This document shows positions 1 through 64,000 of a stretch of 64,000 nucleotides of DNA, one piece after another. Each line of letters starts with the position of its first letter. Positions within the stretch are counted from its first letter, which is position 1. This DNA is from a virus: positions 1-64,000 of IMG/VR virus record IMGVR_UViG_3300032050_000004; one strand, given 5' to 3'. Position numbers and translations under genes: made by a program. The notes below the pieces were generated by a model. It saw only the letters and a list, made by a program, of their open reading frames with translations. It had not been told where the DNA came from and ran no database searches.

Positions 1-414
1 CTTGTAATTGATATTGTAATCACCTTCACCACCATTTATGTTCAGAACTTTATCCTTGATAAACTGAACTTCTTTTTCATCAAGCAACACTTCCATATCG
101 CTTGAAACTCTTTCGCACCATTCACTTTCTGAACTCTTTGAAAATTCTAATTCTTCTTCATCATCACTCAAACGAATTTCCACATTACCTGCTTCACCCA
201 TATAGTGTCCGTCAGACGCTTCGTAAAAATCCACCTTGCGATAAATAACATCATCAATGTAATCTCTAATCTCAACACAATCAATCTCTGAACCTTTATC
301 ATCATAAATCTGAATAGAGGTATCATTCATACTATCTCCACCACAACTGAACTCAAAGTTTGCGTAATCAACCCCTAACTCTTTCCATATTTTAATAATT
401 TCCTTTTCTTCCAT
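1..414 (-). CDS. DUF6878-like protein (C-terminus cut by window edge)
   Basis: The ATG is at 414 and 138 codons are open to the window edge, so the C-terminus is missing. The protein is acidic. Residues 20-30 read FSCGGDSMNDTS, and near the end an INGGEGDY segment resembles the GDSG and NGGxG motifs of DUF6878 proteins of plasmids and phages. The match is by eye. It is the last of three genes (863, 431, 1) read from the promoter at 1151-1182. Function unknown. Confidence 0.75.
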   Translation of the reverse strand, partial: MEEKEIIKIWKELGVDYANFEFSCGGDSMNDTSIQIYDDKGSEIDCVEIRDYIDDVIYRKVDFYEASDGHYMGEAGNVEIRLSDDEEELEFSKSSESEWCERVSSDMEVLLDEKEVQFIKDKVLNINGGEGDYNINYK

Positions 415-430
415 AGTGTTTATTTTTTTT

Positions 431-841
431 TTATTGTTCTTGTGTAGTTAGTTTAAGTTTATTCATCAATTCCTTTGCGTTTTCAGTCGCTTCGGGGTTC
501 TCTACATCTTTCACTCCGTTACACATCCACGCTTGAACTTCCAAGTGTTTAAGGTAATCTTGTGCCGTAGGAACAAACTTCATTCTAAAATCCTCTGCTA
601 TATGAAGCATAGCAATATCAATCGTATCAACACTCTTTCCATCAGAGTTCACAATGTTATATCCAAAGACCTTTGGAATGATTGTGTAAGCGAACCAAGT
701 GTTGTGGGTTAAGCATCGTGAAGAATTATTATTCATACTTGCTTTTGGACTATCAATCAGTTCGTGAATAGCAATGTAATCTTCTACTTTACCACCCCAG
801 CGTTTTACGCTGGATTTTGAATGAATTAAGGGGTTAGCCAT
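431..841 (-). CDS. DUF6915-like small protein
   Basis: A 136-residue soluble protein. Its start (MANPLIHSKSSVKRWGG, then EDYIAIHELIDSPKA) and the later LTHN...IPKVFG segment follow the pattern of the DUF6915 family of phages and mobile elements, which begin MAxPLxHAxSSxxxFGG and carry a conserved HH/HN patch. No catalytic role is known. It sits between 863-1135 and the partial gene at 1-414 in one operon. Confidence 0.8.
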   Translation of the reverse strand: MANPLIHSKSSVKRWGGKVEDYIAIHELIDSPKASMNNNSSRCLTHNTWFAYTIIPKVFGYNIVNSDGKSVDTIDIAMLHIAEDFRMKFVPTAQDYLKHLEVQAWMCNGVKDVENPEATENAKELMNKLKLTTQEQ

Positions 842-862
842 ATTTGTTTTTTGTTTTTTTTA

Positions 863-1135
863 TTAGTCCCATATTTGAGAAATCTCTCTGCGAAAAGGAT
901 TGTATTCAACTTGCTTTCCTAACACCCAATCACCTTTATTAACCTTCAATGTATTGTGTTCAGCAAATTGTCCATTAGGTTGTTCGTGTCGCAAATCACT
1001 ATCTTCCAACACTTCCACTTCTGCAAAGTGTGTATGATTTTCTTCAATTTTGAACTTACCATACAAAGTGTGTTGGTTTGCACCCTCACCTTTGAGGATA
1101 ATCGTTTTCTTTTGGGTTTTTTTCTTTGCTTTCAT
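863..1135 (-). CDS. Small basic phage protein of unknown function
   Basis: 90 residues from the ATG at 1135. A longer reading would start on a TTG at 1156 inside the promoter -10 box (1151-1160), so it is not credible. The N-terminus is lysine-rich. The rest resembles a widespread phage hypothetical family ending in DWVLGKQVEYNPFRREIS, followed by a terminal aspartate. It is the first gene after the promoter at 1151-1182. Function unknown. Confidence 0.75.
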   Translation of the reverse strand: MKAKKKTQKKTIILKGEGANQHTLYGKFKIEENHTHFAEVEVLEDSDLRHEQPNGQFAEHNTLKVNKGDWVLGKQVEYNPFRREISQIWD

Positions 1136-1150
1136 TTTATCGTGTTTTTT

Positions 1151-1182
1151 AATCAATACTTTTTTTAATTGAAAAGGTTTAA
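1151..1182 (-). promoter_or_regulatory. Early promoter P1
   Basis: In the transcribed sense it reads TTAAACCTTTTC, AT spacer, AGTATTGATT. It lies 16 nt before the ATG at 1135 and heads the 863/431/1 operon. The motif is shared by about 27 sites in 1-19 kb. Confidence 0.75.
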
Positions 1183-1227
1183 GAAAATTATATTTTTTTT
1201 AATTTTTTTTCTTCAACCTTTATGTTA

Positions 1228-1258
1228 TTCAATACTTTTTTTAATTAAAAAGGTTTAA
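1228..1258 (-). promoter_or_regulatory. Early promoter P2, tandem with P1
   Basis: A second full match, TTAAACCTTTTT then AAGTATTGAAT, sits about 75 bp upstream of P1 with no ORF between them. The two probably act as tandem promoters for the 863/431/1 operon. Confidence 0.65.
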
Positions 1259-1337
1259 TAAAAAAGATATTTATATGAACCTTTTTTATACATAAATATA
1301 AGTTCTAAAATAATAAATAAAGGTGTAACATAAACCA

Positions 1338-1371
1338 AAAATGTAAATTAGTTTTTGAATATCGTATATCT
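1338..1371 (+). promoter_or_regulatory. Dyad element E1, right arm only
   Basis: The arm is AAAATGTAAATTAG, T-rich spacer, ATCGTATATCT. No left arm is recognisable. It points right into the G+C-rich cassette at 1372-1436. The intergenic stretch 1183-1487 otherwise holds only AT-rich DNA, P2, this element and a terminator. Confidence 0.6.
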
Positions 1372-1436
1372 CTTTGGGATTTGACCCCAGTTTTCCCCGG
1401 GATCGCCTGCGGGAAACATCTTGGATACAGCGGGAT
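1372..1436 (+). ncRNA. Candidate small RNA / G+C-rich cassette R1
   Basis: About 65 bp of markedly G+C-rich sequence (includes CCCCGGGATCGCCTGCGGG) between the outward promoter-like arm and the A-run of the terminator at 1437-1470. It has no convincing ORF. It belongs to the variable cassette family seen next to all E elements. Whether it is transcribed is inference. Confidence 0.4.
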
Positions 1437-1470
1437 AAAAAAAAAGGGCTCGGAAACCCGAACCCTTTTT
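1437..1470 (-). terminator. Rho-independent terminator of 1488-1709
   Basis: A GGGTTCGG/CCGAGCCC stem with a 9-nt T-run on the minus strand. It also has T's on the plus strand, so it could stop transcripts from E1. Confidence 0.8.
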
Positions 1471-1487
1471 CATTTAATTTTCTTAAT

Positions 1488-1709
1488 CTAAACACACATT
1501 GTTGTTTTTACAAACTTCCTTGTTTTAAGGAAATTACGAATAATTGTAATTTTAGAGGTAAGTCCATTCACCTTTCGATGATTTCTGACACTCTCCATCA
1601 TTTCTTCGTGTATTCGCAAATTAGCATTGTCATAGTTCGCAGTTTTTAAGTTACTTCCAAACATTGACTTAATAATAATTTCGTTTTGTTCGTCTATGCT
1701 TCTTTTCAT
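1488..1709 (-). CDS. Small protein of unknown function
   Basis: 73 residues from the ATG at 1709 (MKRSIDEQNE). An upstream TTG reading would begin within the leader and is rejected. The protein is basic and probably helical, without cysteines or a signal peptide. It is a single-gene unit between the promoter at 1731-1758 and the terminator at 1437-1470. Unrecognised. Confidence 0.65.
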   Translation of the reverse strand: MKRSIDEQNEIIIKSMFGSNLKTANYDNANLRIHEEMMESVRNHRKVNGLTSKITIIRNFLKTRKFVKTTMCV

Positions 1710-1730
1710 TTTAATTATTTTAGTTTGTTT

Positions 1731-1758
1731 CAATACGGATTTTATTAGAAAAGGTTGA
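1731..1758 (-). promoter_or_regulatory. Early promoter P3
   Basis: Transcribed sense reads TTCAACCTTTTC, spacer, CCGTATTGAA, about 22 nt before the ATG at 1709. Confidence 0.7.
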
Positions 1759-1842
1759 ACGAAAATAATAAAATTTTATAATTTATTATAATTTTATTTT
1801 AATTAAATCTAAATCATCTCATTATCAAACTATTTAATTAAG

Positions 1843-1875
1843 AAATGTAAATTACTTTTTTCAATTCGTATATCT
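1843..1875 (+). promoter_or_regulatory. Dyad element E2, right arm only
   Basis: AAATGTAAATTACTTTTTTT, short spacer, TTCGTATATCT. Left arm absent or decayed. Points right into cassette R2. Confidence 0.6.
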
Positions 1876-1940
1876 GATCGAAAATAACCCCCTGTTTTCA
1901 CCAGACACGGGCTTCTGAGTTCCAGAAACGGGTAGAAAAC
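1876..1940 (+). ncRNA. Candidate small RNA / G+C-rich cassette R2
   Basis: About 65 bp carrying CCCCCTGTTTTCACCAGAC and CGGGCTTCTGAGTTCCAG. It shares the CTGTTTTCACCAG block with R4 and ends at the terminator A-run. Noncoding by eye. Confidence 0.4.
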
Positions 1941-1974
1941 AAAAAACCCCCAACTTTTCAGTTGAGGGTTTTGT
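1941..1974 (-). terminator. Bidirectional terminator after 1994-2878
   Basis: CCCCCAACT/AGTTGAGGG stem, flanked by A6 on the left and TTTTGT on the right, so it can act on either strand. Confidence 0.8.
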
Positions 1975-1993
1975 ATTCACCTTTGATAAATTA

Positions 1994-2878
1994 CTAATAC
2001 TTTATTTTTTCAGTAATAGGTTTAATGTATTCATACAATTCATACTTAACACATAAGTTTACTAATTTGCCTTTTACCGAATAAAACTTTTCTTCATCTT
2101 CACAATTTTCAAATATACTTTCTAAAAAAGTATCCCTTCTTGTTTCATCAGTAATAATATCTGCAACATCTTCTTCTAATTCATTATCCCATTCTTCGTT
2201 TGAATAATAAGATAAACTCCAACCCAAATGTTCACTCATATCACCATCACTTTTTATACTTAAAGCAAATTTAGTTGCTTCGTAACCATTAGGTAAATAT
2301 TCTTTGACCAAATTACCATTGTCAAATACATAAATCCCACAATTATTTCCAATATCCTCATCAGCAAACTTCACTTCAAATAATAAATCAGGATATAATT
2401 CTGCAAGTTTATGAATGACTGGAAAAGGAGTTGACCACGCAGTATCGAATGAAATTGAATTTTCGCTTATTTGATAGTTGTCATAAGAATTCCATTTAGT
2501 TCCCCAATTAGCAATACTCCAACCATACCAATTAGCGTGTCCATATTTTTCAATGTTATCTAATGATATTTTTGCTTCCTCAAAATCTTGGGGAGAAAGC
2601 CTTTCATTTAAAAGTTGCTTTACACCCTCAACATCAGTAATGCCTTGTTCTTTAATCCAACTCCACTCCAACATTTCAGTAAATCTTTGAGTGTTATTTA
2701 TCAAAATACATATAGCATTATCAACATTACTTCCTGATGTAACCCTCAACGAAGGTGGCATAGGGAGAATTTTGTCAAAGTCAATTAAATTTTCATCTTC
2801 TTTTATGAAATCTAAAACTTCTTTTACCCTTTGCTCACTTCCTTTAATTGTGAGGATATTTGTAATGTGATTAGGCAT
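1994..2878 (-). CDS. YubB/DUF1281-family ferredoxin-like protein
   Basis: 294 residues. The N-terminus MPNHITNILTIKG, then FDKILPMPPSL, NWGTKWNSYD and FDTAWSTPFPVIHKLAELYP are hallmark blocks of the DUF1281/YubB ferredoxin-like family common on plasmids and phages. The biochemical role of that family is unknown to me. The C-terminal 80 residues are acidic and less conserved. It is second in the operon led by the promoter at 3131-3162 and is followed directly by a terminator. Confidence 0.9.
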   Translation of the reverse strand: MPNHITNILTIKGSEQRVKEVLDFIKEDENLIDFDKILPMPPSLRVTSGSNVDNAICILINNTQRFTEMLEWSWIKEQGITDVEGVKQLLNERLSPQDFEEAKISLDNIEKYGHANWYGWSIANWGTKWNSYDNYQISENSISFDTAWSTPFPVIHKLAELYPDLLFEVKFADEDIGNNCGIYVFDNGNLVKEYLPNGYEATKFALSIKSDGDMSEHLGWSLSYYSNEEWDNELEEDVADIITDETRRDTFLESIFENCEDEEKFYSVKGKLVNLCVKYELYEYIKPITEKIKY

Positions 2879-2906
2879 AATTTATTCTATTTTTTAATTA
2901 AAATTA

Positions 2907-3113
2907 TTATTCTTCACTCTCTCCTACACCTACATCAATATAATCTATAACTTCCATACCATCCATTTTGGGGAGAAACAACTCCTCATCAGTATATTTA
3001 TCTTCCTTACGGAAACAAACCACAACTGAACCATCAACATCATCCAAATCAAATTTTGTATCATCAAATTCAATTAATGCTACAATAGTAACTACTGCTC
3101 GTTTAAGTGCCAT
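2907..3113 (-). CDS. Small acidic protein of unknown function
   Basis: 68 residues, acidic, likely all-beta, beginning MALKRAVVTIVALIEFD. The ATG at 3113 lies about 18 nt after the -10 box of the promoter at 3131-3162. First gene of a two-gene operon with the YubB-like protein. Unrecognised. Confidence 0.7.
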   Translation of the reverse strand: MALKRAVVTIVALIEFDDTKFDLDDVDGSVVVCFRKEDKYTDEELFLPKMDGMEVIDYIDVGVGESEE

Positions 3114-3130
3114 AATTATTATTTTTTTTT

Positions 3131-3162
3131 AATCAATACGTTTATATTGAAAAAAGGTTTAA
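3131..3162 (-). promoter_or_regulatory. Early promoter P4
   Basis: TTAAACCTTTTTT, spacer, ACGTATTGATT in the transcribed sense, ahead of 2907-3113. Confidence 0.75.
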
Positions 3163-3165
3163 AAT

Positions 3166-3396
3166 CTAATGAATAACCTTGAAATGCTCGTCATCAGTTA
3201 GGTGAACCCAACGAAATTCCATATTGTTATTTGACGCTATTCTCAATCCCAGCCAAACACCCGTTTTATTTTCAAAAAAAACCCGTTCCGTTATTGCTTC
3301 AACCACCCATTTCTCTTCTTTATGAATTGTCTTTTCTTTTGCAATTTCTGATATTGGTTCGAGTTTTACTTTATCACCTGTTCTTATATCTAACAT
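3166..3396 (-). CDS. Small protein of unknown function
   Basis: 76 residues, MLDIRTGDKVKLEPIS at the start, mixed charge and likely beta-rich. The opening RTGDKVKL looks like the first strand of an SH3-like barrel, which is inference only. ATG at 3396. A weak promoter variant (TTTAGACCTTTC ... CCGTAAT) is at 3417-3443. Confidence 0.65.
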   Translation of the reverse strand: MLDIRTGDKVKLEPISEIAKEKTIHKEEKWVVEAITERVFFENKTGVWLGLRIASNNNMEFRWVHLTDDEHFKVIH

Positions 3397-3416
3397 AATT
3401 ATTTATTCTATTATCA

Positions 3417-3443
3417 TTACGGATAAAATATAGAAAGGTCTAA
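3417..3443 (-). promoter_or_regulatory. Weak early promoter variant
   Basis: TTTAGACCTTTC, spacer, CCGTAAT ahead of 3166-3396. Diverged from the consensus in both boxes. Confidence 0.45.
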
Positions 3444-3450
3444 AATAAAA

Positions 3451-3657
3451 TTAATTATCTTTATTTTCAATAATTGAAACCATTTCTTTTAAATGATTTT
3501 CCAAATTGATAAGTTCATTTCTTATGTTTTGAATTTCCTCTAATGCTTTATCATATTTTCTGTTTGAGGTGAAAATGACTATTCTATCGCATTGAACTGG
3601 TATTGTCTTATTTGAAAGAACAATGATGTTTTGTTTAAGCTGATTGCTTCTTGTCAT
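3451..3657 (-). CDS. Small helical protein of unknown function
   Basis: 68 residues from the ATG at 3657, which overlaps the TGA of the upstream gene in an ATGA junction, indicating translational coupling. A longer reading would overlap the upstream gene by about 50 nt and is rejected. The second half (YDKALEEIQNIRNELINLE) is a likely coiled coil. Third gene of the operon led by 3917-4363. Confidence 0.65.
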   Translation of the reverse strand: MTRSNQLKQNIIVLSNKTIPVQCDRIVIFTSNRKYDKALEEIQNIRNELINLENHLKEMVSIIENKDN

Positions 3658-3899
3658 TTTATGTTGAGTTTGGTTTTTGTTTGTTCGATTATTTTTAAGC
3701 AAAAATCCTTCGCACTTTGTGGTGAACCATCAACAAACTCACAAGAGAAAGTATGATAATTAACTTCACTCACATAAACCTCATAAACAATAAATGAAAA
3801 TTTTAACTTCTCTATTTTAAGTGTACCATAATGCAATCTTGAATATCCGTTGAATTTTGACTTATCAAAATTGTCAAATTCAATTTTATAATTATCCAT
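3654..3899 (-). CDS. Small protein of unknown function
   Basis: 81 residues, aromatic-rich and probably beta-sheet (YSRLHYGTLKIEKLKFSFIVY). Middle gene of a three-gene operon: 3917-4363 upstream, 3451-3657 downstream with a 4-nt overlap. Unrecognised. Confidence 0.65.
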   Translation of the reverse strand: MDNYKIEFDNFDKSKFNGYSRLHYGTLKIEKLKFSFIVYEVYVSEVNYHTFSCEFVDGSPQSAKDFCLKIIEQTKTKLNIK

Positions 3900-3916
3900 T
3901 TTATAGATTTTGTGTT

Positions 3917-4363
3917 TTACAATTTAGCAAGAAGAACATCCTCGTACTTGTAGTGTTTAGTCCCTTGTGTTTCCAAGAAATCAATCCTGTTCTTGAACCT
4001 TTTATTCATTGTATCCACAATAGTATAAACCCCACTCTTATGTCCTGCACCACTAATATACACCTTATCCCCATAATTGAAAACTCCTCCCCATCTTTTG
4101 AGCAAATCCCTTGAAACTGCAATCCATTTATGTTCCGACGCTTTATTTGGATTGATTTTGTACATACCAGCAGTTACCAAAGGGTCTTCATCACATTGAT
4201 TTACCACAGCATTATACATAGTTGCAGTTACCTTTACTGAATTTTGACTCTTAATTAAATCCTCTAATTGGTTAAGACGCTCATCATTTTCTTGTTGAAC
4301 GACCAACATATAAGTTGTATTTATAGCACTCAATACCATAAGGATATATACGGCTTTTTTCAT
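3917..4363 (-). CDS. Exported 3D-domain (double-psi beta-barrel) protein
   Basis: 148 residues. Residues 1-20 form a signal peptide or anchor (MKKAVYILMVLSAINTTYML), followed by a short coiled segment and a 3D domain: VTATMYNAV, WIAVSRDLL, GDKVYISG, GVYTIVDTMNKRF and IDFL in the family order. The three aspartates that name the family are placed as expected. 3D/RlpA-like barrels act on or bind peptidoglycan, so a periplasmic role is likely. First gene after the promoter at 4378-4410. Confidence 0.85.
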   Translation of the reverse strand: MKKAVYILMVLSAINTTYMLVVQQENDERLNQLEDLIKSQNSVKVTATMYNAVVNQCDEDPLVTAGMYKINPNKASEHKWIAVSRDLLKRWGGVFNYGDKVYISGAGHKSGVYTIVDTMNKRFKNRIDFLETQGTKHYKYEDVLLAKL

Positions 4364-4377
4364 AGTGGTTGGTTTTT

Positions 4378-4410
4378 AATCAATACTGATAAAAAACAAA
4401 AAGGTTTAAG
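4378..4410 (-). promoter_or_regulatory. Early promoter P5
   Basis: TTAAACCTTTTTG, spacer, CAGTATTGATT, about 14 nt before the ATG at 4363. Confidence 0.75.
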
Positions 4411-4416
4411 AAAATA

Positions 4417-4450
4417 AAAATGTAAATTATCTTTTTAGGATCGTATATCT
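4417..4450 (+). promoter_or_regulatory. Dyad element E3, right arm only
   Basis: AAAATGTAAATTATC, T-rich spacer, ATCGTATATCT, pointing right into cassette R3. Confidence 0.6.
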
Positions 4451-4524
4451 TGTCTGGAATTTGACACCTAGGGCCAGCAGTCCCGTCCAGTCAATTTCAG
4501 GATTCCACCAGAGAAAATCAGGAC
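4451..4524 (+). ncRNA. Candidate small RNA / G+C-rich cassette R3
   Basis: 74 bp beginning TGTCTGGAATTTGACACC, with CCAGCAGTCCCGTCCAG and a TTTCAGGATTCC block shared with R10 and L8. Ends at the A9 run of the terminator. No ORF of note. Confidence 0.4.
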
Positions 4525-4561
4525 AAAAAAAAAGAGAGCCAATTTCTTGACTCTCCTTTTT
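4525..4561 (-). terminator. Terminator after 4579-4785
   Basis: GGAGAGTC/GGCTCTC-type stem with a T9 run on the minus strand. Confidence 0.75.
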
Positions 4562-4578
4562 GAGATACGCAATGTTTT

Positions 4579-4785
4579 TCAATTCAAGTAATCAAACCCA
4601 AAGTGAATAAATCCCATTTCAATTAAATCATCATCAGACATCTTTTTAGGGTTTCTCCAAAAGTTAGGTTCTTGTTTATTCTCATCCTCTATAAGTTCAC
4701 TAATCCTTTTCAAAGCACCTTCATAGGTGAATTTCTTATCACCATCCGTTCTTTCAGTTTCAATAAACTCATATTTAATTCTCAT
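4579..4785 (-). CDS. Small acidic protein of unknown function
   Basis: 68 residues from the ATG at 4785 (MRIKYEFIETERTDGDKKF). The ATG is 1 nt after the stop of 4787-4999; an in-frame TTG further up lies inside that gene and is rejected. Last gene of the operon 5003/4787/4579. Unrecognised. Confidence 0.65.
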   Translation of the reverse strand: MRIKYEFIETERTDGDKKFTYEGALKRISELIEDENKQEPNFWRNPKKMSDDDLIEMGFIHFGFDYLN

Positions 4786-4786
4786 A

Positions 4787-4999
4787 TTAATCCATGTTTT
4801 GTTTAGCAAATTCAATCAATTTTTTAGCAAGTTCATCATCCAATTCATCCGTTACATCTTCATTATCCTCATCACGAATTTCAATTTCTTTGACAAAATA
4901 ACTATCGTAATCATCGTTGATAGTTACATGATAACAAGTATCCTCAACTTCAATTTCAAACTTGTGTGTTCTATTGATTACCTTGCTTATCAGTTCCAT
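4787..4999 (-). CDS. Small acidic protein of unknown function
   Basis: 70 residues, strongly acidic, probably a beta sheet followed by a C-terminal helix (DELDDELAKKLIEFAKQNMD). Tightly packed between 5003-5215 (3-nt gap) and 4579-4785 (1-nt gap). Unrecognised. Confidence 0.7.
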   Translation of the reverse strand: MELISKVINRTHKFEIEVEDTCYHVTINDDYDSYFVKEIEIRDEDNEDVTDELDDELAKKLIEFAKQNMD

Positions 5000-5002
5000 T
5001 GT

Positions 5003-5215
5003 TTATACAATTTTATAGTTTGTAATTTCTTCATCACTTATTTGGTCAAAAACATAATCTTTATCCAAACCCCTTACCGAAACCGAATCCACAATTTCTC
5101 CTTGTTTGTTAACCCAAATCTGAATATAAAAAGGTTCAGTATACCAAAGGTTGTTTTTTGCAACAGCACTCCAAGTTGTTTTGTGATGGTCAAATTCCTT
5201 TTTGCTAATGTTCAT
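5003..5215 (-). CDS. Small protein of unknown function
   Basis: 70 residues, MNISKKEFDHHKTTWSAVAK at the start, then a beta-rich segment with an IWVNKQGEIVDSVSVRG hairpin. First gene after the promoter at 5231-5262. Unrecognised. Confidence 0.7.
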   Translation of the reverse strand: MNISKKEFDHHKTTWSAVAKNNLWYTEPFYIQIWVNKQGEIVDSVSVRGLDKDYVFDQISDEEITNYKIV

Positions 5216-5230
5216 AGTGTTTGGTTTTTT

Positions 5231-5262
5231 TAATCAATACGAATAAAAAATAGAAAGGTTTA
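5231..5262 (-). promoter_or_regulatory. Early promoter P6
   Basis: TTAAACCTTTCT, spacer, TCGTATTGATT, about 16 nt before the ATG at 5215. Confidence 0.75.
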
Positions 5263-5487
5263 ATTTTTTAGATTATTTTTTAATATATTTGTCATAAAAA
5301 ATTCCAAATCTGCCCAAAGTAGTTTTTCAGGAATCAAATTTGTATCTACACAACTCTTTTCATGTTTTGAATACATATATTCTATGAAATCACTCCAACA
5401 TGATTTGCAAACATTTCCAATAGATTGATAAGTGTTATTACAATTTTTGTTTTCACACCCTATTCTTGAACATTTGTTAAAATCCAT
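5260..5487 (-). CDS. Small cysteine-rich putative zinc protein
   Basis: 75 residues with C6, C11, C16, then C27 and C30 (NVCKSCW) and C46. The spacing suggests one zinc ribbon plus a degenerate half-site. Its 3' end overlaps the P6 promoter. A weak promoter variant lies just upstream (5490-5515). Role unknown. Confidence 0.65.
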   Translation of the reverse strand: MDFNKCSRIGCENKNCNNTYQSIGNVCKSCWSDFIEYMYSKHEKSCVDTNLIPEKLLWADLEFFMTNILKNNLKN

Positions 5488-5513
5488 ATTAATACCAATT
5501 AGGATAGAAAAGG

Positions 5514-5858
5514 TTACTCCTCTTTTGCTTTTTTAAATTTATATTTTTTAATTGTGGTTCTTCCTAAACCAAATTTTTCCATTGTTTTTTTAACAGTGTT
5601 AGTTTTTGTGAACTCATAAATTTGTTCTTTGACCTTTTCAGATACGAACTCTACTTTCATTCCAGTATCAGTCAAATTTTCATTTTGACAATGATAATTA
5701 ATAGTTGATTTTGAACACTTCAATTTTTTTTGAATATCACGATAAGAATAACCTTCGTTTCTTAATTTTAAAATATCTTCTTTAATTCCCCTTCTACCAT
5801 TTTCGTGCAATCGGTCTTTATTGGAATTGTTAATTACAATTACGTGTTTAGTTGCCAT
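5514..5858 (-). CDS. Helix-turn-helix DNA-binding protein
   Basis: 114 residues with two resolvase-like HTH units: residues about 25-52 (IKEDILKLRNEGYSYRDIQK, then CSKSTINYHC) and about 75-110 (VKEQIYEFTKTNTVKKTMEK, then LGRTTIKKY). The first resembles the HTH of phage regulators and homing nucleases. No catalytic domain is present, so it is a candidate transcription regulator of this region. Both flanks have only degenerate promoter matches. Confidence 0.75.
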   Translation of the reverse strand: MATKHVIVINNSNKDRLHENGRRGIKEDILKLRNEGYSYRDIQKKLKCSKSTINYHCQNENLTDTGMKVEFVSEKVKEQIYEFTKTNTVKKTMEKFGLGRTTIKKYKFKKAKEE

Positions 5859-5909
5859 ATTTTGTTTTTTAATTTAAATTAATGTCTAAAATATAAATTA
5901 AGGTTACAA

Positions 5910-6125
5910 TTAAGATTGTAAAAATCTTTTGTCCTTAACAAACTTCAAATGTCTTGCTTCATCCTTTGTCAAACCCACGAACTCACTTGGGGAGAATGAA
6001 ATCTCATCGGGGTAATAGTCAAAGAGATATTCTTCCACCCCATTTTCCAAAGTAACGTGAACTTGGGGCATAGGGTCAAATAAACTTTTAGGCATTGCCG
6101 TAATTCGTGCTGAAATTATTTTCAT
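5910..6125 (-). CDS. Small conserved-type phage protein
   Basis: 71 residues beginning MKIISARITAMPKSLFDPMP; the VTLENGVEEYLFDYYPDEIS, then FSPSEFVGLT pattern recalls short phage hypotheticals with no known role. ATG at 6125, promoter at 6141-6172. Confidence 0.7.
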   Translation of the reverse strand: MKIISARITAMPKSLFDPMPQVHVTLENGVEEYLFDYYPDEISFSPSEFVGLTKDEARHLKFVKDKRFLQS

Positions 6126-6140
6126 AGTTATCTTGTTTTT

Positions 6141-6172
6141 TAATCAATACGTTTTTAGGGAGAAAAGGTTTA
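6141..6172 (-). promoter_or_regulatory. Early promoter P9
   Basis: TTAAACCTTTTC, spacer, ACGTATTGATT ahead of 5910-6125. It may also read into 5514 and 5260. Confidence 0.75.
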
Positions 6173-6183
6173 AGATTTATAAA

Positions 6184-6420
6184 TTATAAATGAGTAAAAC
6201 TCCCACAACCCATACATTGAATATAAGGTTTACCGCTATCTTTTATGGTAGGACTTTCCTTTGGTAAGATTATCCATTCAGTACCTTTGCAATCGTAACA
6301 CTCGCAATTAGGTAATCTCTCATCAAGGGTAAGCTGGTTAGCTATTCTTTCAGGATATACTGATTTTAACACATCAGCTTCAGGAATTTCTACTAATACC
6401 GATTGATAGAACTTTGACAT
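6184..6420 (-). CDS. Small CxxC zinc-binding-type protein
   Basis: 78 residues from the ATG at 6420 (MSKFYQSVLVE); a longer reading would begin inside the promoter. Cysteine pairs CECYDC and CMGC about 25 residues apart suggest a zinc ribbon. Single-gene unit behind the promoter at 6432-6463. Confidence 0.7.
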   Translation of the reverse strand: MSKFYQSVLVEIPEADVLKSVYPERIANQLTLDERLPNCECYDCKGTEWIILPKESPTIKDSGKPYIQCMGCGSFTHL

Positions 6421-6431
6421 AATTGATTTTT

Positions 6432-6463
6432 TAATCAATACGAATCAAAGTAAAAAAGGTTTA
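6432..6463 (-). promoter_or_regulatory. Early promoter P10
   Basis: TTAAACCTTTTTT, spacer, TTCGTATTGATT, about 12 nt before the ATG at 6420. Confidence 0.75.
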
Positions 6464-6467
6464 ATTT

Positions 6468-6731
6468 TTAATTTAAAATTATTTGAAAAAATTGAAATCT
6501 TTCCGACTTAAATGCTTTTATATTATCGGTAGGATTTATTTCATCACCATTTCTATCAACTATGGTAACTGCCATTTCGTTGGTATTTAAGGAATCGGTG
6601 ATATACTTTAACTTATAAACTCTGTTCTTTTGGATCCACCTATCAGGTGTGAATTTTGGTAATGAATCATCTATACAAAATGCGAAAACATTAACGAAAG
6701 AAGCTGGTGCTATTAAATCTGCCATACCCAT
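6468..6731 (-). CDS. Small protein of unknown function, late-type promoter
   Basis: 87 residues from the ATG at 6731 (MGMADLIAPASFVNVFAF); the second ATG at 6725 is also possible. C-terminal half is charged and beta-rich. Unlike its neighbours it lacks an early promoter. A CTATTTATAATAAA motif (6735-6748, minus) lies right before the start and mirrors the one for the divergent gene at 6786. Confidence 0.6.
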   Translation of the reverse strand: MGMADLIAPASFVNVFAFCIDDSLPKFTPDRWIQKNRVYKLKYITDSLNTNEMAVTIVDRNGDEINPTDNIKAFKSERFQFFQIILN

Positions 6732-6734
6732 ATG

Positions 6735-6748
6735 TTTATTATAAATAG
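6735..6748 (-). promoter_or_regulatory. Late-type promoter motif for 6468-6731
   Basis: CTATTTATAATAAA on the minus strand, 4 nt before the ATG. Same 14-mer as the divergent plus-strand site at 6762-6775. Confidence 0.55.
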
Positions 6749-6761
6749 TTTTTTTTTCGGT

Positions 6762-6775
6762 CTATTTATAATAAA
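6762..6775 (+). promoter_or_regulatory. Late-type promoter motif for 6786-7157
   Basis: CTATTTATAATAAA on the plus strand, 10 nt before the ATG at 6786. Divergent twin of 6735-6748. Confidence 0.55.
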
Positions 6776-6785
6776 ATTAAAAAAA

Positions 6786-7157
6786 ATGCACCACAAAAGC
6801 GTAATAAAAATAATGAATTTTCAGCAACAAATGAGAATTCTTCATTGGCAAACCACTTCTTTTGCTCGTCATAATGCCTATGGTGGCATATATGATAGCA
6901 TAGATGATTTATTAGATAGATTTGCTGAAATTTGTATGGGTAAATACGGAAGAATTGAGCTTAATGATGAAATTTCTGAGCTTAAACTTAAAAACATGAA
7001 AGACCTTTCCATAAATTCTTATTTAAATGATTTTTGTGAATTTCTTGTTGAATTAACCGGTGAATTTGACGATGAAAAAGATACTGATGTGTTAAATATC
7101 AGAGATGAAGTTCTTGCTGAAGTAAATAAATTAAAGTATTTACTTACTCTTAAATAA
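6786..7157 (+). CDS. DUF5856 / Dps-like ferritin-fold protein
   Basis: 123 residues from the ATG at 6786; upstream codons overlap the promoter and encode an unlikely hydrophobic leader. The NFQQQMRILHWQTTSFARHN block, then YDSIDDLLDRFAEICMGKYG, matches the DUF5856 family of phages and giant viruses, whose helical bundle resembles Dps/ferritin. Whether it binds metal or DNA is not known. It is the only plus-strand gene in the first 17.9 kb and carries a late-type promoter, so it may be expressed at a different time from its neighbours. Confidence 0.8.
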   Translation: MHHKSVIKIMNFQQQMRILHWQTTSFARHNAYGGIYDSIDDLLDRFAEICMGKYGRIELNDEISELKLKNMKDLSINSYLNDFCEFLVELTGEFDDEKDTDVLNIRDEVLAEVNKLKYLLTLK

Positions 7158-7177
7158 TACACTATGATTTAAGCTGA

Positions 7178-7206
7178 AAGGGGAGGAAGTTTTTCCTCCC
7201 TTTTTC
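7178..7206 (+). terminator. Terminator between convergent genes
   Basis: GGGGAGGAAG/TTCCTCCC stem followed by TTTTTC, after the Dps-like gene. The minus strand also has a short T-run for 7219-7503. Confidence 0.75.
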
Positions 7207-7218
7207 ATTTTTATATTT

Positions 7219-7503
7219 TTAATATGATACTATAACCCTTTCAAGTTTTTCTACAACCATACAATTACCAACTTTTTCTGCTTTCATTTTTGCAATCCTT
7301 AATGCTCTTTCATAAGTCATTTTTGCACCGTCAACTTTAATAGTGTCAATTACATCTCTGCGAGTAGTCATTACTGTTTTGACAAGTCGAATTATTTGTA
7401 TCGCTTCACAAACAACTGAAATGTCATTAATAGTTTCATTTTTTGAAACTGCAATCTCTGTAGTTTCCAATTTAGAGCCGAATAAATCAAACGAGTTTTC
7501 CAT
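7219..7503 (-). CDS. Small protein of unknown function
   Basis: 94 residues, likely alpha/beta, containing DVIDTIKVDGAKMTYERALR, then IAKMKAEKVGN. The phrase TYERAL-(I) also occurs in 9569-9931 (MTYEQAMQL) and 4579-4785 (TYEGALKRI), so these small proteins may share a C-terminal motif. Promoter at 7518-7549. Unrecognised. Confidence 0.7.
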   Translation of the reverse strand: MENSFDLFGSKLETTEIAVSKNETINDISVVCEAIQIIRLVKTVMTTRRDVIDTIKVDGAKMTYERALRIAKMKAEKVGNCMVVEKLERVIVSY

Positions 7504-7517
7504 TTTTTCCTTTTTTT

Positions 7518-7549
7518 AATCAATACGCTTTTTAATTAAAAAGGTTTAA
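7518..7549 (-). promoter_or_regulatory. Early promoter P11
   Basis: TTAAACCTTTTT, spacer, GCGTATTGATT, about 15 nt before the ATG at 7503. Confidence 0.75.
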
Positions 7550-7587
7550 GCTGAATCGAACTGACTAAACCTAAACTTTTCAAATTT

Positions 7588-7657
7588 AGTTATACGAAAG
7601 AAAAAAGATATTTTACACTTTATAAAAATGTAAATTAGTTTTTTAAGATCGTATATC
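7588..7657. promoter_or_regulatory. Dyad element E4 (both arms, left arm decayed)
   Basis: Left arm TATACGAAAG ... ATTTTACACTTT, right arm AAAATGTAAATTAG ... GATCGTATATCT, about 10 bp apart at the centre. The left arm points to 7219-7503, the right arm to cassette R4. Confidence 0.6.
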
Positions 7658-7771
7658 TGATTATAAATATCCACCAGTTTTCACCGTCGACTGCCAGAAA
7701 TTTCACCGTAAACCAAAATACCGAGTTTGGCACATTTTTACTTCCGAAAATGTCTTGTAAAAGATTAACAT
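7658..7771 (+). ncRNA. Candidate small RNA / cassette R4
   Basis: 114 bp, the longest cassette, with CCACCAGTTTTCACCGTCG near the arm (shared with R2), then less G+C-rich DNA up to the terminator. A spurious minus-strand ORF crosses it. Confidence 0.35.
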
Positions 7772-7803
7772 AAAAAAGAAAAAGCCGCATCTCTGCGGCT
7801 TTA
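7772..7803 (-). terminator. Terminator after 7825-8418
   Basis: AAAGCCGCAGAGATGCGGCTTT hairpin, written here as stem AAAGCCGCA/TGCGGCTTT, with T's on both strands. Confidence 0.8.
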
Positions 7804-7824
7804 TCAATATAATCATTCCTTTGA

Positions 7825-8418
7825 TTACACAATCTTTATTTTACGATTATCAATGTAAATGAATTTTACATTATCAATCCCCACATTGAAAGTTCCAAAT
7901 GCCTCATCACCTCTAATTCCCAAATTGTAACTTCCTTTTGTAGATTTAATCAAAAATGTTTTTAATTGCTCTAATTGAAATTCAGTCGCCTTAACTCCAT
8001 CAACATAATACTCCGTAAAAGTACTCTCGTTTGAATTAGGATTAGTATAAACCCTCAAATACTTAATTGCAGGATTATCTTTCTTTACAGCAATAACATA
8101 GTTATCTCTGCCGTCAGATGATTCCACATAAGTTGATTCAGGTTTATATTCACCCTCAATACCCTTTTGCTCCCTTTGATTGTTACCTTTAGTAGAAGCA
8201 CTTGTATTGCAACCAAAACCCCACTTTGAAACTTTACGAACTCTACCAATAAAAGGATTACCCCTTTTATTCATTTTAGGTTCAGTGTCCGAAACCATAC
8301 TTCCATAAGTATGACTACCACCACGAACATTTTCCATAAAGGAAATAAATTCATCTTTACTCATTACTTCGTGAGAAATCTGATTGCAGATTTGCTCCAT
8401 TCTTTGTTCTTTGGTCAT
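7825..8418 (-). CDS. Phage protein of unknown function
   Basis: 197 residues. The N-terminal third is helical (MTKEQRMEQICNQISHEVMS), the middle has a basic KMNKRGNPFIGRVRK segment, and the rest is beta-rich with YLRVYTNPNSNES and ATEFQLEQLKTFL. The GNPFIGRV phrase occurs in short phage proteins of unknown role. Promoter at 8441-8471, terminator at 7772-7803. Confidence 0.7.
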   Translation of the reverse strand: MTKEQRMEQICNQISHEVMSKDEFISFMENVRGGSHTYGSMVSDTEPKMNKRGNPFIGRVRKVSKWGFGCNTSASTKGNNQREQKGIEGEYKPESTYVESSDGRDNYVIAVKKDNPAIKYLRVYTNPNSNESTFTEYYVDGVKATEFQLEQLKTFLIKSTKGSYNLGIRGDEAFGTFNVGIDNVKFIYIDNRKIKIV

Positions 8419-8440
8419 TTTGCGATTTTTTTTAGGTTAA

Positions 8441-8471
8441 TATCAATACGGATTTTTTTGTAAAAGGTTTA
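8441..8471 (-). promoter_or_regulatory. Early promoter P12
   Basis: TTAAACCTTTTAC, spacer, CCGTATTGATA, about 23 nt before the ATG at 8418. Confidence 0.7.
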
Positions 8472-8565
8472 ATAAAACCCCCACATATATAATACGCAGT
8501 AACACCACCAAATCTTTAGTGTAAAATTAAAATATTTTTTAACTTATTGAAAATCAGTATAAAAG

Positions 8566-8593
8566 AAAAAGTCCCGGACTTCGGGACTTTTTT
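8566..8593 (-). terminator. Terminator after 8649-8915
   Basis: AAGTCCCG/CGGGACTT stem with T's on both sides, 55 bp beyond the stop. Confidence 0.8.
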
Positions 8594-8648
8594 CTAACCA
8601 CTATGAAACACAATAAACAATTATAGAACCGAAACAAATATACACAAA

Positions 8649-8915
8649 TTACTTATTCTTAACACTATAACTGTAAGATGAAAAAATAGTCCTATTGACA
8701 AATTCTTTTGTGCTTTCGCTAAATTCAAAACATTTCAATCCGTGAAGAATATTTTTTTCTCCAATACAATCCACTTCTTTCATAAGAAAGGTAATGAATT
8801 TCTCATACACAATATCTTCTCTCATATTATATCTTTTGCTGATGTGAGCAGAAACCTTTTTTAGAGTTGGATGCTTTGTAACATAATCCTCAATCACTTT
8901 TCTTTGGGTAATCAT
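8649..8915 (-). CDS. Small helical protein of unknown function
   Basis: 88 residues, basic, mostly helical (MITQRKVIEDYVTKHPTLKK, then HISKRYNMREDIVYEKF). Could be a small nucleic-acid binder, but no motif is diagnostic. Promoter at 8941-8970. Confidence 0.65.
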   Translation of the reverse strand: MITQRKVIEDYVTKHPTLKKVSAHISKRYNMREDIVYEKFITFLMKEVDCIGEKNILHGLKCFEFSESTKEFVNRTIFSSYSYSVKNK

Positions 8916-8940
8916 ATTGAGTTTAGTTTTAGTTTTACTT

Positions 8941-8970
8941 ACAATACGGATAATTAAAAAAAAGGTTTAA
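8941..8970 (-). promoter_or_regulatory. Early promoter P13
   Basis: TTAAACCTTTTTTT, spacer, TCCGTATTGT; -10 box one base off consensus. Confidence 0.65.
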
Positions 8971-9028
8971 GAAATTATTTTACAGTTAAATCCTGAAGAA
9001 CAGTAAAAAACTGGATAATTTAATTTTT

Positions 9029-9144
9029 AGATATACGATTGTTAAAAGTTATTTTACATATTAGGAGCAATTCATTTTACATATTAGGAGCAATTCATTT
9101 TACATATTGTAAAATGTAAATTAGTTTTTTCTTTTCGTATATCT
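9029..9144. promoter_or_regulatory. Dyad element E5 with tandemly repeated centre
   Basis: Left arm AGATATACGA ... TTTTACAT and right arm AAAATGTAAATTAG ... TTCGTATATCT. Between them the unit TTTTACATATTAGGAGCAA is tandemly repeated: two full 23-bp copies and a partial third (about 9050-9110). This gives three TTTTACAT boxes for the left-pointing arm. Confidence 0.65.
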
Positions 9145-9203
9145 GATCGAAAATGTGCCTGCTGTTCGAGCTGGAGCATCGCCTCAAGTTCAGGAATTAC
9201 AGC
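9145..9203 (+). ncRNA. Candidate small RNA / cassette R5
   Basis: 59 bp, strongly G+C-rich in the middle (GTTCGAGCTGGAGCATCGCC), closed by TGCTGT ... ACAGCA complementarity that would form the base of a hairpin, then the terminator A-run. R7 has the same closing pair. Confidence 0.45.
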
Positions 9204-9235
9204 AAAAAAAAATCCCCGCTGATTTGCGGGGATTC
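9204..9235 (-). terminator. Terminator after 9258-9548
   Basis: TCCCCGC/GCGGGGA stem with a T9 run on the minus strand. Confidence 0.8.
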
Positions 9236-9257
9236 TCAATTCTATAACAATGATATA

Positions 9258-9548
9258 TTATTCTTCTTCTTTGTATTCTCCTAATTCACTTTTAGGAGCC
9301 ACCAAAACATTACCGAGTATTTTAAGATTTTTCAAATTGTTTTTTTCACAATATACCTTACTTGCTATTTCATTTAAAGGTAAGTCAAAATACAAACCCT
9401 TACTATTCATTACCATAAATTCATCTCCGCAAGGCATTATACTAATCGAACCCGATACAATATCTTCTAACTCTTCTTTGGAATATTCCAAATCATTTTC
9501 GGGTGTACTATCAATTATTTTACTTTCACAAGTTATTATTTTTCCCAT
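9258..9548 (-). CDS. DUF3846-like protein
   Basis: 96 residues from the ATG at 9548 (MGKIITCESK). Blocks YSKEELEDIVSGSISIMPCG, FMVMNSKGLYFDLPLNEIAS and ILGNVLVAP parallel the DUF3846 fold, and the paralogue at 11274-11546 is a clearer member. It is the last gene of a five-gene operon from the promoter at 10671-10702. Confidence 0.75.
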   Translation of the reverse strand: MGKIITCESKIIDSTPENDLEYSKEELEDIVSGSISIMPCGDEFMVMNSKGLYFDLPLNEIASKVYCEKNNLKNLKILGNVLVAPKSELGEYKEEE

Positions 9549-9568
9549 AGTTTTCAATTTTACTATAT

Positions 9569-9931
9569 TTATTCAGGAATAATTAATTGCATAGCTTGTT
9601 CGTAGGTCATATCCATTTTTGTAATCGTTATTTTTGAAACAATTAACATTTCACCATTATCTTTTGAGGTGGGAAAATATACAAACAAACTATTATTTAT
9701 TTCTGCATCTGATAAAAAACGAGCATAATATGCACTTACATCACTTGCATCTTCCTTGACATCATAGAAATCATTATAACGAATAAAACCGATACGAAAG
9801 ACATTTCCTTGCCCTTGTATCAGTTTAACCATAACTGGATGTTTGAAATCCTTTGGCTTTGAAACGTTTTTATTTTGCCCATACGTATTGGTAGAGAAAA
9901 GCAAAATAAAAATAATAAATAATTTTTTCAT
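9569..9931 (-). CDS. Exported small protein
   Basis: 120 residues. A Sec signal peptide covers residues 1-18 (MKKLFIIFILLFSTNTYG then Q). The mature part is beta-rich and ends MTYEQAMQLIIPE. No lipobox cysteine is present, so it is probably periplasmic or secreted. In the operon 10342/10106/9942/9569/9258. Unrecognised. Confidence 0.7.
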   Translation of the reverse strand: MKKLFIIFILLFSTNTYGQNKNVSKPKDFKHPVMVKLIQGQGNVFRIGFIRYNDFYDVKEDASDVSAYYARFLSDAEINNSLFVYFPTSKDNGEMLIVSKITITKMDMTYEQAMQLIIPE

Positions 9932-9941
9932 ATTTTTTATT

Positions 9942-10049
9942 TTAACATATAATCCAAATAACTATTGCTGCAAAAATAACTTGTATAAGGGAGAAAGTTA
10001 GGATTGCCTCTAATCCTTCTTTCCAATTTTCTTTGAATGATTCTATCAT
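9942..10049 (-). CDS. One-helix membrane peptide, 35 residues
   Basis: ATG at 10049, stop at 9942. MIESFKENWKEG is followed by about 20 hydrophobic residues (ILTFSLIQVIFAAIVIWIIC) to the C-terminus. Fits exactly between its operon neighbours. A small inner-membrane peptide, role unknown; a similar 35-residue peptide is at 11116. Confidence 0.55.
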   Translation of the reverse strand: MIESFKENWKEGLEAILTFSLIQVIFAAIVIWIIC

Positions 10050-10105
10050 TTTTATTTAATTTAATTAGGTTTATTTATTGATATTTTTTTTAGGGAGAAA
10101 CCAAT

Positions 10106-10330
10106 CTACATCCTGCTCATAGTATTTTGTAGTTGATAATACTTATCTACAACCTCATTAATCTTGCTCATATCACCATAGTGAATGTTTTTCAAATTAA
10201 TAAAATGTGTCTTATTTGAACCTTTCAAACGATAATTGAATTTTACTTCACTCCCATCCTCAAACTCAATAAACGAAACATCCTTTTTGAAGATTTGCTG
10301 AATAATGTGAGCTGCTTGATATAGTTTCAT
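10106..10330 (-). CDS. Small protein of unknown function
   Basis: 74 residues, MKLYQAAHIIQQIFKKDVSF start, then a beta segment with DGSEVKFNYRLKGSNK and a short C-terminal helix. In the operon led by 10342. Unrecognised. Confidence 0.65.
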   Translation of the reverse strand: MKLYQAAHIIQQIFKKDVSFIEFEDGSEVKFNYRLKGSNKTHFINLKNIHYGDMSKINEVVDKYYQLQNTMSRM

Positions 10331-10341
10331 ATAAGTTTTTT

Positions 10342-10668
10342 TTAGTAAGCTGACAAACTTCTATTTTGTATTTGTTCAAATGTAGTAGCACTCCACTCGT
10401 CGTGCAATTCATTCGTTTTTTTGTGATAATATCTTGCTAAAACCTCTGCTATCTCTTCTAATTTTGAATTTTCTTGCCAATCTGTTATTGTGCAATCATT
10501 TCCAATTCTTGATAACATTCCACCACCTAAATAATTTTGGTATGCCGTCATCTTTTCTCCCTCAAAACCAAATGAAGACAAATCAATTTCAACACCACCA
10601 CCACGATAATCTACTTTTTCACGAAGAATACTGCTTTCTATAATTTCTTTGATTTTATCGTTTTTCAT
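10342..10668 (-). CDS. Small protein of unknown function
   Basis: 108 residues. YQNYLGGGMLSRIGNDCTI is a glycine-rich middle, followed by a helical LEEIAEVLARYYHKKTNELH. First gene after the promoter at 10671-10702, whose -10 box lies only 3-4 nt before the ATG, so the transcript leader would be very short. Unrecognised. Confidence 0.65.
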   Translation of the reverse strand: MKNDKIKEIIESSILREKVDYRGGGVEIDLSSFGFEGEKMTAYQNYLGGGMLSRIGNDCTITDWQENSKLEEIAEVLARYYHKKTNELHDEWSATTFEQIQNRSLSAY

Positions 10669-10670
10669 AT

Positions 10671-10702
10671 TATCAATACGAATTAGGGAGAAAAAGGTTT
10701 AA
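10671..10702 (-). promoter_or_regulatory. Early promoter P14
   Basis: TTAAACCTTTTTC, spacer, TTCGTATTGATA abutting the ATG at 10668. It overlaps the 3' end of 10699-11085. Confidence 0.7.
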
Positions 10703-11085
10703 ATAATATTTCTCTTTTTTGATACGTCGATCAAATCATCACACTTCTCAATCATCTCTACCATATTCTCGATTTCAATCCCATCACAAATTGTCAACTT
10801 TCTCAATTTATCCAATGATTGTTTTAGGGTATCCTTTGTCTGATTCAGCAAATCCAAATCAACAGCAAGTTTTGATTCCACATCCCTACGAGTTTCACCA
10901 TCATTTGAACAACGTAACTGCAAAGTCCTCAAAGATTTCTCAAACCCATCAGGCCTAAATGAAATTTCACCCACCTTAATCCACGCCTTTGCCTTTATAA
11001 TTTCCGGACACGGTTTCTTGTTCACCATCTCGTAAGCACTCGTGTACTCCGATTTCAACTGCTCAAAATTGTCTGTCTTGTTCAT
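10699..11085 (-). CDS. Helical protein of unknown function
   Basis: 128 residues, mostly helical, with ELIDVSKKRNII-type C-terminus and LKQSLDKLRKLTICDGIEIE. Probably a coiled-coil helper protein. Third gene of the operon 11274/11116/10699. Codon use is slightly more G+C-rich than its neighbours. Confidence 0.65.
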   Translation of the reverse strand: MNKTDNFEQLKSEYTSAYEMVNKKPCPEIIKAKAWIKVGEISFRPDGFEKSLRTLQLRCSNDGETRRDVESKLAVDLDLLNQTKDTLKQSLDKLRKLTICDGIEIENMVEMIEKCDDLIDVSKKRNII

Positions 11086-11115
11086 TTTAAATTTAGATTT
11101 ATTTAATTGTTTAGT

Positions 11116-11223
11116 TTACAATGCTTTAGCTAACTCATCAAATACATAATACCATAGGGCAATAAGTCCACCCCAATAAACTATGCTAATTGTAAAATTA
11201 TAAATAATTCTTTTATGTTCCAT
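11116..11223 (-). CDS. One-helix membrane peptide, 35 residues
   Basis: ATG at 11223, stop at 11116. MEHKRIIYNF followed by the hydrophobic stretch TISIVYWGGLIALWYYVF and an acidic tail. Located between 11274-11546 and 10699-11085 with no other ORF. Predicted inner-membrane peptide. Confidence 0.5.
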   Translation of the reverse strand: MEHKRIIYNFTISIVYWGGLIALWYYVFDELAKAL

Positions 11224-11273
11224 CTTTAAAGAGGTTTTTTATAAGTTTTAAAATAAAATATATAATTTTTAAT

Positions 11274-11546
11274 TTAATCTATTTCCCCCTCATCAGCGAG
11301 TAACACGTCCCCAACAATCACATCAGTCATCCCATAGTGTTTTTGGAAAATCTCCGTTGCCTTTGAATTTATCTCAAAACCATTCAATTTACCCTCCTCG
11401 TTCAAAACAAGGAATTTATTTCCCACACCCACAATTTCAATATATCCATCAACGAACCCCTGTAGTTCCTTCAGTGAAAATCCATGCCCCTTTTTGCTGG
11501 GATAAACTTCACTAACATCCCCGTTTGCTTTCATTAATATTCCCAT
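11274..11546 (-). CDS. DUF3846-family protein
   Basis: 90 residues. LKELQGFVDGYIEIVGVG, FLVLNEEGKLNGFEIN, then IVGDVLLADEGE are the characteristic DUF3846 blocks (L..LQ..VgGyiE, NEeGkl..lp.N, IvGdvl). The family is common on phages and plasmids, with no known activity. Paralogue of 9258-9548. First gene after the promoter at 11561-11592. Confidence 0.88.
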   Translation of the reverse strand: MGILMKANGDVSEVYPSKKGHGFSLKELQGFVDGYIEIVGVGNKFLVLNEEGKLNGFEINSKATEIFQKHYGMTDVIVGDVLLADEGEID

Positions 11547-11560
11547 AGTTTTATCTTTTT

Positions 11561-11592
11561 AATCAATACGTTTTTTAATTCAAAAGGTTTAA
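11561..11592 (-). promoter_or_regulatory. Early promoter P15
   Basis: TTAAACCTTTTG, spacer, AACGTATTGATT ahead of 11274-11546. Confidence 0.75.
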
Positions 11593-12044
11593 TTCTTAAC
11601 CCAATTTAATTTATATGTAGGGTTATATCTTCCTTCCGAACAATTTCCACAAGATTGACTTTTGTTTGTTTTTCTGAACCTTGTAAATACTTTGTTGCAA
11701 CCACAACAAGTCGCTGAATAATTTCCTTTGACAGTTTCTACTTCATTTGAACTATAACACCTTTCGCCATCACATCCAATCTGAATTGCTTTCGCTCTCC
11801 AAACTTCATTATGTCCTTCCTTCGGACAAAGTGCGTGAGCAATTTCGTGCAAGATTGTATTCTTAACCCTACTCATTTCGTTTAATTCAGTCAAATACAC
11901 TGATAATGTAATTCGCTTTGAACGATACTTGCAACAACCAAACCTTCTTTTTGCATTGTCAAATTCAAATCTCCAACCCTGCTGAACTATTCCGTGTTTA
12001 GTCATAAGTTGAATTGCCAAATCTTTTGCTTCGTTGAGTTTCAT
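11589..12044 (-). CDS. SprT-like zinc metalloprotease-family protein
   Basis: 151 residues from the ATG at 12044 (MKLNEAKDLA). An ATG at 12062 abuts the -10 box and would give an almost leaderless message. HEIAH (residues 66-70) with a third ligand candidate H78 (EGHNEVWR) is the SprT/SprTN active site. A C-terminal zinc ribbon has C113-C116 and C132-C135. SprT-family proteins cleave DNA-crosslinked proteins in eukaryotes; phage and bacterial members are poorly characterised. Single-gene unit. Confidence 0.9.
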   Translation of the reverse strand: MKLNEAKDLAIQLMTKHGIVQQGWRFEFDNAKRRFGCCKYRSKRITLSVYLTELNEMSRVKNTILHEIAHALCPKEGHNEVWRAKAIQIGCDGERCYSSNEVETVKGNYSATCCGCNKVFTRFRKTNKSQSCGNCSEGRYNPTYKLNWVKN

Positions 12045-12060
12045 AATAGGTGGTTTATAC

Positions 12061-12092
12061 ATTCAATACGGATAAAATAAAAAAAGGTTTAA
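12061..12092 (-). promoter_or_regulatory. Early promoter P16
   Basis: TTAAACCTTTTTT, spacer, TCCGTATTGAAT, 17 nt before the preferred ATG at 12044. Confidence 0.7.
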
Positions 12093-12121
12093 GACCACCA
12101 CAAAACTATTTTCAAAAATTT

Positions 12122-12191
12122 AGATATACGAATATGAATATTTAAATTACATTATCAAAAATGTAAATTAGTTTTTTTAATTCGTATATCT
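12122..12191. promoter_or_regulatory. Dyad element E6 (both arms)
   Basis: Left arm AGATATACGA ... TTTAAATTACATT, right arm AAAATGTAAATTAG ... TTCGTATATCT, with a centre of only about 8 bp. The left arm is directed to the SprT-like gene, the right arm to cassette R6. Confidence 0.65.
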
Positions 12192-12280
12192 TGTTTGGGA
12201 TTTGACCCCTGTAAACGCCAGATCCGGGCTAGGAAACAGGTTCTAGCGGGAGAGATTGGAAATTATGCGGGAGAGATAAA
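12192..12280 (+). ncRNA. Candidate small RNA / cassette R6
   Basis: 89 bp beginning TGTTTGGGATTTGACCCC. A CTGTAAACGCCAG block is shared with L8 on another element in the same orientation relative to the arm. It also carries two GCGGGAGAGAT copies 20 bp apart, a motif repeated in R8 and in the loops of E7/E8 as GGGGAGAGAT. Confidence 0.45.
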
Positions 12281-12312
12281 AACAAAAAACCCACAACTTC
12301 CGTTGCGGGTTT
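12281..12312 (-). terminator. Terminator after 12363-12536
   Basis: AACCCGCAACG/TTGTGGGTT-type stem with T's on the minus strand. Confidence 0.7.
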
Positions 12313-12362
12313 CAAGCGGGGGAGAATCTCAACCCCTATTATTTAAAGTATTTCTCTGTCTT

Positions 12363-12536
12363 TCATACTTTTTCCATCAGTTTTATTTGAAATTCCACTT
12401 TCTTCATTAATTCTCTTTGACAATCATCACACCTTTCCCTAAAAAACAATTTGAGATTAGGTTTATTATTATCACAATGTTTGCAAGGTTTCTTCCAAGC
12501 CTTGTCAAAGGCATTATCAGTAATCATACCTTTCAT
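12363..12536 (-). CDS. Small zinc-ribbon protein, 57 residues
   Basis: ATG at 12536, stop at 12363. Two CxxC pairs, C18-C21 (PCKHCDN) and C36-C39 (ERCDDCQ), followed by a helix. Typical compact zinc ribbon. Six nt after 12542-12754, which encodes another CxxC protein; both are in the operon from the promoter at 13001-13032. Confidence 0.65.
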   Translation of the reverse strand: MKGMITDNAFDKAWKKPCKHCDNNKPNLKLFFRERCDDCQRELMKKVEFQIKLMEKV

Positions 12537-12541
12537 ATCCT

Positions 12542-12754
12542 TTATTTTTCTTTTTCGTAACCAATTCCTTTGAAATTATAGTTTCCATTCTTTATTTCAG
12601 CAATATCAGCATCTAATGCTTGCTTATAATCGTCCCTTTTCTTTTCTGCATCCTTACAACTCATACAAATTACATCCTCGTTATACATTGACATAATTGT
12701 AACTCCATTTGTTGATTGGTGACATCGGTCACAATTTTCTCGGTACATTGACAT
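12542..12754 (-). CDS. Small four-cysteine phage protein
   Basis: 70 residues: C8xxC11 (NCDRCHQ) and C30xxC33 (ICMSCKD) around TIMSMYNED, then a basic-acidic helix. This arrangement recurs in many phages as a hypothetical zinc protein (CDRCG..T..T..MS.fN...iC..C...E). Function unknown. Confidence 0.8.
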   Translation of the reverse strand: MSMYRENCDRCHQSTNGVTIMSMYNEDVICMSCKDAEKKRDDYKQALDADIAEIKNGNYNFKGIGYEKEK

Positions 12755-12768
12755 AGGTTTTGTTTTTT

Positions 12769-12978
12769 TTATTTATCAATAAATTCTAAACTTTTATAAG
12801 CAATATCCAATACTGCACCATTATCAAATCTTACTGCTACAAATGTATCCCAACTACCCCACATACCTACTTTATAATTTGGTATAGTTTTTCCACTTGA
12901 ACCCTCAATACATCTTGAATCATACCTTGTCAAATCAACTTTAAGTTTCACTTTTTTGGGTTTACCGCCTATTTGCAT
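12769..12978 (-). CDS. Small protein of unknown function
   Basis: 69 residues, beta-rich, MQIGGKPKKVKLKVDLTRYD start. Resembles short phage and plasmid proteins with KVGMWGSWDTFVAVRFDNG, but I do not recognise a family. First gene after the promoter at 13001-13032. Confidence 0.7.
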   Translation of the reverse strand: MQIGGKPKKVKLKVDLTRYDSRCIEGSSGKTIPNYKVGMWGSWDTFVAVRFDNGAVLDIAYKSLEFIDK

Positions 12979-13000
12979 ATTTCTTCTTTTTTGGTTATGC

Positions 13001-13032
13001 TATCAATACGAATAAAATTAAAAAAGGTTTAA
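13001..13032 (-). promoter_or_regulatory. Early promoter P17
   Basis: TTAAACCTTTTTT, spacer, TTCGTATTGATA; heads 12769/12542/12363. Confidence 0.75.
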
Positions 13033-13287
13033 TTAAAAAACACAAATCATTAAAAAAACAATCGCAGCCAAAATTTGCATTCTATTCAATCCTTTTGAAA
13101 CTCCCTCTCTGCTCATAAAACTTGTCTGAACAATCATAACCAATGCTGAAACTGAAATTATCTTGTCAATCAATAAACACTCATCCCAAGGATGTTTTCC
13201 GAAATACAAAATAGAGAAACAATAAGCAAAATATCCTATGATTGAAAGATGAACTCTGAATGTTCTGAATTGAAGGTTTGTAATCAT
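13033..13287 (-). CDS. Small multi-pass membrane protein
   Basis: 84 residues with about three hydrophobic segments: residues 12-30 (LSIIGYFAYCFSILYFG), 40-57 and 67-84. Probably inner membrane. Three nt after the lipoprotein gene 13291-13731, same operon. Unrecognised. Confidence 0.65.
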   Translation of the reverse strand: MITNLQFRTFRVHLSIIGYFAYCFSILYFGKHPWDECLLIDKIISVSALVMIVQTSFMSREGVSKGLNRMQILAAIVFLMICVF

Positions 13288-13290
13288 ATC

Positions 13291-13731
13291 TTATGAATTA
13301 GAATTGCTCTTGTAAAATATATTGTATTGAATAGGTAGTCCTTGTGTTGAATTACACACATTCACAGTAGCAATAGAATCGTTTATATTGTAAGTAGAGA
13401 TAAATGGGTGTTCAAATAGATTGCCCGAAACTCTTTTTATTCCACCCTCAAAATAATAATTGAAAGTAAGATTTATTGAATTATCCTCATTTTTGAAATA
13501 CACACAATTCCCAAGTGTTCTTTCTTGATAATCTACATAATCCACAATTCTGTTAATCTTGTAAGGTTTGATATTATGTAGTTCATAATTTTGACCTTGA
13601 TAATTTACTTTGAAAAATAGATTAAAATCCAAATTATCTGAACCATAAACTCTTTCAGGACTGGTCAAAGGTTCTTTCTCGCAAGACGAACAAAGAAAGA
13701 CAATAGATAGAATTATTAGTAGGTTTTTCAT
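13291..13731 (-). CDS. Lipoprotein of unknown function
   Basis: 146 residues. Signal peptide and lipobox MKNLLIILSIVFLCSSC place the lipidated cysteine at 17, followed by EKEP. The mature part is beta-rich and aromatic (QGQNYELHNIKPYKI). One of at least four lipoproteins in this early region. First gene after the promoter at 13745-13777. Confidence 0.75.
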   Translation of the reverse strand: MKNLLIILSIVFLCSSCEKEPLTSPERVYGSDNLDFNLFFKVNYQGQNYELHNIKPYKINRIVDYVDYQERTLGNCVYFKNEDNSINLTFNYYFEGGIKRVSGNLFEHPFISTYNINDSIATVNVCNSTQGLPIQYNIFYKSNSNS

Positions 13732-13744
13732 AGTGGTTATTTTT

Positions 13745-13777
13745 TAATCAATACTGATTTTTATTAAAAAGGTTTAA
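13745..13777 (-). promoter_or_regulatory. Early promoter P18
   Basis: TTAAACCTTTTT, spacer, CAGTATTGATT, 14 nt before the ATG at 13731. Confidence 0.75.
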
Positions 13778-13778
13778 T

Positions 13779-14057
13779 TTAATCCCACTTTCTTACCATA
13801 TAAACATACGATGTATCAATATCCTCCAATTTGAAATTGGGGTTAGTCCTTCTTTGATTATCTACAACTTTCAAATCCATAGTATAGCACCAATCTTTTC
13901 TTTCTTGCTCACTCAATTCGTGTCCTACAAAGAATGAACTGCTCGCATAACCGAACTTTGACTTATCCAAAGTGTAGCAATGATTGTAAACATAATCTTC
14001 CTTTGTGCAAGATGAAAGAGTAAAAATTACTCCGATGATGATGATAAGTTTTTTCAT
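13779..14057 (-). CDS. Lipoprotein of unknown function
   Basis: 92 residues from the ATG at 14057 (MKKLIIIIGVIFTLSSC, lipid cysteine at 17, then TKED). Longer readings run through the promoter. Mature part acidic, with GHELSEQERKDWCYTMDLKV. Single gene behind the promoter at 14072-14103. Confidence 0.75.
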   Translation of the reverse strand: MKKLIIIIGVIFTLSSCTKEDYVYNHCYTLDKSKFGYASSSFFVGHELSEQERKDWCYTMDLKVVDNQRRTNPNFKLEDIDTSYVYMVRKWD

Positions 14058-14071
14058 AGTGGTTGGTTTTT

Positions 14072-14103
14072 TAATCAATACGTATTTTATTAGAAAAGGT
14101 TTA
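14072..14103 (-). promoter_or_regulatory. Early promoter P19
   Basis: TTAAACCTTTTC, spacer, ACGTATTGATT, 15 nt before the ATG at 14057. Confidence 0.75.
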
Positions 14104-14115
14104 AAATAAATATGA

Positions 14116-14400
14116 TTAAATATCATATCTACTTATGTCAAATCCATAACCCATCTCACTACAAATTTTATTTACCCTTGAACAAATATGATATTCAGGT
14201 TCAGTATCATTTACCTCACTATGTTTCTCTGAAATCTTTTTCATACCCTCTGAAATCATTTGTATAACCTCTTCTTTTGTTACACGATACTTTCCTTTTA
14301 CTTTCTTTTCAATCTTCACAACAAGCGAATGACACATCTTATCACCCGATTTTGTAAACATTTCATAACTTGGGATTGATTGTTTGGTTGTGGTTTCCAT
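14116..14400 (-). CDS. Small protein of unknown function
   Basis: 94 residues, helical, with VTKEEVIQMISEGMKKISEK, and a C-terminal CSRVNKICSEMGYGFDISR. Not recognised. Promoter at 14417-14448. Confidence 0.65.
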   Translation of the reverse strand: METTTKQSIPSYEMFTKSGDKMCHSLVVKIEKKVKGKYRVTKEEVIQMISEGMKKISEKHSEVNDTEPEYHICSRVNKICSEMGYGFDISRYDI

Positions 14401-14416
14401 TGTGTTTAGGTTTTTC

Positions 14417-14448
14417 TATCAGTACGGATTGGGGAGAAAAAGGTTTAA
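14417..14448 (-). promoter_or_regulatory. Early promoter P20
   Basis: TTAAACCTTTTTC, spacer, TCCGTACTGATA; one mismatch in the -10 box. Confidence 0.65.
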
Positions 14449-14519
14449 TTTACATAGATAATTTTCCACCAGTCGTCACCCTGAACTCACCAGTCATCCA
14501 CAGGGAGAGAATTAAAAAC
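14449..14519 (-). ncRNA. Candidate small RNA / cassette L7
   Basis: 71 bp on the left side of E7, read outward on the minus strand: CTCTCCCTGTGGATGACTGG, then a TTCAGGGTGACGACTGGTGG segment. The near-repeat GACTGGTG occurs twice. It leads towards 14116-14400, so it could be a leader as well as a separate RNA. Confidence 0.4.
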
Positions 14520-14600
14520 AGATATACGATCTTTAAAAGTTATTTTACATTTTTAGGGGAGAGATAAAAATGTAATTTAGTTTTTTCTATTCGTATATCT
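14520..14600. promoter_or_regulatory. Dyad element E7 (both arms)
   Basis: AGATATACGATC ... TTATTTTACATTTTT, loop AGGGGAGAGAT, AAAAATGTAATTTAG ... TTCGTATATCT. The loop sequence is identical to that of E8. Confidence 0.7.
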
Positions 14601-14662
14601 CTTGTGGAAATTACCACTGCTGTGGAATCAGGTGAATCGCCGCACGAGGCAGGATTAACAGC
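14601..14662 (+). ncRNA. Candidate small RNA / cassette R7
   Basis: 62 bp: CTTGTGGAAATTACCAC, then CTGCTGT ... ACAGCA closing pair around GAATCGCCGCACGAGGCAGG. Parallels R5 in length and closing pair. Confidence 0.45.
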
Positions 14663-14695
14663 AAAAAAAAAGACCGAACTTTCGTTCAGTCTTTG
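14663..14695 (-). terminator. Terminator after 14740-14889
   Basis: AGACTGAACG/CGTTC-type stem with a T9 run on the minus strand. Confidence 0.75.
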
Positions 14696-14739
14696 TCAAA
14701 CACCATTGGTGCCATTCCTATTGTTGTCGGGTAATCATC

Positions 14740-14889
14740 TTATTCATATTTGTAGTCCCCTTCGAATTTAAAACCCGAACTGAACCACCATAAAGATAGT
14801 CTTAATGACCAATACATATTCCTTCCGTGCATCCTTCCATTTACATAGCATTCGTATGCTTTCTTGATTCGATAACGATTTATTTTCAT
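14740..14889 (-). CDS. Small basic protein, 49 residues
   Basis: ATG at 14889, stop at 14740. MKINRYRIKKAYECYVNGRM, then WSLRLSLWWFSSG. The upstream gene's 3' end supplies a strong GGAGGAGG Shine-Dalgarno-like run 10 nt before this ATG, unusual in this A-rich genome. Unrecognised. Confidence 0.6.
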   Translation of the reverse strand: MKINRYRIKKAYECYVNGRMHGRNMYWSLRLSLWWFSSGFKFEGDYKYE

Positions 14890-14890
14890 A

Positions 14891-15067
14891 TTAATTTTCC
14901 TCCTCCAATAATTGTTTAATTGATTCGATACATAAACTCATTTCGTGTTGAGGTGAACCCCCTTCTTCTATTTCACTTTGACATAATTCTACTAATCCAA
15001 TAACCTCATCTTTAAGGTTTGGGTGTTCGCTAATAAATTGCTTTGCAAATTGAATTACTTCTTTCAT
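14891..15067 (-). CDS. Small acidic helical protein, 58 residues
   Basis: ATG at 15067, stop at 14891. MKEVIQFAKQFISEHPNLKD, then acidic helices ending QLLEEEN. One nt separates it from 14740-14889. First gene after the promoter at 15081-15112. Confidence 0.6.
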   Translation of the reverse strand: MKEVIQFAKQFISEHPNLKDEVIGLVELCQSEIEEGGSPQHEMSLCIESIKQLLEEEN

Positions 15068-15080
15068 AGGTTTTATTTTT

Positions 15081-15112
15081 TAATCAATACGGAAATAAAT
15101 TAAAAAGGTTTA
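15081..15112 (-). promoter_or_regulatory. Early promoter P21
   Basis: TTAAACCTTTTT, spacer, TCCGTATTGATT, 14 nt before the ATG at 15067. Confidence 0.75.
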
Positions 15113-15122
15113 ATTATTAAAT

Positions 15123-15152
15123 AAAAAAAGGGTTCGGTAACCAGCCGAACCC
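15123..15152 (-). terminator. Terminator of the candidate small RNA
   Basis: GGGTTCGG, loop CTGGTTA, CCGAACCC, T7 on the minus strand. Confidence 0.85.
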
Positions 15153-15203
15153 CTAACCATAAAAAACCACCTATGAACCACGAACTTTCTTTATTTCCTT
15201 GCC
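15123..15203 (-). ncRNA. Candidate stand-alone small RNA
   Basis: A full early promoter at 15210-15239 is followed, with no plausible ORF, by about 50 nt and a strong terminator hairpin (GGGTTCGG/CCGAACCC, T7) at 15123-15152. The predicted product is an RNA of roughly 80 nt. A 16-codon reading frame exists but runs through the terminator. Expression is inference. Confidence 0.5.
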
Positions 15204-15209
15204 TTTTCT

Positions 15210-15239
15210 ATCAATACTAATTTAATTTGAAAAGGTTTA
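15210..15239 (-). promoter_or_regulatory. Early promoter P22
   Basis: TAAACCTTTTC, spacer, TTAGTATTGATA with no gene directly behind it; drives the candidate small RNA. Confidence 0.7.
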
Positions 15240-15348
15240 TTTTTTTTTATTTTTTTTATACTTGCTTTTCTAATAATTATATTTTATTTTAGTTAAAGAT
15301 TAAGCATTACTATTATTGTTTGCTTTAGTCATAGTGTTTTGTTTTGTC

Positions 15349-15381
15349 CGTAGCCCGTTTAGTCACGGGCTATGGTTTTTT
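15349..15381 (+). terminator. Strong hairpin with plus-strand T-run
   Basis: TAGCCCGT, loop, ACGGGCTA stem followed by GG and T7 on the plus strand only. All genes here are minus-strand, so it would stop antisense transcripts, or form an RNA structure directly downstream of the 15381-15479 stop codon. Confidence 0.55.
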
Positions 15382-15479
15382 TAGAAGGTGTTGATTGTGT
15401 GAATGAATGAACAAATCATAAATCCACCCAACACCATAACCACAAGCAACTCAATGGTGTATTTAATTTTATTTTCCAT
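15381..15479 (-). CDS. One-helix membrane peptide, 32 residues
   Basis: ATG at 15479, stop at 15381. MENKIKYT then a hydrophobic helix (IELLVVMVLGGFMICSFI). It starts 2 nt after the stop of 15482-15676, in the operon 15690/15482/15381. Similar in size and form to the peptides at 9942 and 11116. Confidence 0.5.
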   Translation of the reverse strand: MENKIKYTIELLVVMVLGGFMICSFIHTINTF

Positions 15480-15481
15480 TT

Positions 15482-15676
15482 TCAATAGAAATTATAACAT
15501 CCATAACTTTTTACACTTTTGTTCCTCGAATACTTCTTAACATTTGAAGATGAATGTTTTTGAGTTTTTTGTTTGAATTTAGTTATGCTTGAATACGCAG
15601 CACATTGCTCTGTTGAACTACAAGAACTCAAAAACCAAACCGAAATAATTGCCGTTACAATAATTAATTTTTTCAT
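15482..15676 (-). CDS. Small basic lipoprotein
   Basis: 64 residues from the ATG at 15676: MKKLIIVTAIISVWFLSSC, lipid cysteine at 19, then SSTEQCAAYSS and a basic Ser/Lys tail ending YGCYNF. Resembles small Bacteroidota lipoproteins with a CSSTxxCAAY signature and the gene at 16726-16905. Longer upstream readings lie inside the previous gene. Confidence 0.7.
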   Translation of the reverse strand: MKKLIIVTAIISVWFLSSCSSTEQCAAYSSITKFKQKTQKHSSSNVKKYSRNKSVKSYGCYNFY

Positions 15677-15689
15677 ATATATAAAGTTT

Positions 15690-15872
15690 TTAGTTTTCAA
15701 ACAAATAAAACATACCAAAATTGTGTATCCCAACAATGCTTACAACCACATTTCCTTTATTGTCTTTGGGAGCATTCTCAACCATAAATTGAACTGCCCT
15801 CATTTCAGCAATCTTTTGAATAAACTCTTTTAGAGAATTGCTAATTTCGTTATTTTCGTTTTCTTCTTTCAT
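15690..15872 (-). CDS. Small protein of unknown function
   Basis: 60 residues, acidic N-terminal helix (MKEENENNEISNSLKEFIQK), beta-rich C-terminus. First gene after the promoter at 15886-15917. Unrecognised. Confidence 0.6.
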   Translation of the reverse strand: MKEENENNEISNSLKEFIQKIAEMRAVQFMVENAPKDNKGNVVVSIVGIHNFGMFYLFEN

Positions 15873-15885
15873 AGTTTTAGGTTTT

Positions 15886-15917
15886 TAATCAATACGGAAA
15901 TAAATTAAAAAGGTTTA
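15886..15917 (-). promoter_or_regulatory. Early promoter P23
   Basis: TAAACCTTTTT, spacer, TCCGTATTGATT, 14 nt before the ATG at 15872; overlaps the 3' end of 15905-16126. Confidence 0.75.
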
Positions 15918-16126
15918 TTAGAATCGTAAACTAATTTCATATAGAAATCGCTCACTTCATCCATATCATCAGATTGAAATACTACATTATACCAATCTGA
16001 CCGATATTCACCACCCGAAGTCATAAACATTTTATTATCTTCTTTATTAAGATAAATTACAAATTTCTTTTCAGTATTTGATAGAGGAGGATTTGGGTTA
16101 AATTCTTGTTCTTTGGTCTTTTTCAT
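15905..16126 (-). CDS. Small protein of unknown function
   Basis: 73 residues, polar, with FMTSGGEYRSDWYNVVFQSD, then MDEVSDFYMKLVYD. No motif recognised. Single gene after the promoter at 16142-16173. Confidence 0.65.
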   Translation of the reverse strand: MKKTKEQEFNPNPPLSNTEKKFVIYLNKEDNKMFMTSGGEYRSDWYNVVFQSDDMDEVSDFYMKLVYDSNKPF

Positions 16127-16141
16127 AGTTCTTGGTTCTTA

Positions 16142-16173
16142 CAATCAATACTTATATTATTAGAAAAGGTTTG
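16142..16173 (-). promoter_or_regulatory. Early promoter P24
   Basis: TCAAACCTTTTC, spacer, TAAGTATTGATT ahead of 15905-16126. Confidence 0.7.
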
Positions 16174-16179
16174 AATTAA

Positions 16180-16265
16180 ATTGAAATTTTTCTCCCTGAT
16201 AAACATCCTGATTTTTACTGGATCAATCCTGAGAACTGGCGTTTTACAGGGGAGAGTTTTATAAA
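16180..16265 (-). ncRNA. Candidate small RNA / cassette L8
   Basis: About 85 bp left of E8, read outward on the minus strand: CTCTCCCCTGTAAAACGCCA, then TTCTCAGGATTGATCCAG and a second ATCAGGATG. It shares the CTGTAAACGCCAG block with R6 in the same orientation relative to the arm, showing that left and right cassettes are homologous. Confidence 0.45.
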
Positions 16266-16345
16266 AGATATACGATATTAAATTTCTAATTTACATTTTT
16301 AGGGGAGAGATAAAAATGTATTTTACTTTTTTTAATTCGTATATC
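16266..16345. promoter_or_regulatory. Dyad element E8 (both arms)
   Basis: AGATATACGATATTAAATTT ... TTTACATTTTT, loop AGGGGAGAGAT, AAAAATGTATTTTAC ... TTCGTATATCT. Near-perfect dyad. Confidence 0.7.
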
Positions 16346-16430
16346 TTGTTTGGAATTTTTCCGCCTTCCAGCTCGAGTTCAGGCTGAGGAGAGGCTCAAG
16401 CGGGAGAAGTCAAAGTTCAGCGGGGGAGAA
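16346..16430 (+). ncRNA. Candidate small RNA / cassette R8
   Basis: 85 bp: TTTCCGCCTTCCAGCTCGAG, TTCAGGCTGAGG, then AGCGGGAGAAG and AGCGGGGGAGAAT repeats like those in R6. Confidence 0.45.
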
Positions 16431-16437
16431 TAAAAAC

Positions 16438-16470
16438 GAAAACCCCCACCTCTTGCGAAGCGGGGGTCTT
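16438..16470 (-). terminator. Terminator of the 16726 operon
   Basis: ACCCCCGCTTCGC ... GGTGGGGGT stem with T4 on the minus strand. Confidence 0.75.
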
Positions 16471-16479
16471 ATTTTATTT

Positions 16480-16612
16480 AGCGGGGGGAGTGCCATATAA
16501 GGCGAGTTCCATTTTCCCCTATCGAAGTGCCGTTGGGTCAATTCGGCTTGTCTATATCGGCTCGGATTTTAATGCCCTGCCTATCGGGAACCCTTTTAGT
16601 TTCTATATATTT
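16480..16612 (-). other. G+C-rich structured intergenic segment
   Basis: No protein ORF longer than 12 codons. On the minus strand a GGGTTCC ... GGAACTC pairing (one G-U) encloses about 90 nt with two CGATAGG copies and several GCC/GGC runs. The base composition contrasts with its AT-rich surroundings. It could be a structured RNA or a decayed insertion. It does not fold as a tRNA by eye. Confidence 0.35.
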
Positions 16613-16633
16613 TATAAAGATAATTATTAAGAT

Positions 16634-16699
16634 TTAATTTCGGGGGGACTCTTGTTCATCTATATTCGGATTAAGCAATGTTTTGATTTTTTTTATCAT
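16634..16699 (-). CDS. Possible 21-residue peptide
   Basis: ATG at 16699, stop at 16634 (MIKKIKTLLNPNIDEQESPR then N). It follows the lipoprotein gene by 26 nt. Too short for codon evidence; listed as a weak candidate. Confidence 0.25.
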   Translation of the reverse strand: MIKKIKTLLNPNIDEQESPRN

Positions 16700-16725
16700 A
16701 TAGGGTTATTTTGAATTTACTATCG

Positions 16726-16905
16726 CTAATATCGAAGTTTCGCACGTTTCATTCCTTTCGCAGCAGCCACACTTGGTCGATGCTTGTGATTGTTATATTT
16801 ATGTTTTCCCACATCACGATACGCCCAACAAGTTTCAGTAGATGCACAAGAAGTCATTGTAAGACCATATCCGATAATCATTACAGCAAGAAGGAGTTTT
16901 TTCAT
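16726..16905 (-). CDS. Small basic lipoprotein, 59 residues
   Basis: ATG at 16905, stop at 16726. MKKLLLAVMIIGYGLTMTSC gives a lipid cysteine at 20, then ASTETCWAYRDVGKHKYNNH and a basic tail ending KRAKLRY. The C-(A/S)-S-T-E-x-C-x-A-Y signature matches 15482-15676, so the two are related. Promoter at 16930-16960. Confidence 0.65.
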   Translation of the reverse strand: MKKLLLAVMIIGYGLTMTSCASTETCWAYRDVGKHKYNNHKHRPSVAAAKGMKRAKLRY

Positions 16906-16929
16906 AGTGTTTGTTTTTTTTGTTATACT

Positions 16930-16960
16930 ATCAATACTTTTTTAATTTAGAAAGGTTTAA
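16930..16960 (-). promoter_or_regulatory. Early promoter P25
   Basis: TTAAACCTTTCT, spacer, AAGTATTGATA, about 25 nt before the ATG at 16905. Confidence 0.7.
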
Positions 16961-16976
16961 GATATTTCAATTTTAT

Positions 16977-17246
16977 TTACAAATAATCACTTCCGTTATT
17001 GAGTGTTGTTTTACTTTTAATGAACTCCATTACTTTGTCAGCATAATAAGATGAAGTCAATTCGTTCAGATAGCTCAAAGTTTTCCAATAAGCATCATAT
17101 TCATTTGTCATAAAATTTCCTCCAACAACTTCCTTTTTACTATTGTAGTCAAGTGCTTTAATTGAAAGTGCATTTCCGTTCAAGTCAACCTTGATAATTC
17201 CTCCAACCGCATATTCTCCAATCTTAAATGATTTTGTTGCTTTCAT
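16977..17246 (-). CDS. Small protein of unknown function
   Basis: 89 residues; N-terminal beta segment (KIGEYAVGGIIKVDLNGNAL), C-terminal helices with YLNELTSSYYADKVMEFIKS. Resembles short phage or plasmid proteins by layout only. Promoter at 17260-17291. Confidence 0.7.
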   Translation of the reverse strand: MKATKSFKIGEYAVGGIIKVDLNGNALSIKALDYNSKKEVVGGNFMTNEYDAYWKTLSYLNELTSSYYADKVMEFIKSKTTLNNGSDYL

Positions 17247-17259
17247 AAGTTTGTTTTTT

Positions 17260-17291
17260 AATCAATACGATTTAATTAGAAAAAGGTCTAA
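17260..17291 (-). promoter_or_regulatory. Early promoter P26
   Basis: TTAGACCTTTTTC, spacer, TCGTATTGATT, 14 nt before the ATG at 17246. Confidence 0.7.
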
Positions 17292-17478
17292 TTTTTATCA
17301 AAGAATTATAAATTAAACCACTAATCATAATTGATATAATCATATCGAACCAAACAAATAAAAACAAATCATCCCTTGTTGGTGTTTGAAATAATAAGAT
17401 ACTCATACAACAAATTGTATTTATTAGTAAAATACCAATCAAGGTTGCACCAATGTAATTTGACAAAGTTCTTTCCAT
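17272..17478 (-). CDS. Small two-helix membrane protein
   Basis: 68 residues with hydrophobic helices at about 8-29 (IGATLIGILLINTICCMSIL) and 38-58 (FLFVWFDMIISIMISGLIY). Probable inner-membrane protein. A hairpin at 17503-17533 separates it from the upstream gene, so its own promoter is unclear. Confidence 0.65.
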   Translation of the reverse strand: MERTLSNYIGATLIGILLINTICCMSILLFQTPTRDDLFLFVWFDMIISIMISGLIYNSLIKIRPFSN

Positions 17479-17502
17479 ATTTTTTTATTTTTTAGATTAG
17501 AT

Positions 17503-17533
17503 TAAAAAAGGGATATTGTTAATACCCCTTTTT
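17503..17533 (-). terminator. Hairpin terminator at the 3' end of 17519-17677
   Basis: AAAGGGGTATT, AAC, AATATCCCTTTTTT on the minus strand, overlapping the stop codon. Confidence 0.65.
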
Positions 17534-17677
17534 ATGTTTATCCTTTCTTGAATAAGTTTTTTTATCCCGATACACTTTTTCTTTGTGTATGTTATACATA
17601 CCCATTTCAAGCATAATATCTCGATGGATACCCTTATCCACTTTCACTTTTTCCTTTGCAGTATTTACCTTTTTCAT
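17519..17677 (-). CDS. Small basic protein, 52 residues
   Basis: ATG at 17677, stop at 17519. Lysine-rich (MKKVNTAKEKVKVDKGIHRD, then KKTYSRKDKHKKGY). Likely nucleic-acid or ribosome associated from its charge only. Promoter at 17709-17740. Confidence 0.55.
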   Translation of the reverse strand: MKKVNTAKEKVKVDKGIHRDIMLEMGMYNIHKEKVYRDKKTYSRKDKHKKGY

Positions 17678-17708
17678 TGTGTTTTAGTTTTTGTTGGTTC
17701 ATAGTTAC

Positions 17709-17740
17709 AATCAATACTAATAAATTGTAAATAGGTTTAA
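17709..17740 (-). promoter_or_regulatory. Early promoter P27
   Basis: TTAAACCTATTT, spacer, TTAGTATTGATT; one mismatch in the upstream box. Confidence 0.65.
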
Positions 17741-17747
17741 GAAAAAC

Positions 17748-17799
17748 AAAAAAAATCCCCCCCAGAAACCAGCCCGTTTTTCTGGCTATGCTATAATAT
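17748..17799 (-). ncRNA. Candidate small RNA / cassette L9
   Basis: About 50 bp left of E9. The AGCCAGAAAAACGGGCTGG hairpin and a G7 run read outward on the minus strand. Shortest cassette. Confidence 0.35.
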
Positions 17800-17890
17800 A
17801 GATATACGATATTAAAAAGGTATTTTACATTTTTTGCGTTATGCATTTTGTGTAATAAAATGTATTTTATTTATTTCAATTCGTATATCT
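17800..17890. promoter_or_regulatory. Dyad element E9 at the strand switch
   Basis: AGATATACGATATTAAAAAG ... TTTTACATTTT, 27-bp centre, AAAATGTATTTTATTT ... TTCGTATATCT. It lies exactly where gene direction flips from minus to plus. Each arm faces an operon, which is the best internal evidence that the arms are divergent promoters. Confidence 0.7.
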
Positions 17891-17958
17891 GAAATTTACA
17901 ATATCCAATTTTCAAGCACAAACACCTCAAAATATAATTTCATTTATTTTAATTTACC

Positions 17959-17990
17959 TTAAACCTTTTCCTATTAAATAAGTATTGATA
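17959..17990 (+). promoter_or_regulatory. Early promoter P28 (plus strand)
   Basis: TTAAACCTTTTC, spacer, AAGTATTGATAA, 27 nt before the ATG at 18017. Confidence 0.75.
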
Positions 17991-18016
17991 ATATAACCAA
18001 CAAAAAAACTACGAAA

Positions 18017-18664
18017 ATGAAAACCACCAACAAAACACTTAATGAACTTATCGCAAAGATTGTTTCAGTTTATGGATGTGATGAACAACAAGTATTGCGA
18101 CTAATTGAAATTACAACGGATATGTCAAAGGGTGCAAAATTTGCAACAATCAAAGATTATTCATCGGACAAATCTGAACATTCTGAAATTGCAAATCATT
18201 CTATTATCTTAAACTTTTCATATAAAAATATGAAAAAAGATGATAAAGAAACTTTGAGAACTTTTGATGTTAATTTAGTTGATGTAAATAAATTCAATTA
18301 TGATAGTATTGATACAAAAGGTATGGAATTGAGTGCATATAAAAATGAAGTAAGAAATTCACTACAAAATGCACTTTATGAAATAAATAACCCTAAACAA
18401 GTTGAAAGGGTAAATAATGATGATTACTTGAATGATATTTTAGTGTTTAATTGGAATACTGAAAGATTGTCAATAATTGGTCAAGGGGTAAAAAAAGAAA
18501 CAATAGTTGAAGGAGAATATAAAAAAGTAAAGTCAGCACCTTTGACAATAGCAAAAAAGTTGATAATGAAACAAGCAAATTTAAGAGTTGATAAATATCG
18601 TAGGTATGCAATAGACAATTTAAGTATTGTTAATTTGCAAGGGGAAAATTTGGAAATTCAATAA
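18017..18664 (+). CDS. Early protein of unknown function
   Basis: 215 residues, soluble, mixed alpha/beta. N-terminal helix LNELIAKIVSVYGCDEQQVL; C-terminal half has ILVFNWNTERLSIIGQGVKK and a basic KSAPLTIAKKLIMKQANLRV segment before DKYRRYAIDNL. Such a C-terminus could bind nucleic acid, but I do not recognise a family. It is the largest gene of the plus-strand early group and has its own terminator. Confidence 0.75.
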   Translation: MKTTNKTLNELIAKIVSVYGCDEQQVLRLIEITTDMSKGAKFATIKDYSSDKSEHSEIANHSIILNFSYKNMKKDDKETLRTFDVNLVDVNKFNYDSIDTKGMELSAYKNEVRNSLQNALYEINNPKQVERVNNDDYLNDILVFNWNTERLSIIGQGVKKETIVEGEYKKVKSAPLTIAKKLIMKQANLRVDKYRRYAIDNLSIVNLQGENLEIQ

Positions 18665-18679
18665 AACAAGGCAAATTAA

Positions 18680-18705
18680 AAGGGGAAAAAATTTCCCCTT
18701 TTTTT
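18680..18705 (+). terminator. Terminator after 18017-18664
   Basis: AAAAGGGGAAA/TTTCCCCTTTT stem with T7. Confidence 0.8.
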
Positions 18706-18714
18706 ATATTAAAT

Positions 18715-18746
18715 CTTAAACCTTTTTAATTAAAATAAGTATTGAT
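18715..18746 (+). promoter_or_regulatory. Early promoter P29 (plus strand)
   Basis: TTAAACCTTTTT, spacer, AAGTATTGATAT, ahead of 18775-18975. Confirms that the motif works in either genome orientation. Confidence 0.75.
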
Positions 18747-18774
18747 ATTGTAACCAACTAAAAAACTAAACACT

Positions 18775-18975
18775 ATGAGCAAGGTAAGATTAAAAAAATT
18801 CGCAGTAAATTTCTACAACAATCTTTTGAAGGAAGAAAAAAGAATAGAAATCGAAGCGTATCGCGAAAAGGAAGCAATCGAAATTGCAACTTTGGAATTG
18901 GACATCAAATGTTCGCATTGGACTGAAGAATTAGCAGAGTATTTTACACTACAAAAGGTTGAATTGGTCAAGTAG
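18775..18975 (+). CDS. Small protein of unknown function
   Basis: 66 residues, charged: MSKVRLKKFAVNFYNNLLKE, then EAYREKEAIEIATLELD. The layout (beta strand, helix rich in AREEAIE) resembles short phage proteins that contain a degenerate ...YAxEEAIEIA module, but this is inference. Single-gene unit. Confidence 0.7.
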   Translation: MSKVRLKKFAVNFYNNLLKEEKRIEIEAYREKEAIEIATLELDIKCSHWTEELAEYFTLQKVELVK

Positions 18976-18994
18976 GTTTGATAGGTTAAACTTG

Positions 18995-19029
18995 AAAAGG
19001 GGTTGAACGAAAGTTCGCCCCTTTTTTTT
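18995..19029 (+). terminator. Terminator after 18775-18975
   Basis: GGGG..GAAC, GAAA tetraloop, GTTCGCCCC, T8. Confidence 0.85.
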
Positions 19030-19093
19030 GTATCCTGAAATTTCCCGTCAAATCCCTGAACCCGACGGTAAAAAAACAGGTACGATAAAAAAC
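19030..19093 (-). ncRNA. Candidate small RNA / cassette L10
   Basis: 64 bp left of E10. Read outward (minus) it has CTGTTTTTTTACCGTCGGG and TTCAGGGATTTGACGGG, then ATTTCAGGATAC. The only genes to its left are plus-strand, so a minus transcript from this arm would be antisense to the 18775 gene unless it stops at the 18995-19029 hairpin. Confidence 0.4.
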
Positions 19094-19174
19094 AGATATA
19101 CGATATTAAATTTCTTATTTACATTTTTATAAGGGGTTTGAAAATGTATTTTACTTTTTTTTAATCGTATATCT
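19094..19174. promoter_or_regulatory. Dyad element E10 (both arms)
   Basis: AGATATACGATATTAAATTT ... TTTACATTTTT, centre ATAAGGGGTTTG, AAAATGTATTTTAC ... AATCGTATATCT. Confidence 0.7.
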
Positions 19175-19245
19175 TATTTGGAAATTTCTCGATCAACTGC
19201 CGGTTCCGGGCTGGAAAATTTCAGGATTGAACCCTGAGAAATTTT
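19175..19245 (+). ncRNA. Candidate small RNA / cassette R10
   Basis: 71 bp with its own closing pair AAATTTCTC ... GAGAAATTT followed immediately by T8. It therefore looks like a self-contained structured transcript ending in an intrinsic terminator. Inside are CTGCCGGTTCCGGGCTGG and TTTCAGGATTGAACC. The clearest small-RNA candidate of the family. Confidence 0.55.
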
Positions 19246-19255
19246 TTTTCAAAAG

Positions 19256-19432
19256 ATGATAAAGATTGGGATAGAAAATACGTATTACTATTATAAGGGG
19301 TTAATGAAAAATAAATTTTCATACCCACCAAAGATTTGGTTAGGTAAATACGTATTACTATTAGAAGAAGTCAAACAATATAAAACTCAAAAACAAAATG
19401 AAAACAAATGTAGAACAACTTGTAAAGTTTGA
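19256..19432 (+). CDS. Possible 58-residue protein
   Basis: ATG at 19256, stop at 19432, overlapping the start of 19398-19793 by 35 nt. A sequence around TACGTATTACTATTA occurs twice within it, 69 bp apart, as an imperfect direct repeat (about 19264-19296 and 19333-19365). The overlap and repeat make it uncertain whether this is a gene or a duplicated regulatory segment. Confidence 0.3.
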   Translation: MIKIGIENTYYYYKGLMKNKFSYPPKIWLGKYVLLLEEVKQYKTQKQNENKCRTTCKV

Positions 19433-19793
19433 AAATGAAACAATGAAATCATTAAATGAATTACGACCTATTGTATTTGACCTTTTTGGTAAAGGTGTAT
19501 TGGGGGTAAAAATGTTTCAAGATGAAAATTACCTTCAAATAACCAATTACACTTGGGGTAGTGAAGAATACATTGAGAAGTTGAATAAACTTGTAACTCA
19601 TTATGAATTTGCCAAAACTTTTTGGTACAATAATTTTAATGTACAAGAAGCAATAGACAAGTATAATCATTATTGTTGTGGTGTACTTATGAGAGAAGCA
19701 GAGAAGAAAAGAATTTTAACCTATGTTTATTTTATTTGGATGCTAAATATGGTAAGTGGAGAATTAAGGAATATCATTGTTTCAAGCAATTAA
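19398..19793 (+). CDS. Early protein of unknown function
   Basis: 131 residues, ATG at 19398. Helical, with aromatic TNYTWGSEEYIEKLNKL and FAKTFWYNNFNVQEAIDKYN, then CCGVLMREAEKKR. No consensus early promoter directly upstream; the right arm of E10 reads towards it past cassette R10. Unrecognised. Confidence 0.7.
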   Translation: MKTNVEQLVKFENETMKSLNELRPIVFDLFGKGVLGVKMFQDENYLQITNYTWGSEEYIEKLNKLVTHYEFAKTFWYNNFNVQEAIDKYNHYCCGVLMREAEKKRILTYVYFIWMLNMVSGELRNIIVSSN

Positions 19794-19813
19794 ATGGAGT
19801 TTGGTAATTTGAC

Positions 19814-19843
19814 AAAGGGGTTGAGAAATCAATCCCTTTTTTT
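19814..19843 (+). terminator. Terminator after 19398-19793
   Basis: AAGGGGTTG/CAATCCCTT stem with T7. Confidence 0.8.
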
Positions 19844-19916
19844 ATTCCTGCTGTCCTCCTGTATCCGCCGCAGGTTACTGGCTGTTTACAGTAGGTATTT
19901 ATAAACAGATATACGA
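19844..19916 (-). ncRNA. Candidate small RNA / cassette L11
   Basis: 73 bp read outward on the minus strand: CTACTGTAAACAGCCAGTAA, then CCTGCGGCGGATACAGG, GGACAGCAGG. ACTGTAAACAGCCAGT overlaps the R6/L8 block. Confidence 0.4.
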
Positions 19917-19940
19917 ATACTAATTACTTATTTACATTTT
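19917..19940 (-). promoter_or_regulatory. Dyad element E11, left arm only
   Basis: AGATATACGA ... TTATTTACATTTT, reading outward on the minus strand. The right half is absent. Between 19941 and 20449 I see only AT-rich DNA, a short G+C-rich patch near 20066-20095 and repeat copies A and C. Confidence 0.55.
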
Positions 19941-20261
19941 GTCTAATAATTAGTACCCTTATTTTATGCTATTAAAGGGGTATATAAAGCCATATAATAA
20001 ATACCCTATTGTATAAGGGTGCTAATTAAGGTTGCTATTTAACCACCCTCGTATCAAAAATTAACCGCTAAATTGCCCCCTTGCGGATGCCGGAGCTACT
20101 AAATTCATGTTTTTTCACCCATTTTTTCCAGAAACTATTTCAACCAATAACTTATTGATAATCAAATAGTTATAAAAAACCTTTCAAAAACTTTAAGACC
20201 CCTTTTCAAAAAAATTTTCCGCCCAAAAAAATTTCGTCAAATTCCAAACCAAGAAACCCCT

Positions 20262-20308
20262 CAAAAATTTTTTCCTAGAAATTTTACTTCAAAAAAAGGA
20301 TCAACCAA
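20262..20308. repeat. AT-rich repeat, copy A
   Basis: CAAAAATTTTTTCCTAGAAA ... CAAAAAAAGGATCAACCAA. Nearly the same as copy B at 24211-24257, about 3.95 kb away; a looser copy C is at 20411-20458. Together they bound the nuclease block. Confidence 0.6.
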
Positions 20309-20410
20309 CAAAAGTTTAAATTTATTTAAATAAAAGTACTCATAGTACCAGAATCAAGAAAAATATAAACTGGTCAAATCCCAATCAAAACTTCAAATCC
20401 AAAAGTGGCT

Positions 20411-20458
20411 CAAAAATTTTTTTACCCAAAATTTTGTCTGAAAATGGGATCAACCAAC
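20411..20458. repeat. AT-rich repeat, copy C (diverged)
   Basis: CAAAAATTTTTTTACCCAAA ... TGGGATCAACCAAC. It overlaps the stop codon of 20450-21334. Confidence 0.5.
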
Positions 20459-21334
20459 GGCAGACAATAAAGAATTTTTATATATTGTTATCAAAGAGGC
20501 AATTGTAACATCGTGTAATACTCTTTGGTCTTTATTATAATATTTTTTATTATGGAACAATTTTAATTTAGTCTGGTCATAATTTTCTCTACAAAAGACT
20601 TGCCATTTTATTTTTTCAATATATTTTTCTCTTTGAGCAACAGTCATTTTCTTTTTGGAACGTTCCAGATAATTATTAATATATTCTGGGCTAAGTCTTT
20701 GCATGGTGTATGTATTTGCCCATATTAAATATCTAAAATCTAGCTCTGCTATTTCTTCGCATTTTTTACCTGCATATTTTCCTTCTAACATAACGTTTCC
20801 ATCCTTAAATTCAAAAATATCAAATGGAAATAATTCAGATTCGCTTGTTGGTATTTGTTTAAAATCATAAAAATAAATTCTTGGTAATCTACCGGAAAAT
20901 ATAGTCAGTTTAAAAATTTCGTAAATAATTTCTGAAGTGGTATAACCACATAATTTATCATTTTCTTGTTCAAAAAATTCATTATAATAAACATAATTAA
21001 TAAATGGACAACCTTTGTGAAATTTCAAACTAAATTTAGACGTATAGTTATAAATTCCCAAATTTTTAAAAAGATCAATTATAAATTGGTTTTTTTCTAC
21101 ACCTTTACTTACTTCATCAAAAAGAACTCCCATATCGAATCTGAGTCTATTTTTATCTCTTTTATCCTCATAATATTGATCATCGTCCATAAATTCATCA
21201 GTTGTCATAATTTGATAAGGAGCATTATTTTTGGTCAAGACTTCACGGATATAGTTTAATATATCTTCTTCTTTCATTTTAGACAGTTGATATGCTTCAT
21301 CATTAATAAAATAAAATTTTTCAGGATATTCCAT
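20450..21334 (-). CDS. Unknown protein with a possible ExoX-C-like patch
   Basis: 294 residues, acidic to neutral. Around residues 175-215, the phrase VMLEGKYAGKKCEEIAELDF followed by RYLIWANT resembles the FGKYxGxxLeEIxxxDpxYLxW pattern of the ExoX-like C-terminal domain that accompanies some exonucleases and helicases. No nuclease motif is visible elsewhere. Upstream of 21346 and 21672 on the opposite strand to the GIY-YIG gene. Low-confidence domain call. Confidence 0.6.
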   Translation of the reverse strand: MEYPEKFYFINDEAYQLSKMKEEDILNYIREVLTKNNAPYQIMTTDEFMDDDQYYEDKRDKNRLRFDMGVLFDEVSKGVEKNQFIIDLFKNLGIYNYTSKFSLKFHKGCPFINYVYYNEFFEQENDKLCGYTTSEIIYEIFKLTIFSGRLPRIYFYDFKQIPTSESELFPFDIFEFKDGNVMLEGKYAGKKCEEIAELDFRYLIWANTYTMQRLSPEYINNYLERSKKKMTVAQREKYIEKIKWQVFCRENYDQTKLKLFHNKKYYNKDQRVLHDVTIASLITIYKNSLLSAVG

Positions 21335-21345
21335 TTTGTTTAAAA

Positions 21346-21651
21346 TTAACTGGTTTTAATTGAATTATTTATTTGATTATGTTTATAAGCTTTATCAAAC
21401 AGCCCTTCAATTATTTCTTCATATTCAGGGGATTCAAATTCCGGAATGGTAATAAAACTTTCAAAATCATTTTTATTTAACCAATCTAATTTTTCTGTAT
21501 CAATTTGACCGAGTCCAACAGGACCTAATGCCATTTCAAAATACATTTTGCTACCATTGAAAGACATTTCATCAAATGTGGAATTGGAAAGCCACAATTC
21601 TAATCTTTTTTCTAATTCTTTTTTAATTTGATTTTTTCTTTTTTTTGTCAT
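21346..21651 (-). CDS. Small protein of unknown function
   Basis: 101 residues; basic N-terminal helix (MTKKRKNQIKKELEKRLELW), acidic C-terminus. 20 nt downstream of 21672 and 11 nt upstream of 20450, so the three probably form one operon. Confidence 0.6.
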   Translation of the reverse strand: MTKKRKNQIKKELEKRLELWLSNSTFDEMSFNGSKMYFEMALGPVGLGQIDTEKLDWLNKNDFESFITIPEFESPEYEEIIEGLFDKAYKHNQINNSIKTS

Positions 21652-21671
21652 TTTTTTTTATTTTTTATAAA

Positions 21672-21890
21672 TTATTTAATTTTTCTTTTCTTTTTCCACT
21701 TTTTCAATTTAGGACAATTAAGATCAAGTGTTTGAATTTTGGATTTATAAACTTTTTTTGATTTAGGAATAGAAGATTTCATAGAATTAAGATTTCTATC
21801 AAAATCAGCTTCTAATTTGGTTTTTGACTTTCCTTTCCTATCTCCAATTTTATCAAGAGGGATAATGGATTCGTATATTTTACTTATCAT
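21672..21890 (-). CDS. Small basic protein of unknown function
   Basis: 72 residues, lysine-rich, ending KKWKKKRKIK. Probably nucleic-acid binding from composition. First gene of the three-gene minus operon, divergent from the GIY-YIG gene with a 67-bp gap. Confidence 0.55.
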   Translation of the reverse strand: MISKIYESIIPLDKIGDRKGKSKTKLEADFDRNLNSMKSSIPKSKKVYKSKIQTLDLNCPKLKKWKKKRKIK

Positions 21891-21957
21891 GGTTTTACAA
21901 ATATAATAAAAACTTCATTTCTCTGGAATTTGACCTTTCTTTTTATTATTTTTAAAT

Positions 21958-24177
21958 ATGAAAAAAAGTAAAAAACCGAATGGTTATTGGACTAAGGAAA
22001 GGTGTCATCAAGAAGCTTTAAAATATAATAGCATAAGTGATTTACAGAAGGCAAATGGAAGTGTTTGCCTTATAGCTCGCAAAAATGGTTTCATGGAGGA
22101 AATATGTAGCCACATGGAAAGGCTAATAAAACCTAATGGATATTGGAACAAGGAGAGGTGTCATGAAGTGGCCCTAAAATATGAGAGCAGGGTTGAATTC
22201 CAAAAAAAAGACCATAGTGTTTACCAAGCGGCCAGAAGAAAAGGTTTTCTTGATGATATATGTGGACACATGGAAAAATTAGTTAAACCTAATGGATATT
22301 GGACACAAGAAAAATGTCACGAAGAAGCATTAAAATATAATAGAATAGTAGATTTTCAAAGAGGATCCTCATCGGCCTATCATGCTGCTTTAAAAAAAGG
22401 ATTTTTAGATAAAATATGTGGTCATATAAATTATGTATGTACCCCACATAAAAAGGTTGATTATGAACATCATAAAAAAATTGCTCTAAATTATAATAAT
22501 AGGCGTGATCTTAATAAGAACCATCCTTCTATTTATCAAATGATAATAAAAAGGGGATGGAAAGAACTTTTAGACCACATGGAATATATTTTTTTACCTA
22601 ATGGATATTGGACAAAAGAGAAAATTAGTGAGATTGCATTGAAATATGATAACTTCAAGGATTTTAAAAAAAATGATTTAAGGGCTTATGAGGCTATGTG
22701 TAAAAAAGGTTGGAAGGAGGAGTTGTGTCAACATTTCAAAGAAAATCCAAATGATTGGACAAAAAAAGAAAACTGTATAAGAGTTGCTTTAGAGTGCATA
22801 ACAAGAAGTGAATTATATAAAAAATTTCCCGGTGCATATCATTCAGCATTAAAAAATTGTTGGTTAGATGAAATATGTCAACACATGGGTCCCAAATCTT
22901 CATTAAATTATAGATATATATATGCATTTGAATTTGATGATAATCACGTATATGTTGGGTTGACGCATAACATGAACAAAAGATTATTAGATCACATTTC
23001 TGGAAAAAACTCCAAAAAATCTCAAGCGAATAAGCACTGGGAAAAAACAGAGTCTTGTTTTGAATTTAAACTAGTATACCCTGAAAGCTTTGATATGAAT
23101 GAAGCAGGATTGAAAGAAAATGAGGCTATAGAATTTTACAAAAAAAATAATTGGATTATTTTAAACAAAGCAAAAGCCGGTGGTTTGGGGGGGATGAAAG
23201 AAATCAATACTGAAAAGAATTTTTTAAAGATAGCATCAAAATACAAAACTTATTCAGAATTAAAAAGTAAAATTACCTCCCATTTTTTAACTAAGGCTAT
23301 AAAAAATGGATGGTTAGAAAAAACAGGTCTTATAGATGATAGAGTTAGAAAGTGGAATAAAGAGGATGCTTTTGAAGTTGCAAAAACCTGTAAAAACATT
23401 GCTGATTTACAAAAAAAATATAATGGTTTGTATAAGTATCTTAAAAAAGAGAATTTTTTAGAGGAAGCAATGTCACACAAAGTCATTAGAGTACCTTATT
23501 CGCAGAAATATACTCTTGAACAATGCACCGAAACTTGTGCTAAATTTAACAGTAAAAATGAATTTCGTAAAGCTGAATATGAAATGTATGAATGTTGTAG
23601 ATCAAACAAATGGCTTAAACTTATCAAAACTAAGATCGAAATAGAAAATAAATTGAATTATAAACCAAAATTGGCAATTAAAATAAATAAAAAAATAGAA
23701 TCTTATGATTTTGAGAATATAATAGAAATCGCTAAAAGTTATAATAAAAGATCAGATTTCAAAAATGATTATCCGGATATATTCAAAAAAGTAATTAAAA
23801 GTTGTCATAGAAATTTAAGAAAACAAATAATTGGTCATATGAAAAACGACTTGGATGGAAGAAGTAAGAAAAAATCAATCTGGACTTACGAAAAATGCTT
23901 GGAAGAGTCCAAAAAATACGATAGCAGGTGGGCTTTCCGGAAAGGCAGCAAGACCGCTTATGAACAATCAATTAAGAATGGTTGGGTTGCCGAATTTTTT
24001 CCTGAAATCAAGAAAAACAAATCCAAATGGACCTACGAAAGGTGTTTTGAGGAATCCAAGAAATACAAGACGAGAATCGAATTCATAAAGAGAAGCAAGA
24101 CTGCATATGTTAATGCATTCAAAAACGGATGGATTGACGACTTCATTCCCTCTTTAAGGAAACTAAAAGCAAAATAA
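21958..24177 (+). CDS. Giant GIY-YIG nuclease with tandem helical repeats
   Basis: 739 residues. About six copies of a 40-55-residue repeat (pattern WTxExCxxxAxKYxxRxxFxK, then a small-residue/aromatic patch AYxxAxxxGW and LDxICxHM) precede a GIY-YIG domain at about 318-410 (YIYAFEFDDNHVYVGLT, then RLLDHISG and later an E in LKENEAIEF). About five to six more repeats follow. GIY-YIG enzymes are homing or repair endonucleases; the repeats look like DNA-recognition modules. The last two repeats (23.85-24.17 kb) are more G+C-rich and more alike, suggesting recent expansion. Flanked by repeat copies A/C and B. Confidence 0.85.
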   Translation: MKKSKKPNGYWTKERCHQEALKYNSISDLQKANGSVCLIARKNGFMEEICSHMERLIKPNGYWNKERCHEVALKYESRVEFQKKDHSVYQAARRKGFLDDICGHMEKLVKPNGYWTQEKCHEEALKYNRIVDFQRGSSSAYHAALKKGFLDKICGHINYVCTPHKKVDYEHHKKIALNYNNRRDLNKNHPSIYQMIIKRGWKELLDHMEYIFLPNGYWTKEKISEIALKYDNFKDFKKNDLRAYEAMCKKGWKEELCQHFKENPNDWTKKENCIRVALECITRSELYKKFPGAYHSALKNCWLDEICQHMGPKSSLNYRYIYAFEFDDNHVYVGLTHNMNKRLLDHISGKNSKKSQANKHWEKTESCFEFKLVYPESFDMNEAGLKENEAIEFYKKNNWIILNKAKAGGLGGMKEINTEKNFLKIASKYKTYSELKSKITSHFLTKAIKNGWLEKTGLIDDRVRKWNKEDAFEVAKTCKNIADLQKKYNGLYKYLKKENFLEEAMSHKVIRVPYSQKYTLEQCTETCAKFNSKNEFRKAEYEMYECCRSNKWLKLIKTKIEIENKLNYKPKLAIKINKKIESYDFENIIEIAKSYNKRSDFKNDYPDIFKKVIKSCHRNLRKQIIGHMKNDLDGRSKKKSIWTYEKCLEESKKYDSRWAFRKGSKTAYEQSIKNGWVAEFFPEIKKNKSKWTYERCFEESKKYKTRIEFIKRSKTAYVNAFKNGWIDDFIPSLRKLKAK

Positions 24178-24210
24178 AGCTAATAAAAAATCCCAAAACC
24201 CAAAAAGCCC

Positions 24211-24257
24211 CGAAAATTTTTTCCTAGAATTTTTTTGTCAAAAAAAGGTTCAACCAA
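24211..24257. repeat. AT-rich repeat, copy B
   Basis: CGAAAATTTTTTCCTAGAAT ... CAAAAAAAGGTTCAACCAA, matching copy A in direct orientation. Confidence 0.6.
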
Positions 24258-24261
24258 TTAA

Positions 24262-24699
24262 TTACAACCCATCAACAAAGTATTCAATTTCAAAATCAAT
24301 ACCCAAATGATCAAATTTACCGATTTCCTTATCATTGAGTATATCTTGCATTATATCATCAAAAAGACCTGTGTATTCTGAGTTTACCCTGTCTTTTTCC
24401 TGTTGCGTGGAGTTTGTTTTTTTAGGACCTTCAAGTTGTAATTTAAAGAAAACATTAATATTATTAGAAAAATGAACTTGAGTGGTGATGGACGTACCAA
24501 CACCATTTAGATATTCATTTACAAATCGGTCTTCAGATCTTTTTTTAACAATTCTATTAAATCCCTGCTTTAGTATCTCATCTCCGATTGATTTAGAAAT
24601 AGAAGCTGCTGCCATTTCCAAGTTCTCATTTTCGGAAAATGCATTTTCATTTAAATGTTTCCTGATGGTGTTTTTAATAAATTGTCTTAAATTTCTCAT
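24262..24699 (-). CDS. Leader-bearing putative virion protein
   Basis: 145 residues from the ATG at 24699 (MRNLRQFIKNTIRKHLNE, then NAFSENE). The N-terminal amphipathic helix ending LNE at 16-18 fits the virion-targeting/prohead-cleavage leader. The rest is unrecognised, with VQVHFSNNINVFFKL-type beta strands. Late motif TTATAAATAG at 24702-24711. Confidence 0.65.
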   Translation of the reverse strand: MRNLRQFIKNTIRKHLNENAFSENENLEMAAASISKSIGDEILKQGFNRIVKKRSEDRFVNEYLNGVGTSITTQVHFSNNINVFFKLQLEGPKKTNSTQQEKDRVNSEYTGLFDDIMQDILNDKEIGKFDHLGIDFEIEYFVDGL

Positions 24700-24701
24700 G
24701 G

Positions 24702-24711
24702 TTATAAATAG
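24702..24711 (-). promoter_or_regulatory. Late-type promoter motif
   Basis: CTATTTATAA in the transcribed sense, 2 nt before the ATG at 24699. Confidence 0.5.
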
Positions 24712-24728
24712 TAAGGAATTTGACAAAA

Positions 24729-24756
24729 TAAAAAAACCCACGTTTTTGGCGTGGTT
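24729..24756 (-). terminator. Terminator after the muramidase gene
   Basis: AACCACGCC/ACGTGGGTT-type stem with T7 on the minus strand, starting at the stop codon. Confidence 0.75.
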
Positions 24757-25886
24757 TAAACTTCTCCGTATTCTATATTGCCCAATCTATTTAGCCAACC
24801 TTTACCATGAACGGCAAAAGTATCAGAGGATTTATATCTGATGGCTCTTTGTTTTTTTATTTGTTTGAATAATTCTTCTTGGTTTTGTTTATTGGCTATT
24901 TTGATCCAGATAACAGAAAAGGGATCATCAGCCGAAGAAATATCAACCCCCATATTCATTAGGGCATTTCTAAGGGATTCTTTGGTTCCGGAAGAACCTT
25001 GGTTTACGCAACCATCATATAAAATATTAGCTATGGACTGATTTGAAAAATGATGAAGGTTGTTTTGATCCCAATAATCTTTCTTATAGATTTTCAATGC
25101 ACTGTCATAGGACAGGTTTCTCATATCTTCTGCTTTTGGCAATCTACCAAGGTATTTTGCTAAAATAGGAGCTGAGATACCATATTTGGTTCCGACAAAT
25201 CTTTTACCATAACCTTTAATATTGATCCAGTTTCCTTTATCTTTTCTATCACCTGAATAACCAGCTTCATATATTTTAACATGTTTTTGGGCTTCATTGA
25301 AAGAGGATCTTCTTGTAGATGTTGGTAAAATTCCACTTTTTTCTTTAGTATCTTGGGGTTCTTGTATTTGTTCTTGATCTTGGTTTTGGACAACTTGAAC
25401 AAATTCCTTTGCCATAACCGGATCAATTTTGTTTTGAGGAGATCCAACCAAAGTAGAAAGAGAAGCTACACCCAAAAACACTGCAGCAGTAGAGATTATA
25501 ATTTTCCTTCTAATTTCTTTAGGAAGGTTTTTAATCTTCTCTAAGAACTTATAAAAATACTCTTGGACTTTTTCTTTAGGTAGTTTATCAACGAAGGATT
25601 TAATTTTCTTTGCTAGTTCGTCTGCAAAAGTTTCTTTTGAGGATGCTCCGGACAAATCCCATTGAAAAGTCAAAGGTAATTCATCTGGAGTGCCCTTTTT
25701 AATTTCTGGATCCCATTCATAGGTATTTGGACTTGTCCATTTACCATTTTCTTTAAGGAGGGAATATAAACCGTCAAATATCTGGTTAAATTCTCTTTCC
25801 AGCATTAAACTCTGAAAATCCTTATCCATAGAGATTATATTTTCTCTGATAAGGGATCTTAGTTTATATTCAGAATTTTTTTTCAT
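24756..25886 (-). CDS. GH108-type muramidase with virion leader and membrane helix
   Basis: 376 residues from the ATG at 25886. Residues 1-15 (MKKNSEYKLRSLIRE) form the virion leader with an IRE cleavage candidate. Residues 128-147 are a hydrophobic helix. From about 200, YEAGYSGD (catalytic-type E207), TKYGIS, then IYKKDYWD, DGCVNQG and GWLNRL follow the order of glycoside hydrolase family 108 plus its C-terminal peptidoglycan-binding part. Such enzymes cut the peptidoglycan glycan chain. The leader and helix suggest a virion-associated or capsid-cargo lysin rather than a plain endolysin. Confidence 0.85.
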   Translation of the reverse strand: MKKNSEYKLRSLIRENIISMDKDFQSLMLEREFNQIFDGLYSLLKENGKWTSPNTYEWDPEIKKGTPDELPLTFQWDLSGASSKETFADELAKKIKSFVDKLPKEKVQEYFYKFLEKIKNLPKEIRRKIIISTAAVFLGVASLSTLVGSPQNKIDPVMAKEFVQVVQNQDQEQIQEPQDTKEKSGILPTSTRRSSFNEAQKHVKIYEAGYSGDRKDKGNWINIKGYGKRFVGTKYGISAPILAKYLGRLPKAEDMRNLSYDSALKIYKKDYWDQNNLHHFSNQSIANILYDGCVNQGSSGTKESLRNALMNMGVDISSADDPFSVIWIKIANKQNQEELFKQIKKQRAIRYKSSDTFAVHGKGWLNRLGNIEYGEV

Positions 25887-25892
25887 AGTCTC

Positions 25893-25902
25893 AAATAAAT
25901 AG
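25893..25902 (-). promoter_or_regulatory. Late-type promoter motif
   Basis: CTATTTATTT 7 nt before the ATG at 25886. Confidence 0.55.
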
Positions 25903-26017
25903 GATAAAAAACCTTTAAAAAAAAACAAATTTTCATAGAAAAAAAACACAAGATACAATAAAAAAAATTATATTTATTATATAGACAAAACAATTTTCCA
26001 AACACTATAATTTAAAA

Positions 26018-27442
26018 ATGAATAATAATGCAGAGAGCAGGTTAAATGATCTTGAGAGTTTTTTAAGTGAATCAGCGATAATTTCAAAAGCAGATTCAAA
26101 GGGCAAGATAACTTATGTAAATAAAAGGTTTGAAGAAGTTTCTGGATGGAAGCTTGAAGAGGTATTGGGCAAGGACCACAATATTGTAAATTCCGGAAAG
26201 CATCCAAAAGAATTTTGGTCGGAGATGTATAGGGTTGTTACAAAAGAAAAAAAGGTTTGGAATGCAGTATGCACCAATATTTCAAAAAGCGGTGAATTAT
26301 ATTACGTTGATACGTTCATAAAAGGGAGTTTTGATACTGAGGGTAATTTGACTGAATTCATGTCTATTAGACAAGATGTTACAGACCTTAAGAAAAAGGA
26401 ACTAGAAATTCACAATAGAATGAGTGCAATAAATAAATCTAACGCAGTTATTGAGTTTGATTTAGAGGGTAAAATTATTTTTGCCAATAATTTATTTATA
26501 GAAACTATGGGATATTCTTCACAGGATGAAATAATTGGGAAGCATCACAGAATTTTTATAGACGATGAATACGCAAAAAGTGATGATTATTTTCTTTTTT
26601 GGAAAAAGTTAAGAGATGGTATATTTTTTTCTGGTGAAATTTCTAGAATTCGAAAAAATGGGTCTTTAATATATTTACAGGCCACTTACAATCCGATTAT
26701 TGATGTAGACGGTAAGATTTATCGTATTATGAAAATTGCCATTGACATTACTAATTCATATGAGCAAAAGAAAGAAATCGAAAAGAAAAACACTTATTTA
26801 GAACATGCAGCAAAAATATTGAGACATGATATGCATTCTGGTATCAATACTTATATGCCAAGAGGTTTAAGTTCTTTAGAAAGGAGATTAAAACCTGAAG
26901 ATATTATATCATTAAAAATTGAGGCACCAATTAAAATGATTAAAGAAGGTTTAAAACATTCTCAAAAAGTATATAAAGGTGTTTATGAATTTACAAATTT
27001 AGTTAAAAAAGATGTTGTTTTAAACAAATCGGAATGTGATTTAAAAAATATATTATCTGATTACTTATCATCAACAGCCTATAGTAGCCAAGTTATTATT
27101 GATAGTTTACCAACCATTGAAGTTAACGAAGCTTTATTTTGTACTGCAGTTGACAACTTGATTAGAAATGGTTTAAAATATAATGATTCGGATACTAAGT
27201 TTGTTAAAATATATTCAGAGGGAAATTATATTTATATACAAGATAATGGTAGGGGAATCACACAAGAAGATTTTGATCACTTATCTAAACCATATATCAG
27301 AAAAGAAGGGCAAAAAGAATCTGGTACTGGTTTAGGGTTAAATATTTGTGTTGCAATTTTAGAGGAACACGGATTTGTTATTACCTGTGAGAAAAATGAA
27401 ATAGGAACAAAAATGAAAATAAAAACAAAACAAACAAAATAA
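26018..27442 (+). CDS. Two-PAS sensor histidine kinase
   Basis: 474 residues, no membrane segment. PAS1 about 12-130 (SKADSKGKITYVNKRFEEVS), PAS2 about 135-255 (IEFDLEGKIIFANNLFIETM), a short linker helix, an H-box (ILRHDMHSGI) near 272, then an HATPase domain with N-box DNLIRNGLKYN, G1 DNGRGI and G2 GTGLGLNI. It should autophosphorylate on the histidine and pass phosphate to the adjacent response regulator. First gene of a three-gene operon (13-nt gap, then a 4-nt overlap). A two-component system is unusual in a phage. Signal sensed is unknown. Confidence 0.92.
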   Translation: MNNNAESRLNDLESFLSESAIISKADSKGKITYVNKRFEEVSGWKLEEVLGKDHNIVNSGKHPKEFWSEMYRVVTKEKKVWNAVCTNISKSGELYYVDTFIKGSFDTEGNLTEFMSIRQDVTDLKKKELEIHNRMSAINKSNAVIEFDLEGKIIFANNLFIETMGYSSQDEIIGKHHRIFIDDEYAKSDDYFLFWKKLRDGIFFSGEISRIRKNGSLIYLQATYNPIIDVDGKIYRIMKIAIDITNSYEQKKEIEKKNTYLEHAAKILRHDMHSGINTYMPRGLSSLERRLKPEDIISLKIEAPIKMIKEGLKHSQKVYKGVYEFTNLVKKDVVLNKSECDLKNILSDYLSSTAYSSQVIIDSLPTIEVNEALFCTAVDNLIRNGLKYNDSDTKFVKIYSEGNYIYIQDNGRGITQEDFDHLSKPYIRKEGQKESGTGLGLNICVAILEEHGFVITCEKNEIGTKMKIKTKQTK

Positions 27443-27455
27443 AAAAAACAAAAAA

Positions 27456-27893
27456 ATGATAGAATCAATTTTATTAGTAGATGATGAGGATTTATTCCAC
27501 TTAGTATTTGAGGACGCTTGTTCATTACTTGATATAAGTTTGTCTTTAAACTCATTAAATAGTTCTGACGAAGCTGCTAAACTATTTCAAAAATGGTTTC
27601 AAAGTGGTAATGATAATAATAAGCCTGAATGCGTATTTGTTGACTTAAACATAATTGGTAGTTCTTTTGATGGTATTGAGTTAATTAGAAAAATTAATTT
27701 TGAATATGGCAATAACGTAGTTGTAGGTATTATTTCATCATCAAATGAACCGGAAGAACAAGCAAAAGCAGTTCAGGCTGGTGCTCAATTTTGGATTATT
27801 AAATCTGACGATATTGAGCCACGTTTAGATGAGTTCAGAAAAGATTTTGAAGGTTATAAAAAAAGAACCTTACCATTTAAAGTTTATAAATGA
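27456..27893 (+). CDS. Single-domain response regulator
   Basis: 145 residues, one receiver domain. Acidic pair D9/D10, phosphoacceptor D63 (CVFVDLN), switch serines at 94-96 and K116 (FWIIKSD) are all present. No output domain, so it works like CheY or Spo0F through protein contacts. It overlaps 27890-28564 by 4 nt, suggesting that gene product is its partner or target. Confidence 0.9.
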   Translation: MIESILLVDDEDLFHLVFEDACSLLDISLSLNSLNSSDEAAKLFQKWFQSGNDNNKPECVFVDLNIIGSSFDGIELIRKINFEYGNNVVVGIISSSNEPEEQAKAVQAGAQFWIIKSDDIEPRLDEFRKDFEGYKKRTLPFKVYK

Positions 27894-28564
27894 TAAGATT
27901 AAACCAAAATAGTGAAGATGAGTTAATTAGAATTCTTGATTCCAAAAGTATTGGACTTGAGGGGAATATTATTAAATTATTTGAAACTGATAATGATGAA
28001 TTTAAGTCGTACTTAACTAGGTGTGTAGAAAAGGATAAAGAATCAAGACGTAAAAGATTAGAGATAACAAAAAAAGTTCAAATACAAAATAATGAGTTAT
28101 CTAATTTAAATCTAGAAAATCAAAAAATGTTAGAAAATCTTCAGTCAACATTAAAAGAAGCTGAAGAACAAAAAATAAAAATTAAAGCACAAAACGAAGA
28201 GTTAATTGAATGGAGGGTAGAAAACGAAAAAATTCAACAGGATCTACAGAAGGAAATGATTAAATCTGAAAATGCAAGAATCCAAGCAGAAGAAGCGAAG
28301 AAAAACGCAATAAATGATTTAGATATACTCCAAAAAAGAAACCAAACAGAACTTATTTCCACAATCGTTAAATTTTCCTTATGCATCATTGTTGGTGTTG
28401 GCATTTTTACTACAGGGGTATATATCTTTACTGTTATACAGGGCAAGGATACTCAAATTATAGGTGCCGTTTGGTCAAATACATTTGGGATTCTTTTAAC
28501 CAATGCTTTTTCTATTGTTGGAACCATCATGGGTGTTAAATATGCTTTGGAAAAAAAAGATTAA
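27890..28564 (+). CDS. Coiled-coil membrane protein of the signalling operon
   Basis: 224 residues. About 45-165 is a long coiled coil (QNNELSNLNLENQKMLENLQ and onwards). Two membrane helices follow at about 164-184 (FSLCIIVGVGIFTTGVYIF) and 193-217. Residues 1-40 could dock other proteins. No known domain. It is the likely effector or anchor of the phage two-component system because of ATGA coupling with the receiver gene. Confidence 0.75.
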   Translation: MIRLNQNSEDELIRILDSKSIGLEGNIIKLFETDNDEFKSYLTRCVEKDKESRRKRLEITKKVQIQNNELSNLNLENQKMLENLQSTLKEAEEQKIKIKAQNEELIEWRVENEKIQQDLQKEMIKSENARIQAEEAKKNAINDLDILQKRNQTELISTIVKFSLCIIVGVGIFTTGVYIFTVIQGKDTQIIGAVWSNTFGILLTNAFSIVGTIMGVKYALEKKD

Positions 28565-28589
28565 AGTATAAAAAAATAGAAATTTGGTT

Positions 28590-28612
28590 GGCGGGGCTTC
28601 GCCTTTTATTTT
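28590..28612 (+). terminator. Terminator between convergent genes
   Basis: GGCG, GGGCTT, CGCC, TTTTATTTTAT after the signalling operon. Confidence 0.65.
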
Positions 28613-29582
28613 ATATACAGGACTTTATGAATTCAACAATTTCAAAAGCAGAGTTATTGAAATTAGAATTATCTGGCTGAGAGAATTTTATCCATTTATC
28701 TAATTTCGATTGGTCAATTTTATTGGTGATATAATATCCTTTATCAGAAAGAGATTTAGCATTAAATTTCTGTTCGAATTGATTTTCAATAGGAATAGAC
28801 CAGATTTTCTTATTTAGATACAGGGCTTCAGAAATAGTAGAAAAACCTGAATTGGTTATGACTCCATAACAATTTTTAAATTCTGAAACAAATGATGTCC
28901 TATTAATCGGCATCAAAACGATGTTATTTTTTTTATATCTATAACTTTTAACGTCAGGGTGAAATACCTGAAATCCAGAAATTTCTTCTGGTAGTTCTAG
29001 ATTTTTAAAGCAATCAATAATATCTTTTAAATTCCAATGAGATAAATAAACTAGAACAAATTTGCTTTGGGATGTATTTTTAGTAAGGTTTAGATCTATT
29101 ATTGGTCCAAATACATTTTTATTTTTATCTGGAAAGAAATCTATTGAAATATTAATATCAGTTGGAGAGAAAAAATTTAGGAAAAACTTTTTAAATGGAT
29201 TTTTGGTTTTCTTTTTTATAAAATTCTGGTTGCTTATACCGATTGATTTGATGTTATTTAATTTAGCTCCGTAAGCAGTTATAGGTTCAAAATCTGAAAT
29301 TACCAAGTCATAATCTTTGAAATTAACTGTTTTTAAATCTTGGGAGAATTGTTGTAAGTCAAAGTTCTTAAAAGATTTGAGATAATTAATTTTACCTGAT
29401 TTTTTAAATAAGAGGTCAAATCCCTTAAATTCATATTTAAGATTTAATATATAGGATAATTTATTTTGCTTACCGGATACCAGAATATCAACTTGATGAT
29501 TTTTTTGTAGAAGGGATATGATTTGGGTACTTCTGGTTATATGACCATTTCCAGTTCCTTGTATTCCATATAATATTTTCAT
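28611..29582 (-). CDS. MJ1255-type glycosyltransferase
   Basis: 323 residues. MKILYGIQGTGNGHITRSTQ is the signature start of the MJ1255/VC2487 family, related to MGDG synthase-type GT-B transferases. GVITNSGFSTISEALYLNK is the nucleotide-sugar site with the conserved Gly-Glu. Likely adds a sugar to a lipid acceptor at the membrane. ATGA overlap with the LpxH-like gene upstream. The same gene pair is found in Bacteroidota chromosomes, so host origin is plausible. Confidence 0.85.
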   Translation of the reverse strand: MKILYGIQGTGNGHITRSTQIISLLQKNHQVDILVSGKQNKLSYILNLKYEFKGFDLLFKKSGKINYLKSFKNFDLQQFSQDLKTVNFKDYDLVISDFEPITAYGAKLNNIKSIGISNQNFIKKKTKNPFKKFFLNFFSPTDINISIDFFPDKNKNVFGPIIDLNLTKNTSQSKFVLVYLSHWNLKDIIDCFKNLELPEEISGFQVFHPDVKSYRYKKNNIVLMPINRTSFVSEFKNCYGVITNSGFSTISEALYLNKKIWSIPIENQFEQKFNAKSLSDKGYYITNKIDQSKLDKWIKFSQPDNSNFNNSAFEIVEFIKSCI

Positions 29583-30328
29583 TTGGGGTGTTTATAAATT
29601 TTCCAATCGGAGTCAATGTTTTCAAGTTCTAAAGAGGTTAAATTTTCAACCCAATCACCGGAGTTCATATAAACAACTTTATGATCTTCGAAAATGTATT
29701 CTTTAATATTTGGTTGATGTATATGGCCATTAACAACGTAGTCAAATTTCTTTTTTGATGCGGTTTCACAGGCAATACTCTCATAGTCTTTTATATATTT
29801 TATTGCAGTTTTTACGTTTCTTTTGACATGTTCAGATAGGGAATATTCTTTAATACCTATTTTTCTGCACAAGTTATTATAAACTTTATTGAATTTAATT
29901 AGATAGTCATAACCTTTTCCTGCTATTTTGGAAATAAATTTTCCAAATTTGTATTGCATAGCGATATCAAAAACATCACCGTGAAATACCCAGTAATATT
30001 TTCCATTTATTTCTAATTCTAAACTATCTAGTTTATGTAAATTATTTATTTCGAGAATATCAAATTTTCTCAAAAATTCATCATGGTTTCCGGTCAAATA
30101 ATAAATTTTTGTACCGTTGTGTAAAAATTTAAGTATTTTTCTAATTACTTCGAAGTGTGAATCTGGAAAATATTTTCTCTTAAAATTCCATCCATCTAAA
30201 AAATCGCCAAGGATGATTAAATTCTTTGGTTCTATGGATTTTAAATATTCACAAAGTTCTTCAGCGTGACAACCGACTGTACCTAAATGGACATCACTTA
30301 TGATACAATACTCTAATTTTCTTTTCAA
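29579..30328 (-). CDS. LpxH-like calcineurin-type phosphoesterase
   Basis: 249 residues. SDVHLG, LGDFLDGW, TGNHD, HGDVFD and NGHIHQP are the five metal-binding blocks of UDP-2,3-diacylglucosamine diphosphatase-like phosphoesterases. It reads from a TTG start at 30328, since the first motif begins only 8 residues later and no in-frame ATG is near. A late motif is at 30352-30362. Together with 28611-29582 it may act on lipid A precursors or another glycolipid. Confidence 0.87.
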   Translation of the reverse strand: MKRKLEYCIISDVHLGTVGCHAEELCEYLKSIEPKNLIILGDFLDGWNFKRKYFPDSHFEVIRKILKFLHNGTKIYYLTGNHDEFLRKFDILEINNLHKLDSLELEINGKYYWVFHGDVFDIAMQYKFGKFISKIAGKGYDYLIKFNKVYNNLCRKIGIKEYSLSEHVKRNVKTAIKYIKDYESIACETASKKKFDYVVNGHIHQPNIKEYIFEDHKVVYMNSGDWVENLTSLELENIDSDWKIYKHPK

Positions 30329-30351
30329 TTTTTAAGTTTTGTTTTTCGATC

Positions 30352-30362
30352 ATAAATAATAG
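30352..30362 (-). promoter_or_regulatory. Late-type promoter motif
   Basis: CTATTATTTAT in the transcribed sense, about 24 nt before the TTG at 30328. Confidence 0.4.
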
Positions 30363-30467
30363 TTAATAACGGATAACTAATTATATTAACGATAACTTAA
30401 TAAACGAATTTTTCTATAATATAATAGAGATTAAAAAGAAAAGTATTTAAATGAACGGGTATATATT

Positions 30468-31031
30468 TTAAGATTCATTACTAAACCTTAGCATACCTTC
30501 ATCGTCAATATAAAGATCTACTTCTTTTAAGTTATGAGCTGCAGTCATTAATTGATTTTCATTTTCGTAGGTATAGTCAAAAAAACCTGAACCGTGTCTA
30601 TTTCTGGTAAGCCAAATATCATGTCCCAGACGTTCTAAACCATTTTCATTCACAGCTTCATTTACAGCTTCAATTCCTGCTAATTTTATAAACTTTTTAA
30701 TATCAAGATAAGCTTGAATCAAAGAGTCTGTGGTAATATAATCTTTACTAAAAGAATCAACTCCTTTGGATTTAAGTTCTTTTTGCATTCTGATGATTTT
30801 ATCTATTTCGCTTTCATCTTCATCATCGTCGTCATCATCGTCAAAATCATAATCTTTTTCTGAATTCCCTGTATCTTTTAAATTTTCTTCTTCTGTCCAA
30901 AGTGCAGCTTCTAAATAGCCGTTCATAATTTGTTTTATTTCAGATTCGGTCAAATCATTCATATCTTCATTTTCTTTAAGGATACCGGCAAGAACTTGCA
31001 TTCTTTTTATTTCATTGATAAGATTGCTCAT
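30468..31031 (-). CDS. Leader-bearing putative virion protein, acidic
   Basis: 187 residues. Leader MSNLINEIKRMQVLAGILKE with the cleavage candidate ILKE at 17-20 (the LAGI class shared by five proteins here). The middle has an aspartate run (YDFDDDDDDDEDESE). The C-terminal half (GLERLGHDIWLTRNRHGSGF) resembles small phage proteins with HDFWLTRNGHGAGF, family role unknown. Late motif at 31034-31043. Confidence 0.7.
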   Translation of the reverse strand: MSNLINEIKRMQVLAGILKENEDMNDLTESEIKQIMNGYLEAALWTEEENLKDTGNSEKDYDFDDDDDDDEDESEIDKIIRMQKELKSKGVDSFSKDYITTDSLIQAYLDIKKFIKLAGIEAVNEAVNENGLERLGHDIWLTRNRHGSGFFDYTYENENQLMTAAHNLKEVDLYIDDEGMLRFSNES

Positions 31032-31033
31032 AA

Positions 31034-31043
31034 AAATAAATAG
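31034..31043 (-). promoter_or_regulatory. Late-type promoter motif
   Basis: CTATTTATTT, 3 nt before the ATG at 31031. Confidence 0.55.
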
Positions 31044-31108
31044 GATTCTAAAATACGTTTTACAAAAAATTAAATTTTCATATTATTTATCAAAAAAAAC
31101 AAAACAAA

Positions 31109-31216
31109 ATGGGAAGAAGAATAAAAGAGGGTAAAAAACCCGGAAACAAGAAAAACATAGCAAAAAACGCTAAGAGAATAAAAAGCAATATTGAGATCCT
31201 TAAGGGGTTAAAATAA
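31109..31216 (+). CDS. Small basic protein, 35 residues
   Basis: ATG at 31109, stop at 31216. MGRRIKEGKKPGNKKNIAKN, then AKRIKSNIEILKGLK. Net charge about +12. A TATTATTTAT motif lies about 25 bp upstream and a terminator follows at 31224-31251, so it looks like a complete unit. Possibly a packaged nucleic-acid-binding peptide. Confidence 0.55.
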   Translation: MGRRIKEGKKPGNKKNIAKNAKRIKSNIEILKGLK

Positions 31217-31223
31217 AAAAAAT

Positions 31224-31251
31224 AAAAGCCGTCCAATGGGATGGCTTTTAT
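31224..31251. terminator. Bidirectional terminator
   Basis: AAAAGCCGTCC/GGATGGCTTTT stem between convergent 31109-31216 and 31259-31765. Confidence 0.75.
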
Positions 31252-31258
31252 AATTTAA

Positions 31259-31765
31259 TTATTTTAATAAATCTTGGATGGTTTTATCTTTTATGTTACT
31301 GCTTCTACTGCTTCCAAAATAATAACCTGCAATAAGCATAAAGATATTTGTAACAGATGTTACTACGCTAAAAGTTATATTTTCGCTGGGTTTAATATTT
31401 CCCGTTAGCACTAAAATAAATAAAACACAAGTAAATACCGTAAAAGTAAGAGCTATAAGTGGTCCAGTATTTTTAGATAACCAACTAGCATCTGGGGATA
31501 CATTTAAAGCAATTTCTTTAGCTCTAGCGTCTTTACGATCTTCCAATTCCAATCTTAAATATTCCAAATCTTGTTCTAAAAATTTTAAAGCAGTTTCTTT
31601 TTGTTCTGGCGACAATTCGTCAGATCCCATTATTATATCTTTTATATTAGAGGCTGCACCAACCCAATTCCCTGTAGCTATTTTTCCAACAGTATCAATT
31701 AATTTAGTTGAATTGGAAGAAGTTAGGAATTTACCTAGTTTGGTTTCTTTAAATGGTTTACTCAT
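31259..31765 (-). CDS. Holin-like two-helix membrane protein
   Basis: 168 residues. The N-terminal half is helical (LSPEQKETALKFLEQDLEYL, then ELEDRKDARAKEIAL). Two membrane helices follow at about 104-125 (TGPLIALTFTVFTCVLFILV) and 133-152 (VTNIFMLIAGYYFGSS). This layout matches the phage 3TM-type holin/structural family with a DRxxARxR segment before the helices. Likely involved in lysis or the membrane phase of infection. Confidence 0.7.
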   Translation of the reverse strand: MSKPFKETKLGKFLTSSNSTKLIDTVGKIATGNWVGAASNIKDIIMGSDELSPEQKETALKFLEQDLEYLRLELEDRKDARAKEIALNVSPDASWLSKNTGPLIALTFTVFTCVLFILVLTGNIKPSENITFSVVTSVTNIFMLIAGYYFGSSRSSNIKDKTIQDLLK

Positions 31766-31836
31766 GATAAGTTAGTTATATTTATAAATATATTTTAAAA
31801 TAAATTCATATTTATATTTAATATAGATATATTGAA

Positions 31837-32682
31837 ATGAAAAATAAAAACTTATTGTCTGAAATACATAGAATGAAAGAATTGGCTGGGATTATTTCAG
31901 AGTCCAGTATGTTAAATGAGGATTATTTGGAATTAAAGTCCATAGCAAAACAACTATATACTTTATTAAAAAGTAAAGGATATGATGTTCGCTTAGTTGA
32001 GAACAGCAGTAAAAGTAAATATGCTGGTGGCACAACTTTGGCTGGACAAAAGTATCTAAACAACAAAGGTGGCAGTGTGGAGATACATCAATTTTCCGAT
32101 GTTGAACAAATTGGTGTTTTTGTACCTGCTTATACCATAATGTATCAATTTATAAAAAATCCAGCAAACCATAAATATGTAGAATCCGTAATAGCAAAAA
32201 ATCGTCCGGATCTTGTGGGAAAAAACATAGGACTAGATGATACTGAAAAACATTGGACTCATATAAAAAATTTCATGTACGGAAAATCTGGAAAAATTGC
32301 TGAAATTTCAGATTTCATGAAAGATCAAGGAATAAGACAAACCATAGGTGCTTTAGGTAAGGAATTACAAAATGCAATTAAGTCAAAATACCCAACTATG
32401 TTATTCAGTTTTGAAGACGATGCAACTGGGTATTCAATGTATTTTGCTGAACCAAAAACAGCTAAGGGTGGTATTAAAAATCCAAATCAGCGTCCTAATG
32501 CACCGAAGCCTGAGGGCAATGACCAACAAAAAATGGCAGCTGAAGATTCTCAGATAAATGAAAGAGGTTTGGCTTTTAACCAAAAGACTTTGACTCCTAG
32601 GACTGACGGAAGTGATTTACCATATCATGCACCAGTAACAACAAACAAACCTCATCCAAATAGAAAAAATAGATTCAAATGA
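31837..32682 (+). CDS. Leader-bearing putative virion protein
   Basis: 281 residues. Leader of the LAGI class with cleavage candidate IISE at 19-22. The body is alpha/beta with GSVEIHQFSDVEQIGVFVP and a Pro/Asn-rich tail (NPNQRPNAPKPEGNDQQK). Its ATGA junction with 32679-33089 couples two leader-bearing genes whose first eight residues are identical, indicating duplication of the leader. Confidence 0.7.
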   Translation: MKNKNLLSEIHRMKELAGIISESSMLNEDYLELKSIAKQLYTLLKSKGYDVRLVENSSKSKYAGGTTLAGQKYLNNKGGSVEIHQFSDVEQIGVFVPAYTIMYQFIKNPANHKYVESVIAKNRPDLVGKNIGLDDTEKHWTHIKNFMYGKSGKIAEISDFMKDQGIRQTIGALGKELQNAIKSKYPTMLFSFEDDATGYSMYFAEPKTAKGGIKNPNQRPNAPKPEGNDQQKMAAEDSQINERGLAFNQKTLTPRTDGSDLPYHAPVTTNKPHPNRKNRFK

Positions 32683-33089
32683 AAAATAAAAATTTATTAA
32701 GCGAAATACGCAGGATGCAAGAACTTGCCGGAATAATTACTGAGGGTAATGTAAATGAAAATTGGTATAGTGTAAAAAAATGGGATGATGCAGGTCAAAA
32801 GTATGTTAGTCATTTAGGTGGAAATATTGATGGCTTGAAAGAACAGCCCAAGTTCAAAGTAAAAGATGTTGTAAAAATCAAAGCATATCAAAAAGAGTAT
32901 ATGGCTCAAATCATAGGAATTTTTGCGAATTATGATACTCAGGAAATATTATATGGAGTGAGGATTTTTTCAGATCCTACAATTCCAACAAGTAGTACAT
33001 CGCTTGATAAAATCGAAGAAGTTGATATAATTGAAAAATTGTCTGAGATACCAGATAATATAAAAAACAATCCAAAATTCGAGAAATAG
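32679..33089 (+). CDS. Leader-bearing putative virion protein
   Basis: 136 residues. Leader ends ELAGIITE (cleavage candidate at 19-22). The rest has FKVKDVVKIKAYQKEYMAQI, resembling a KOW/SH3-like barrel, and an acidic C-terminus. Overlaps the preceding gene by 4 nt and is followed by a terminator. Confidence 0.68.
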   Translation: MKNKNLLSEIRRMQELAGIITEGNVNENWYSVKKWDDAGQKYVSHLGGNIDGLKEQPKFKVKDVVKIKAYQKEYMAQIIGIFANYDTQEILYGVRIFSDPTIPTSSTSLDKIEEVDIIEKLSEIPDNIKNNPKFEK

Positions 33090-33121
33090 TATAATAATAC
33101 ATACATTATAATAATTTGTAT

Positions 33122-33151
33122 AAAACCCTGTATTTTACAGGGTTTTTTTTA
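33122..33151 (+). terminator. Terminator after 32679-33089
   Basis: AACCCTGTA/TACAGGGTT stem with T8. Confidence 0.8.
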
Positions 33152-33186
33152 TTAGATATTTTTATTAATTTAATAAAAAAAATATT

Positions 33187-33738
33187 ATGTATAATCCTTG
33201 GAAAACCATTAAAACAAAAAATGTTTATGAAAATAATTGGATAAAGGTTGAGGAGAGTGATGTTATTGCTCCGTCTGGTAAAGACGGTATTTATGGGGTG
33301 GTTAGACCTAAGAATTATGCGATTGCTATTTTACCTTTGGACGAAGAATATAATACATGGATTGTAGGTCAATACAGATATACAACAAATAGTTACGAAT
33401 GGGAATTACCTAAAGGTGGCTGTCCTATTGATGAAGAGGGACCAATGGAAGCAGGGAAAAGAGAATTATTAGAGGAAACTGGTATATCTGCAAAAACTTG
33501 GCAAAGGGTATTGGTTTCTAACCTTTCAAATTGTTTTACGGATGAGGTTTCATTTTCATATGTGGCAAAGCATTTAAGTTTTGGTGAATCAAATCCAGAC
33601 GATAGTGAAATATTAGAGGTTATAAAAGTAAAATTTGAAGATTTGGTTAATATGGCATTAAACGGGGAAATAAACTGTGCTCTTTCACAAGCAACAATTT
33701 TTGCAGTAAAAATAATGATTGATAAAAAAGAAATATAA
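33187..33738 (+). CDS. Nudix hydrolase, ADP-ribose pyrophosphatase-like
   Basis: 183 residues. The Nudix box GX5EX7REUXEEXGU is complete (G78, E84, R92, E93, E96, E97, G99). The N-terminal YGVVRPKNYAIAILPL strand and VGQYRYTTNSYEWELPKGG are typical of ADP-ribose/ADP-sugar pyrophosphatases that cleave to AMP and a sugar phosphate. Given the ADP-ribosyltransferase-like proteins in the same region, it could tune NAD or ADP-ribose pools; that link is inference. Confidence 0.9.
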   Translation: MYNPWKTIKTKNVYENNWIKVEESDVIAPSGKDGIYGVVRPKNYAIAILPLDEEYNTWIVGQYRYTTNSYEWELPKGGCPIDEEGPMEAGKRELLEETGISAKTWQRVLVSNLSNCFTDEVSFSYVAKHLSFGESNPDDSEILEVIKVKFEDLVNMALNGEINCALSQATIFAVKIMIDKKEI

Positions 33739-33750
33739 AAAATTTTAAAT

Positions 33751-34017
33751 ATGAAAATAGTTTACGGAGAAAAATCCTATATGTCTGGAGGAGACAATCA
33801 TCTTATGGAAGATGGATATGATTATATGTTATTTCGTCAGGATTGGAACGGATCTGAAAAAATTTATTTTAACAAAGGGGATATAGATCATATTTATGAA
33901 AAGATAAATGAAGGAACCATATTAATTCATCGTAATTATTCGATATTATACTGTAAGAACGATGAATTGTTTAATGAAATTGAAGATCTTGGATGTTTCA
34001 GTATGGTTGTAGATTGA
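33751..34017 (+). CDS. Small protein of unknown function
   Basis: 88 residues, beta-rich, aromatic (YDYMLFRQDWNGSEKIYFNK). 12 nt after the Nudix gene, so co-transcribed. Unrecognised. Confidence 0.65.
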   Translation: MKIVYGEKSYMSGGDNHLMEDGYDYMLFRQDWNGSEKIYFNKGDIDHIYEKINEGTILIHRNYSILYCKNDELFNEIEDLGCFSMVVD

Positions 34018-34051
34018 GAAAAATTTATATTGGCGAAATTAATATAATATT

Positions 34052-34384
34052 TTATTTTTCATCACAATCATTTTCTTTTGATTTTTTATTTGTAGCTGCA
34101 TTGAATTGATATCCGAAAATAATCAATACTATATTTTTTATAAGCTCAAACAAATTATCGCTCATTTCTGGGGTAAGAAGTGGCTTTTCTGATATAATCA
34201 GCTTATCAGCAACAAAAAGTCCTGTAAGAGTTGTAAGTAAAAGTGAAACGAATCTGGTCAACCATTCTTTATCATCAAATTTATGGATTTTTGTATTCAT
34301 ATATCTGACTAGAAAAACTATGAAAGCAAGGGAAATTATAATTCCTATATGATCAAATATTAATTTGTGATAAGATGGTTCCAT
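34052..34384 (-). CDS. Small membrane protein, holin-like layout
   Basis: 110 residues from the ATG at 34384 (MEPSYHKLIFDHIG); an upstream TTG reading is rejected. Helices at about 12-28, 45-62 and 82-97. Highly charged C-terminal tail (KKSKENDCDEK). Candidate holin or antiholin. Late motif at 34389-34397. Confidence 0.6.
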   Translation of the reverse strand: MEPSYHKLIFDHIGIIISLAFIVFLVRYMNTKIHKFDDKEWLTRFVSLLLTTLTGLFVADKLIISEKPLLTPEMSDNLFELIKNIVLIIFGYQFNAATNKKSKENDCDEK

Positions 34385-34388
34385 TAAC

Positions 34389-34397
34389 AATAAATAG
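34389..34397 (-). promoter_or_regulatory. Late-type promoter motif
   Basis: CTATTTATT, 5 nt before the ATG at 34384. Confidence 0.5.
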
Positions 34398-34407
34398 ATT
34401 TATTTTA

Positions 34408-34418
34408 ATATTTATTTA
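34408..34418 (+). promoter_or_regulatory. Late-type promoter motif
   Basis: ATATTTATTTA, 15 nt before the ATG at 34433. Confidence 0.45.
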
Positions 34419-34432
34419 AAAATATAGATAAT

Positions 34433-34858
34433 ATGTCAAATAAAATTACATTAAGCGAATTAAGAAAACTTATAAAACAAGTAATAAATGAAGGTCCATA
34501 TGATGATATAGATTTCGGTTTTTTAGATCAAGAAGATCAAGAAAAAAATGCTTTGAGGATTCAGGCATCTGAAGAATTTTATAATAAAATGGTTAAGGAT
34601 TTAGATATTTTGAAAGAAATATATCGTTTGTTCACTTCTTCTAATGGTGAAGAAAATGCATTTTCAAAGTTTAAAGATTCACAATACTATAGCAGGGTTG
34701 AACATTATATGGAAGATTTATATAAAAATGTTGAATACAGAAAAAAATTTGGAGATGGGCAGTTATTAAAAATATGTGAATCAACTTTTGAAAAATTCTT
34801 TAGTGCTGCTTATGAAGCTGCCAAAAAGAGACACGAAAGAAAACAAAGTGAATTATAA
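34433..34858 (+). CDS. Leader-bearing putative virion protein
   Basis: 141 residues. MSNKITLSELRKLIKQVINE is a textbook leader of the IR/IK class with INE at 18-20. The body is helical and charged. No recognised domain. Terminator at 34865-34889. Confidence 0.68.
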   Translation: MSNKITLSELRKLIKQVINEGPYDDIDFGFLDQEDQEKNALRIQASEEFYNKMVKDLDILKEIYRLFTSSNGEENAFSKFKDSQYYSRVEHYMEDLYKNVEYRKKFGDGQLLKICESTFEKFFSAAYEAAKKRHERKQSEL

Positions 34859-34864
34859 GAAAAC

Positions 34865-34889
34865 CCCTCAAATTGAGGTATTTTTTATT
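34865..34889 (+). terminator. Terminator between convergent genes
   Basis: CCTCAA/TTGAGG stem with T6. Confidence 0.65.
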
Positions 34890-35740
34890 TAAGATCCAGA
34901 AACCCAAAAATCTATTTTAGATACTTTTTCACCTGTTGTTTTTTCAAACCATCTTTTTACTACTTCTTTAATATCTTTATCGCTCATGGTAAAATTCATT
35001 TTGACAAGTCTAAAAAGAGTGTCATCAGCATATAAATAATTATTTTCCTTTTTTATACCCAGAACTTCAGATTCTACTTCGAGGTCAAAAACAAATTCGT
35101 CATTCTTATCGAAGTATTGTATTCCGTAAACTTTTTTACCCAATTTATCAACTGCATATGATTTGGATTTTAGTTCACCCAAGTCAAAATCTAAGAAATC
35201 ATAAACAAGATCTTCATCACTTTGTATTTCTAATTCTCCAGAAGAAATTCTATCTAAAACACTCTTTTCGTGAGGTTGCAGACTCTTTTCTCCATATTTT
35301 GCCACCTTGTCTAATATATCATCAAGTAAATCATCTTGATAACCTTCGTTTATGGATTTTTGTTTTTTTAATCTCTCTGTTTTCTTTTTAGATTCTTCTT
35401 TTTTACTTTCTGCATATTCCAAAGCTCTTTTCAATCTACTTTTAGTTTCCGGATCTTTTGCGTTTTCAAAAGCAGCTCTTACTCTTTGGTGAATAAGATT
35501 TATTATTTGAGATTGTCTTTTGTGTGATTTGGACTTAAAACTAGGTTTATTAAGTGTATCGGCTATATCTTCTTTTGTTCTAAATTTTATTGAAACTGTA
35601 TCATTAGGATTTTCATCTGTATATAATCTTCTACCAGAACCTTTTGGTTTTTTGCCTGTACCTACTTCAGGATCAGATTCATTTAATTCAAATGATTCTT
35701 TAATAATTTGTCGTATATATTCTCTTAAATTTGACTCCAT
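34889..35740 (-). CDS. Leader-bearing putative virion protein
   Basis: 283 residues. Leader MESNLREYIRQIIKESFELN with IKE (13-15) or LNE (19-21) as cleavage site. Then a lysine-rich helical stretch (RLKRALEYAESKKEESKKKT) and an acidic beta-rich C-terminal half. Unknown role. Late motif AATAAATATT at 35744-35753. Confidence 0.68.
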   Translation of the reverse strand: MESNLREYIRQIIKESFELNESDPEVGTGKKPKGSGRRLYTDENPNDTVSIKFRTKEDIADTLNKPSFKSKSHKRQSQIINLIHQRVRAAFENAKDPETKSRLKRALEYAESKKEESKKKTERLKKQKSINEGYQDDLLDDILDKVAKYGEKSLQPHEKSVLDRISSGELEIQSDEDLVYDFLDFDLGELKSKSYAVDKLGKKVYGIQYFDKNDEFVFDLEVESEVLGIKKENNYLYADDTLFRLVKMNFTMSDKDIKEVVKRWFEKTTGEKVSKIDFWVSGS

Positions 35741-35766
35741 AGTAATAAATATTAAATAAAATTAAA

Positions 35767-35776
35767 CTATTTATTT
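35767..35776 (+). promoter_or_regulatory. Late-type promoter motif
   Basis: CTATTTATTT, 4 nt before the ATG at 35781; one of the clearest copies. Confidence 0.55.
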
Positions 35777-35780
35777 CTGT

Positions 35781-37703
35781 ATGAATTTACGTTTAGAAAT
35801 AAGAGAGATAATAAAATCCATTTTAAATGAGGGAAAAAACCCATTTGAAGTAATGGATTATTATTTAAAAAATGAACCTGCTCTTATAAAAAAACTTACC
35901 ACAAAAGACAATGCTTTATTAAAGAGATTAGCTTATTTGGATATTGAATACAATCCGGAAAAATTAGAAGTTGGTAAAATATTTCCTTGGATATTAAACT
36001 TATGGAAAAAGGGCGATCCTGTTATTTTAAATTTAATATCTGGTACTCCAGATGCCAATTTACTTAACAAGTTTAAATCCTCTCAGGAATTATTTAATAA
36101 AGGTTCTTTTAAAAAATCTATAGGTGTTACTGATATTCAAAAATTCAAGAATGTAAATGATTTTATAGAAAAGGTAAGTGCAGCATTTATTGAACCTACT
36201 GAACTACCGGCTTTTGCAAATTTTAATGCTGATGAGATTAATAAAGATATTAAGGAAGGTATAATTGCAAGAACTAATTTATCTAATGACAATTTCTTTA
36301 TCATAACTCCATTAAAGAAAAAAGGAGCTTGTAAATATGGAAATGTTCATAATAAAGAAAATCAATGGTGTACTTCTAAGGTTGAAAACAACGCTTTTGA
36401 TTCTTACAAAGATGGTATTCTTTATATTTTTATGGATAAAAAAGATAATCTTAAATCTAAGTATCAGTTATTTTACAAAGAGGGAAGATTTCAATTCATG
36501 GATGAATTTAACAGACCTTTTAATTATGAAGGGTTTTTTGATGAAAACATAGATGTTTTTCAAAAGTTGTTTCCAAGCGTAGTAAAAAATTTAGAAAACA
36601 AAGAAGAAGGAGATCCAAAACTATTTAGTCAAATTATTAATTATTTTCCAAGATATTATAAAGAAATTTATTTTACGAATATAGAGAAATTTTCAAAAGG
36701 ATTATTAGCAGATTTAATTCAAATAAATCAAGGTAAAATAAATCCTGAAGAATTCTTCTCAAGTGAAAAAGTTGAGGAAATAGCGGGATTTGAATATGAT
36801 GATTTTACAGTATACAAAGATAGAATTGTTTTTGATTGTAGTTTAGATTCTATTAATGATGTATTACCAAATTATTTTTGGGCTTATAAAAATGGATATC
36901 AGTACTATGAATTTAATTCGGAAGAATTTGATTATATGTACAATTACATAAAAGAAGAAGATAAACCCAAATGGATAAGTGTCATAAAAATTTTTGATAA
37001 AGATTTTAAAGATGATGAATTCAACGATGATGGGACACTATATAGATCAATTACTGACGGGGTTACTGAAAAATACTTTGATAAACTTTTATACAATTTT
37101 TCTGGAGCATATGAAGAGGCAGTAAATAACGCACAATCAACATGGATTGATGGGGTTATGGATAAATGTCCTTTTGGAATTAGAAATGATTCGATAACTT
37201 TTGAATATAAAAAAGTAGCAGAATATTGTTTGCAAAGTAGCTATCTAAATCCAGAAAAATTTTTTGATATTATAGAGCGATGGATGGACAAAGAAGGAAT
37301 AACTGATGATAATTATTATGATTATTTTAATAATCAAATAGATTATAGTGAGGCAGAAAAAGCACTATCAGATGGTATAGATGAAATTATTGAAAATATA
37401 AAAGACGATGAAGAGCTTCAAGGAAGTTTAATAAACAAGGAAAAATTGGATAAGTTTATTAAAGATCTTAAATTTATAAAAGGATACAATGAATATTATT
37501 TAGATACAGAATTTGCTAGGATTAAAATTAAAAAAATAGATTTAGAAAATGACAGAATATTTATTCAATATTTTGAATTAAAAAATGATAAAAAACATGA
37601 AGGTTGGATAGGTATAGATGATTTACCTAGATATTCTACAACTCCAATGTTATTTGAAATTAAAAAAATAAGAGAAATTATAAGAGAATTATTAAATAAA
37701 TAA
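35781..37703 (+). CDS. Large leader-bearing virion protein with WCTS-type domain
   Basis: 640 residues. Leader MNLRLEIREIIKSILNE with LNE at 15-17. Around 170-250, ITPLKKKGACKYGNVHNKEN, QWCTSKV, then LYIFMDKKDNLKSKYQLFY and FQFMDEFNRP form a conserved phage domain with invariant Cys residues. Its function is unknown to me. The C-terminal 300 residues are acidic. A second protein with a related Cys domain is at 52850-54373. Confidence 0.7.
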   Translation: MNLRLEIREIIKSILNEGKNPFEVMDYYLKNEPALIKKLTTKDNALLKRLAYLDIEYNPEKLEVGKIFPWILNLWKKGDPVILNLISGTPDANLLNKFKSSQELFNKGSFKKSIGVTDIQKFKNVNDFIEKVSAAFIEPTELPAFANFNADEINKDIKEGIIARTNLSNDNFFIITPLKKKGACKYGNVHNKENQWCTSKVENNAFDSYKDGILYIFMDKKDNLKSKYQLFYKEGRFQFMDEFNRPFNYEGFFDENIDVFQKLFPSVVKNLENKEEGDPKLFSQIINYFPRYYKEIYFTNIEKFSKGLLADLIQINQGKINPEEFFSSEKVEEIAGFEYDDFTVYKDRIVFDCSLDSINDVLPNYFWAYKNGYQYYEFNSEEFDYMYNYIKEEDKPKWISVIKIFDKDFKDDEFNDDGTLYRSITDGVTEKYFDKLLYNFSGAYEEAVNNAQSTWIDGVMDKCPFGIRNDSITFEYKKVAEYCLQSSYLNPEKFFDIIERWMDKEGITDDNYYDYFNNQIDYSEAEKALSDGIDEIIENIKDDEELQGSLINKEKLDKFIKDLKFIKGYNEYYLDTEFARIKIKKIDLENDRIFIQYFELKNDKKHEGWIGIDDLPRYSTTPMLFEIKKIREIIRELLNK

Positions 37704-38108
37704 TTATTTTTTTGACGAGAAAAAAATATCTTTAGCAACAAAAAATCCTTTCTTTTTTTCAAGGTATGTAACTTGCCTTCCTTTGTCAAAGTCAAAATGC
37801 CATACGTTTTCTTCATCTTTTAAATATATAACATCAAAATAATTATGAACTTTTTCATAATCGGTTTCTATTTGGTATGTTGTATGGACTTCGTAGCATT
37901 TATTGTTCTCTAAAAAAAATATGATATTGTTCAGCTTTACACCATCAACAGTATGAATATAATCTGGAAGATCATCCATTATCTCTATGTTCTTATTTAA
38001 TTTGACTGAACTTATTATCTCATCATGTGATTTTCCAAAATATTTATAGCCTTGAGATATTGATAAATAGGGGATTATGATAAAAAGAATAATAAATATT
38101 TTTTTCAT
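37704..38108 (-). CDS. Exported small protein
   Basis: 134 residues. Signal peptide MKKIFIILFIIIPYLSISQG, mature part with YFGKSHDEIISSVKLN, similar to short Bacteroidota periplasmic proteins that begin FGKsxxxI. Its stop codon directly abuts that of the convergent 35781 gene with no terminator between. Possibly host-derived. Confidence 0.7.
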   Translation of the reverse strand: MKKIFIILFIIIPYLSISQGYKYFGKSHDEIISSVKLNKNIEIMDDLPDYIHTVDGVKLNNIIFFLENNKCYEVHTTYQIETDYEKVHNYFDVIYLKDEENVWHFDFDKGRQVTYLEKKKGFFVAKDIFFSSKK

Positions 38109-38164
38109 TTCTTAATTTATTTAGGAGACTAAATTAATAAAAAAATGATAATAAAAAAACATAT

Positions 38165-38175
38165 AATATTTATTT
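38165..38175 (+). promoter_or_regulatory. Late-type promoter motif
   Basis: AATATTTATTT, 13 nt before the ATG at 38189. Confidence 0.45.
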
Positions 38176-38188
38176 AAAAGTTAAATAA

Positions 38189-38476
38189 ATGAATAAAATA
38201 GAATTAGAATATAAATTAAGAAATCAGATTAGGTCTATTTTAAGAGAATCTGTATCAGAAAATAGAGAAATTGCTTTAGGTCATGAAGAAATTGATGCTT
38301 TAGAAAAAACTCTAAAACCAGATGAGTATGTTTGGTTAGATGACAGAACCGGTAATTTAACTGGTGAAAAAGTAACAAAAAAAGAATATCTAAAAAGGAT
38401 GTTGAGACGTGCAGTAGATGATAAAAAGTGGGACAAAGTCCAATCTGCTATTTTATTTTTAGATACTCAAATTTAA
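38189..38476 (+). CDS. Leader-bearing putative virion protein
   Basis: 95 residues: leader MNKIELEYKLRNQIRSILRE (LRE 18-20), then VSENREIALGHEEIDALEKT and a basic KKEYLKRMLRRAVDDKKWDK helix. Unknown role. Confidence 0.65.
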   Translation: MNKIELEYKLRNQIRSILRESVSENREIALGHEEIDALEKTLKPDEYVWLDDRTGNLTGEKVTKKEYLKRMLRRAVDDKKWDKVQSAILFLDTQI

Positions 38477-38537
38477 GAAAAAAATTTTTTTTAACAAATT
38501 GCGGTTTTTAAAAATTGGTTCATATTTATGTCCAATT

Positions 38538-38639
38538 ATGTTGAAAAGACCTAGCCGACACACGAAGATTTATAAACCAAAAAAAGAAGAATCCCTTCCT
38601 AAAAGAAGGGATTTTTTTTTGTCAAATTGTAACCTTTAA
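38538..38639 (+). CDS. Possible 33-residue basic peptide
   Basis: ATG at 38538, stop at 38639: MLKRPSRHTKIYKPKKEESL, then PKRRDFF. A CATATTTATG late-like motif is 10 nt upstream. Its second half overlaps the terminator hairpin at 38591-38620, so it may be spurious. Confidence 0.3.
   Translation: MLKRPSRHTKIYKPKKEESLPKRRDFFLSNCNL
38591..38620 (+). terminator. Intrinsic terminator
   Basis: AATCCCTTC/GAAGGGATT stem with T10. Confidence 0.8.
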
Positions 38640-38653
38640 AAAAAATAAATTAT

Positions 38654-39484
38654 ATGAAAAACACAGAAATCTACAATGAATTAGTCCAAAAGATGAGAGA
38701 ATTCTTTTTGGCAAAGAACTTCAAAGAAGTTCCTGCACAGTCACGTCTGTCAATTTTAGCAGCGTGTGAAAATCCACATTCAGTAAAAACATTTGAATAT
38801 GGTGGTTTATTATGGCCCTTACCACAAACAGGTCAAATGTGGTTGGAATATGAACTTCTTAAAAATCCAGATTGGAATGGTGTTTTTTGTATTTCTACTT
38901 CTTATAGAGAAGAAAAAAATCCAATTCCCGGAAGACATGAATTGATTTTCCCAATGTTTGAATTTGAATCTAAGGGTGATATGAAAGTTCTTTTAAAATT
39001 AGAGAGTGAATTATTAGCACATTTAGGATTTGATTCTCCAATAGAAGTTAATTATGAAGATGTTTGCGAGGAATATGGTGGAGTAAAAATTTTAGAAAAT
39101 GAGCATGAAACAAAAATGTGGGAAGAAAAAGGATCTGTAATTTCACTTCAAAATTTCCCTTTAAGAACAAATCCTTTCTGGAACATGAAACATAATTCAG
39201 AGGGTATTTTCAATAAAGTCGATGTTATATTATACGGTCAAGAGACAATAGGATCTGCAGAGAGAAGTTGTGATGTAGAAAAAATGAGAGAGATGTTTTA
39301 TACCATTGAAAATGGTGGTTATTGCAATAAACTTTTTGAATTATTCGGTAAAGAGAGAGTAGAAAATGAATTAGAAGAGTTCTTAAATTTATATTTCTTT
39401 CCGAGATTTGGTGCTGGAATTGGTATGACTAGATTGGCAAGAGCATATCAATTAATGAAGGAAGAGAAATTAGTTATGGCATAA
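38654..39484 (+). CDS. Class II aminoacyl-tRNA synthetase-like protein (AsnRS/AspRS core)
   Basis: 276 residues, about the catalytic core only. Motif 2 CISTSYREEKNPIPGRHELI has the arginine at 85, FPMFEFE follows, ERSCDVEKMREMFY is a signature of the Asp/Asn subclass, and motif 3 GAGIGMTRLARA lies near the C-terminus. No anticodon-binding domain. Such truncated AsnRS-like proteins include archaeal asparagine synthetases, so amino-acid activation or asparagine synthesis is more likely than tRNA charging. No leader. Has its own terminator. Confidence 0.82.
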   Translation: MKNTEIYNELVQKMREFFLAKNFKEVPAQSRLSILAACENPHSVKTFEYGGLLWPLPQTGQMWLEYELLKNPDWNGVFCISTSYREEKNPIPGRHELIFPMFEFESKGDMKVLLKLESELLAHLGFDSPIEVNYEDVCEEYGGVKILENEHETKMWEEKGSVISLQNFPLRTNPFWNMKHNSEGIFNKVDVILYGQETIGSAERSCDVEKMREMFYTIENGGYCNKLFELFGKERVENELEEFLNLYFFPRFGAGIGMTRLARAYQLMKEEKLVMA

Positions 39485-39490
39485 TAAATA

Positions 39491-39521
39491 ATCCCCCCCA
39501 AGAAATTGGGGGGTTTTTTTA
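39491..39521 (+). terminator. Terminator after the aaRS-like gene
   Basis: CCCCCCAA/TTGGGGGG stem with T7. Confidence 0.85.
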
Positions 39522-39522
39522 T

Positions 39523-39532
39523 CTATTTATTT
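39523..39532 (+). promoter_or_regulatory. Late-type promoter motif
   Basis: CTATTTATTT, 2 nt before the ATG at 39535. Confidence 0.55.
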
Positions 39533-39534
39533 GT

Positions 39535-40104
39535 ATGAATTTATTGCGTAAAAAAATTAAGGAGATTATTCAGGAAATTTATTTGAATGAATTTACTGAC
39601 GATGAATATGCAACTATAAAATCCCAATATTCTGATAAAAGAATAATTTTAAGTCATGAAAATGAAATTGACTTTTATCCAAGAGATGAACATCAAAGAA
39701 TAACTTATAAACCCAAAGGTTTGTGGTATGGATTCGGAACTTCTTGGCTAGAGTGGGTCAGATCCGAAATGCCAGACTGGGAAAAAGATTATAAAAGTAT
39801 TTTCTTATTGGAAATTAATGAAAGTTCGGTTTTAAAATTAAGCAGTAAGGAAGAATTGATAGAATTTACTAAAAACTATTCTCCTTCACACAATTCAATA
39901 GGACCATCTTCAACATCTTATTCTGAAAGAAATTTGATTGATTGGTCAATGGTTGCAAATAAATATGCTGGCATAGAAATAAATCCTTATATCTATTCAG
40001 CAAGGATGGATGAATTTACAAATTGGTATTATCCATGGGACGTTGCTTCAGGATGTATTTGGAGAAAAAGTGGTATAAAATCAATTAATAAAATTGATTT
40101 ATAA
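39535..40104 (+). CDS. Leader-bearing ADP-ribosyltransferase-like protein
   Basis: 189 residues. Leader MNLLRKKIKEIIQEIYLNE (IQE 12-14 or LNE 17-19). KPKGLWYG (59-66) followed by WLEWV, a FLLEINESSVLKL strand, YAGIEINPY and WDVASGCIW (168-176) match a phage family I read as an ADP-ribosyltransferase-fold protein (K/R-P-x-GLW start, WDxxSGCIW end). If correct, it is a capsid-delivered NAD-using enzyme like T4 Alt. The fold call is by motif memory only. Confidence 0.65.
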   Translation: MNLLRKKIKEIIQEIYLNEFTDDEYATIKSQYSDKRIILSHENEIDFYPRDEHQRITYKPKGLWYGFGTSWLEWVRSEMPDWEKDYKSIFLLEINESSVLKLSSKEELIEFTKNYSPSHNSIGPSSTSYSERNLIDWSMVANKYAGIEINPYIYSARMDEFTNWYYPWDVASGCIWRKSGIKSINKIDL

Positions 40105-40105
40105 T

Positions 40106-42514
40106 TTATTTTTCAATAACAAATCTTGATTGAAGAGTTTTTTCATCACCCAATATTACTAATTGATATAATCCATTACTTAATTTATTGAGGTCAAAAA
40201 CTAAATAATTTATATCTTTCAATAAATTTAAATTTTGACTAAACACCTCTCTTTGATTAGTATCATAAATTTTTAACAAATAATTTTCTTCTTTTTCACT
40301 AAAAATATTTATTTGAACTAGACCGGTAGAAGGATTGGGAAATAATTCCAAATGTTCTTTTGGGGTACTTTTTATTTCTCTGCAACTAAAATTTATAGGT
40401 AATGCTTTATTGAAACTTTGACCACAATCGTTTTTACTTTTTACTCTAATTCCATTTGTAGAATTTGAACCGAAATTTACATTTACATTTGTAAATGGAG
40501 TTGTCAATTTATTTGTGGTGGATGTAATTCCACCAGCAGTTATAGTTGATCCGAAAGGAGCTATCCACTCGTAATTAATTGCATTATAAACTGGTAGAAT
40601 TGAATATTGAACATTTTGTTGACCGGCACATGGATTTGCATTTCCTGTAATTACTCCGGGTAATTGAGGTATTGATTTTATTAATTGAATTCGATTGCTA
40701 CTAGATCCACATACATTACTTCCGTTTACTTGCAATGTAACATCAGTAAAATTATTATCAAAATTGATATAGACGGAATCTGTTCCTTGTCCAAATGCAA
40801 TAATTCCTCCATTACCTATAAAACTCCAATTATACTGAACTCCTCCAACTTCATTTACGCTATAAATCTCAGCAGAATTACAAACTCCATAAAAATTGCC
40901 TTTAATTTTACTCGGAGTAGATGGTGCAGTTTTTACCCAAACAAAAAGGGATTCAGCAGGAGAAGTTCCACAAGAGTTATTTGCTGTAACTACCAAATGT
41001 CCATTGGTAGTTCCAGCATTTACGCTAATTGAATTTGTATTTGAATTTCCGACCCAACCACTAGGTAAAATCCAAGTATAAGAAGTTGCTCCGGGAACAG
41101 CAGTACAAGTATATGTAGCTGTATTACTAATATTTAAACAAATAGTTCTCGGTCCTAATATTGTATCTGGTTTAGTTGGACATGGTAAACAAGGCGACAA
41201 ACAACTTGATGTGTTAATGTTGTTTAACATTAAATTTGTTGGTTGTGGACCGAATCCGTTATTAAAATTAATTCCAACACTACTTAACAAATGACAATAA
41301 GACATTATTGTTCCACCATTGCTTGGTATTGGTCCCACTAAACACGAACCACTAGAATAACCAGCTGTTGGACCACATCCATCTATTGCGGTGTTATTAC
41401 CATTCCAAACACAATCATGTGTGTGTCTTGAACCTAATAGATGACCTTGTTCATGACTTAAAACATTTACTGTCCAAGAATAAGTTGGAACCACTTGATA
41501 AGTTGTATTGATATCGGAATATGCCATTTTGTATCTCGATTGAGATGAGCATAAGCCATCGACGTAAGCAATTCCTCCACTACCTGTATATCCAACTAAA
41601 TGTGCAAGATCACCATTGAAAGAAGTTCTATAGTTTCCAAATTGATTTAAGAAGTCACCAGTACTTGGTCCTGTATAAGGATCTGTTGTTGTCCAAACGA
41701 AAATAGTTGATAAATTAATATTTATTCCATCGTTTGCATACAGTGTTGCAACTTGGTTAAAAGCTCCTTGAATATATGTGTTTACGTTTGCAACATTTCC
41801 TTTATTTAAAAAAATATCATAATCAACCTCATAATAAAAATCTACACAATTTATTGAAGTCGTATTTATTGGATATTTAGATATTTGATTATTTGAAATT
41901 TTTCCGGGAACATTCAAATAATCACAATTATAATTTGGGATGTCGACTAAATTTACATCTCCATACATAATATATCGATCTTCTTTTAATAATTTACCTA
42001 TTGTTACATTATCAAAATCGTCGCTATAAAATCCAATAATTTCATTATTAGAAAATGTAAATGATGCAATTGAATAATAATTTCCATTCACTATGCCACG
42101 ATAGTGAACAATAGTATCTTTAATTTCAAAACAAGAGTTTTTATCTGTACTTAAATAAAAATCATCAGATAAAATATCTGTTTTATATAATAATAATTCA
42201 ATACAATAATTTTCTACTACAGGTATTTTTAATCTCAGTAAATCAGGTTGAGATTCTATTATTTGATTTTTTACAGAGTTGTCAATGCTTAATAATGTAT
42301 AATCTCCAAGTTCATTGAAAATGTTTTCTGGCTCTCTTTCCCTAGACAATTGAAAGGGTTCAAAAGTTTGAAAATAATTATTTGCATCTACCAGAGTATT
42401 AATTTTCTTTGACACTTGTCCAATCTGTTCTCTATCTTTAGAATATGAATCTATTGGTAAAAAGACAATAAATATCCATGCAATTAAATTGCTAAGAAGA
42501 CTAAAATTTTTCAT
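40106..42514 (-). CDS. Secreted M12-type metalloprotease with T9SS sorting domain
   Basis: 802 residues. Signal peptide 1-24. The prodomain-like part is followed by a reprolysin-type catalytic domain with HEQGHLLGSRHTH (H354, E355, H358, H364 as zinc ligands/acid) and a downstream GGTIMSYCH Met-turn. Then come two or three PKD/Ig-like domains. A C-terminal sorting domain at about 725-802 (LELFPNPSTG, VQINIF, LKIYDTNQREVF, GLYQLVI) directs export through the type IX system and surface attachment. Presence in a phage genome is unusual. A host-type -7 box TATATTTG lies at 42541-42548. Confidence 0.9.
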   Translation of the reverse strand: MKNFSLLSNLIAWIFIVFLPIDSYSKDREQIGQVSKKINTLVDANNYFQTFEPFQLSREREPENIFNELGDYTLLSIDNSVKNQIIESQPDLLRLKIPVVENYCIELLLYKTDILSDDFYLSTDKNSCFEIKDTIVHYRGIVNGNYYSIASFTFSNNEIIGFYSDDFDNVTIGKLLKEDRYIMYGDVNLVDIPNYNCDYLNVPGKISNNQISKYPINTTSINCVDFYYEVDYDIFLNKGNVANVNTYIQGAFNQVATLYANDGININLSTIFVWTTTDPYTGPSTGDFLNQFGNYRTSFNGDLAHLVGYTGSGGIAYVDGLCSSQSRYKMAYSDINTTYQVVPTYSWTVNVLSHEQGHLLGSRHTHDCVWNGNNTAIDGCGPTAGYSSGSCLVGPIPSNGGTIMSYCHLLSSVGINFNNGFGPQPTNLMLNNINTSSCLSPCLPCPTKPDTILGPRTICLNISNTATYTCTAVPGATSYTWILPSGWVGNSNTNSISVNAGTTNGHLVVTANNSCGTSPAESLFVWVKTAPSTPSKIKGNFYGVCNSAEIYSVNEVGGVQYNWSFIGNGGIIAFGQGTDSVYINFDNNFTDVTLQVNGSNVCGSSSNRIQLIKSIPQLPGVITGNANPCAGQQNVQYSILPVYNAINYEWIAPFGSTITAGGITSTTNKLTTPFTNVNVNFGSNSTNGIRVKSKNDCGQSFNKALPINFSCREIKSTPKEHLELFPNPSTGLVQINIFSEKEENYLLKIYDTNQREVFSQNLNLLKDINYLVFDLNKLSNGLYQLVILGDEKTLQSRFVIEK

Positions 42515-42540
42515 TATTAAAAATATTAAATTATTAAATA

Positions 42541-42548
42541 CAAATATA
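42541..42548 (-). promoter_or_regulatory. Host-type -7 box for the protease gene
   Basis: TATATTTG on the minus strand fits the Bacteroidota TAnnTTTG element. Upstream DNA is rich in TTTG but none is exactly 19 nt away, so the -33 assignment is open. Confidence 0.45.
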
Positions 42549-42625
42549 CAAATACAAATTCAAACAAAGAACAAATGAAGTTCTAAGTTACGACACATAT
42601 ATAATGAAAAATACCCTAAAAAAAA

Positions 42626-42925
42626 TTATAACGATTCTTCTCCAGAACCAGAGTTGTTCTCGTTTTTGTTTTTAGAAGTCAGATATTTGTCGACAGATGC
42701 AATTCCGAATGCACCTAGTGTAATCCACAAAAATCCGTCATAAATAAATTCATTAATGTGTAATTGTTGTCCCATTGCTCCTGTAACTATGTCTACAACG
42801 AAGCAAACAACCATCATGATGAAAGAACTAAATCCAACAACTGATTTTTCATTAATATCGTTGTCATCCATAAACATTTTCTTGAAGAAGTTTTCTACTT
42901 TCTTCTGATTTTCTTTAGTAGTCAT
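42626..42925 (-). CDS. Small two-helix membrane protein, holin-like
   Basis: 99 residues: charged N-terminus, helices at about 29-49 (VVGFSSFIMMVVCFVVDIVT) and 62-80 (DGFLWITLGAFGIASVD), and an acidic tail. The layout fits a holin or a virion membrane protein; an FGxxSVDKYL-like phrase recurs in other phage membrane proteins. An unusual TTTTG pentamer repeat lies just upstream (about 42929-42950). Confidence 0.6.
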   Translation of the reverse strand: MTTKENQKKVENFFKKMFMDDNDINEKSVVGFSSFIMMVVCFVVDIVTGAMGQQLHINEFIYDGFLWITLGAFGIASVDKYLTSKNKNENNSGSGEESL

Positions 42926-42928
42926 TGT

Positions 42929-42951
42929 GTTTTGTTTTGTTTTGTTTTGTT
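42929..42951. repeat. TTTTG pentanucleotide repeat
   Basis: GTTTT units in tandem (about four and a half) between the late motif AAATAAATATAG (42953-42964) and the ATG at 42925. Could vary by slippage and change promoter-to-start distance. Confidence 0.6.
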
Positions 42952-42991
42952 TAAATAAATATAGAGAAATAATTAAAAAAAAATATGTAAA

Positions 42992-43618
42992 TTAAGCAGA
43001 GTAGCCAAATTCCATAATACTATCTCCGTTACCGTAAATGTTTTTTGCTTTTACTTTTTTAGACAATATTTTAAAATTATTACCTAAATGTGCTTTTCCG
43101 TGATCGACAGCATATTGCCTTACAGTTGTAACCCAGTCTCCATCATTTATTACAGATAGTTTTTCATCTTGTTTTGGAGTTTCCTTGAGTCTTTTTAATT
43201 CATCATAAATGAAATCATAATATTGGGAAGAATTTTGCCAATTACCTACACCATTGGGTAACTTTCCATATTTAAGTATAAAAGCTTTATGTTTTTCTAA
43301 TTCATCTATTTTTTCCGATATTGTCAAAATTCTTGGAATAGATCTATAAATAGTAACAGTAGCATTGGGTTTATCTTTCAAAGATTGAATTATGCTTACT
43401 GCCAATTGATCGTTTGGATCTCCTGTACCAAAATATCTTGCTGCATTCGAAGTGTAAATATCTTCACCAAAAGAGTTGGTCATATTATAAATTGGACTGG
43501 AGTATGAATCGCTGGCATGTGGTGCCTGATGTTCTCCTCTATAATCAAAAGGTCCAAGATTACTATAAACTTCTTTTATAGTAGAACGTATTAAATTTAT
43601 TAATTTAATTTTAGACAT
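42992..43618 (-). CDS. Leader-bearing ADP-ribosyltransferase-like protein
   Basis: 208 residues. Leader MSKIKLINLIRSTIKE (IKE 14-16). ATVTIYRSIP (R92), INDGDWVTTVRQYAVDHG (157-174) and DSIMEFGY (E203) follow the R ... T/S ... E order of ARTs in phage-encoded proteins with VYRAvP ... NDGDWV ... YAxxH ... EwGY. Helical insert between 100 and 150. With 39535-40104 it makes two candidate packaged ADP-ribosylating enzymes. Late motif CTATTTATTT at 43622-43631. Confidence 0.72.
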   Translation of the reverse strand: MSKIKLINLIRSTIKEVYSNLGPFDYRGEHQAPHASDSYSSPIYNMTNSFGEDIYTSNAARYFGTGDPNDQLAVSIIQSLKDKPNATVTIYRSIPRILTISEKIDELEKHKAFILKYGKLPNGVGNWQNSSQYYDFIYDELKRLKETPKQDEKLSVINDGDWVTTVRQYAVDHGKAHLGNNFKILSKKVKAKNIYGNGDSIMEFGYSA

Positions 43619-43621
43619 CTC

Positions 43622-43631
43622 AAATAAATAG
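43622..43631 (-). promoter_or_regulatory. Late-type promoter motif
   Basis: CTATTTATTT, 4 nt before the ATG at 43618. Confidence 0.55.
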
Positions 43632-43647
43632 TGTCTTAAATATTAAA

Positions 43648-44028
43648 TCAATATGTGCTCAAGTTAAATTCCTGAGAATAATTTCCGGATGTTGATAGTA
43701 TTATACAACGATAATTTCGGTATGGAAACAAGGAATTATAATCAACATAAGTTGTAATTGGGGTATTAAAAAACATGGGGGTAACAATTTTCCACCATCT
43801 TCCATTTATAAATTCTGTTCCAAAACTATTATCTTGAACCAATAAATAATAACCATTGTTTTGTGGACAAAAAAGATAAAAATTAACCCTTACAATAGCT
43901 GGTGAATAAAATTTATTAATAGTATAGTTATTGTAATCTACTCTTTCGTTGCAATAATAATCATCATCTATGTAACATGAATTTACAAACACAGATAAGA
44001 ATAATAATATACCAAATAATCTTTTCAT
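43648..44028 (-). CDS. Lipoprotein of unknown function
   Basis: 126 residues. MKRLFGILLFLSVFVNSC with a lipid cysteine at 18, then an acidic tyrosine-rich patch (YIDDDYYCNERVDYNNY). Beta-rich remainder. Probably outer-membrane anchored. Downstream of another lipoprotein gene (44063). Confidence 0.7.
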   Translation of the reverse strand: MKRLFGILLFLSVFVNSCYIDDDYYCNERVDYNNYTINKFYSPAIVRVNFYLFCPQNNGYYLLVQDNSFGTEFINGRWWKIVTPMFFNTPITTYVDYNSLFPYRNYRCIILSTSGNYSQEFNLSTY

Positions 44029-44062
44029 TTTTTTACTAAATATAACTATAAAAATAAAAAAA

Positions 44063-44329
44063 TCATCTAATAGTATCTCCTTCTTGCCAGTAACTGGAAA
44101 GCCAAGTTGGAATTTTCACATAAACATATCTTTTCTTTTCATAGTTATACATAGAGACATTAGAGAAATTTTTATCACCTTCATTAATGGATATGATTAC
44201 ATATTCTCTGTATTCATCTACCCTGAATTCATCTAAAAGTTTATTTGATGTTTTTAACCCTTTAGTATCTCTACAACTAAAAGAAATCAATAAAAAAATA
44301 AAAAAACTTATTAATATTTTGTATTTCAT
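44063..44329 (-). CDS. Small lipoprotein of unknown function
   Basis: 88 residues: MKYKILISFFIFLLISFSC with lipid cysteine at 19, then RDTKGLKTSNKLLDEFRVDE. Unrecognised. 34 nt upstream of 43648-44028 in the same direction. Confidence 0.65.
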   Translation of the reverse strand: MKYKILISFFIFLLISFSCRDTKGLKTSNKLLDEFRVDEYREYVIISINEGDKNFSNVSMYNYEKKRYVYVKIPTWLSSYWQEGDTIR

Positions 44330-44474
44330 TTTGAATAGATTTGATAGAATTTAGGACAATAATTTGTTTAAGTAAGTATGATTATGTGATTGATTTACAA
44401 ATAAATAGTTTAATATTATAATTATTTCCAAAATAAAATGATATTTATAGGTGTCAAATTTGGGTGAACAATAG

Positions 44475-44505
44475 TTTATTGTAGGCGAATAGTTTATTAT
44501 CTTTG
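44475..44505 (+). promoter_or_regulatory. Host-type promoter for 44528-45388
   Basis: TTTA, 19-nt spacer, TATCTTTG. Matches Bacteroidota TTTG-N19-TAnnTTTG with one mismatch in the -33 box. 22 nt before the ATG. Confidence 0.6.
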
Positions 44506-44527
44506 ACTAAACTTTAAAAAAAAGACC

Positions 44528-45388
44528 ATGAAAAACAAATTAATTCTTTTCGGCTTAATTACTATGATTTATAGTTGTGGGCCAGATTATAAACTCGAAG
44601 TTGAAAATTTAAAAAACGAACAAGACAGTTTATTATCTATTCAAATGCAAAAGGATTCTCTTATGAATTCTTATATAAATGATTTTAATGAAATACAATT
44701 AAGTATAGAATCTTTAGCTCAACAAGAAAAATTACTGGTTGAACAATCTAAAAGCAATGAACTTAAGCTAGATGCAAAAACTAAAATATTAAACAACATT
44801 GAATCATTTAGAAAGATTATTGATCAGAATAAGAATAAAATTTCATCACTTCAACGAAAAATTAAGAATTATAGTTTAAAAATTGATGAGCTAGATAAGA
44901 TGATAGCAAATTTAAATTTACAACTATTAGAGAGAGATTCTAGCATAGCTTTATTATCTGAAAACATAAATAAATTAAACTCAAAAATTGCTAGTGTTGA
45001 ATTAGAACTCACAAATTCAAAGAATGATAATGAGCAAAAGAAGCAAGAAATAGCTGACAAGACAATAAAATTACACACTGCTTATTATACAGTTGGTACT
45101 TACAGGGAATTAAAAGACAAGAAGGTATTATCTAAAGAAGGTGGTATTCTAGGTTTAGGTTCCAGCAAATCTTTCACTAGTGATTTGAATAATGAATCAT
45201 TTACAAAAATTGATTATACCTCTACTAAATTAATAGATATTATTTCTAAGAAAATAGAGATAATTAGTATACACCCATCTGATTCCTACAAAATAATAAA
45301 CAATGGCAAACAAATAATGGCTATTGAAATATTGGATCCGGAAAGATTTTGGCAAGCATCTAAATATTTAGTGGTTGTCAAAAGTTAA
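44528..45388 (+). CDS. Cbp1-family-like coiled-coil lipoprotein
   Basis: 286 residues. Signal and lipobox MKNKLILFGLITMIYSC (cysteine 17, then GPDYK). Residues 22-185 are a coiled coil. The C-terminal TAYYTVGTYRELKDKKVLSK, GLGSSKSF and ILDPERFWQASKYLVVV blocks match a Bacteroidota family that databases name after a collagen-binding adhesin. Surface or periplasmic. Likely host-derived: it has a host-type promoter and lacks phage leader features. Confidence 0.8.
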   Translation: MKNKLILFGLITMIYSCGPDYKLEVENLKNEQDSLLSIQMQKDSLMNSYINDFNEIQLSIESLAQQEKLLVEQSKSNELKLDAKTKILNNIESFRKIIDQNKNKISSLQRKIKNYSLKIDELDKMIANLNLQLLERDSSIALLSENINKLNSKIASVELELTNSKNDNEQKKQEIADKTIKLHTAYYTVGTYRELKDKKVLSKEGGILGLGSSKSFTSDLNNESFTKIDYTSTKLIDIISKKIEIISIHPSDSYKIINNGKQIMAIEILDPERFWQASKYLVVVKS

Positions 45389-45409
45389 AATAAAAAAAAT
45401 TTTTTTTAT

Positions 45410-45441
45410 CCCCCCTACACAAAATAGGGGGATTTTTTTTT
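45410..45441 (+). terminator. Terminator after 44528-45388
   Basis: TCCCCCTA ... TAGGGGGA stem with T8. Confidence 0.8.
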
Positions 45442-45442
45442 G

Positions 45443-45452
45443 ATATTTATTT
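45443..45452 (+). promoter_or_regulatory. Late-type promoter motif
   Basis: ATATTTATTT, 2 nt before the GTG at 45455. Confidence 0.5.
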
Positions 45453-45454
45453 CC

Positions 45455-45649
45455 GTGAACGAATTTTTAAGAACAAAAATCAGAGATATAGTTTATAATG
45501 ATTACAATCATTTGATAATTGATTCTGCCAGATATCTAGAGTTCGAGGATTTAATTATAAAAGAATTATATCACAACCATTATTTAGAGGAAGGTTTTTC
45601 AATTGAAACAATTGTAAGGTCAATCTCTAATAATATAAAAAAATATTAA
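45455..45649 (+). CDS. Small leader-like protein, GTG start
   Basis: 64 residues from GTG at 45455 (MNEFLRTKIRDIVYND when initiated). The N-terminus matches the amphipathic IRxIV leader class but lacks a clear (I/L)xE site. The start is chosen because the late motif sits directly upstream and would be inside the ORF if a further TTG were used. Confidence 0.55.
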   Translation: MNEFLRTKIRDIVYNDYNHLIIDSARYLEFEDLIIKELYHNHYLEEGFSIETIVRSISNNIKKY

Positions 45650-45696
45650 ATTCAAATTATTTGGTTTTTATTGATAATCAATATTTTATGTAAAAC

Positions 45697-45727
45697 TTTG
45701 ATTTTCTGTAAAAAAACAATAATTTTG
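45697..45727 (+). promoter_or_regulatory. Host-type (Bacteroidota) promoter for the OmpA-like gene
   Basis: TTTG (45697-45700), exactly 19 nt, TAATTTTG (45720-45727): a full match to the sigma-ABfr-type -33/-7 consensus. Predicted leader about 40 nt. Confidence 0.7.
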
Positions 45728-45773
45728 GGTTCATATTTATAATCAATTTACAATCAAATTAAAAACATTTAAG

Positions 45774-46895
45774 ATGAAAAAACTTATTTTATTATTATTT
45801 GCATTTTGTCTATATCAAACTGCAAATGCTCAAACAGAAACCCTTGTATTAAAGAAATTTGACAAATGGTCATTTGGTTTTAACATAGGTGCAACAAACC
45901 CTAATTCTGACGCAACAGACAAAAAAACTTCTTTTAATGTTTTGAGTCCGAAATTTGCCTATGGATTTACACTCAGCAAACAGATTTCTCATTTCAGTGG
46001 ATTTGAAATTAATTACACTACTGGGAAAATGGGAGTTGACTATTCTCCATATACATTCGAGTCTAAATTTCAACAGATTGACGGGAGATTTAGATTAAAC
46101 TTTACAAATGGTCAAATATTAGCTAACTACAAAAAAACTCAGATATACGGATTTGTAGGTGTAGGTATGATCAACTATCAAACCTCATTGTTTAATGATT
46201 CCTCTGTAACAGAGTTAAAATCTGACTGGGTACACGTTATTCCATTTGGTTTCGGTTTTAAGAAAAGGATGGGACAAAAATCATCTTTGAATCTTGAATT
46301 CGCATATAATGGGATGAATACAGACATTTTAGATGGAAATAAAGTTGCTGGTAGTGAAAAAGACGGATACACAAATGTTAAGTTGGGATATCAATATACT
46401 TTTGGAAAGAAAAAGAAACCACTTGAGTGGGATGAGCCATTATCATATTTTAAACCACTTGCTGAACACAGTGTTGATACTTTAGTTATCATAAAAAAAG
46501 AAACTGTAGTTGTTGGTGATACATCTGGAAAACAACCGATAAATTCTTTGACTATTTTTTACGACACTGGTGATCATTTGATAAATGGAATATATTCTCA
46601 GGACCTTAATAAGATTTTAAGTCAGCTAAAACAAAACAAAGATGGCTGGATAGAAATTCTTGCTTTCTGTGATTCCACTGGCTCTGAAAAGACCAACAAC
46701 AAACTAGTAGTGCAGAGATCAAGAATTATAAAAGATTATTTTATAAATAACGACATTGATGATGATAGAATCAAGGTATATAATTATGGAATGGAGTTTG
46801 CAAAAGATCCCATACTGTCAAAAGATAGAAAGGTTATCATTAGATATTGGAAAAGCCTAGGAGAAAAAACCAACAGCAGTTGGTACAGAAAATAA
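45774..46895 (+). CDS. Outer-membrane beta-barrel with OmpA-like C-terminal domain
   Basis: 373 residues. Signal peptide 1-19 (ends TANAQ). An eight-strand-type barrel covers about 25-210 with many alternating aromatic strands, ending KLGYQYTFG. After a linker, an OmpA-like domain at about 255-365 contains IFYDTGDHLI, ILAFCDSTGSEKTNNKL and RSRIIKDYF, the usual peptidoglycan-binding layout. Host-type promoter upstream, terminator at 46940-46967. A phage-borne porin-like protein could alter adsorption or exclude superinfection. Confidence 0.85.
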   Translation: MKKLILLLFAFCLYQTANAQTETLVLKKFDKWSFGFNIGATNPNSDATDKKTSFNVLSPKFAYGFTLSKQISHFSGFEINYTTGKMGVDYSPYTFESKFQQIDGRFRLNFTNGQILANYKKTQIYGFVGVGMINYQTSLFNDSSVTELKSDWVHVIPFGFGFKKRMGQKSSLNLEFAYNGMNTDILDGNKVAGSEKDGYTNVKLGYQYTFGKKKKPLEWDEPLSYFKPLAEHSVDTLVIIKKETVVVGDTSGKQPINSLTIFYDTGDHLINGIYSQDLNKILSQLKQNKDGWIEILAFCDSTGSEKTNNKLVVQRSRIIKDYFINNDIDDDRIKVYNYGMEFAKDPILSKDRKVIIRYWKSLGEKTNSSWYRK

Positions 46896-46939
46896 AAATT
46901 GATTGTTATTGATTATTTGATTTAAATTGGTTCGAATAA

Positions 46940-46967
46940 AGGGTGGAATTCCACCCTTTATTTTTTT
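46940..46967 (+). terminator. Terminator after the OmpA-like gene
   Basis: AAAGGGTGGAA/TTCCACCCTTT stem with T7. Confidence 0.85.
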
Positions 46968-46990
46968 ATATATTTTATTATTTTTTTTAA

Positions 46991-47395
46991 ATGTTTTTAT
47001 TAAATGAAATTATAAATACCAATAAAAGTGAATTAAAAATATCTGAAATACTTTGTCTTTATGACATCGATCATAATTGTGAATTCAAGAAAGGAGATTT
47101 AGTCTATTTTGATGATTATGAATTATTGGATTTATATAAATTTTTTCAAACCTTGAAATATGAAGGTAATAATTATCTTGATTTTATCAATTTTGGTGCA
47201 TTATTTAACTTATCCAAATCCATGTTTGATTACATAAATTGTATCGGTGAAATAAAAAAAATTTCTTTTAATAAGTTAAAATACACAAAAGGGAAACAAT
47301 TGAAAAAAAAATATACTGTTGAAATAAATTATCCAGATGGTAAAGTTCTAAAGTTCAACAATATAAAATATCTTAAAATCTTTCCAAATCTGTAA
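46991..47395 (+). CDS. Protein of unknown function
   Basis: 134 residues, MFLLNEIINTNKSELKISEI start, then a DLVYFDDYELLDLYKFFQTL segment and a beta-rich C-terminus with VEINYPDGKVLKF. The first 12 residues could be a short leader but no (I/L)xE site is clear. Terminator at 47445-47478. Confidence 0.65.
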   Translation: MFLLNEIINTNKSELKISEILCLYDIDHNCEFKKGDLVYFDDYELLDLYKFFQTLKYEGNNYLDFINFGALFNLSKSMFDYINCIGEIKKISFNKLKYTKGKQLKKKYTVEINYPDGKVLKFNNIKYLKIFPNL

Positions 47396-47444
47396 TTGAT
47401 TTAGTAAATTTGAACTGTTGCCTGTTTATTTGTTTTTGAAAAGG

Positions 47445-47478
47445 ACCGGGAGTTAATGCTTTCTCCCGGTTTTTTTGT
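47445..47478 (+). terminator. Terminator after 46991-47395
   Basis: ACCGGGAG ... CTCCCGGT stem with T7. Confidence 0.85.
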
Positions 47479-47509
47479 AACTTTATTTCAACTATTTACG
47501 TTTAAAGTT

Positions 47510-47605
47510 ATGATAAAAGTTCTAAAAAAAATCTACCGTTATCTTGAATTCATTGAGAATGAAAGAATTAAAGCTATGATCTATTCTGGTCGTGGCTGGG
47601 GTTGA
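47510..47605 (+). CDS. Small peptide, 31 residues
   Basis: ATG at 47510, stop at 47605: MIKVLKKIYRYLEFIENERI, then KAMIYSGRGWG. Amphipathic and basic. A CTATTTACG late-like motif lies 10 nt upstream and the 47618 gene starts 12 nt downstream, so it is likely the first gene of that unit. The ERIKAMIYSGRGW phrase recalls short conserved bacterial peptides of unknown role. Confidence 0.5.
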   Translation: MIKVLKKIYRYLEFIENERIKAMIYSGRGWG

Positions 47606-47617
47606 TAAAAAGAAAAT

Positions 47618-48379
47618 ATGCACAATTTTAACGATTTCGATCAAATAATCAACAAGGTTGATTTATTTGTTCTTGAGCCTTCATTTTCTCAAGAAAAATC
47701 AAGAAGACTTAATAAACTACCAAGTGATTATATTGATGATAGGGGCATTTTAAGATTATGTTCTTATCTCATAGCTTTTAGCCAAAATTCAAATTCTGAA
47801 TTAGTTGATAAACTCATCAAGTCCGGAAACATTGATAAGGTTTTTCAGAACTTTGAGATCGATGAAGTTATCAAAATGAATCCTTGTGATATTGTTGAAC
47901 AGCAATGGGATTTGATTAAAGTTATGAGACAACAGGGTAAAATTTTTCACATTATCATGTTGGCTAGAAAAATTAAAAAAATAGGTAATTTATCAGATAT
48001 TTTTAACAATAACAGAATACCAAAAAGAATAGAATCAAAATCTGACATTGAAGAATTCTGGAAAGGATTTAATGAATTACAGAATATATTAAAAGATAAT
48101 AAAATTCCTTTTTTTCAATCAACTACCTCATTACTTCATTTTTTATTAGAGAGTGGATATGATTGTGTAAAGCCAGATCTTGTTGTAATGAAGGTTGGTA
48201 AAAAATTAGGAATTGTTGAGAGCGTAGAATCAGATGAAAATTTGAGGACAGTTGTAAGAACAATACAAGAATATTCTCTTGATCGTGGATTACGTCCCTC
48301 AGTAGTTGATTTTTATTTTTTAATTGATGAAGGTCAAAAATGGGCTAAGAATTTCGTCAGAAATGAGTTTTATAAGTAA
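47618..48379 (+). CDS. Possible DNA glycosylase-like (TAG/HhH-type) protein
   Basis: 253 residues, all-helical. FLLESGYDCVKPDLVVMKVG (about 189-208) resembles the hairpin-helix and catalytic segment of 3-methyladenine glycosylase I-like proteins (GYxxxKPDxvv). The upstream helices CDIVEQQWDLIKVMRQQGKI fit the family layout. The zinc ligands of TAG itself are not obvious. A repair or modified-base role is inference. Confidence 0.55.
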   Translation: MHNFNDFDQIINKVDLFVLEPSFSQEKSRRLNKLPSDYIDDRGILRLCSYLIAFSQNSNSELVDKLIKSGNIDKVFQNFEIDEVIKMNPCDIVEQQWDLIKVMRQQGKIFHIIMLARKIKKIGNLSDIFNNNRIPKRIESKSDIEEFWKGFNELQNILKDNKIPFFQSTTSLLHFLLESGYDCVKPDLVVMKVGKKLGIVESVESDENLRTVVRTIQEYSLDRGLRPSVVDFYFLIDEGQKWAKNFVRNEFYK

Positions 48380-48382
48380 TAT

Positions 48383-49237
48383 TTAATTTTTTATTTTAAT
48401 TGCTATAGAATTTAATCTTTCTCCTTTTATGTTTACATAACCCTTTTGACCTAAATTATAGTTTAATTCATTATATTTATCATCGTTCATCAATTGATGT
48501 TCGTAAATAATTATTTCAGGATGTAAATGATCATATTTAATTATTTCATTAACAATATCAAAATCAAGACCCTCTAAATCTAAGTGAAACCACCTTGGTT
48601 TATAATTTTCCAGTATTGAAAATACGCTTTCTGAATCTATTTTTTGTTCAATAAAATTATCAAAAGACATAGCTGAGTTTTTGGCCTGATCTAATAAAGT
48701 TGTGCTGCAATATCCTCCACAATTTTGCTCTGCAAAAAAACTAATTTGACCACCGTTTGTCGTTAAAGCTTTATTTACTATTTTAACATTTTTTTTATTT
48801 ATATAAAATGAATTCAATTCTTTAAAAGCATAATCTAAAGGTTCGAATAAAATAGCATTTAATTTATTATTTAAAATCATATCAACCCATTCTCCACTTG
48901 TTCCATCATGAGCTCCAGCAACTACACCTAATGCGTTGTTGTTTATATGTGACCAAATATCAAAATAATTTTGTACTGTATCACCATCAACAAAATTATC
49001 CACATCTCTTTTTAAGAGAATATTTTCATTTTTATCTGTTATTACAACATAGCATTCCTCTAGAAAACTATGACTTTGTGCCCACATATTAGCTATCATT
49101 TCTACTTCCCAAGTAATTTTATTGCTTATTCTATTTATAGCTTTAACTTTTATTGGATAAATATCTATACCATAACTATCTTTTGTTTCTATTCTAACAC
49201 CTCCGGTCAAAATTGAATAGTAATTTATTAGTTTCAT
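48383..49237 (-). CDS. FkbM-family methyltransferase-like protein
   Basis: 284 residues. N-terminal 85 residues are a separate beta-rich part. VVAGAHDGTSGEWVDMILNN with ILFEP is the SAM-binding motif I/II pair; FSILENYKPRWFHLDLEGLD, then IIIYEHQ are typical FkbM blocks (LKiDvEG, E). Usual substrate is a sugar or polyketide oxygen. A second FkbM-like gene is at 50600-51220. Upstream DNA has an ATATTTAAATAATAAATATG motif. Confidence 0.8.
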   Translation of the reverse strand: MKLINYYSILTGGVRIETKDSYGIDIYPIKVKAINRISNKITWEVEMIANMWAQSHSFLEECYVVITDKNENILLKRDVDNFVDGDTVQNYFDIWSHINNNALGVVAGAHDGTSGEWVDMILNNKLNAILFEPLDYAFKELNSFYINKKNVKIVNKALTTNGGQISFFAEQNCGGYCSTTLLDQAKNSAMSFDNFIEQKIDSESVFSILENYKPRWFHLDLEGLDFDIVNEIIKYDHLHPEIIIYEHQLMNDDKYNELNYNLGQKGYVNIKGERLNSIAIKIKN

Positions 49238-49282
49238 ATTTATTATTTAAATATATATTATTAGTAAGTCATTTTGCATTAC

Positions 49283-49648
49283 TCAGTATTGCAAATCGTC
49301 TGTATCAATAGTGCAATTTGCAACACTGACACTTTCATTTTGTATTTGAACATTTGGTAACTGACTATATTCAAAAAAGGTATAATTTACTTCTCTTTTG
49401 CTTATTTTTTCTTTTTTACAATATCCCTTCTCAATCAATTCATTTATAGCAGTTCTTAATCTTCTTTCTCCGAATTTTATCTCAATTGAGAATTTGCTAA
49501 GGTAGAACTTCCAGTAATCTGGTTTTTTTAATACTTGAACCATTACATAAATTGAATCTGCTGACAGATCAGAATTTAGGAGGCTATTGCTTATTAAAGT
49601 AAAATTATCAGCGTTTTTTCCTTTTTTCGTTCTAAAGATCCTTTTCAT
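49283..49648 (-). CDS. Winged-helix replication/regulatory-type protein
   Basis: 121 residues. The layout SNSLLNSDLSADSIYVMVQV, then WKFYLSKFSIEIKFGERRLR and TAINELIEKGYCKKE matches the DnaD/helix-turn-helix module used by plasmid and phage replication proteins (lS..A...y..l.s.pd.W.f....L......g..tvr.al..L...GYl). C-terminus is unrelated and acidic. Could regulate transcription or replication. Confidence 0.75.
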   Translation of the reverse strand: MKRIFRTKKGKNADNFTLISNSLLNSDLSADSIYVMVQVLKKPDYWKFYLSKFSIEIKFGERRLRTAINELIEKGYCKKEKISKREVNYTFFEYSQLPNVQIQNESVSVANCTIDTDDLQY

Positions 49649-49697
49649 TCATCTAATATAATAAAAAAATAACTTCTTTAAAAACTTCTTTTTAATT

Positions 49698-49710
49698 CTA
49701 TATTTATATT
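49698..49710 (+). promoter_or_regulatory. Late-type promoter motif
   Basis: CTATATTTATATT, 2 nt before the ATG at 49713. Confidence 0.5.
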
Positions 49711-49712
49711 AA

Positions 49713-50594
49713 ATGAAAAGAAAAATTTTAGAAGCCGTTATATCAAGTGCTAAATCAAAGCCCTTTTTGGAAGAATTGAGATTTTTTTTTGAGGACAATG
49801 ATAAAATTAGTTTTAATCAACTAGCTTCAATGGCAGCAAAATATGGTATTGAAGTGGTGAATTATGATACATTTTATGATGAGTTACCGGAATTGTGGAA
49901 AAAAGGTCAAATACCACATAAAGGTATAGAGATATTCGGACTAGCTAATCCAGTAACAAAGAGACCTAGATTGGTTGTTACAATTGACTCAATTAATAAA
50001 AAAAAATATAGTTTTATTTCAATAGTTGTAAGTCATGAATTTGTTCATGCTGGTCAAATGGATAGATTAAAACCGGGATTTATATATATTCCACCCAAAA
50101 CAGTTTATGATTTAAATGTTTACTATTCTGACAAACAAGAAATAATGGCATGGTCTAAAACAATAGTTGATGATTTGATTCAAACCTTCAAACCACAAAC
50201 TTTTGAGGAGGCTATGGAAAAATTACCTAAAGGACATTATTATAAAAAAATAAAAGAAGTTTTTAAGGATGATCCAAAGGTATGGAACAAATATTTAAAG
50301 AACATTTATAATTATTTAAGAATGGAATTCGAACCAGTAGAAGAAAAATCTGATTTAAGTGAATTAAGAAAAAAAATCAGAGAAATCCTTTCAGAGGATG
50401 AAAAAATGAAAATTAACTATGCTTATTTTCAACAATTACTTGACAAGAGTAGGACTGATTTAAAAAATAGAAATTATTTACAAGGAATTTTAAATTCAAT
50501 ACGTAAAGCTGGTGGTATGGGAACCAAAAGACAATATGCAGTATTGAAAAGGTTTGAAACTGGTGATACAACTCCTTATTCATCTAAAAATTAA
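49713..50594 (+). CDS. HExxH metalloprotease-like protein with internal leader
   Basis: 293 residues. HEFVH (108-112), then a downstream KQEIMAWS glutamate (E143), give a gluzincin-type zinc site. A basic SDLSELRKKIREILSE segment at 213-228 is identical in style to the N-terminal virion leaders but sits internally, so prohead protease could cut here and free a C-terminal 65-residue basic domain (GILNSIRKAGGMGTKRQYAV). That reading is inference; a fusion of two ancestral genes would also explain it. Confidence 0.7.
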   Translation: MKRKILEAVISSAKSKPFLEELRFFFEDNDKISFNQLASMAAKYGIEVVNYDTFYDELPELWKKGQIPHKGIEIFGLANPVTKRPRLVVTIDSINKKKYSFISIVVSHEFVHAGQMDRLKPGFIYIPPKTVYDLNVYYSDKQEIMAWSKTIVDDLIQTFKPQTFEEAMEKLPKGHYYKKIKEVFKDDPKVWNKYLKNIYNYLRMEFEPVEEKSDLSELRKKIREILSEDEKMKINYAYFQQLLDKSRTDLKNRNYLQGILNSIRKAGGMGTKRQYAVLKRFETGDTTPYSSKN

Positions 50595-50599
50595 AAATT

Positions 50600-51220
50600 A
50601 TGTACCACTCAATGTCAGGACAAGATAAATGGGTTCTTGAAACTTTAAATTTCAAGACTAATGGTTTTTTTGTTGATTTGGGTGCTCTTGGAGGAATTGT
50701 CAATAGTAATACTTATACCATGGAAAGTGAATATGGGTGGAGCGGTATCTGCGTAGATAATAGTTTAGATCATTGGAATAGTCTTGTAACTGGTAGAACA
50801 AGCAATAATTTTTATACTACAATCTATAATTATCATGGTCAATGTTTGATAGATGAAAACGGAAAAATTATTACCGATGAATTTGCTACAGGCACTACGG
50901 TAGATTGTGTAACTTTTGATGATATTATGACTCAAGATGGTTATGCTGGTTTGATTGATTATTTATCCGTAAATGTTGGTGGAAGAGAAGAAGAAGTAAT
51001 TCTCTCAATTGACTTAAATAAATACGAATTTCAATTGATATCTGTACAAATAAATAAACACAAAACACCTCATAAATCCGTAGATGATACATTTTTATAT
51101 CTATGGAATAATGGATATGAACGAATGGTCGTAGGGGCATTAGGACAAGATTCTACCAGAGATTGCTATTGCAACCCATATGAAGACTGGTACTTTAATA
51201 AAAAATATATTACAATTTAA
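50600..51220 (+). CDS. FkbM-family methyltransferase-like protein
   Basis: 206 residues. SGQDKWVLETLNFKTNGFFV, DLGALGG (motif I), TMESEYGWSGICVD and IDYLSVNVGGREEEVI follow the FkbM order (the usual DxEG acidic patch is here NVGGREEE). 5-nt gap from the protease gene and 4 nt before 51225, so co-expressed. Target unknown. Confidence 0.78.
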   Translation: MYHSMSGQDKWVLETLNFKTNGFFVDLGALGGIVNSNTYTMESEYGWSGICVDNSLDHWNSLVTGRTSNNFYTTIYNYHGQCLIDENGKIITDEFATGTTVDCVTFDDIMTQDGYAGLIDYLSVNVGGREEEVILSIDLNKYEFQLISVQINKHKTPHKSVDDTFLYLWNNGYERMVVGALGQDSTRDCYCNPYEDWYFNKKYITI

Positions 51221-51224
51221 AAAT

Positions 51225-51704
51225 ATGAAAAGTTTAAACAATACAATCAGAAAAATAATTAAGGAAACTATAGATACTGCAGGTAATTTTGAAACTAAAA
51301 TTACTAAAGGTGTTTATATCCGTGGTTTAGAGAAATTTTTTGATATTGAAAAGAGTGATCTGGATTATGATTGCGACTTTTCAATACTTTGGAGTTTGGA
51401 TATTGAATCTAGGTCTTGGGGTTTAAAATCAATTATACCAAATGTTTCAAGTATAAGAGGTACTATTAAATGGAGAGTAATAAAAGATCTTTTAGAGAAA
51501 GAAGTTTACGATTTTATTAAAAGTAAAAGCAATTATGAGGATGAAGATTATTTGGAGGGTGAAATGGAATTTAACTCACTAAATAAATTCGAAGGAAAAG
51601 AATGGATAATTTTAGATGAAGATTTTAAAATTAAAGATAGTGGTGAGCTTTTTCCTTCAGAAATAGATATAGATTTCTATAAAATGGAAATAACCATCTC
51701 TTGA
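51225..51704 (+). CDS. Leader-bearing putative virion protein
   Basis: 159 residues from the ATG at 51225 (MKSLNNTIRKIIKE, IKE at 12-14); a longer frame overlaps the FkbM gene. Body acidic and beta-rich, unrecognised. Confidence 0.65.
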   Translation: MKSLNNTIRKIIKETIDTAGNFETKITKGVYIRGLEKFFDIEKSDLDYDCDFSILWSLDIESRSWGLKSIIPNVSSIRGTIKWRVIKDLLEKEVYDFIKSKSNYEDEDYLEGEMEFNSLNKFEGKEWIILDEDFKIKDSGELFPSEIDIDFYKMEITIS

Positions 51705-51734
51705 TTATAATTGTAAATTAATTAAATTTATTTT

Positions 51735-52100
51735 ATGTTATTAATCAGTTTTGCTATAATAAGCCCACTTATTTGTTTGTTGTTATTATTTTGGCACAAA
51801 ACCAATTTTTTTACCACTTATGGTAAACTTTTTGGTTTAACAAAATTTTTAAAAATTGATTTATACGAGGAAAAGAAATTAAGAAATTTGGATTTAACAT
51901 ATCCTCTTTTTTTGGCTACTAGTTATACTGGTTTTTTTATAAGATTGATTTCTTGCGTAGTGTGTTTAACAACTTGGTTGTCTATAATATTTAGTTTTAT
52001 TTTTTATTTAATATTTTTAGATATATACATTTTACTACTTATACCACTAAACACTTTACTTGGTTTAGTATTTTATTTAAAAATTAAAAAATTGATATAG
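51735..52100 (+). CDS. Membrane protein, three or four helices
   Basis: 121 residues, hydrophobic at 1-22, 58-80, 80-98 and 97-116, with a charged loop at 40-52 (IDLYEEKKLRNLDLTYP). Inner membrane. Unrecognised. Confidence 0.6.
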   Translation: MLLISFAIISPLICLLLLFWHKTNFFTTYGKLFGLTKFLKIDLYEEKKLRNLDLTYPLFLATSYTGFFIRLISCVVCLTTWLSIIFSFIFYLIFLDIYILLLIPLNTLLGLVFYLKIKKLI

Positions 52101-52101
52101 T

Positions 52102-52401
52102 ATGGTCATAGAAAATTGTAACTCATTTAACTATTTGATTCTAGCTATGAGTCCTGAAATTAGACAGATAGACGTAATTAAGGAATTTCAAAATTGTATT
52201 AACGAATTTGCTGGAATGTGTGGTTGTGAAGGAGAAGCAAAAACTATAAAAAGAAATGAATGTGAATTAAAGTATCAAGATATAATTCTTAATAACATGT
52301 CAGAAATAAAACAAGCATTATTAGATTTTGATAATGAATTTACTTTTAATACGACTTATCCAGAACAAAAACTTTTGGCTTTTATTTCAAAAATAAATTA
52401 A
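52102..52401 (+). CDS. Small protein of unknown function
   Basis: 99 residues. The middle FAGMCGCEGEAKTIKRNECE has three cysteines, then YQDIILNNMSEIKQALLDFD is helical. Similar phage proteins of about 80 residues are known to me only as hypothetical. 1-nt gap after 51735-52100. Confidence 0.65.
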   Translation: MVIENCNSFNYLILAMSPEIRQIDVIKEFQNCINEFAGMCGCEGEAKTIKRNECELKYQDIILNNMSEIKQALLDFDNEFTFNTTYPEQKLLAFISKIN

Positions 52402-52402
52402 C

Positions 52403-52804
52403 TTATTTTATGTTAATATGGTCTCTTTTATTCCAATAAGAAGCAGGACCATAATAAGTGCAAATTTCTTCTCCGGGTAAAATCTTTCTTTTAGCTTTAT
52501 ATTTAAAGGTTCCTCTATTTTCATCTGTTTCCCAATAAGCATTAGAATCTTCCGAGTGATTGTAAATGCATCCACAACCAAAAGGAATTACTTGTTCTTT
52601 CCAATCTATTGATGCTGGGAATAAAAATCTATAATCATTCAATAATTCTTTATTACAATCCTTCTTTTCTTCTCCTCTTTGAAATAGAGTGAAATAAGGA
52701 GTTTCCTCTATTAATTCATCTTTTTCAATTGTTTCTGATGCAAAAACGCCCCAACCATGAATGGGTGATCTATCGATATAGATTTTAGTCGGTAATTTTA
52801 TCAT
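52403..52804 (-). CDS. SET-domain protein
   Basis: 133 residues from the ATG at 52804. SPIHGWGVFASETIEKDELI (13-32), YNHSEDSNAYW (81-91), AKRKILPGEEICTYYG (104-119) are the three SET signatures, including the NHS and GEExxxYYG pseudoknot motifs. SET enzymes methylate protein lysines using SAM. It lacks pre/post-SET zinc regions, like the small viral vSET. The lysine-rich proteins at 58959 and 60116 are plausible substrates. Confidence 0.88.
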   Translation of the reverse strand: MIKLPTKIYIDRSPIHGWGVFASETIEKDELIEETPYFTLFQRGEEKKDCNKELLNDYRFLFPASIDWKEQVIPFGCGCIYNHSEDSNAYWETDENRGTFKYKAKRKILPGEEICTYYGPASYWNKRDHINIK

Positions 52805-52849
52805 TTTTATAAAAAACACATATTTATAATAAAAATACAGTAAAATTTA

Positions 52850-54373
52850 ATGTATTCAAAAAATCAAATAAAAAAATTAATTAAGGAACAAGTCAAATTC
52901 ATATTTGAAAATGATTTGCTTTTGGAGGCTGATTATAAAAGAAAAATATTAAGTAAATTTACAATACCAGAATCTACAGCTGAATATGTATCCGAAAGAT
53001 TAGGTAAATTATCATTATGGTTTTTAAATGCTTTAGAAAAAGAAGTATTTGACTCTAAGGAGGATTTTATAAAATATATAAATGAAAGACCTTTTTGGAT
53101 TAGATCTAATTATGATAATACTATAATAAAAATTTTAGATTGGCTTAGACACCCTTTAATTGCTGGTACGGTTGATTTGAAGAATTTGACATTACAACAA
53201 GCTATAGAAAATTCAGAAAAATTTCATGATGAATTAAAGACTTTAGGTGGTGAAATAGATTATAAAGAAGAGAATAAAAAATTAGTTCAGTATGATAATA
53301 AGTTTTATTGGGCTGAAATACCCGGAAATTATTCTGATGAAGAATGCAAAAGAATGGGTCACTGCGGAAGAACATCAAGAGGAGATATGTTATTTTCTTT
53401 AAGATCTGACATACCTTATGGAAAAGGACACACATTAAATGATTCACATTTGACTGTTGCGTATAATTCAACAGATGGAATAATTTATCAAAGTAAGGGA
53501 AAGAAAAATGCTAAACCATCTCAAAAATATTTTCCTTATTTTTTCGATTTGATTATGAGGTTGCCAGAATTTAACGGTTTTGGAAGAGAGTATGCAAGTT
53601 CTGAAGATATAAATTTTGATGATTTCTCAAATGATCAATTAATAAAATTGTACAACAAATTTCCCAAAGCATTCAGTACCTATAAGTCACAAAAAATTTT
53701 ATTTGATAGGGGAATAATTAAAGAAATTACAGCTAAGAGTAAAATAATTTTAGATCTTGATGTGGATGATATTGATAGTTATATTCAAACTGGAAGAGAT
53801 TTAAGGAATGATATAATAAAATTAATACTTCAAGATCCTTATGATTTATATGATCCTTATTATGAACACTCTAATTGGAAGTATTCTATTGATTATGTCG
53901 ATGAAAAAAATAAAAAAACAATATTAGAATACATTGAAAAGAAATTCCCTAATATAGATATAAGTTCAAATGATATTGAAGAAATAATAAAAGAAAATGA
54001 GGATGAGCTTGATGATATAATTAGAGCAATCAATAGAGCCTCTGGAGATTGTGAATCATCAGACTATCAAAATTATTGTTATAAACAATTGAAGAATACT
54101 TTAGAATTTTGGGGTAATGTAGAGGAACTAGATGATACTGGTGCTAAAATTGAAGTTGATATTGAACAAATTCTTGATAATGTTGATGCAGAATATGTTT
54201 CTGATGCTATGGAAAGATGTGATGATGACAGAGAATGTGCTTTTCACGAATTAGTTTCAAATGGAGATATAGATAAACCTAGATTTTATTTAGATGATAG
54301 ATATACACCATCTTGTAATAGAGAAGATTTTAATTCTTATCTAGTAGATTCATTAGATTTTGAACTTTCATAA
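52850..54373 (+). CDS. Large leader-bearing virion protein with HCG domain
   Basis: 507 residues. Leader MYSKNQIKKLIKE (IKE 11-13), with a second candidate FIFE. Around 155-230: FYWAEIPGNYSDEECKRMGH, CGRTSRGDMLFSLRS, HLTVAYN, IIYQSKGKKNAKP. This HCG/SLR/QxKGxxNxxP arrangement occurs in phage proteins and in PcfJ-like proteins, activity unknown. C-terminal 250 residues acidic, with several cysteines. Counterpart of 35781-37703. Confidence 0.7.
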   Translation: MYSKNQIKKLIKEQVKFIFENDLLLEADYKRKILSKFTIPESTAEYVSERLGKLSLWFLNALEKEVFDSKEDFIKYINERPFWIRSNYDNTIIKILDWLRHPLIAGTVDLKNLTLQQAIENSEKFHDELKTLGGEIDYKEENKKLVQYDNKFYWAEIPGNYSDEECKRMGHCGRTSRGDMLFSLRSDIPYGKGHTLNDSHLTVAYNSTDGIIYQSKGKKNAKPSQKYFPYFFDLIMRLPEFNGFGREYASSEDINFDDFSNDQLIKLYNKFPKAFSTYKSQKILFDRGIIKEITAKSKIILDLDVDDIDSYIQTGRDLRNDIIKLILQDPYDLYDPYYEHSNWKYSIDYVDEKNKKTILEYIEKKFPNIDISSNDIEEIIKENEDELDDIIRAINRASGDCESSDYQNYCYKQLKNTLEFWGNVEELDDTGAKIEVDIEQILDNVDAEYVSDAMERCDDDRECAFHELVSNGDIDKPRFYLDDRYTPSCNREDFNSYLVDSLDFELS

Positions 54374-54400
54374 AAAAACCGGATATTACTCCGGTTTTTG
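54372..54400 (+). terminator. Terminator after 52850-54373
   Basis: AAAAACCGGA/TCCGGTTTTT stem, T5. Confidence 0.8.
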
Positions 54401-54452
54401 CTGAGGTTACCCTTCAGCGTTTCGTCAAGCAGCAGTAGCGATTGCTCTTGAC
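54400..54452. other. Two extra stable hairpins between convergent genes
   Basis: GCTGA ... TCAGC (54400-54418) and GTCAAGCAGCA ... TGCTCTTGAC (54424-54452) follow the terminator directly, in G+C-richer DNA. No ORF. Possible structured RNA end or RNA-processing site. Confidence 0.4.
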
Positions 54453-54470
54453 AGGTCCTAAGACAAATTC

Positions 54471-55340
54471 TTAATTACCACCCATGGTAACACTAAAACC
54501 AGATTTAGTCATCGTTTCTTCACCACCTGCTTTATCAACTATTTTTATAGTTTCTTCAAAAGAACCTGAACTTTGTGCTTTTGAATAAGTGGCAGAAACA
54601 ACACTCCTGCCCTTTTCCAATAGATCTTGCCATACATTAAAAACACTTTCCTTGTATTCTGGACCTGCTTCTGAATCTATAACAGTTCTTGTGTTTGCAT
54701 GTATGTTTTGAGCTTTTTGTAAAGCTGTTTGAACAACATCTTGAACATCATTACCAAAACCATTCATAGTTGTTGTGTGACCATCTCTCAAATCAACTAA
54801 TATTTTAATTGCTTTCATTCTTTGCATATCATCACTAGTATTGACCCATATTTTTTTTGTATCTTCTAATATTCCGATAGCAATGTTTAATTCATGTTTC
54901 GGTATTGGGGTTCCGGTTGCTGCTGCTTTAGCAACTGTGCAAAATACTATCAATAAAACAAAAACTATAATTGTTATAATTATCAACTTGAAAAGTAAAG
55001 GATATTTATTTGAGAAATTCTTTAATAACTTTACTGCTGCACCTATTGTCCAACTTATGAATTGTTTTACTTTTGAAAGTATACTAAATCCAACAGAATA
55101 AGCTTGTAATAAAAAAGTGTTAAGATAATTAGCTATCTTATCTACAAAATTTGTTTTTAAATCTGTAAATATGTTTTCACTAATTAATTCAGAATCCAAT
55201 ATTTCATAAAATTCTTTTTCAGTAATTTTGTTTTCACAAAATAAATTTACAGACTTAACAGGAACAAAATTTTCATTATTTAACCTAATTCCAGCTAATT
55301 CTTGCATTCTGCGTATTTCTTTCAATAAAACCTTATCCAT
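54471..55340 (-). CDS. Leader-bearing membrane-spanning virion protein
   Basis: 289 residues. Leader MDKVLLKEIRRMQELAGIRL, candidate cut after LNNE (20-23). Hydrophobic segments at about 78-100 and 111-138 (LFKLIIITIIVFVLLIVFCT). The C-terminal 150 residues are soluble, with TMNGFGNDVQDVVQTALQKA. Could be an ejected protein that enters the host membrane. Strong AATAAATA-type late motif upstream. Confidence 0.65.
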   Translation of the reverse strand: MDKVLLKEIRRMQELAGIRLNNENFVPVKSVNLFCENKITEKEFYEILDSELISENIFTDLKTNFVDKIANYLNTFLLQAYSVGFSILSKVKQFISWTIGAAVKLLKNFSNKYPLLFKLIIITIIVFVLLIVFCTVAKAAATGTPIPKHELNIAIGILEDTKKIWVNTSDDMQRMKAIKILVDLRDGHTTTMNGFGNDVQDVVQTALQKAQNIHANTRTVIDSEAGPEYKESVFNVWQDLLEKGRSVVSATYSKAQSSGSFEETIKIVDKAGGEETMTKSGFSVTMGGN

Positions 55341-55403
55341 ACTGATAAATATTAATAAATAAATGGTTTTTTACTTATATTTATATTATATAAATTTTGA
55401 ACA

Positions 55404-55892
55404 ATGGATTTAAGAAAAATTGTTAGACAAATAATTAAAGAAGAGGCTGAATCCCAAGAATTACAAACAGATTTTGGGGATAAAGACAAAGCTAGAAGAG
55501 CTCTAATAGCTCTTTCAAAGGGTTTGATACCTGATCAAGAAATAAAAGTACAAGGAAGCTTAAGTCCTGAATATCCTGATGAATCAGGTCATTACAGTGA
55601 AGATGGAGAAGTTGAGATTGAATATAGTTTTGAGGGTTCTAAATATTTATTAATATTATCAATAACTGGAGATTACTATTATAAAGAGGGTTTTGGAGGT
55701 GATTATTGGCAACCACCTGATGAAGGTGAATGGTCTGACGAAGACATTACATTAAATGATGATGAATTTAGTGTAGGAGATCAAGACGATAACGAATATA
55801 ATTTCAATGTAGATGAATTGGGGTCAACATTTAAGAGGGATATGGAGAAATTTCTTTTAGGATTTTACGACGCAATGGATTCTTCACTATAG
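55404..55892 (+). CDS. Leader-bearing putative virion protein
   Basis: 162 residues. Leader MDLRKIVRQIIKE (IKE 11-13). The body is very acidic and beta-rich with GFGGDYWQPPDEGEWSDEDI, resembling phage proteins with DYWxPPxE. Unknown role. Late ATATTTATATTATATAA-type motif upstream; terminator at 55922-55953. Confidence 0.68.
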   Translation: MDLRKIVRQIIKEEAESQELQTDFGDKDKARRALIALSKGLIPDQEIKVQGSLSPEYPDESGHYSEDGEVEIEYSFEGSKYLLILSITGDYYYKEGFGGDYWQPPDEGEWSDEDITLNDDEFSVGDQDDNEYNFNVDELGSTFKRDMEKFLLGFYDAMDSSL

Positions 55893-55921
55893 ACAATTTA
55901 CAATCAATTGATTATCAATAA

Positions 55922-55953
55922 GTTACAATTTTAATAATTGTAACTTTTTTTTT
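55922..55953 (+). terminator. Terminator after 55404-55892
   Basis: GTTACAATT/AATTGTAAC stem with T9. Confidence 0.8.
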
Positions 55954-55982
55954 ATTTTTTCGTTTAAATTGAAAAAATTGGA

Positions 55983-56837
55983 ATGAAGTTAAATAAAAAT
56001 TTTATTGGTATAAATTACTTTCAAACTACAGCTATTCAAGAGAAACTTATAGAGATTCTGATGGATAAGAAAATGCTTCAACCTGTTTTAGAGATTGCTA
56101 ACTGGGATGAGCAAGATATTATTACTAGAGAAAAAAGCTTAAAAGAACTTCATAATAATACAAATCATAAATTTTTTTATATCACCAAAAAAGTTCAAGA
56201 ACACAGTGAGCTAATAAAATTTGAAAAAGTTAATTTAGGTTGGTTTAGAAATCTAAAAAGCCAAATGTCAACTTATATTCTAAACAGACATGAGTTTTTT
56301 AGATTTAAAGTTGTAGAGAAAAAAGAAATCTATATTTTACATTTCTATAAAGATCCACATTTATCGGATGAGGAATTTGATTTCTATAGAAATATGAATT
56401 TTCCACTTGCTGAATTCAATGGTTATAAATTTGATACTTTTAAAATTTATATTGATGAAGAAAAGTATCCAGATGGATTTATGCCAGAAAATGAATTGTG
56501 GGGTCAAAATCCAATAAATAAACAGAGATTTGTAAAATTACTTTTGTTTGTAGAATTGTCAGAACCTACAATTGAAATTGTAAAAGATAATCAAAAAGTT
56601 AAATTAGACGATTCATGGGAAAAATCCATGGATGGTAAAGTAAAGAATGAATCTGGAGTGAATGTAATTTTGGTAAACACTATGTGGAACAAAGTTATTA
56701 TTAATGATTCTGGATTTTCAGTAAAAGGTCACATCAGAATTCAACCTTATGGACCCGGAAGAACTCTTTATAAACCAATATGGATTGACGAGTTTCAAAA
56801 AAGTGGATATATCAGAGGTATTGAAAAACTTAAATAA
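55983..56837 (+). CDS. Protein of unknown function
   Basis: 284 residues, ATG at 55983. Charged, aromatic; GHIRIQPYGPGRTLYKPIWI, then DEFQKSGYIRG at the C-terminus is the most distinctive part and recalls conserved phage proteins with a HxRxQPYGxGR patch, role unknown. Next gene starts 1 nt after its stop. Confidence 0.68.
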   Translation: MKLNKNFIGINYFQTTAIQEKLIEILMDKKMLQPVLEIANWDEQDIITREKSLKELHNNTNHKFFYITKKVQEHSELIKFEKVNLGWFRNLKSQMSTYILNRHEFFRFKVVEKKEIYILHFYKDPHLSDEEFDFYRNMNFPLAEFNGYKFDTFKIYIDEEKYPDGFMPENELWGQNPINKQRFVKLLLFVELSEPTIEIVKDNQKVKLDDSWEKSMDGKVKNESGVNVILVNTMWNKVIINDSGFSVKGHIRIQPYGPGRTLYKPIWIDEFQKSGYIRGIEKLK

Positions 56838-56838
56838 T

Positions 56839-57624
56839 ATGATAAAGCTAGAAGAAGTATTGCAAATTCCTACTTATACAGGTAGCGAGGAATTAATGGT
56901 AGAATTTATTAGGGGATTCTGTGTTGAAAATGGTTTTGAACACTATCTTGATAAAAAAAACAACATTTATGTTACTAAAGGAAAAATAAATGAAGATGAG
57001 TACTATCCTTGTATAGTTGCTCACACAGATACAGTCCATCGAGATCAAGAAGATCTCATATTGAATGGTGAAAATATTACAATTAAAAATTTGTTGACCT
57101 CTGAAGGTAAAACAAAACTTATGGGATGGAATTCATTGAGAGATGTACCAACTGGTATAGGTGGTGATGACAAATGCGGTGTTTATATTTGCCTTAAGAT
57201 GTTATTGGAACTTGATACAATTAAGGTAGCATTTTTTGTGGAAGAGGAAACTGGTATGCATGGTTCAAAAAATGCCGATAAAGATTTCTTTAAAAATGTT
57301 GGATATGCTATTCAATTTGATGCTCCTACAGCAAATTGGTTTTCCCAAACTTTATTGGGAGAAAAACTTTGGACACAAGATTTTTTTGATGTGGTTAAAC
57401 CAGTTCTTGAAAGTAATTTAATTGATAATATATCAAAAGATCCTTACACCGATGTTTATCAATTGAGAAAGAAGTTTAATATTTGCTGTGCGGTTTTTCC
57501 AACAGGATATTACAATCAACACACTGTAAGAGAATACGTAATTCCTGAAGAAACTGAAAACTGTGTAAAAATTGGCTTAGAGGCTGTAAAATCCTTGGGT
57601 AATAAAAAATATATATATTCCTAA
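56839..57624 (+). CDS. M20/PepT-like metallopeptidase
   Basis: 261 residues from the ATG at 56839. VAHTDTVH (H62, D64), GGDDKCG (bridging D110), EEETG (E135-E136) and a C-terminal H in YNQHTVREYV complete a two-zinc M20 site. Closest in feel to tripeptidase T. The lid/dimerisation domain appears reduced. Phage-encoded peptidases of this type are uncommon; might recycle peptides or process a cargo protein. Confidence 0.85.
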   Translation: MIKLEEVLQIPTYTGSEELMVEFIRGFCVENGFEHYLDKKNNIYVTKGKINEDEYYPCIVAHTDTVHRDQEDLILNGENITIKNLLTSEGKTKLMGWNSLRDVPTGIGGDDKCGVYICLKMLLELDTIKVAFFVEEETGMHGSKNADKDFFKNVGYAIQFDAPTANWFSQTLLGEKLWTQDFFDVVKPVLESNLIDNISKDPYTDVYQLRKKFNICCAVFPTGYYNQHTVREYVIPEETENCVKIGLEAVKSLGNKKYIYS

Positions 57625-57831
57625 CTATTTTCTTGGACCATAATGATTGTTATGGTTACAATTCCTACTATGTATGTGATTTTTTTTAGGATAATAACTA
57701 TGCCAGTAATTGCTGTTACTTAATCTCCACTCAATACGTAAATATCTTTTAGGTTTTTTTATAGATGTTTTATTTTCAGCAACACAACCTGAAAAAAAAA
57801 TTACAAATAAAAAAAATAAAAAAAACTTCAT
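57625..57831 (-). CDS. Small histidine-rich lipoprotein
   Basis: 68 residues: MKFFLFFLFVIFFSGC (cysteine 16), then a basic His/Asn-rich tail (HSYYPKKNHIHSRNCNHNNH). Possibly metal binding. Start overlaps the stop of 57831-58616 by one base (TAATG). Confidence 0.65.
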   Translation of the reverse strand: MKFFLFFLFVIFFSGCVAENKTSIKKPKRYLRIEWRLSNSNYWHSYYPKKNHIHSRNCNHNNHYGPRK

Positions 57832-58616
57832 TAAGCAATGTATTGATTCAATTCATATCTACCAGATTCCATTCTATAAATCTGAATATGCAATTTTTTT
57901 CTAGATGGTTTACCATCTTTTTCTAAATCAAAACTCGCTTTTTTTGTATCTCCGTAATTTATTCCACCAATGCCAAAAAGAAAAAATTCTCTTTCTTGAT
58001 CGACGATCTCAAATCCCTTTTTAGTCGTTTTTTCAAGAACACTATCTAGTGCTTGAGCTAAACTTTCAAAATAAATCTCTTCAGATTTAATTTCTTTGAA
58101 CAATGCTTGACCTTGAGTGGCAGCAGCTTGAGCACCAGATGCTGCAGCAGCTGGATCAGCCAAATTAGGTTTGAAAATATAAGCCTTGAATTTGTCGTTT
58201 CTTTTTTGAACTTGCTTAGATTGAGGATCTGTGATTTGATAAGCTAATTGAAAATCTTTTATTTCACCGTCTTTAGGTCCAACTAATTTGCTACCAGCTA
58301 CAAATTTTTGTATATCTCCGGCAAAAACCGGATTAACTAAAATATTAAAACCACCAACTGGATTTCCATTATAAAACATTATTACATTTTTTGCTTTTGG
58401 ATTTGATGCCATGGCAAATTTTGCAAGGTTAGTAGTTGCATCATTAAGGTTTTTAGAGATAGCTATTTTATATCCTAATGTTTTAAAATATTTCTGTATT
58501 GCTGGAAATGTTTGCGTATCGAACTTCTGTTTAAATGCAGCAGCATCGACTTCTTGTAAAATTCCAGCCAATTCTTGTAATTTTTTCTTAAAATTTTCAG
58601 TTAATTTCATTTTCAT
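57831..58616 (-). CDS. Leader-bearing putative virion protein
   Basis: 261 residues. LAGI-class leader with ILQE at 19-22. The rest is an alpha/beta fold with NVIMFYNGNPVGGFNILVNP, an Ala/Gln-rich linker (AAAASGAQAAATQGQA) and a beta C-terminus. Unrecognised. Late motif CTATTTATTT at 58629-58638. Confidence 0.68.
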   Translation of the reverse strand: MKMKLTENFKKKLQELAGILQEVDAAAFKQKFDTQTFPAIQKYFKTLGYKIAISKNLNDATTNLAKFAMASNPKAKNVIMFYNGNPVGGFNILVNPVFAGDIQKFVAGSKLVGPKDGEIKDFQLAYQITDPQSKQVQKRNDKFKAYIFKPNLADPAAAASGAQAAATQGQALFKEIKSEEIYFESLAQALDSVLEKTTKKGFEIVDQEREFFLFGIGGINYGDTKKASFDLEKDGKPSRKKLHIQIYRMESGRYELNQYIA

Positions 58617-58628
58617 AATACCTTATGA

Positions 58629-58638
58629 AAATAAATAG
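58629..58638 (-). promoter_or_regulatory. Late-type promoter motif
   Basis: CTATTTATTT, 13 nt before the ATG at 58616. Confidence 0.55.
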
Positions 58639-58641
58639 TAT

Positions 58642-58670
58642 AAAAAAAGAGGAATTTCTTCCTCTTTTCT
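58642..58670 (-). terminator. Terminator after the BRCT gene
   Basis: AAAGAGGAAG/TTCCTCTTT stem with T7 on the minus strand. Confidence 0.8.
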
Positions 58671-58675
58671 GTTAT

Positions 58676-58957
58676 TCAAACATATTGATTGTCTCCGAAA
58701 TAGGTATCTAAGAATGTCTGGTATTCCATAATTTTTAGATTGGGATATTTAGATAATTCCCTTTTTGATATGGATGGATTTTCTCCTAAAACCAAACAAT
58801 CAATTCTTTCATCTAATGTATTAAATATCCTACCACCAAAAGCAAATATATATGGTGTCATTTTGCTTAGTAGAGGATTTTTAATCTTTCCATCAAAATG
58901 AATTCTAAGATCCTTTAGACCATCTGTAGAATGAGTTTTTACTTTTTTCTTGGACAT
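58676..58957 (-). CDS. Single BRCT-domain protein
   Basis: 93 residues from the ATG at 58957 (MSKKKVKTHSTDG); a longer frame overlaps the upstream gene. LKDLRIHFDGKI, YIFAFGGRIFNTLDERIDCL, VLGENPSISKREL and LKIMEYQTFLDTYFG follow the BRCT order (strand, GG-turn, TH-like strand, W-like helix). 1 nt after 58959-60077, which also has a BRCT domain. DNA-end or phosphoprotein binding is the usual BRCT role. Confidence 0.75.
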   Translation of the reverse strand: MSKKKVKTHSTDGLKDLRIHFDGKIKNPLLSKMTPYIFAFGGRIFNTLDERIDCLVLGENPSISKRELSKYPNLKIMEYQTFLDTYFGDNQYV

Positions 58958-58958
58958 T

Positions 58959-60077
58959 TTAATAGAAATAAACGTCAACATCGAATCCTTTTCCAGTTGA
59001 GCTTTGACATCCTTCATCATCCAAAATGCCGTAATCACCGTAACAGATATCCCAAACGAATTGCTGATTAAAAACCTTACCAACAATAATGCTCAATTTT
59101 TTTTCATCGAAAACTTCACCGGGATCCAACTCAAAAGATCCTTCAGAATATGCACCCCTGTCTACGGAACCCGTGTATAGATAACCTTTTCCCTTGTTGT
59201 CTTTCTTGTTTGGAACAAACTCGTCGTAAAAGCTTTTTTCCAGTCCCTTATATGTAACATTCCTTGTAATCTCCTCAACATAATCTCCATTCTTATATAC
59301 TGTGACATTTAACACAGAACTGTCAGAGTAGCATGCTTTTTCTTCGTGTAGAACATCATCTTGATCATACCATTTTCCAAAGTGAGTGTCTTCAGCCTCT
59401 TCATCATAATCAAAGTTCCAAAGATGATCCGAAAGTTCTGACTGAGCATCTGAATCTTCATCAGCGAATTTTGCCTTCCAGTACTTATATTGAGTATCGG
59501 TCATTTCAGCTACGCAGTTTTCCTTGCCGTAACCATAAACATGGAAGTCGATTTTGTAAACATCTGTTGAGGTATCAGAATTACTATTGTTATCATTTGA
59601 TAACATAGAATTAAATTCTTTTTCATCAATAATGTTGATACTAGAAATCTTTTTTGCTTCTTTCAATTTACTTCCAGCTTTTTCGCCAATAACAAGATAA
59701 TTTAGCTTATCACTTACACCACTAAGAATCTTGCCACCAAGGTCTTTAACTTTTTGCTCTGCATCTTTACGTTGCATAGTTGTCAAAGTTCCCGTAAAAA
59801 GAAAGTTTTTACCCGAAATTAAATTAGATACATTTTCAGCTTTAGTATCTAAAGTATTTTTTTTCTTGGTCGTAGTTTTAGAAACAGTTTTTTTCACCAC
59901 TTTTTTAGCAGGTTTTTTTACGACCTTCTTTGCTACCTTCTTAGCAACTTTTTTAGCAGGTTTTTTTACGACCTTCTTTGCTACCTTTTTAGCAACTTTT
60001 TTCGCTGGTTTTTTTACTGCTTTTTTTGCTGGTTTCTTAGCAACTTTTTTCGCTGGTTTTTTTGTTGTTTTAGCCAT
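58959..60077 (-). CDS. Histone-H1-like tail plus BRCT plus shared C-terminal domain
   Basis: 372 residues. Residues 1-72 are Lys/Ala/Pro/Val repeats (KKPAKKVAKKVAKKVV), like bacterial H1-type proteins. Residues 86-160 are a ligase-type BRCT domain (GKNFLFTGTL, KVKDLGGKI, LNYLVIGEKAGSKL, KEFNSML). Residues 173-372 are an acidic domain (VYGYGKENCVAEMTDTQYKY, HLWNFDY, THFGKWYDQDDV, YLYTGSVDRGAYSEG) shared with 60116-61009. A DNA-compacting or DNA-bound scaffold is likely. Nothing comparable in the rest of the window. Confidence 0.85.
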   Translation of the reverse strand: MAKTTKKPAKKVAKKPAKKAVKKPAKKVAKKVAKKVVKKPAKKVAKKVAKKVVKKPAKKVVKKTVSKTTTKKKNTLDTKAENVSNLISGKNFLFTGTLTTMQRKDAEQKVKDLGGKILSGVSDKLNYLVIGEKAGSKLKEAKKISSINIIDEKEFNSMLSNDNNSNSDTSTDVYKIDFHVYGYGKENCVAEMTDTQYKYWKAKFADEDSDAQSELSDHLWNFDYDEEAEDTHFGKWYDQDDVLHEEKACYSDSSVLNVTVYKNGDYVEEITRNVTYKGLEKSFYDEFVPNKKDNKGKGYLYTGSVDRGAYSEGSFELDPGEVFDEKKLSIIVGKVFNQQFVWDICYGDYGILDDEGCQSSTGKGFDVDVYFY

Positions 60078-60115
60078 TTTGTCTATTTGTTTTTGGATTT
60101 GTTTTTTCTGTTTTT

Positions 60116-61009
60116 TTAAAAGAAATGTATTTCTGCATAGAAACCTTTTCCGGTTGAATCATAGCAACCTTCATCATCTAAATATTCTCCGTCATATATA
60201 ATTCCCCAAACAAACCTATCGTCAATAATTCGACCAATATTCAAACTTATTTTAGAAACATCAAAATTCTGTCCTTCGGGCAATTCAAACTCTCCATAAC
60301 TATACATGCCACGATCTGATGAATGAGTATAAAGATATGCTTGACCTTTATCATTTTTTTTATTTATTACAAATTCATCATAAAATTCTTTTTTTATCTT
60401 ATCATCTGTAACATCAATTTCAATTTCTTCTATTTCCTGATCATTCTTGAAGACGTTTATTACAAGTCTGGTACCTTCAGTATAATATGCTCTTTCAGCA
60501 TGAACTATAGAATCTTGATCATACCATTTACCAAAATGAGTTTCTGGTATTTCTGAGTCGTAATCATAATTCCACAAATGATCCTTCAATTCCTGTTGAG
60601 CATCATAAGAATCTTTTTTATATTTCTTTTTCCAATATTTTATCTGTGTATCATTCAAGCTGGTCACACAATTTTCGGCACCATAACCACCAATATGGAA
60701 TTTTATTTTATACTTGTCTTGTGTTTTGATTTCTGGAGTAATTATTTTTTTCTTAGCAACAGGTTTTTTATTTACAGTCTTTACAACTTTTTTGGAAACT
60801 TTTTTTGCTGTTTTTTTTACATTTTTTTTTGCTGTCTTAGTAGCTTTTTTTACTGTTTTCTTAACAGTTTTTTTTGCCGTTTTTTTTACGGGTTTAACTG
60901 TTTTCTTAACTGCTTTTTTTGTAGTTTTTTTAGCTGGTTTTGCCTTTTTAGCTGGCGAAGCTTTTTTTGCCGGTTTAGTTTTTTTCGGCATTGTTGCTTT
61001 TGTTGTCAT
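60116..61009 (-). CDS. Histone-H1-like tail plus shared C-terminal domain
   Basis: 297 residues from the ATG at 61009. Residues 1-95 are Lys/Ala/Pro repeats (KKTKPAKKASPAKKAKPAKK onwards). The C-terminal 195 residues (IGGYGAENCVTSLNDTQIKY, HLWNYDYDSEIPETHFGKWY, YLYTHSSDRGMYSYGEF) pair with the C-terminal domain of 58959-60077, without a BRCT. The two are duplicates differing by BRCT gain or loss. 38-nt gap to the next gene. Confidence 0.85.
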   Translation of the reverse strand: MTTKATMPKKTKPAKKASPAKKAKPAKKTTKKAVKKTVKPVKKTAKKTVKKTVKKATKTAKKNVKKTAKKVSKKVVKTVNKKPVAKKKIITPEIKTQDKYKIKFHIGGYGAENCVTSLNDTQIKYWKKKYKKDSYDAQQELKDHLWNYDYDSEIPETHFGKWYDQDSIVHAERAYYTEGTRLVINVFKNDQEIEEIEIDVTDDKIKKEFYDEFVINKKNDKGQAYLYTHSSDRGMYSYGEFELPEGQNFDVSKISLNIGRIIDDRFVWGIIYDGEYLDDEGCYDSTGKGFYAEIHFF

Positions 61010-61013
61010 GGTT

Positions 61014-61499
61014 TTATTTTGTTTGAGAATAGTATGGATTAACAATTGGATTCATACTTGCTTTATTATAAGAGATATTTGCAACTGATATTTCTTCAAT
61101 TTTAGTATAATCAAAATTAATGTTTTGATTTTTTATAAATTTTACAATGTGATAAAAATTGTGGTGATCTGAAGGCGTTTTGTCTTCAATAGATGTTATG
61201 TAAGGTATGTTAGAATTTGCTTCGGAAACGACTGGTACCATACCAACTAGTTCAATGTTTTCAAAATTTTTTGACTTATAAACAACATAATATCCAGAAA
61301 CAGTATCTCCTGAAATTTTCCAACTGATTAATAAATTATTTCCAATATCTGAAATTTTTGCACTTCTTACAAATGTTTGATTAGGATTTATTATGTGATA
61401 TTGATTCAATATAGACATTATACTGCCCTGATTGTATTGGGCAAATGAATTATAGAAACTACCTACTAATAATAAAAAAATTATAAATGTTTTTTTCAT
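61014..61499 (-). CDS. Exported Fn3-like protein
   Basis: 161 residues. Signal peptide 1-20 (ends SFAQ). LLISWKISGDTVSGYYVVYK is a typical fibronectin type III strand pair. Probably periplasmic or surface-exposed. 4 nt before 60116-61009, so co-transcribed with the lysine-rich proteins, an odd pairing. Confidence 0.7.
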   Translation of the reverse strand: MKKTFIIFLLLVGSFYNSFAQYNQGSIMSILNQYHIINPNQTFVRSAKISDIGNNLLISWKISGDTVSGYYVVYKSKNFENIELVGMVPVVSEANSNIPYITSIEDKTPSDHHNFYHIVKFIKNQNINFDYTKIEEISVANISYNKASMNPIVNPYYSQTK

Positions 61500-61570
61500 G
61501 ATTCAATTACTTATTTGTAAGGGCTAAATTAGTAATTTTTCACAATAGAGCCAAATATATTAAAAATGGG

Positions 61571-61581
61571 CTATTTATATT
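61571..61581 (+). promoter_or_regulatory. Late-type promoter motif
   Basis: CTATTTATATT, 14 nt before the ATG at 61596. Confidence 0.55.
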
Positions 61582-61595
61582 AAAGGTACAAAATT

Positions 61596-62321
61596 ATGAA
61601 CTTGAAAATAGTTGATATTTTAAGAGAAGGTTTAAAAGACAAAAATAATTCACAAGTTGCTGATTTTAAACCAGTTAAGTTGGGTTATAAATACGATGAA
61701 TTAAAAGAATTTATTGATAGTGAAACTATGGATATTCATTATAACAAACATTATAAAGGATATGTAAAAAAATTGAATGAGCTTTTGAAGGAAAAGGGTT
61801 TTAAATTAAAAAAGGATGATGGAATAATCAGTTTAATATCTAGGGTTAATGGCTTGGGGAAAAAAATAAAAAATCAAGCTGGTGGTGTATATAATCATGA
61901 ATTTCTTTGGGAAATCATGACCCCTGATAAAGAAAAGAGAATTTTTGATGGTGAGATTAAAAAAATTATAGAGAATCAATATGGATCATTAGAAAAGTTT
62001 ATAGAAGAATTCTCTAATGAGTCAAAAAGCAAATTTGGTTCTGGTTGGTGTTGGGCAATTTTGAAATCTAACAACAGAATAAAAATAATGACCACGTCCA
62101 ATCAGGATAATCCAAAAATGAATATTTTTCTAACTAAGGATAAAAACGAAGAAGGTAATATTATTTACAAACCAATAACAGGTAAAATAATTTTAGGTCT
62201 AGATCTTTGGGAACATTCATATTATCTTAAATACAGAAATAAACGAGATGACTATATTAAAAATTTTTGGAAAGTAGTTAATTGGAAATACATAAACGAT
62301 CTAATAAAAAAAGAGTCCTAA
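61596..62321 (+). CDS. Leader-bearing Fe/Mn superoxide dismutase
   Basis: 241 residues. Residues 1-11 (MNLKIVDILRE) are a short virion-type leader. All four metal ligands of Fe/Mn SOD are visible: H48 (MDIHYNKHYKGYV), H101 (GGVYNHEFLW), D203 and H207 (GLDLWEHSYYLKYRNKR). GSGWCWAIL and the C-terminal FWKVVNWKYIN also fit. SOD converts superoxide to peroxide and oxygen. An insertion around 85-95 and Cys in GWCW are atypical. The leader suggests packaging in the virion. Confidence 0.9.
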   Translation: MNLKIVDILREGLKDKNNSQVADFKPVKLGYKYDELKEFIDSETMDIHYNKHYKGYVKKLNELLKEKGFKLKKDDGIISLISRVNGLGKKIKNQAGGVYNHEFLWEIMTPDKEKRIFDGEIKKIIENQYGSLEKFIEEFSNESKSKFGSGWCWAILKSNNRIKIMTTSNQDNPKMNIFLTKDKNEEGNIIYKPITGKIILGLDLWEHSYYLKYRNKRDDYIKNFWKVVNWKYINDLIKKES

Positions 62322-62340
62322 AATTAGGACTCTTTTTATT
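62311..62340 (+). terminator. Terminator after the SOD gene
   Basis: AGAGTCCTAA/TTAGGACTCT stem with T5; it can also serve the convergent gene. Confidence 0.8.
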
Positions 62341-62357
62341 ATAATAAAATCTATAAT

Positions 62358-63602
62358 TTATCTAACGTTTACAGCAGGATTACCAGACGTTGTTTCTGAA
62401 GATGTACCAGCAGAATTTACAGCTTTTACTTTGAATCTGAATTTTAGATTTTTCTTATCAGTGGATAACATCTGATTTACTTCTTGTGCAGACCTTAATT
62501 GTTGCCCAGAGAATGTTGCATTGGTTCCAGCGACTGTTTGTGCCATAGAATTGATTGCTTTCTCAGCACTTCCAGAAATTAAAAGATATGGAGTTACTAC
62601 ATATGAAGTAGCACTTGATGAGGCATCCCAATTAACAGATACGGTTTGTGTGGTTGTATTAGATCCTGAACCCACATTGTTTGAAGTTGTAGTAACATTA
62701 GATGGGGCAGAAGGAAAAATTGGTGTTGAGCAAGGTCCAAAACCAGAAGATAAGTAAGTTATACCATTTGCAAAATAAGGATAAGTGGTACTTTGACCAG
62801 TTGCACCATTCCAATTAAATGGTATTACCAATGAATCTTTAAAACAATTAGAACCTTGATTCAACATGTAAAAATTAGCCGATATTGCTAAATAATAATT
62901 TCCGGGTGTTAGATTTGCTGGTAATTGTACTATACTTTGATCGTTAGATACATAATTTGGAAATATAACTAGACTATCACATACAATACAATTGTTATAA
63001 TAATTATCCATTAAATTTCTCCCGAATTGAGCTATTGTTGTATCAAGTGTTCCACATTGAGAAACTAACCAATCTTTCAATACATTAGGTGCAGTCCCTG
63101 TTGTTGGTGGTGCTCCAAAATATTGAGTGATATATGTTGTTTGACCATTATAAAAGGAAACTGCATATTCAGAGTTGTTTTGAATATTCCAATCTGTTTT
63201 TTTGTTCCAGTTTATTACATTTCCACAAGAATCTAAAATGTAAGCAGTAACAAAATTTGGTATATTATTGAAATCTAAATTGTTTGTGAATTGTGGATTA
63301 TAGCATGGATCGTGAGTAATACCATTTTGACCATAAGTTCCAAAATATGCTACACTAGAACCCATGTTGGCTAAATTGATTGGAAATCTAGCAAGCAAAT
63401 AAGGTTGTCCAACCACAAAATTTGCATTTGAACTTCCGCAATTTAAATAAAAAGAATCTTGAGATGTAACAACACCAGATTCAAATCTTAGTCCCCAATA
63501 AGGACTTACAATGTAAACAGAGTCTATAAGTACATCTGGGTTTTGAGCTTTACCAACAATACCTGTTAATAAAAGCATGAAGATTGATATTAATTTTTTC
63601 AT
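62358..63602 (-). CDS. Exported protein with C-terminal Fn3-like domain
   Basis: 414 residues. Signal peptide 1-19 (ends GKAQ). The N-terminal 270 residues have conserved-looking Cys pairs (LNCGSSNA, HDPCYNP, DSCGNVINW, NCIVCDSLV) and PANLTPGNYYLAISANFY, reminiscent of lysyl-oxidase-like or related secreted domains, though copper-ligand histidines are not evident. About 290-410 is an Fn3-like domain (VSVNWDASSSATSYVVTPYL, KVKAVNSAGTSSET). No T9SS sorting tail. Role unknown. Confidence 0.72.
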   Translation of the reverse strand: MKKLISIFMLLLTGIVGKAQNPDVLIDSVYIVSPYWGLRFESGVVTSQDSFYLNCGSSNANFVVGQPYLLARFPINLANMGSSVAYFGTYGQNGITHDPCYNPQFTNNLDFNNIPNFVTAYILDSCGNVINWNKKTDWNIQNNSEYAVSFYNGQTTYITQYFGAPPTTGTAPNVLKDWLVSQCGTLDTTIAQFGRNLMDNYYNNCIVCDSLVIFPNYVSNDQSIVQLPANLTPGNYYLAISANFYMLNQGSNCFKDSLVIPFNWNGATGQSTTYPYFANGITYLSSGFGPCSTPIFPSAPSNVTTTSNNVGSGSNTTTQTVSVNWDASSSATSYVVTPYLLISGSAEKAINSMAQTVAGTNATFSGQQLRSAQEVNQMLSTDKKNLKFRFKVKAVNSAGTSSETTSGNPAVNVR

Positions 63603-63718
63603 TTTTAAATTTTTAATTAAGTTTTCAAATACAAATTACACTTGTTTGAAAAAATAATCAATATTAAATTATTATATATTTTTTATTATATATAATTATT
63701 TTTAAAGAAAATAAAATT

Positions 63719-64000
63719 ATGTCATTGGAAGTAAACACAACAAATTTTGAAGAAATTATAAAAAATAAAGAAGAGTTAGTTTTAGTTGATTTCTGGGCTC
63801 CTTGGTGTGGACCTTGCAAAATTATCGGCCCTTTTTTAGACGAATTATTAATTCAATTCGAAAATAATTTGATAGTAGCTAAAGTAAATGTAGATGAAAA
63901 TCCAGAATTAGCAGCTCAATTCGGAATAAGAAATATTCCAACTATACTTTTTTTCAAGAAAGGTGAAATAGTTGATAAAAGTGTTGGAGTTAGCAATAAA
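63719..64000 (+). CDS. Thioredoxin (C-terminus cut by window edge)
   Basis: 94 codons to the window edge from the ATG at 63719. VLVDFWAPWCGPCKIIGPFL contains the CGPC active site; cis-proline IPTI follows at about 75. Full-length thioredoxins are about 105 residues, so roughly 10 are missing. A disulphide reductase, possibly a ribonucleotide-reductase partner in the adjoining region. The 63603-63718 stretch upstream is AT-rich with no clear promoter motif. Confidence 0.93.
   Translation, partial: MSLEVNTTNFEEIIKNKEELVLVDFWAPWCGPCKIIGPFLDELLIQFENNLIVAKVNVDENPELAAQFGIRNIPTILFFKKGEIVDKSVGVSNK

Follow-up and report, generated by a model that had tools for sequence, protein, structure and literature searches.

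The stretch of DNA analysed here (the window) corresponds to positions 1-64000 of a virus record with a total length of 222,069 bases. The source virus is a large T4-related (far-T4) phage, the host of which probably belongs to the Bacteroidota. According to a preliminary description about 18 proteins encoded in the window share an N-terminal leader ending in (I/L)xE, and all 18 gene coordinates named there were translated and checked. The leaders are 11-22 residues long and fall into two classes with the consensus sequences MKxxLLxEIRRMQELAGIxxE (class A) and LRxxIRxIIxE (class B). They are listed below together with related features of the window; "box" denotes the sequence TATTTAT upstream of the gene.

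24646..24699, minus strand: class B leader MRNLRQFIKNTIRKHLNE of gene 24262-24699; scores above 99.98% of internal blocks; box at 20 nt
25842..25886, minus strand: borderline class B leader MKKNSEYKLRSLIRE of the GH108 lysozyme gene 24756-25886; 0.7% of blocks; box at 15 nt
30972..31031, minus strand: class A leader MSNLINEIKRMQVLAGILKE of gene 30468-31031; motif, site and box
31837..31902, plus strand: class A leader MKNKNLLSEIHRMKELAGIISE of gene 31837-32682; motif, site and box
32679..32744, plus strand: class A leader MKNKNLLSEIRRMQELAGIITE of gene 32679-33089; motif and site; lacks its own box, overlapping with the last bases of 31837-32682
34433..34492, plus strand: class B leader MSNKITLSELRKLIKQVINE of gene 34433-34858; score and box
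35696..35740, minus strand: class B leader MESNLREYIRQIIKE of gene 34889-35740; score and box
35781..35831, plus strand: class B leader MNLRLEIREIIKSILNE of gene 35781-37703; score and box
37662..37703, plus strand: class B-like C-terminal tail KKIREIIRELLNK of protein 35781-37703
38189..38248, plus strand: class B leader MNKIELEYKLRNQIRSILRE of gene 38189-38476; score and box
39535..39576, plus strand: class B leader MNLLRKKIKEIIQE of gene 39535-40104; score and box
43571..43618, minus strand: class B leader MSKIKLINLIRSTIKE of gene 42992-43618; score and box; body homologs elsewhere lack the leader
50361..50396, plus strand: internal class B-like stretch ELRKKIREILSE of protein 49713-50594, a possible member; box at 12 nt
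51225..51266, plus strand: class B leader MKSLNNTIRKIIKE of gene 51225-51704; score; lacks its own box, being preceded by 50600-51220
52850..52888, plus strand: class B leader MYSKNQIKKLIKE of the PcfJ-like protein 52850-54373; score and box
55287..55340, minus strand: class A leader MDKVLLKEIRRMQELAGI of gene 54471-55340; no (I/L)xE site; box
55404..55442, plus strand: class B leader MDLRKIVRQIIKE of gene 55404-55892; score and box
58551..58616, minus strand: class A leader MKMKLTENFKKKLQELAGILQE of gene 57831-58616; motif, site and box
61596..61628, plus strand: weak class B-like leader MNLKIVDILRE of the Fe/Mn superoxide dismutase gene 61596-62321; 4% of blocks; box at 24 nt

Leader classes and their upstream box

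The class A leader was detected in the window translations of all five genes for which it had been proposed (30468, 31837, 32679, 54471, 57831). The product of gene 54471 has the class A helix, with LAGI followed by RLNNEN and hence without the (I/L)xE ending ascribed to it. Class B had been claimed for twelve genes and is convincing in ten of them (24262, 34433, 34889, 35781, 38189, 39535, 42992, 51225, 52850, 55404), which in a leave-one-out scoring against 4,524 internal 32-aa blocks score above all but approximately 0.1% (≤0.11%) of the blocks. In the same scoring the GH108 gene 24756 is borderline (0.7% of the internal blocks), and the superoxide dismutase (SOD) gene 61596 (4%) is by sequence alone not separable from the background. 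Gene 45455 (LRTKIRDIVYNDY), described previously as a looser class B case, was rejected as it lacks the glutamate site. The window thus contains about 15 firm members (five of class A and ten of class B) out of the 18 genes proposed, two weak ones (24756, 61596) and one rejected candidate.

The matrix trained on the class B leaders of the window was applied to an unseen data set consisting of Flavobacterium phage immuto, three related contigs and another 80 kb of the phage's own genome. It matched 17 of 732 N-termini versus 2 of 4,196 internal blocks (p = 9e-13), compared to approximately 0.6 matches predicted from shuffled N-termini at the same threshold. In immuto, an isolated phage, the proteins QQO92105 and QQO92104 bear leaders of class A and class B type. 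About ten class B starts were also detected with the window-trained matrices near the capsid gene of the 484-kb huge phage LR756508. Class A matches outside the window (genome positions 64,001-140,000 were covered by the class A DNA pattern only) are located almost exclusively in the first ~12 or the last ~17 residues of proteins. The leaders are real and non-random. Since the products of 31837 and 32679 match at residues 1-34 only (65% identity), the leader is a detachable cassette.

A few proteins bear leader motifs of class A or class B-like type at the C-terminus; class B-like C-terminal matches were observed in three among 671 proteins, one of them being protein 35781-37703.

The sequence TATTTAT is located at most 70 nt upstream of 15 of the 17 leader genes, compared to 8 of the 80 other window genes (p = 3.6e-10, an optimistic value as the motif was derived from the same window genes). 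Outside the window it precedes 18 of 32 leader genes versus 147 of 700 others, which provides the independent value (p = 2e-5). The two leader genes lacking the box, 32679 and 51225, are both second genes, and among the non-leader genes in the first 24 kb of the window only one of 44 carries it. Furthermore, TATTTAT was detected upstream of the genes encoding the core protein, the protease, the scaffold, the tail tube and the probable tape measure protein, and may represent a late-promoter element. TATTTAT is the enriched box; the T4 late promoter TATAAATA itself was not clearly enriched.

The head module and the scaffold tail

The preliminary description had named the absence of a prohead protease as a finding that would speak against protease-cleaved leaders. 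Such a protease is present: genome positions 177606-178022 encode a gp21-type enzyme (Peptidase_S77, E 7e-31, above the Pfam threshold), and a gp21-type protease was also found in 11 of 12 related records. Just upstream of it, at 176344, lies the gene of a 141-aa core-type protein, the start of which (MKISKSDLEQLIKEEA / MKISKSDLEQLIKEEAIKM) is of class B type. Just downstream, at 178258-179769, a gp22-like scaffold is encoded which ends in EERRRMRMLAGIVKPINE and thereby in the class A motif. The designations "core protein" and "scaffold" are putative and based on the gene order and on the relatives of the scaffold, neither protein having a Pfam name. The scaffold gene is followed by that of a gp23-type capsid protein, which is 43% identical in the aligned pieces to those of immuto and Microcystis phage Mel-JY01; its relatives further include RM378 and, weakly, Straboviridae phages. 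Based on the capsid and on the gene order core protein, protease, scaffold, capsid, the phage belongs to the T4-like gp23 capsid lineage.

RRMQxLAGI, the central part of the class A leader, is thus the C-terminal tail of the phage's own scaffold, and the scaffolds of relatives end in RRMQQLAGIIK, RWQKLAGIIK or RMKKLAGIVK. A DNA pattern for [RS]RM[KQ][QE]LAGI, scanned across 2.9 million viral contigs, retrieved 59 stretches, of which 45 form the C-terminus of a protein, 13 the N-terminus of other proteins and one is internal. Nearly all of the 45 C-terminal stretches belong to scaffolds (L033 and L040 look unrelated). The leader, described before as an N-terminal element, is therefore N-terminal in the cargo and, in the case of class A, additionally occurs as a C-terminal tail.

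The two positions differ in the cleavage site. An (I/L)xE directly follows LAG in 26 of 27 distinct N-terminal leaders versus one of 26 distinct C-terminal tails (p = 7e-13, overstating the independence because the leaders are related sequences; the background rate of (I/L)xE is 10.5%). The letters of the site vary among the class A leaders (LNE, ITE, LKE, IAE, IVE). Most C-terminal tails, as read from the list of matches, have (I/L)xE immediately before the motif instead (IVE, ITE, ISE, LFE). The layout is thus site, motif and end in the scaffold and motif, site and protein in the cargo, and from the site counts the cargo leader consists of the scaffold motif plus a protease site. For class B the evidence for the site is weaker because the matrix includes the glutamate and the site is partly built in.

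An exact copying of the tail of the phage's own scaffold was rejected, as RRMQxLAGI is kept in leaders where the tail reads RMRMLAGI, RMQKLANII or RWQKLAGI; in relatives the leader is nearer to the common consensus than to the scaffold tail of the same phage. The scaffold lineage ending in RWKKLAN(L/I)K is represented by at least 120 stretches, with no convincing leader among the matches listed. Since no matching N-terminal leaders were found among these matches, the mimicry of the scaffold tail does not seem to be universal.

Putative cargo proteins and leader swapping

Among the cargo, domains of GH108, Fe/Mn SOD, the PHROGs "ParB C-terminal domain" family (42992), PcfJ-like and CCA-type nucleotidyltransferase proteins were identified. 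That the leader also sits on enzymes, as stated initially, is least certain for the window enzymes SOD and GH108; the firm case lies outside the window. It is a CCA-adding-type nucleotidyltransferase at genome position 185588 (PolyA_pol, E 4e-35) with the leader MEIRELIKKVIKE, and its alignment with solved enzymes begins only at about residue 26. In a Vibrio Straboviridae phage, a probable homolog encoded close to the capsid gene starts directly at the enzyme motif.

The GH108 domain of the 24756 product comprises residues 204-297. The SOD has an N-terminal extension of approximately 18-20 aa relative to solved SODs. Other phage SODs in IMG/VR gave no backing for its leader, as they have other N-termini or are fused, as is often the case, to a zinc-peptidase-like domain (HEWVHEW type).

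The class B protein 52850 and the class A protein at genome position 195650 share a common body (35% over approximately 186 residues), and a protein of the near relative G001 with the same type of body has no leader. This body family shows a weak similarity to PcfJ (E 3e-4, below the cut-off). The 42992 body occurs in other phages without the class B leader; no relatives were found in IMG/VR. Homologous bodies thus come with a class A, a class B or no leader, which amounts to leader swapping. The 42992-type body in the above-mentioned Vibrio Straboviridae phage starts with MYSFSEFINLAE, which by eye resembles a T4-type leader. A role of 42992 as an ADP-ribosyltransferase like T4 Alt had been suggested by motif resemblance alone, found no further backing and was rejected; a single-sequence fold was unusable (pLDDT 44.5) and a profile search of solved structures gave no match.

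In a Blast comparison with G001, which may be incomplete, most of the window cargo has no body homolog, while the compared head-module proteins are 62-87% identical. The cargo may accordingly be an accessory repertoire with rapid turnover, attached to a leader that stays constant.

Proposed function and comparison with known systems

We consider it probable that this far-T4 phage uses the leaders as cleavable sequences for head targeting (capsid targeting). Cargo proteins would be produced late in infection, each with an N-terminal docking peptide that brings it into the scaffold core of the prohead. Class A is the module that also forms the C-terminal tail of the gp22-like scaffold, and class B shares its type with the start of the small core protein, the gene of which adjoins that of the protease. 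The gp21-type protease would then cleave after (I/L)xE. Released inside the head, the mature protein would be packaged together with the DNA and, as in T4, delivered into the host. In T4 both targeting leaders and the L/I-X-E cleavage rule have been described (PMC9026906; PMC5694885). The proposal draws on the motif and its placement, its occurrence in the core protein and at the scaffold tail, the site added to it, the presence of a protease gene, the common upstream box and the leader swapping, each of them apparent from sequence; docking in the core, cleavage, packaging and ejection are inferred from T4. Some observations do not fit easily: the site is absent from 54471, SOD and GH108 are weak members, and a probable tape measure protein, which is not a head protein, has a class B-like start.

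Alternatively, the leader proteins may be minor parts of the prohead core or scaffold which are cut up and largely discarded at maturation rather than injected. The core protein and the scaffold do bear the same motifs, some proteins have them at the C-terminus, and the core proteins of T4 are cleaved to fragments, most of which exit the head (PMC9026906). Such a fate nevertheless seems unlikely given the diversity of the bodies, including CCA-type nucleotidyltransferase, PcfJ-like, GH108 and SOD domains, and expendable cargo fits better with the lack of G001 body homologs next to head-module proteins of 62-87% identity.

Still less probable, in our opinion, is that the N-termini are amphipathic helices which bind something else, be it a membrane, a factor of replication or of RNA polymerase, or one another, and that (I/L)xE is coincidental. 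Class B indeed looks like a generic basic amphipathic helix, and the start of the probable tape measure protein could be explained in this way. However, of the 59 class A stretches retrieved from 2.9 million contigs, 58 are either scaffold tails or N-terminal leaders, the motif is followed by the site at N-termini but not at C-termini, and the TATTTAT box is common to leader and head genes. That leader and box travel together, and that the leader is the only shared part of the proteins, would also be expected if the leaders were mobile 5' gene ends (promoter and first codons) spread by recombination without any targeting role. We regard this as very improbable, since there are two classes with conserved residues and varied flanks, the same motif is kept at the opposite end of the scaffold, and the site is retained with differing letters (LNE, ITE, LKE, IAE, IVE).

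Within the head-targeting interpretation, the simplest reading is that scaffold tail and leader would bind one common partner. We slightly favour the more general assumption of a docking code in this T4-like branch, in which the scaffold-tail module is reused on cargo N-termini (plus the site) and sometimes on C-termini. Cargo would then enter the head by taking the scaffold's own docking site, and a list of the proteins injected by an uncultured phage could be drawn up from its sequence. Phage proteins entering the host are normally known only via virion proteomics of cultured phages; a leader recognisable in the sequence and linked to the scaffold tail and a protease site would allow the prediction of injected proteins, including candidates for host take-over and anti-defence, in uncultured phages. 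It would also provide a handle on T4-type scaffold docking, as tail and leader should bind one partner.

The T4-type cleaved leader invoked in the preliminary description is partly supported: it agrees with the large number of proteins, the S77 protease, the two motifs in core protein and scaffold and the box common to leader, head and tail genes, but not in leader sequence. Like the capsid-targeting sequence (CTS) of T4, which is found on IPI, IPII, IPIII and Alt and is cleaved by gp21, the leader is a short N-terminal element on functionally unrelated proteins; the (I/L)xE rule, an S77-type protease in the head gene cluster and an accessory, variable cargo are common to both. Unlike in T4, there are different sequences, two leader classes, a C-terminal motif in some proteins and, in the window alone, no fewer than 15 firm carriers versus a handful. 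The T4 CTS itself is presumably unlike the window leaders in sequence. Neither the T4 head region nor 50 kb from a Vibrio Straboviridae phage gave a match to the window-trained matrices, and the termini of the T4 core genes differ. While class A matches the C-terminal tail of the scaffold, T4 gp22 ends in VSVYAKVASRF, which was rejected as a class A match on comparison.

The C-terminal tail of the herpesvirus scaffold binds the major capsid protein, and this short conserved C-terminal peptide beside protease sites is a likeness to the phage scaffold tail; to our knowledge it is not used as a cargo leader. In the giant phages SPN3US and phiKZ the prohead protease likewise processes many inner-head proteins, for which propeptides are assumed to act as targeting signals (PMC5694885). 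These propeptides often exceed 100 residues, in contrast to the 11-22 residues of the leaders described here, and no gp22 counterpart is confirmed there, whereas the present leaders are tied to a recognisable scaffold. No description of the leader motifs was found in the open-access literature, a limited collection. Taken together, the system appears to work like the capsid targeting of T4 with a leader that does not seem to be a sequence homolog of the T4 one; new are the two leader classes, the scaffold-tail-type class A, the C-terminal carriers, the large carrier set and the shared box.

Class B-like ends outside the window

Two further proteins encoded elsewhere in the genome carry sequences similar to the class B leader, the first at its C-terminus and the second at its N-terminus:

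196575-198074 (L003:16575-18074): 499-aa protein, class B-like C-terminal tail ESKIRKIVSKLIRENFSK, kept in the near-relative phage contig G001
145515-153032 (L192:5515-13032): probable tape measure protein, 2,505 aa, class B-like match at the N-terminus MDANQVKQLIKEL

A portion of the 499-aa protein resembles ArdC by eye, and a Pfam search of the protein gave no match, the ArdC-like portion included. The probable tape measure gene is preceded by the TATTTAT box, the presumed late-promoter element. Its product is an odd place for a head-targeting signal, and the class B-like start is perhaps a chance match.

Second recurring motif and superoxide dismutase fusions

A second recurring motif, approximately LPYHAPVTT and preceded by an arginine-rich stretch, was detected close to the C-terminus of the class A leader protein encoded at 31837-32682. 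It occurs twice in a class B-leader protein (L192:18065-18823, genome 158065), and short BLAST matches to it were also obtained in a G001 scaffold segment.

In the phage superoxide dismutases from IMG/VR (L216-L295) an N-terminal HEWVHEW-type zinc-peptidase-like domain is frequently joined to the dismutase, and (I/L)xE recurs directly ahead of the dismutase domain in these fusions.

Other notable proteins of the window, and the probable host

26018-28564, plus strand: PAS-PAS-histidine kinase; after it come 27456, encoding a receiver-like product, and 27890, encoding a membrane protein with a coiled coil
40106-42514, minus strand: metallopeptidase of the reprolysin type; it carries PKD-like repeats and, at the C-terminus, a sorting domain of the Por secretion system (type IX)
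52403-52819, minus strand: SET-domain methyltransferase-like protein, resemblance judged by eye only
58959-61045, minus strand: two paralogous proteins with long histone-like KPAKKxxKK N-termini

The first of these genes form a two-component-like cassette carried by the phage, with a TATTTAT box at the histidine kinase gene. The SET-domain look-alike would represent a type rare for phages. The paralogues may be DNA-binding virion proteins; the first has an additional apparent BRCT domain.

The metallopeptidase is apparently made for the type IX secretion system (T9SS) of the host, which suggests a host belonging to the Bacteroidota.

What the first reader, a model, noticed from the sequence alone, without database searches (positions are those of the whole stretch)
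40106..42548. Phage gene for a T9SS-exported metalloprotease
A full-length secreted reprolysin-type enzyme with PKD-like domains and a type IX sorting tail is encoded among phage genes, with a host-type TAnnTTTG box. It would be exported to the host cell surface or medium, a phage-driven change of the infected or lysogenic cell.
Basis: partly seen in the sequence, partly recalled or inferred. Interest (0 to 1): 0.7.

Follow-up and report, generated by a model that had tools for sequence, protein, structure and literature searches.

The report
Phage-borne T9SS-exported ADAM-like protease
A giant T4-like phage of lake Bacteroidetes carries a gene for a protein-cutting enzyme built to be exported by its host's own secretion machine; related secreted proteases turn up in many other phages, in one group right beside the cell-bursting enzyme gene.

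Summary
Window 40106-42514 (-) encodes an intact 802-aa preproprotease: signal-peptide-like N-terminus, ADAM-type prodomain, M12B reprolysin domain with full zinc motif, three PKD-like domains and a type IX secretion (T9SS) C-terminal domain. It lies in a 222-kb T4-like virus. A separately assembled contig (in a Fluviicola MAG) covers window 31790-63677 at 99.96-100% identity, phage sequence on both sides: not a host chimera. That copy lacks 101 bp and is frameshifted; real or assembly fault is unresolved. The phage has at least one more T9SS cargo and two likely ones. The gene nests inside a host protease clade. A profile search found 31 viral loci with relatives; the tree needs about nine host/phage switches (six well supported). 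In one clade the protease follows a GH19 endolysin gene, its catalytic domain under strong purifying selection (dN/dS 0.04-0.12). Phage-encoded T9SS cargo was already reported (PMC7468147, PMC6949934), so this is a new member of a known kind with a new enzyme class. The host-type promoter box is no better than chance, and no integrase supports lysogeny. Export and activity are inferred, not shown.

The parts
40106..42514 (-). Whole gene: 802-aa T9SS-type preproprotease P0001
42440..42514 (-). N-terminal signal-peptide-like segment (residues about 1-25)
   Evidence: read by eye from the translation; helix 5-17 in the model
41945..42430 (-). Prodomain (residues about 29-190)
   Evidence: separate high-confidence domain in AF2 model; ADAM17 propeptide matches by profile and by fold
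41195..41851 (-). M12B reprolysin catalytic domain (residues about 222-440)
   Evidence: Pfam PF13688, PF13583, PF13582, PF13574, PF01421; venom and ADAM metalloprotease folds
41423..41455 (-). Zinc-binding motif HEQGHLLGSRH (residues 354-364)
   Evidence: histidines and glutamate invariant in 36 homologues
40400..41179 (-). Three PKD-like domains (PKD_6), residues about 446-705
   Evidence: three stretches, best 446-523; beta-rich in the model
40115..40345 (-). T9SS type A C-terminal sorting domain (residues 724-800)
   Evidence: PF18962 and TIGR04183 over curated cut-offs; seven-strand domain, pLDDT about 90
42541..42548 (-). TATATTTG, fits the Bacteroidetes -7 box TAnnTTTG
   Evidence: not above permuted-pattern controls
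41971..42071 (-). 101 bp absent from the second assembly (MAG contig), which frameshifts that copy
39535..40104 (+). Convergent neighbour, 189 aa, with the phage-typical N-terminal tag MNLLRKKIKEIIQEIYLNE; no Pfam match
42626..42925 (-). Upstream neighbour on the same strand, 99 aa, hydrophobic segments

Best explanation
A T4-like jumbo phage of a freshwater Bacteroidete acquired a host T9SS cargo gene for an M12B (ADAM/reprolysin-type) zinc protease. Shown from sequence: an intact zymogen protease with a T9SS C-terminal domain, truly in the phage genome, with codon usage like the phage's. Inferred: in infected cells the preproprotein crosses the inner membrane by Sec, the host's own SprA/PorV/PorU-type machine recognises the C-terminal domain and moves the protein across the outer membrane, the prodomain is removed and the enzyme cuts proteins on the cell surface or in the surroundings. 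Likeliest benefit (a guess, about 40%): clearing proteinaceous surface or matrix material around infected cells so that progeny are released and spread; receptor removal (superinfection exclusion) and amino-acid supply are live alternatives.
For: Domains above curated cut-offs and catalytic residues invariant; AF2 fold like the ADAM17 zymogen. The same locus with phage flanks at 99.96-100% identity in a separate assembly. The record has T4-like head and sheath genes. GC and codon usage like phage genes. The putative host MAG has 59 T9SS sorting-domain matches and SprA. The same phage has another PF18962 protein at 66743-67291 and two proteins with a shared host-type tail, one of which was tested and matched 12 places in the MAG. 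Recurrence: related phage G050, cultured Flavobacterium phage immuto and huge phages carry T9SS-type cargo. M12B relatives lie in 31 viral loci, four of 23 checked with detectable PF18962.
Against: The second assembly's copy is frameshifted by a 101-bp gap, so the gene may be dispensable in that population, unless the gap is an assembly fault (a 172-bp gap also breaks the neighbouring 38654-39484 gene there). No expression, secretion or activity data. The signal peptide is judged by eye, and it lacks the Gln after the cleavage site that most other exported proteins of this phage show. Most phage relatives lack a detectable T9SS domain. The host link rests on MAG binning only. No homologue in the closest relatives, but those records are fragments or share little here.
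Confidence: 0.75

Rival explanations
1. Assembly chimera: a host gene joined into a phage contig.
For: The domain architecture is host-typical and the nearest full-length homologues are in Bacteroidota MAGs.
Against: A separately assembled 31.6-kb contig carries the gene with more than 8 kb of the same phage sequence on one side and more than 21 kb on the other; the MAG it was binned with has no other copy; neighbours carry phage-type tags.
Confidence: 0.02
2. A decaying passenger: a captured host gene with no benefit, already broken in part of the population.
For: The MAG copy is frameshifted; no near-identical copy was found in other viral contigs, though very near records may be left out.
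Against: The window copy is intact with all invariant residues; the MAG has a similar frameshifting gap in an unrelated gene 3 kb away, as expected of a faulty assembly; no donor above 47% identity was found and codon usage is phage-like; the family recurs in many phages, one clade under purifying selection.
Confidence: 0.13
3. A virion-associated protease (tail or capsid) that digests surface proteins during entry, not a secreted product of the infected cell.
For: Some phage M12B domains sit in very large or signal-less proteins (L012/L232, L227, L231) that look like virion parts.
Against: P0001 has a signal-like N-terminus and a T9SS tail, neither useful for virion assembly in the cytoplasm, and it is not near tail or head genes.
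Confidence: 0.07
4. A lysis or egress helper: the protease acts with the endolysin late in infection, weakening the outer face of the envelope or the matrix. (A refinement of the purpose, compatible with T9SS export.)
For: In at least seven contigs of the L220 clade the signal-bearing M12B gene starts just after a GH19 endolysin gene (phrog_181), with conserved zinc motif and catalytic dN/dS 0.04-0.12.
Against: In this phage the GH19 and amidase genes lie 60 kb away; the L220 clade has no PF18962 match by Pfam, so the link may not carry over.
Confidence: 0.25

Closest known systems
Cryophage T9SS cargo proteins (PMC7468147)
   Same: Bacteroidetes phage genes with T9SS type A sorting domains; export by the host system was proposed there
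   Different: Cargo there is an endoglucanase, a GH39 and a PA14 protein in a 76-kb phage; here an M12B zymogen protease in a 222-kb T4-like phage
T9SS sorting-domain proteins in crAss-BACON cluster 2 phages (PMC6949934)
   Same: T9SS sorting domain in phage ORFs, near the head genes
   Different: BACON-domain proteins; no protease in the passages read
Bacteroidota M12B-PKD_6-T9SS secreted proteases (e.g. L056, L057, L059)
   Same: Same catalytic subfamily (100/98 clade), 41-47% identity; sorting-tail-like C-termini
   Different: Host genes of about 960-1070 aa; the phage version is 802 aa
ADAM17 and snake-venom reprolysins
   Same: Prodomain plus metzincin fold by AF2 and Foldseek
   Different: No disintegrin or transmembrane part; PKD and T9SS domains instead
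Flavobacterium phage vB_FspM_immuto QQO91933.1
   Same: Cultured T4-like phage with a signal-like N-terminus and a T9SS C-terminal domain on one protein
   Different: Annotated cohesin-domain protein, not a protease

Membership tests
T9SS type A cargo | C-terminal sorting domain above curated cut-off, at the very C-terminus | tested here: met
   PF18962 34.4/27 bits, TIGR04183 30/23 bits, residues 724-800 of 802
T9SS type A cargo | N-terminal Sec signal peptide | tested here: inconclusive
   Signal-like by eye; no predictor available
T9SS type A cargo | Host with a T9SS | tested here: inconclusive
   The MAG that the phage contig was binned with has SprA and 59 PF18962 matches; binning is not proof of host
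T9SS type A cargo | Demonstrated T9SS-dependent secretion | not testable with these tools
   needs experiment
M12B (adamalysin/reprolysin) peptidases | HExxHxxGxxH zinc motif and met-turn in a metzincin fold | tested here: met
   HEQGHLLGSRH and IMSYC; fold
M12B (adamalysin/reprolysin) peptidases | Proteolytic activity | not testable with these tools
   needs experiment
T4-like jumbo myophage genome | gp23-like major head protein and contractile sheath on the same record, over 200 kb | tested here: met
   phrog_138 E=2e-68, phrog_23 E=3e-62; 222,069 bp
Temperate-phage moron | Integrase or lysogeny module | tested here: not met
   No PF00589 match in the 222-kb record; other integration types not searched, record may be incomplete

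The most novel reading that the evidence does not exclude
Bacteroidetes phages have repeatedly captured host-type secreted M12B zymogen proteases as dedicated infection tools, exported through the host envelope and, in one clade, expressed with the endolysin as an outer-face partner of lysis or dispersal.
Probability: 0.3. Interest if true: 0.7.

Novelty: new member of a known kind. Interest (0 to 1): 0.5.

Why it matters
If export is real, a lytic-type phage makes its host secrete an active protease through a motor-driven secretion system before the cell dies, altering its surface and surroundings. Recurrence across unrelated phages suggests selection for it. Because a cultured phage (immuto on Flavobacterium sp. 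LMO8) has a T9SS-tailed protein, the general claim that phages feed cargo to the T9SS can be tested now.

Tried and rejected
Chimera: rejected by the second assembly. Promoter box as evidence: rejected by permuted controls. Exact 30-mer from inside the 101-bp segment in viral contigs: no other copy, which cannot settle the gap, since near records may be left out. tblastn of P0001 against 50,697 phage records: no match; of a sorting domain: none. Comparing the locus with close relatives: G021 starts at about 86 kb of this phage and G050 shares little here, so presence or absence could not be judged. PF13688 in 22 related phage records: none. Recoded stops in the short-ORF region 1-17 kb: TAG=Q gives no longer frames. 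Rfam: nothing.

Full report
The observation. The ORF at 40106-42514 (-) encodes 802 aa. Pfam and NCBIfam give an M12B reprolysin domain, three PKD_6 domains and a T9SS type A sorting domain, all above curated cut-offs. The zinc-binding residues of HEQGHLLGSRH and the MSYC met-turn are invariant in 36 homologues. AlphaFold2 with that alignment (mean pLDDT 79.5) shows a prodomain (about 29-190), a catalytic domain, PKD-like beta domains and a well-predicted C-terminal beta domain; the best PDB match is the ADAM17 zymogen, and the ADAM17 propeptide also matches by sequence profile. So the protein is an ADAM-like zymogen. The signal peptide is by eye only.

Is it in a phage? The window is the first 64 kb of a 222,069-bp virus record. 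The record holds a gp23-like major head protein, tail sheath, helicase and DNA polymerase; no phage integrase was found. Cultured phages nearest by head protein include the Flavobacterium phages immuto, at 43% identity. An independent assembly, JAJTEO010000009.1, binned in a Fluviicola MAG, is collinear with window 31790-63677 at 99.96-100% with only phage sequence. The gene is therefore phage-borne, not chimeric. In that copy 101 bp inside the protease and 172 bp inside the gene at 38654-39484 are missing; both break the frame. Two such gaps 3 kb apart with otherwise near-perfect identity fit a faulty assembly, but I cannot exclude real deletions. GC (30.0% against 30.1%) and codon usage match the phage.

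Secretion context. That MAG has 59 sorting-domain matches and SprA, so if Fluviicola is the host a T9SS is present; binning alone does not prove it. The same phage encodes a second PF18962 protein at 66743-67291 and two proteins, 68528-69640 and 160557-161963, with a similar C-terminal region; that of 68528-69640 has 12 matches in the MAG, at 41-43% identity for the best, a host-type tail that Pfam does not name. Related phage G050 has another. Cultured phage immuto (QQO91933.1) and huge phages LR756502, LR745206 and LR756504 also have PF18962 proteins.

Origin and recurrence. In catalytic-domain trees the protein sits in a 100/98-supported clade with Bacteroidota proteins and with L011, a different phage whose protease lies upstream of a scaffold-like ORF and a major head protein (phrog_11589). 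A profile search of IMG/VR found 31 loci. All 23 distinct proteins checked match Reprolysin_5; four have a detectable sorting domain: this one, L214, and, just under the gathering score, L011 and L215. L215 lies in another T4-like phage. The phage label needs nine changes on the tree, six forced by well-supported branches (bootstrap not fully settled, some long branches). In the L220 clade (at least seven contigs) the gene starts just after a GH19 endolysin gene, proteases are 82-94% identical between non-identical copies, and catalytic dN/dS is 0.04-0.12. This shows selection for a working enzyme in that clade; it is not shown for the window's own gene.

Comparison with the literature. Phage T9SS cargo was described for Cryophage (endoglucanase, GH39, PA14) and T9SS domains were noted in crAss-BACON phages. 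I found no report of phage M12B T9SS proteases in the held library; preprints and most subscription papers are not held. Hence: a new member of a known kind, with a new enzyme class and a wider distribution than reported.

Function. Export and proteolysis follow from family knowledge and are likely. The use to the phage is open: matrix or surface clearing, receptor removal, nutrient supply, or help with egress as the endolysin-linked clade suggests.

Noticed in passing
window 30468-31031, 31837-32682, 32679-33089, 35781-37703, 39535-40104, 54471-55340, 57831-58616 and phage positions 93444, 116434, 158065, 195650: Many unrelated ORFs share a 15-20-aa N-terminal tag such as LLxEIRRMQELAGI(I/L)xE or LRKxIRxIIxE, resembling T4 capsid-targeting sequences cut by a prohead protease: candidate head-packaged, ejected proteins, on both halves of the genome.
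   Followed up: partly
L220 7238-9674; same in L221-L224, L226, L228, L229, L241: Conserved pair of GH19 endolysin and signal-bearing M12B protease in several viral contigs, under purifying selection.
   Followed up: yes
phage positions 66743-67291, 68528-69640, 160557-161963 (outside the window): Further T9SS-type cargo proteins of the same phage.
   Followed up: partly
window 43648-44028, 44528-45388, 45774-46895: Two lipoprotein-like ORFs and an outer-membrane beta-barrel plus OmpA-domain protein near the protease: a possible surface-remodelling set.
   Followed up: partly
window 58959-60077 and 60116-61045: Neighbouring related proteins with histone-H1-like Lys/Ala/Pro repeats at the N-terminus; the first also has a BRCT-like stretch (by eye).
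   Followed up: no
window 26018-27893: PAS-type sensor histidine kinase followed by a response-regulator-like ORF in a phage (by eye).
   Followed up: no
window 21958-24177: 739-aa ORF with many repeats of a KPNGYWTKERCHEEALKY-type unit around a GIY-YIG-like stretch (by eye).
   Followed up: no
phage positions 208406-210766 and 210820-213459: Two tandem tail-sheath-like genes with nearly identical N-termini.
   Followed up: no
L012/L232, L227, L231: M12B domains inside very large or signal-less phage proteins, likely virion parts.
   Followed up: partly
MW353176.1 12691-13422 (L206 3692-4423): Cultured Flavobacterium phage immuto encodes a cohesin-domain protein with a T9SS C-terminal domain.
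   Followed up: partly
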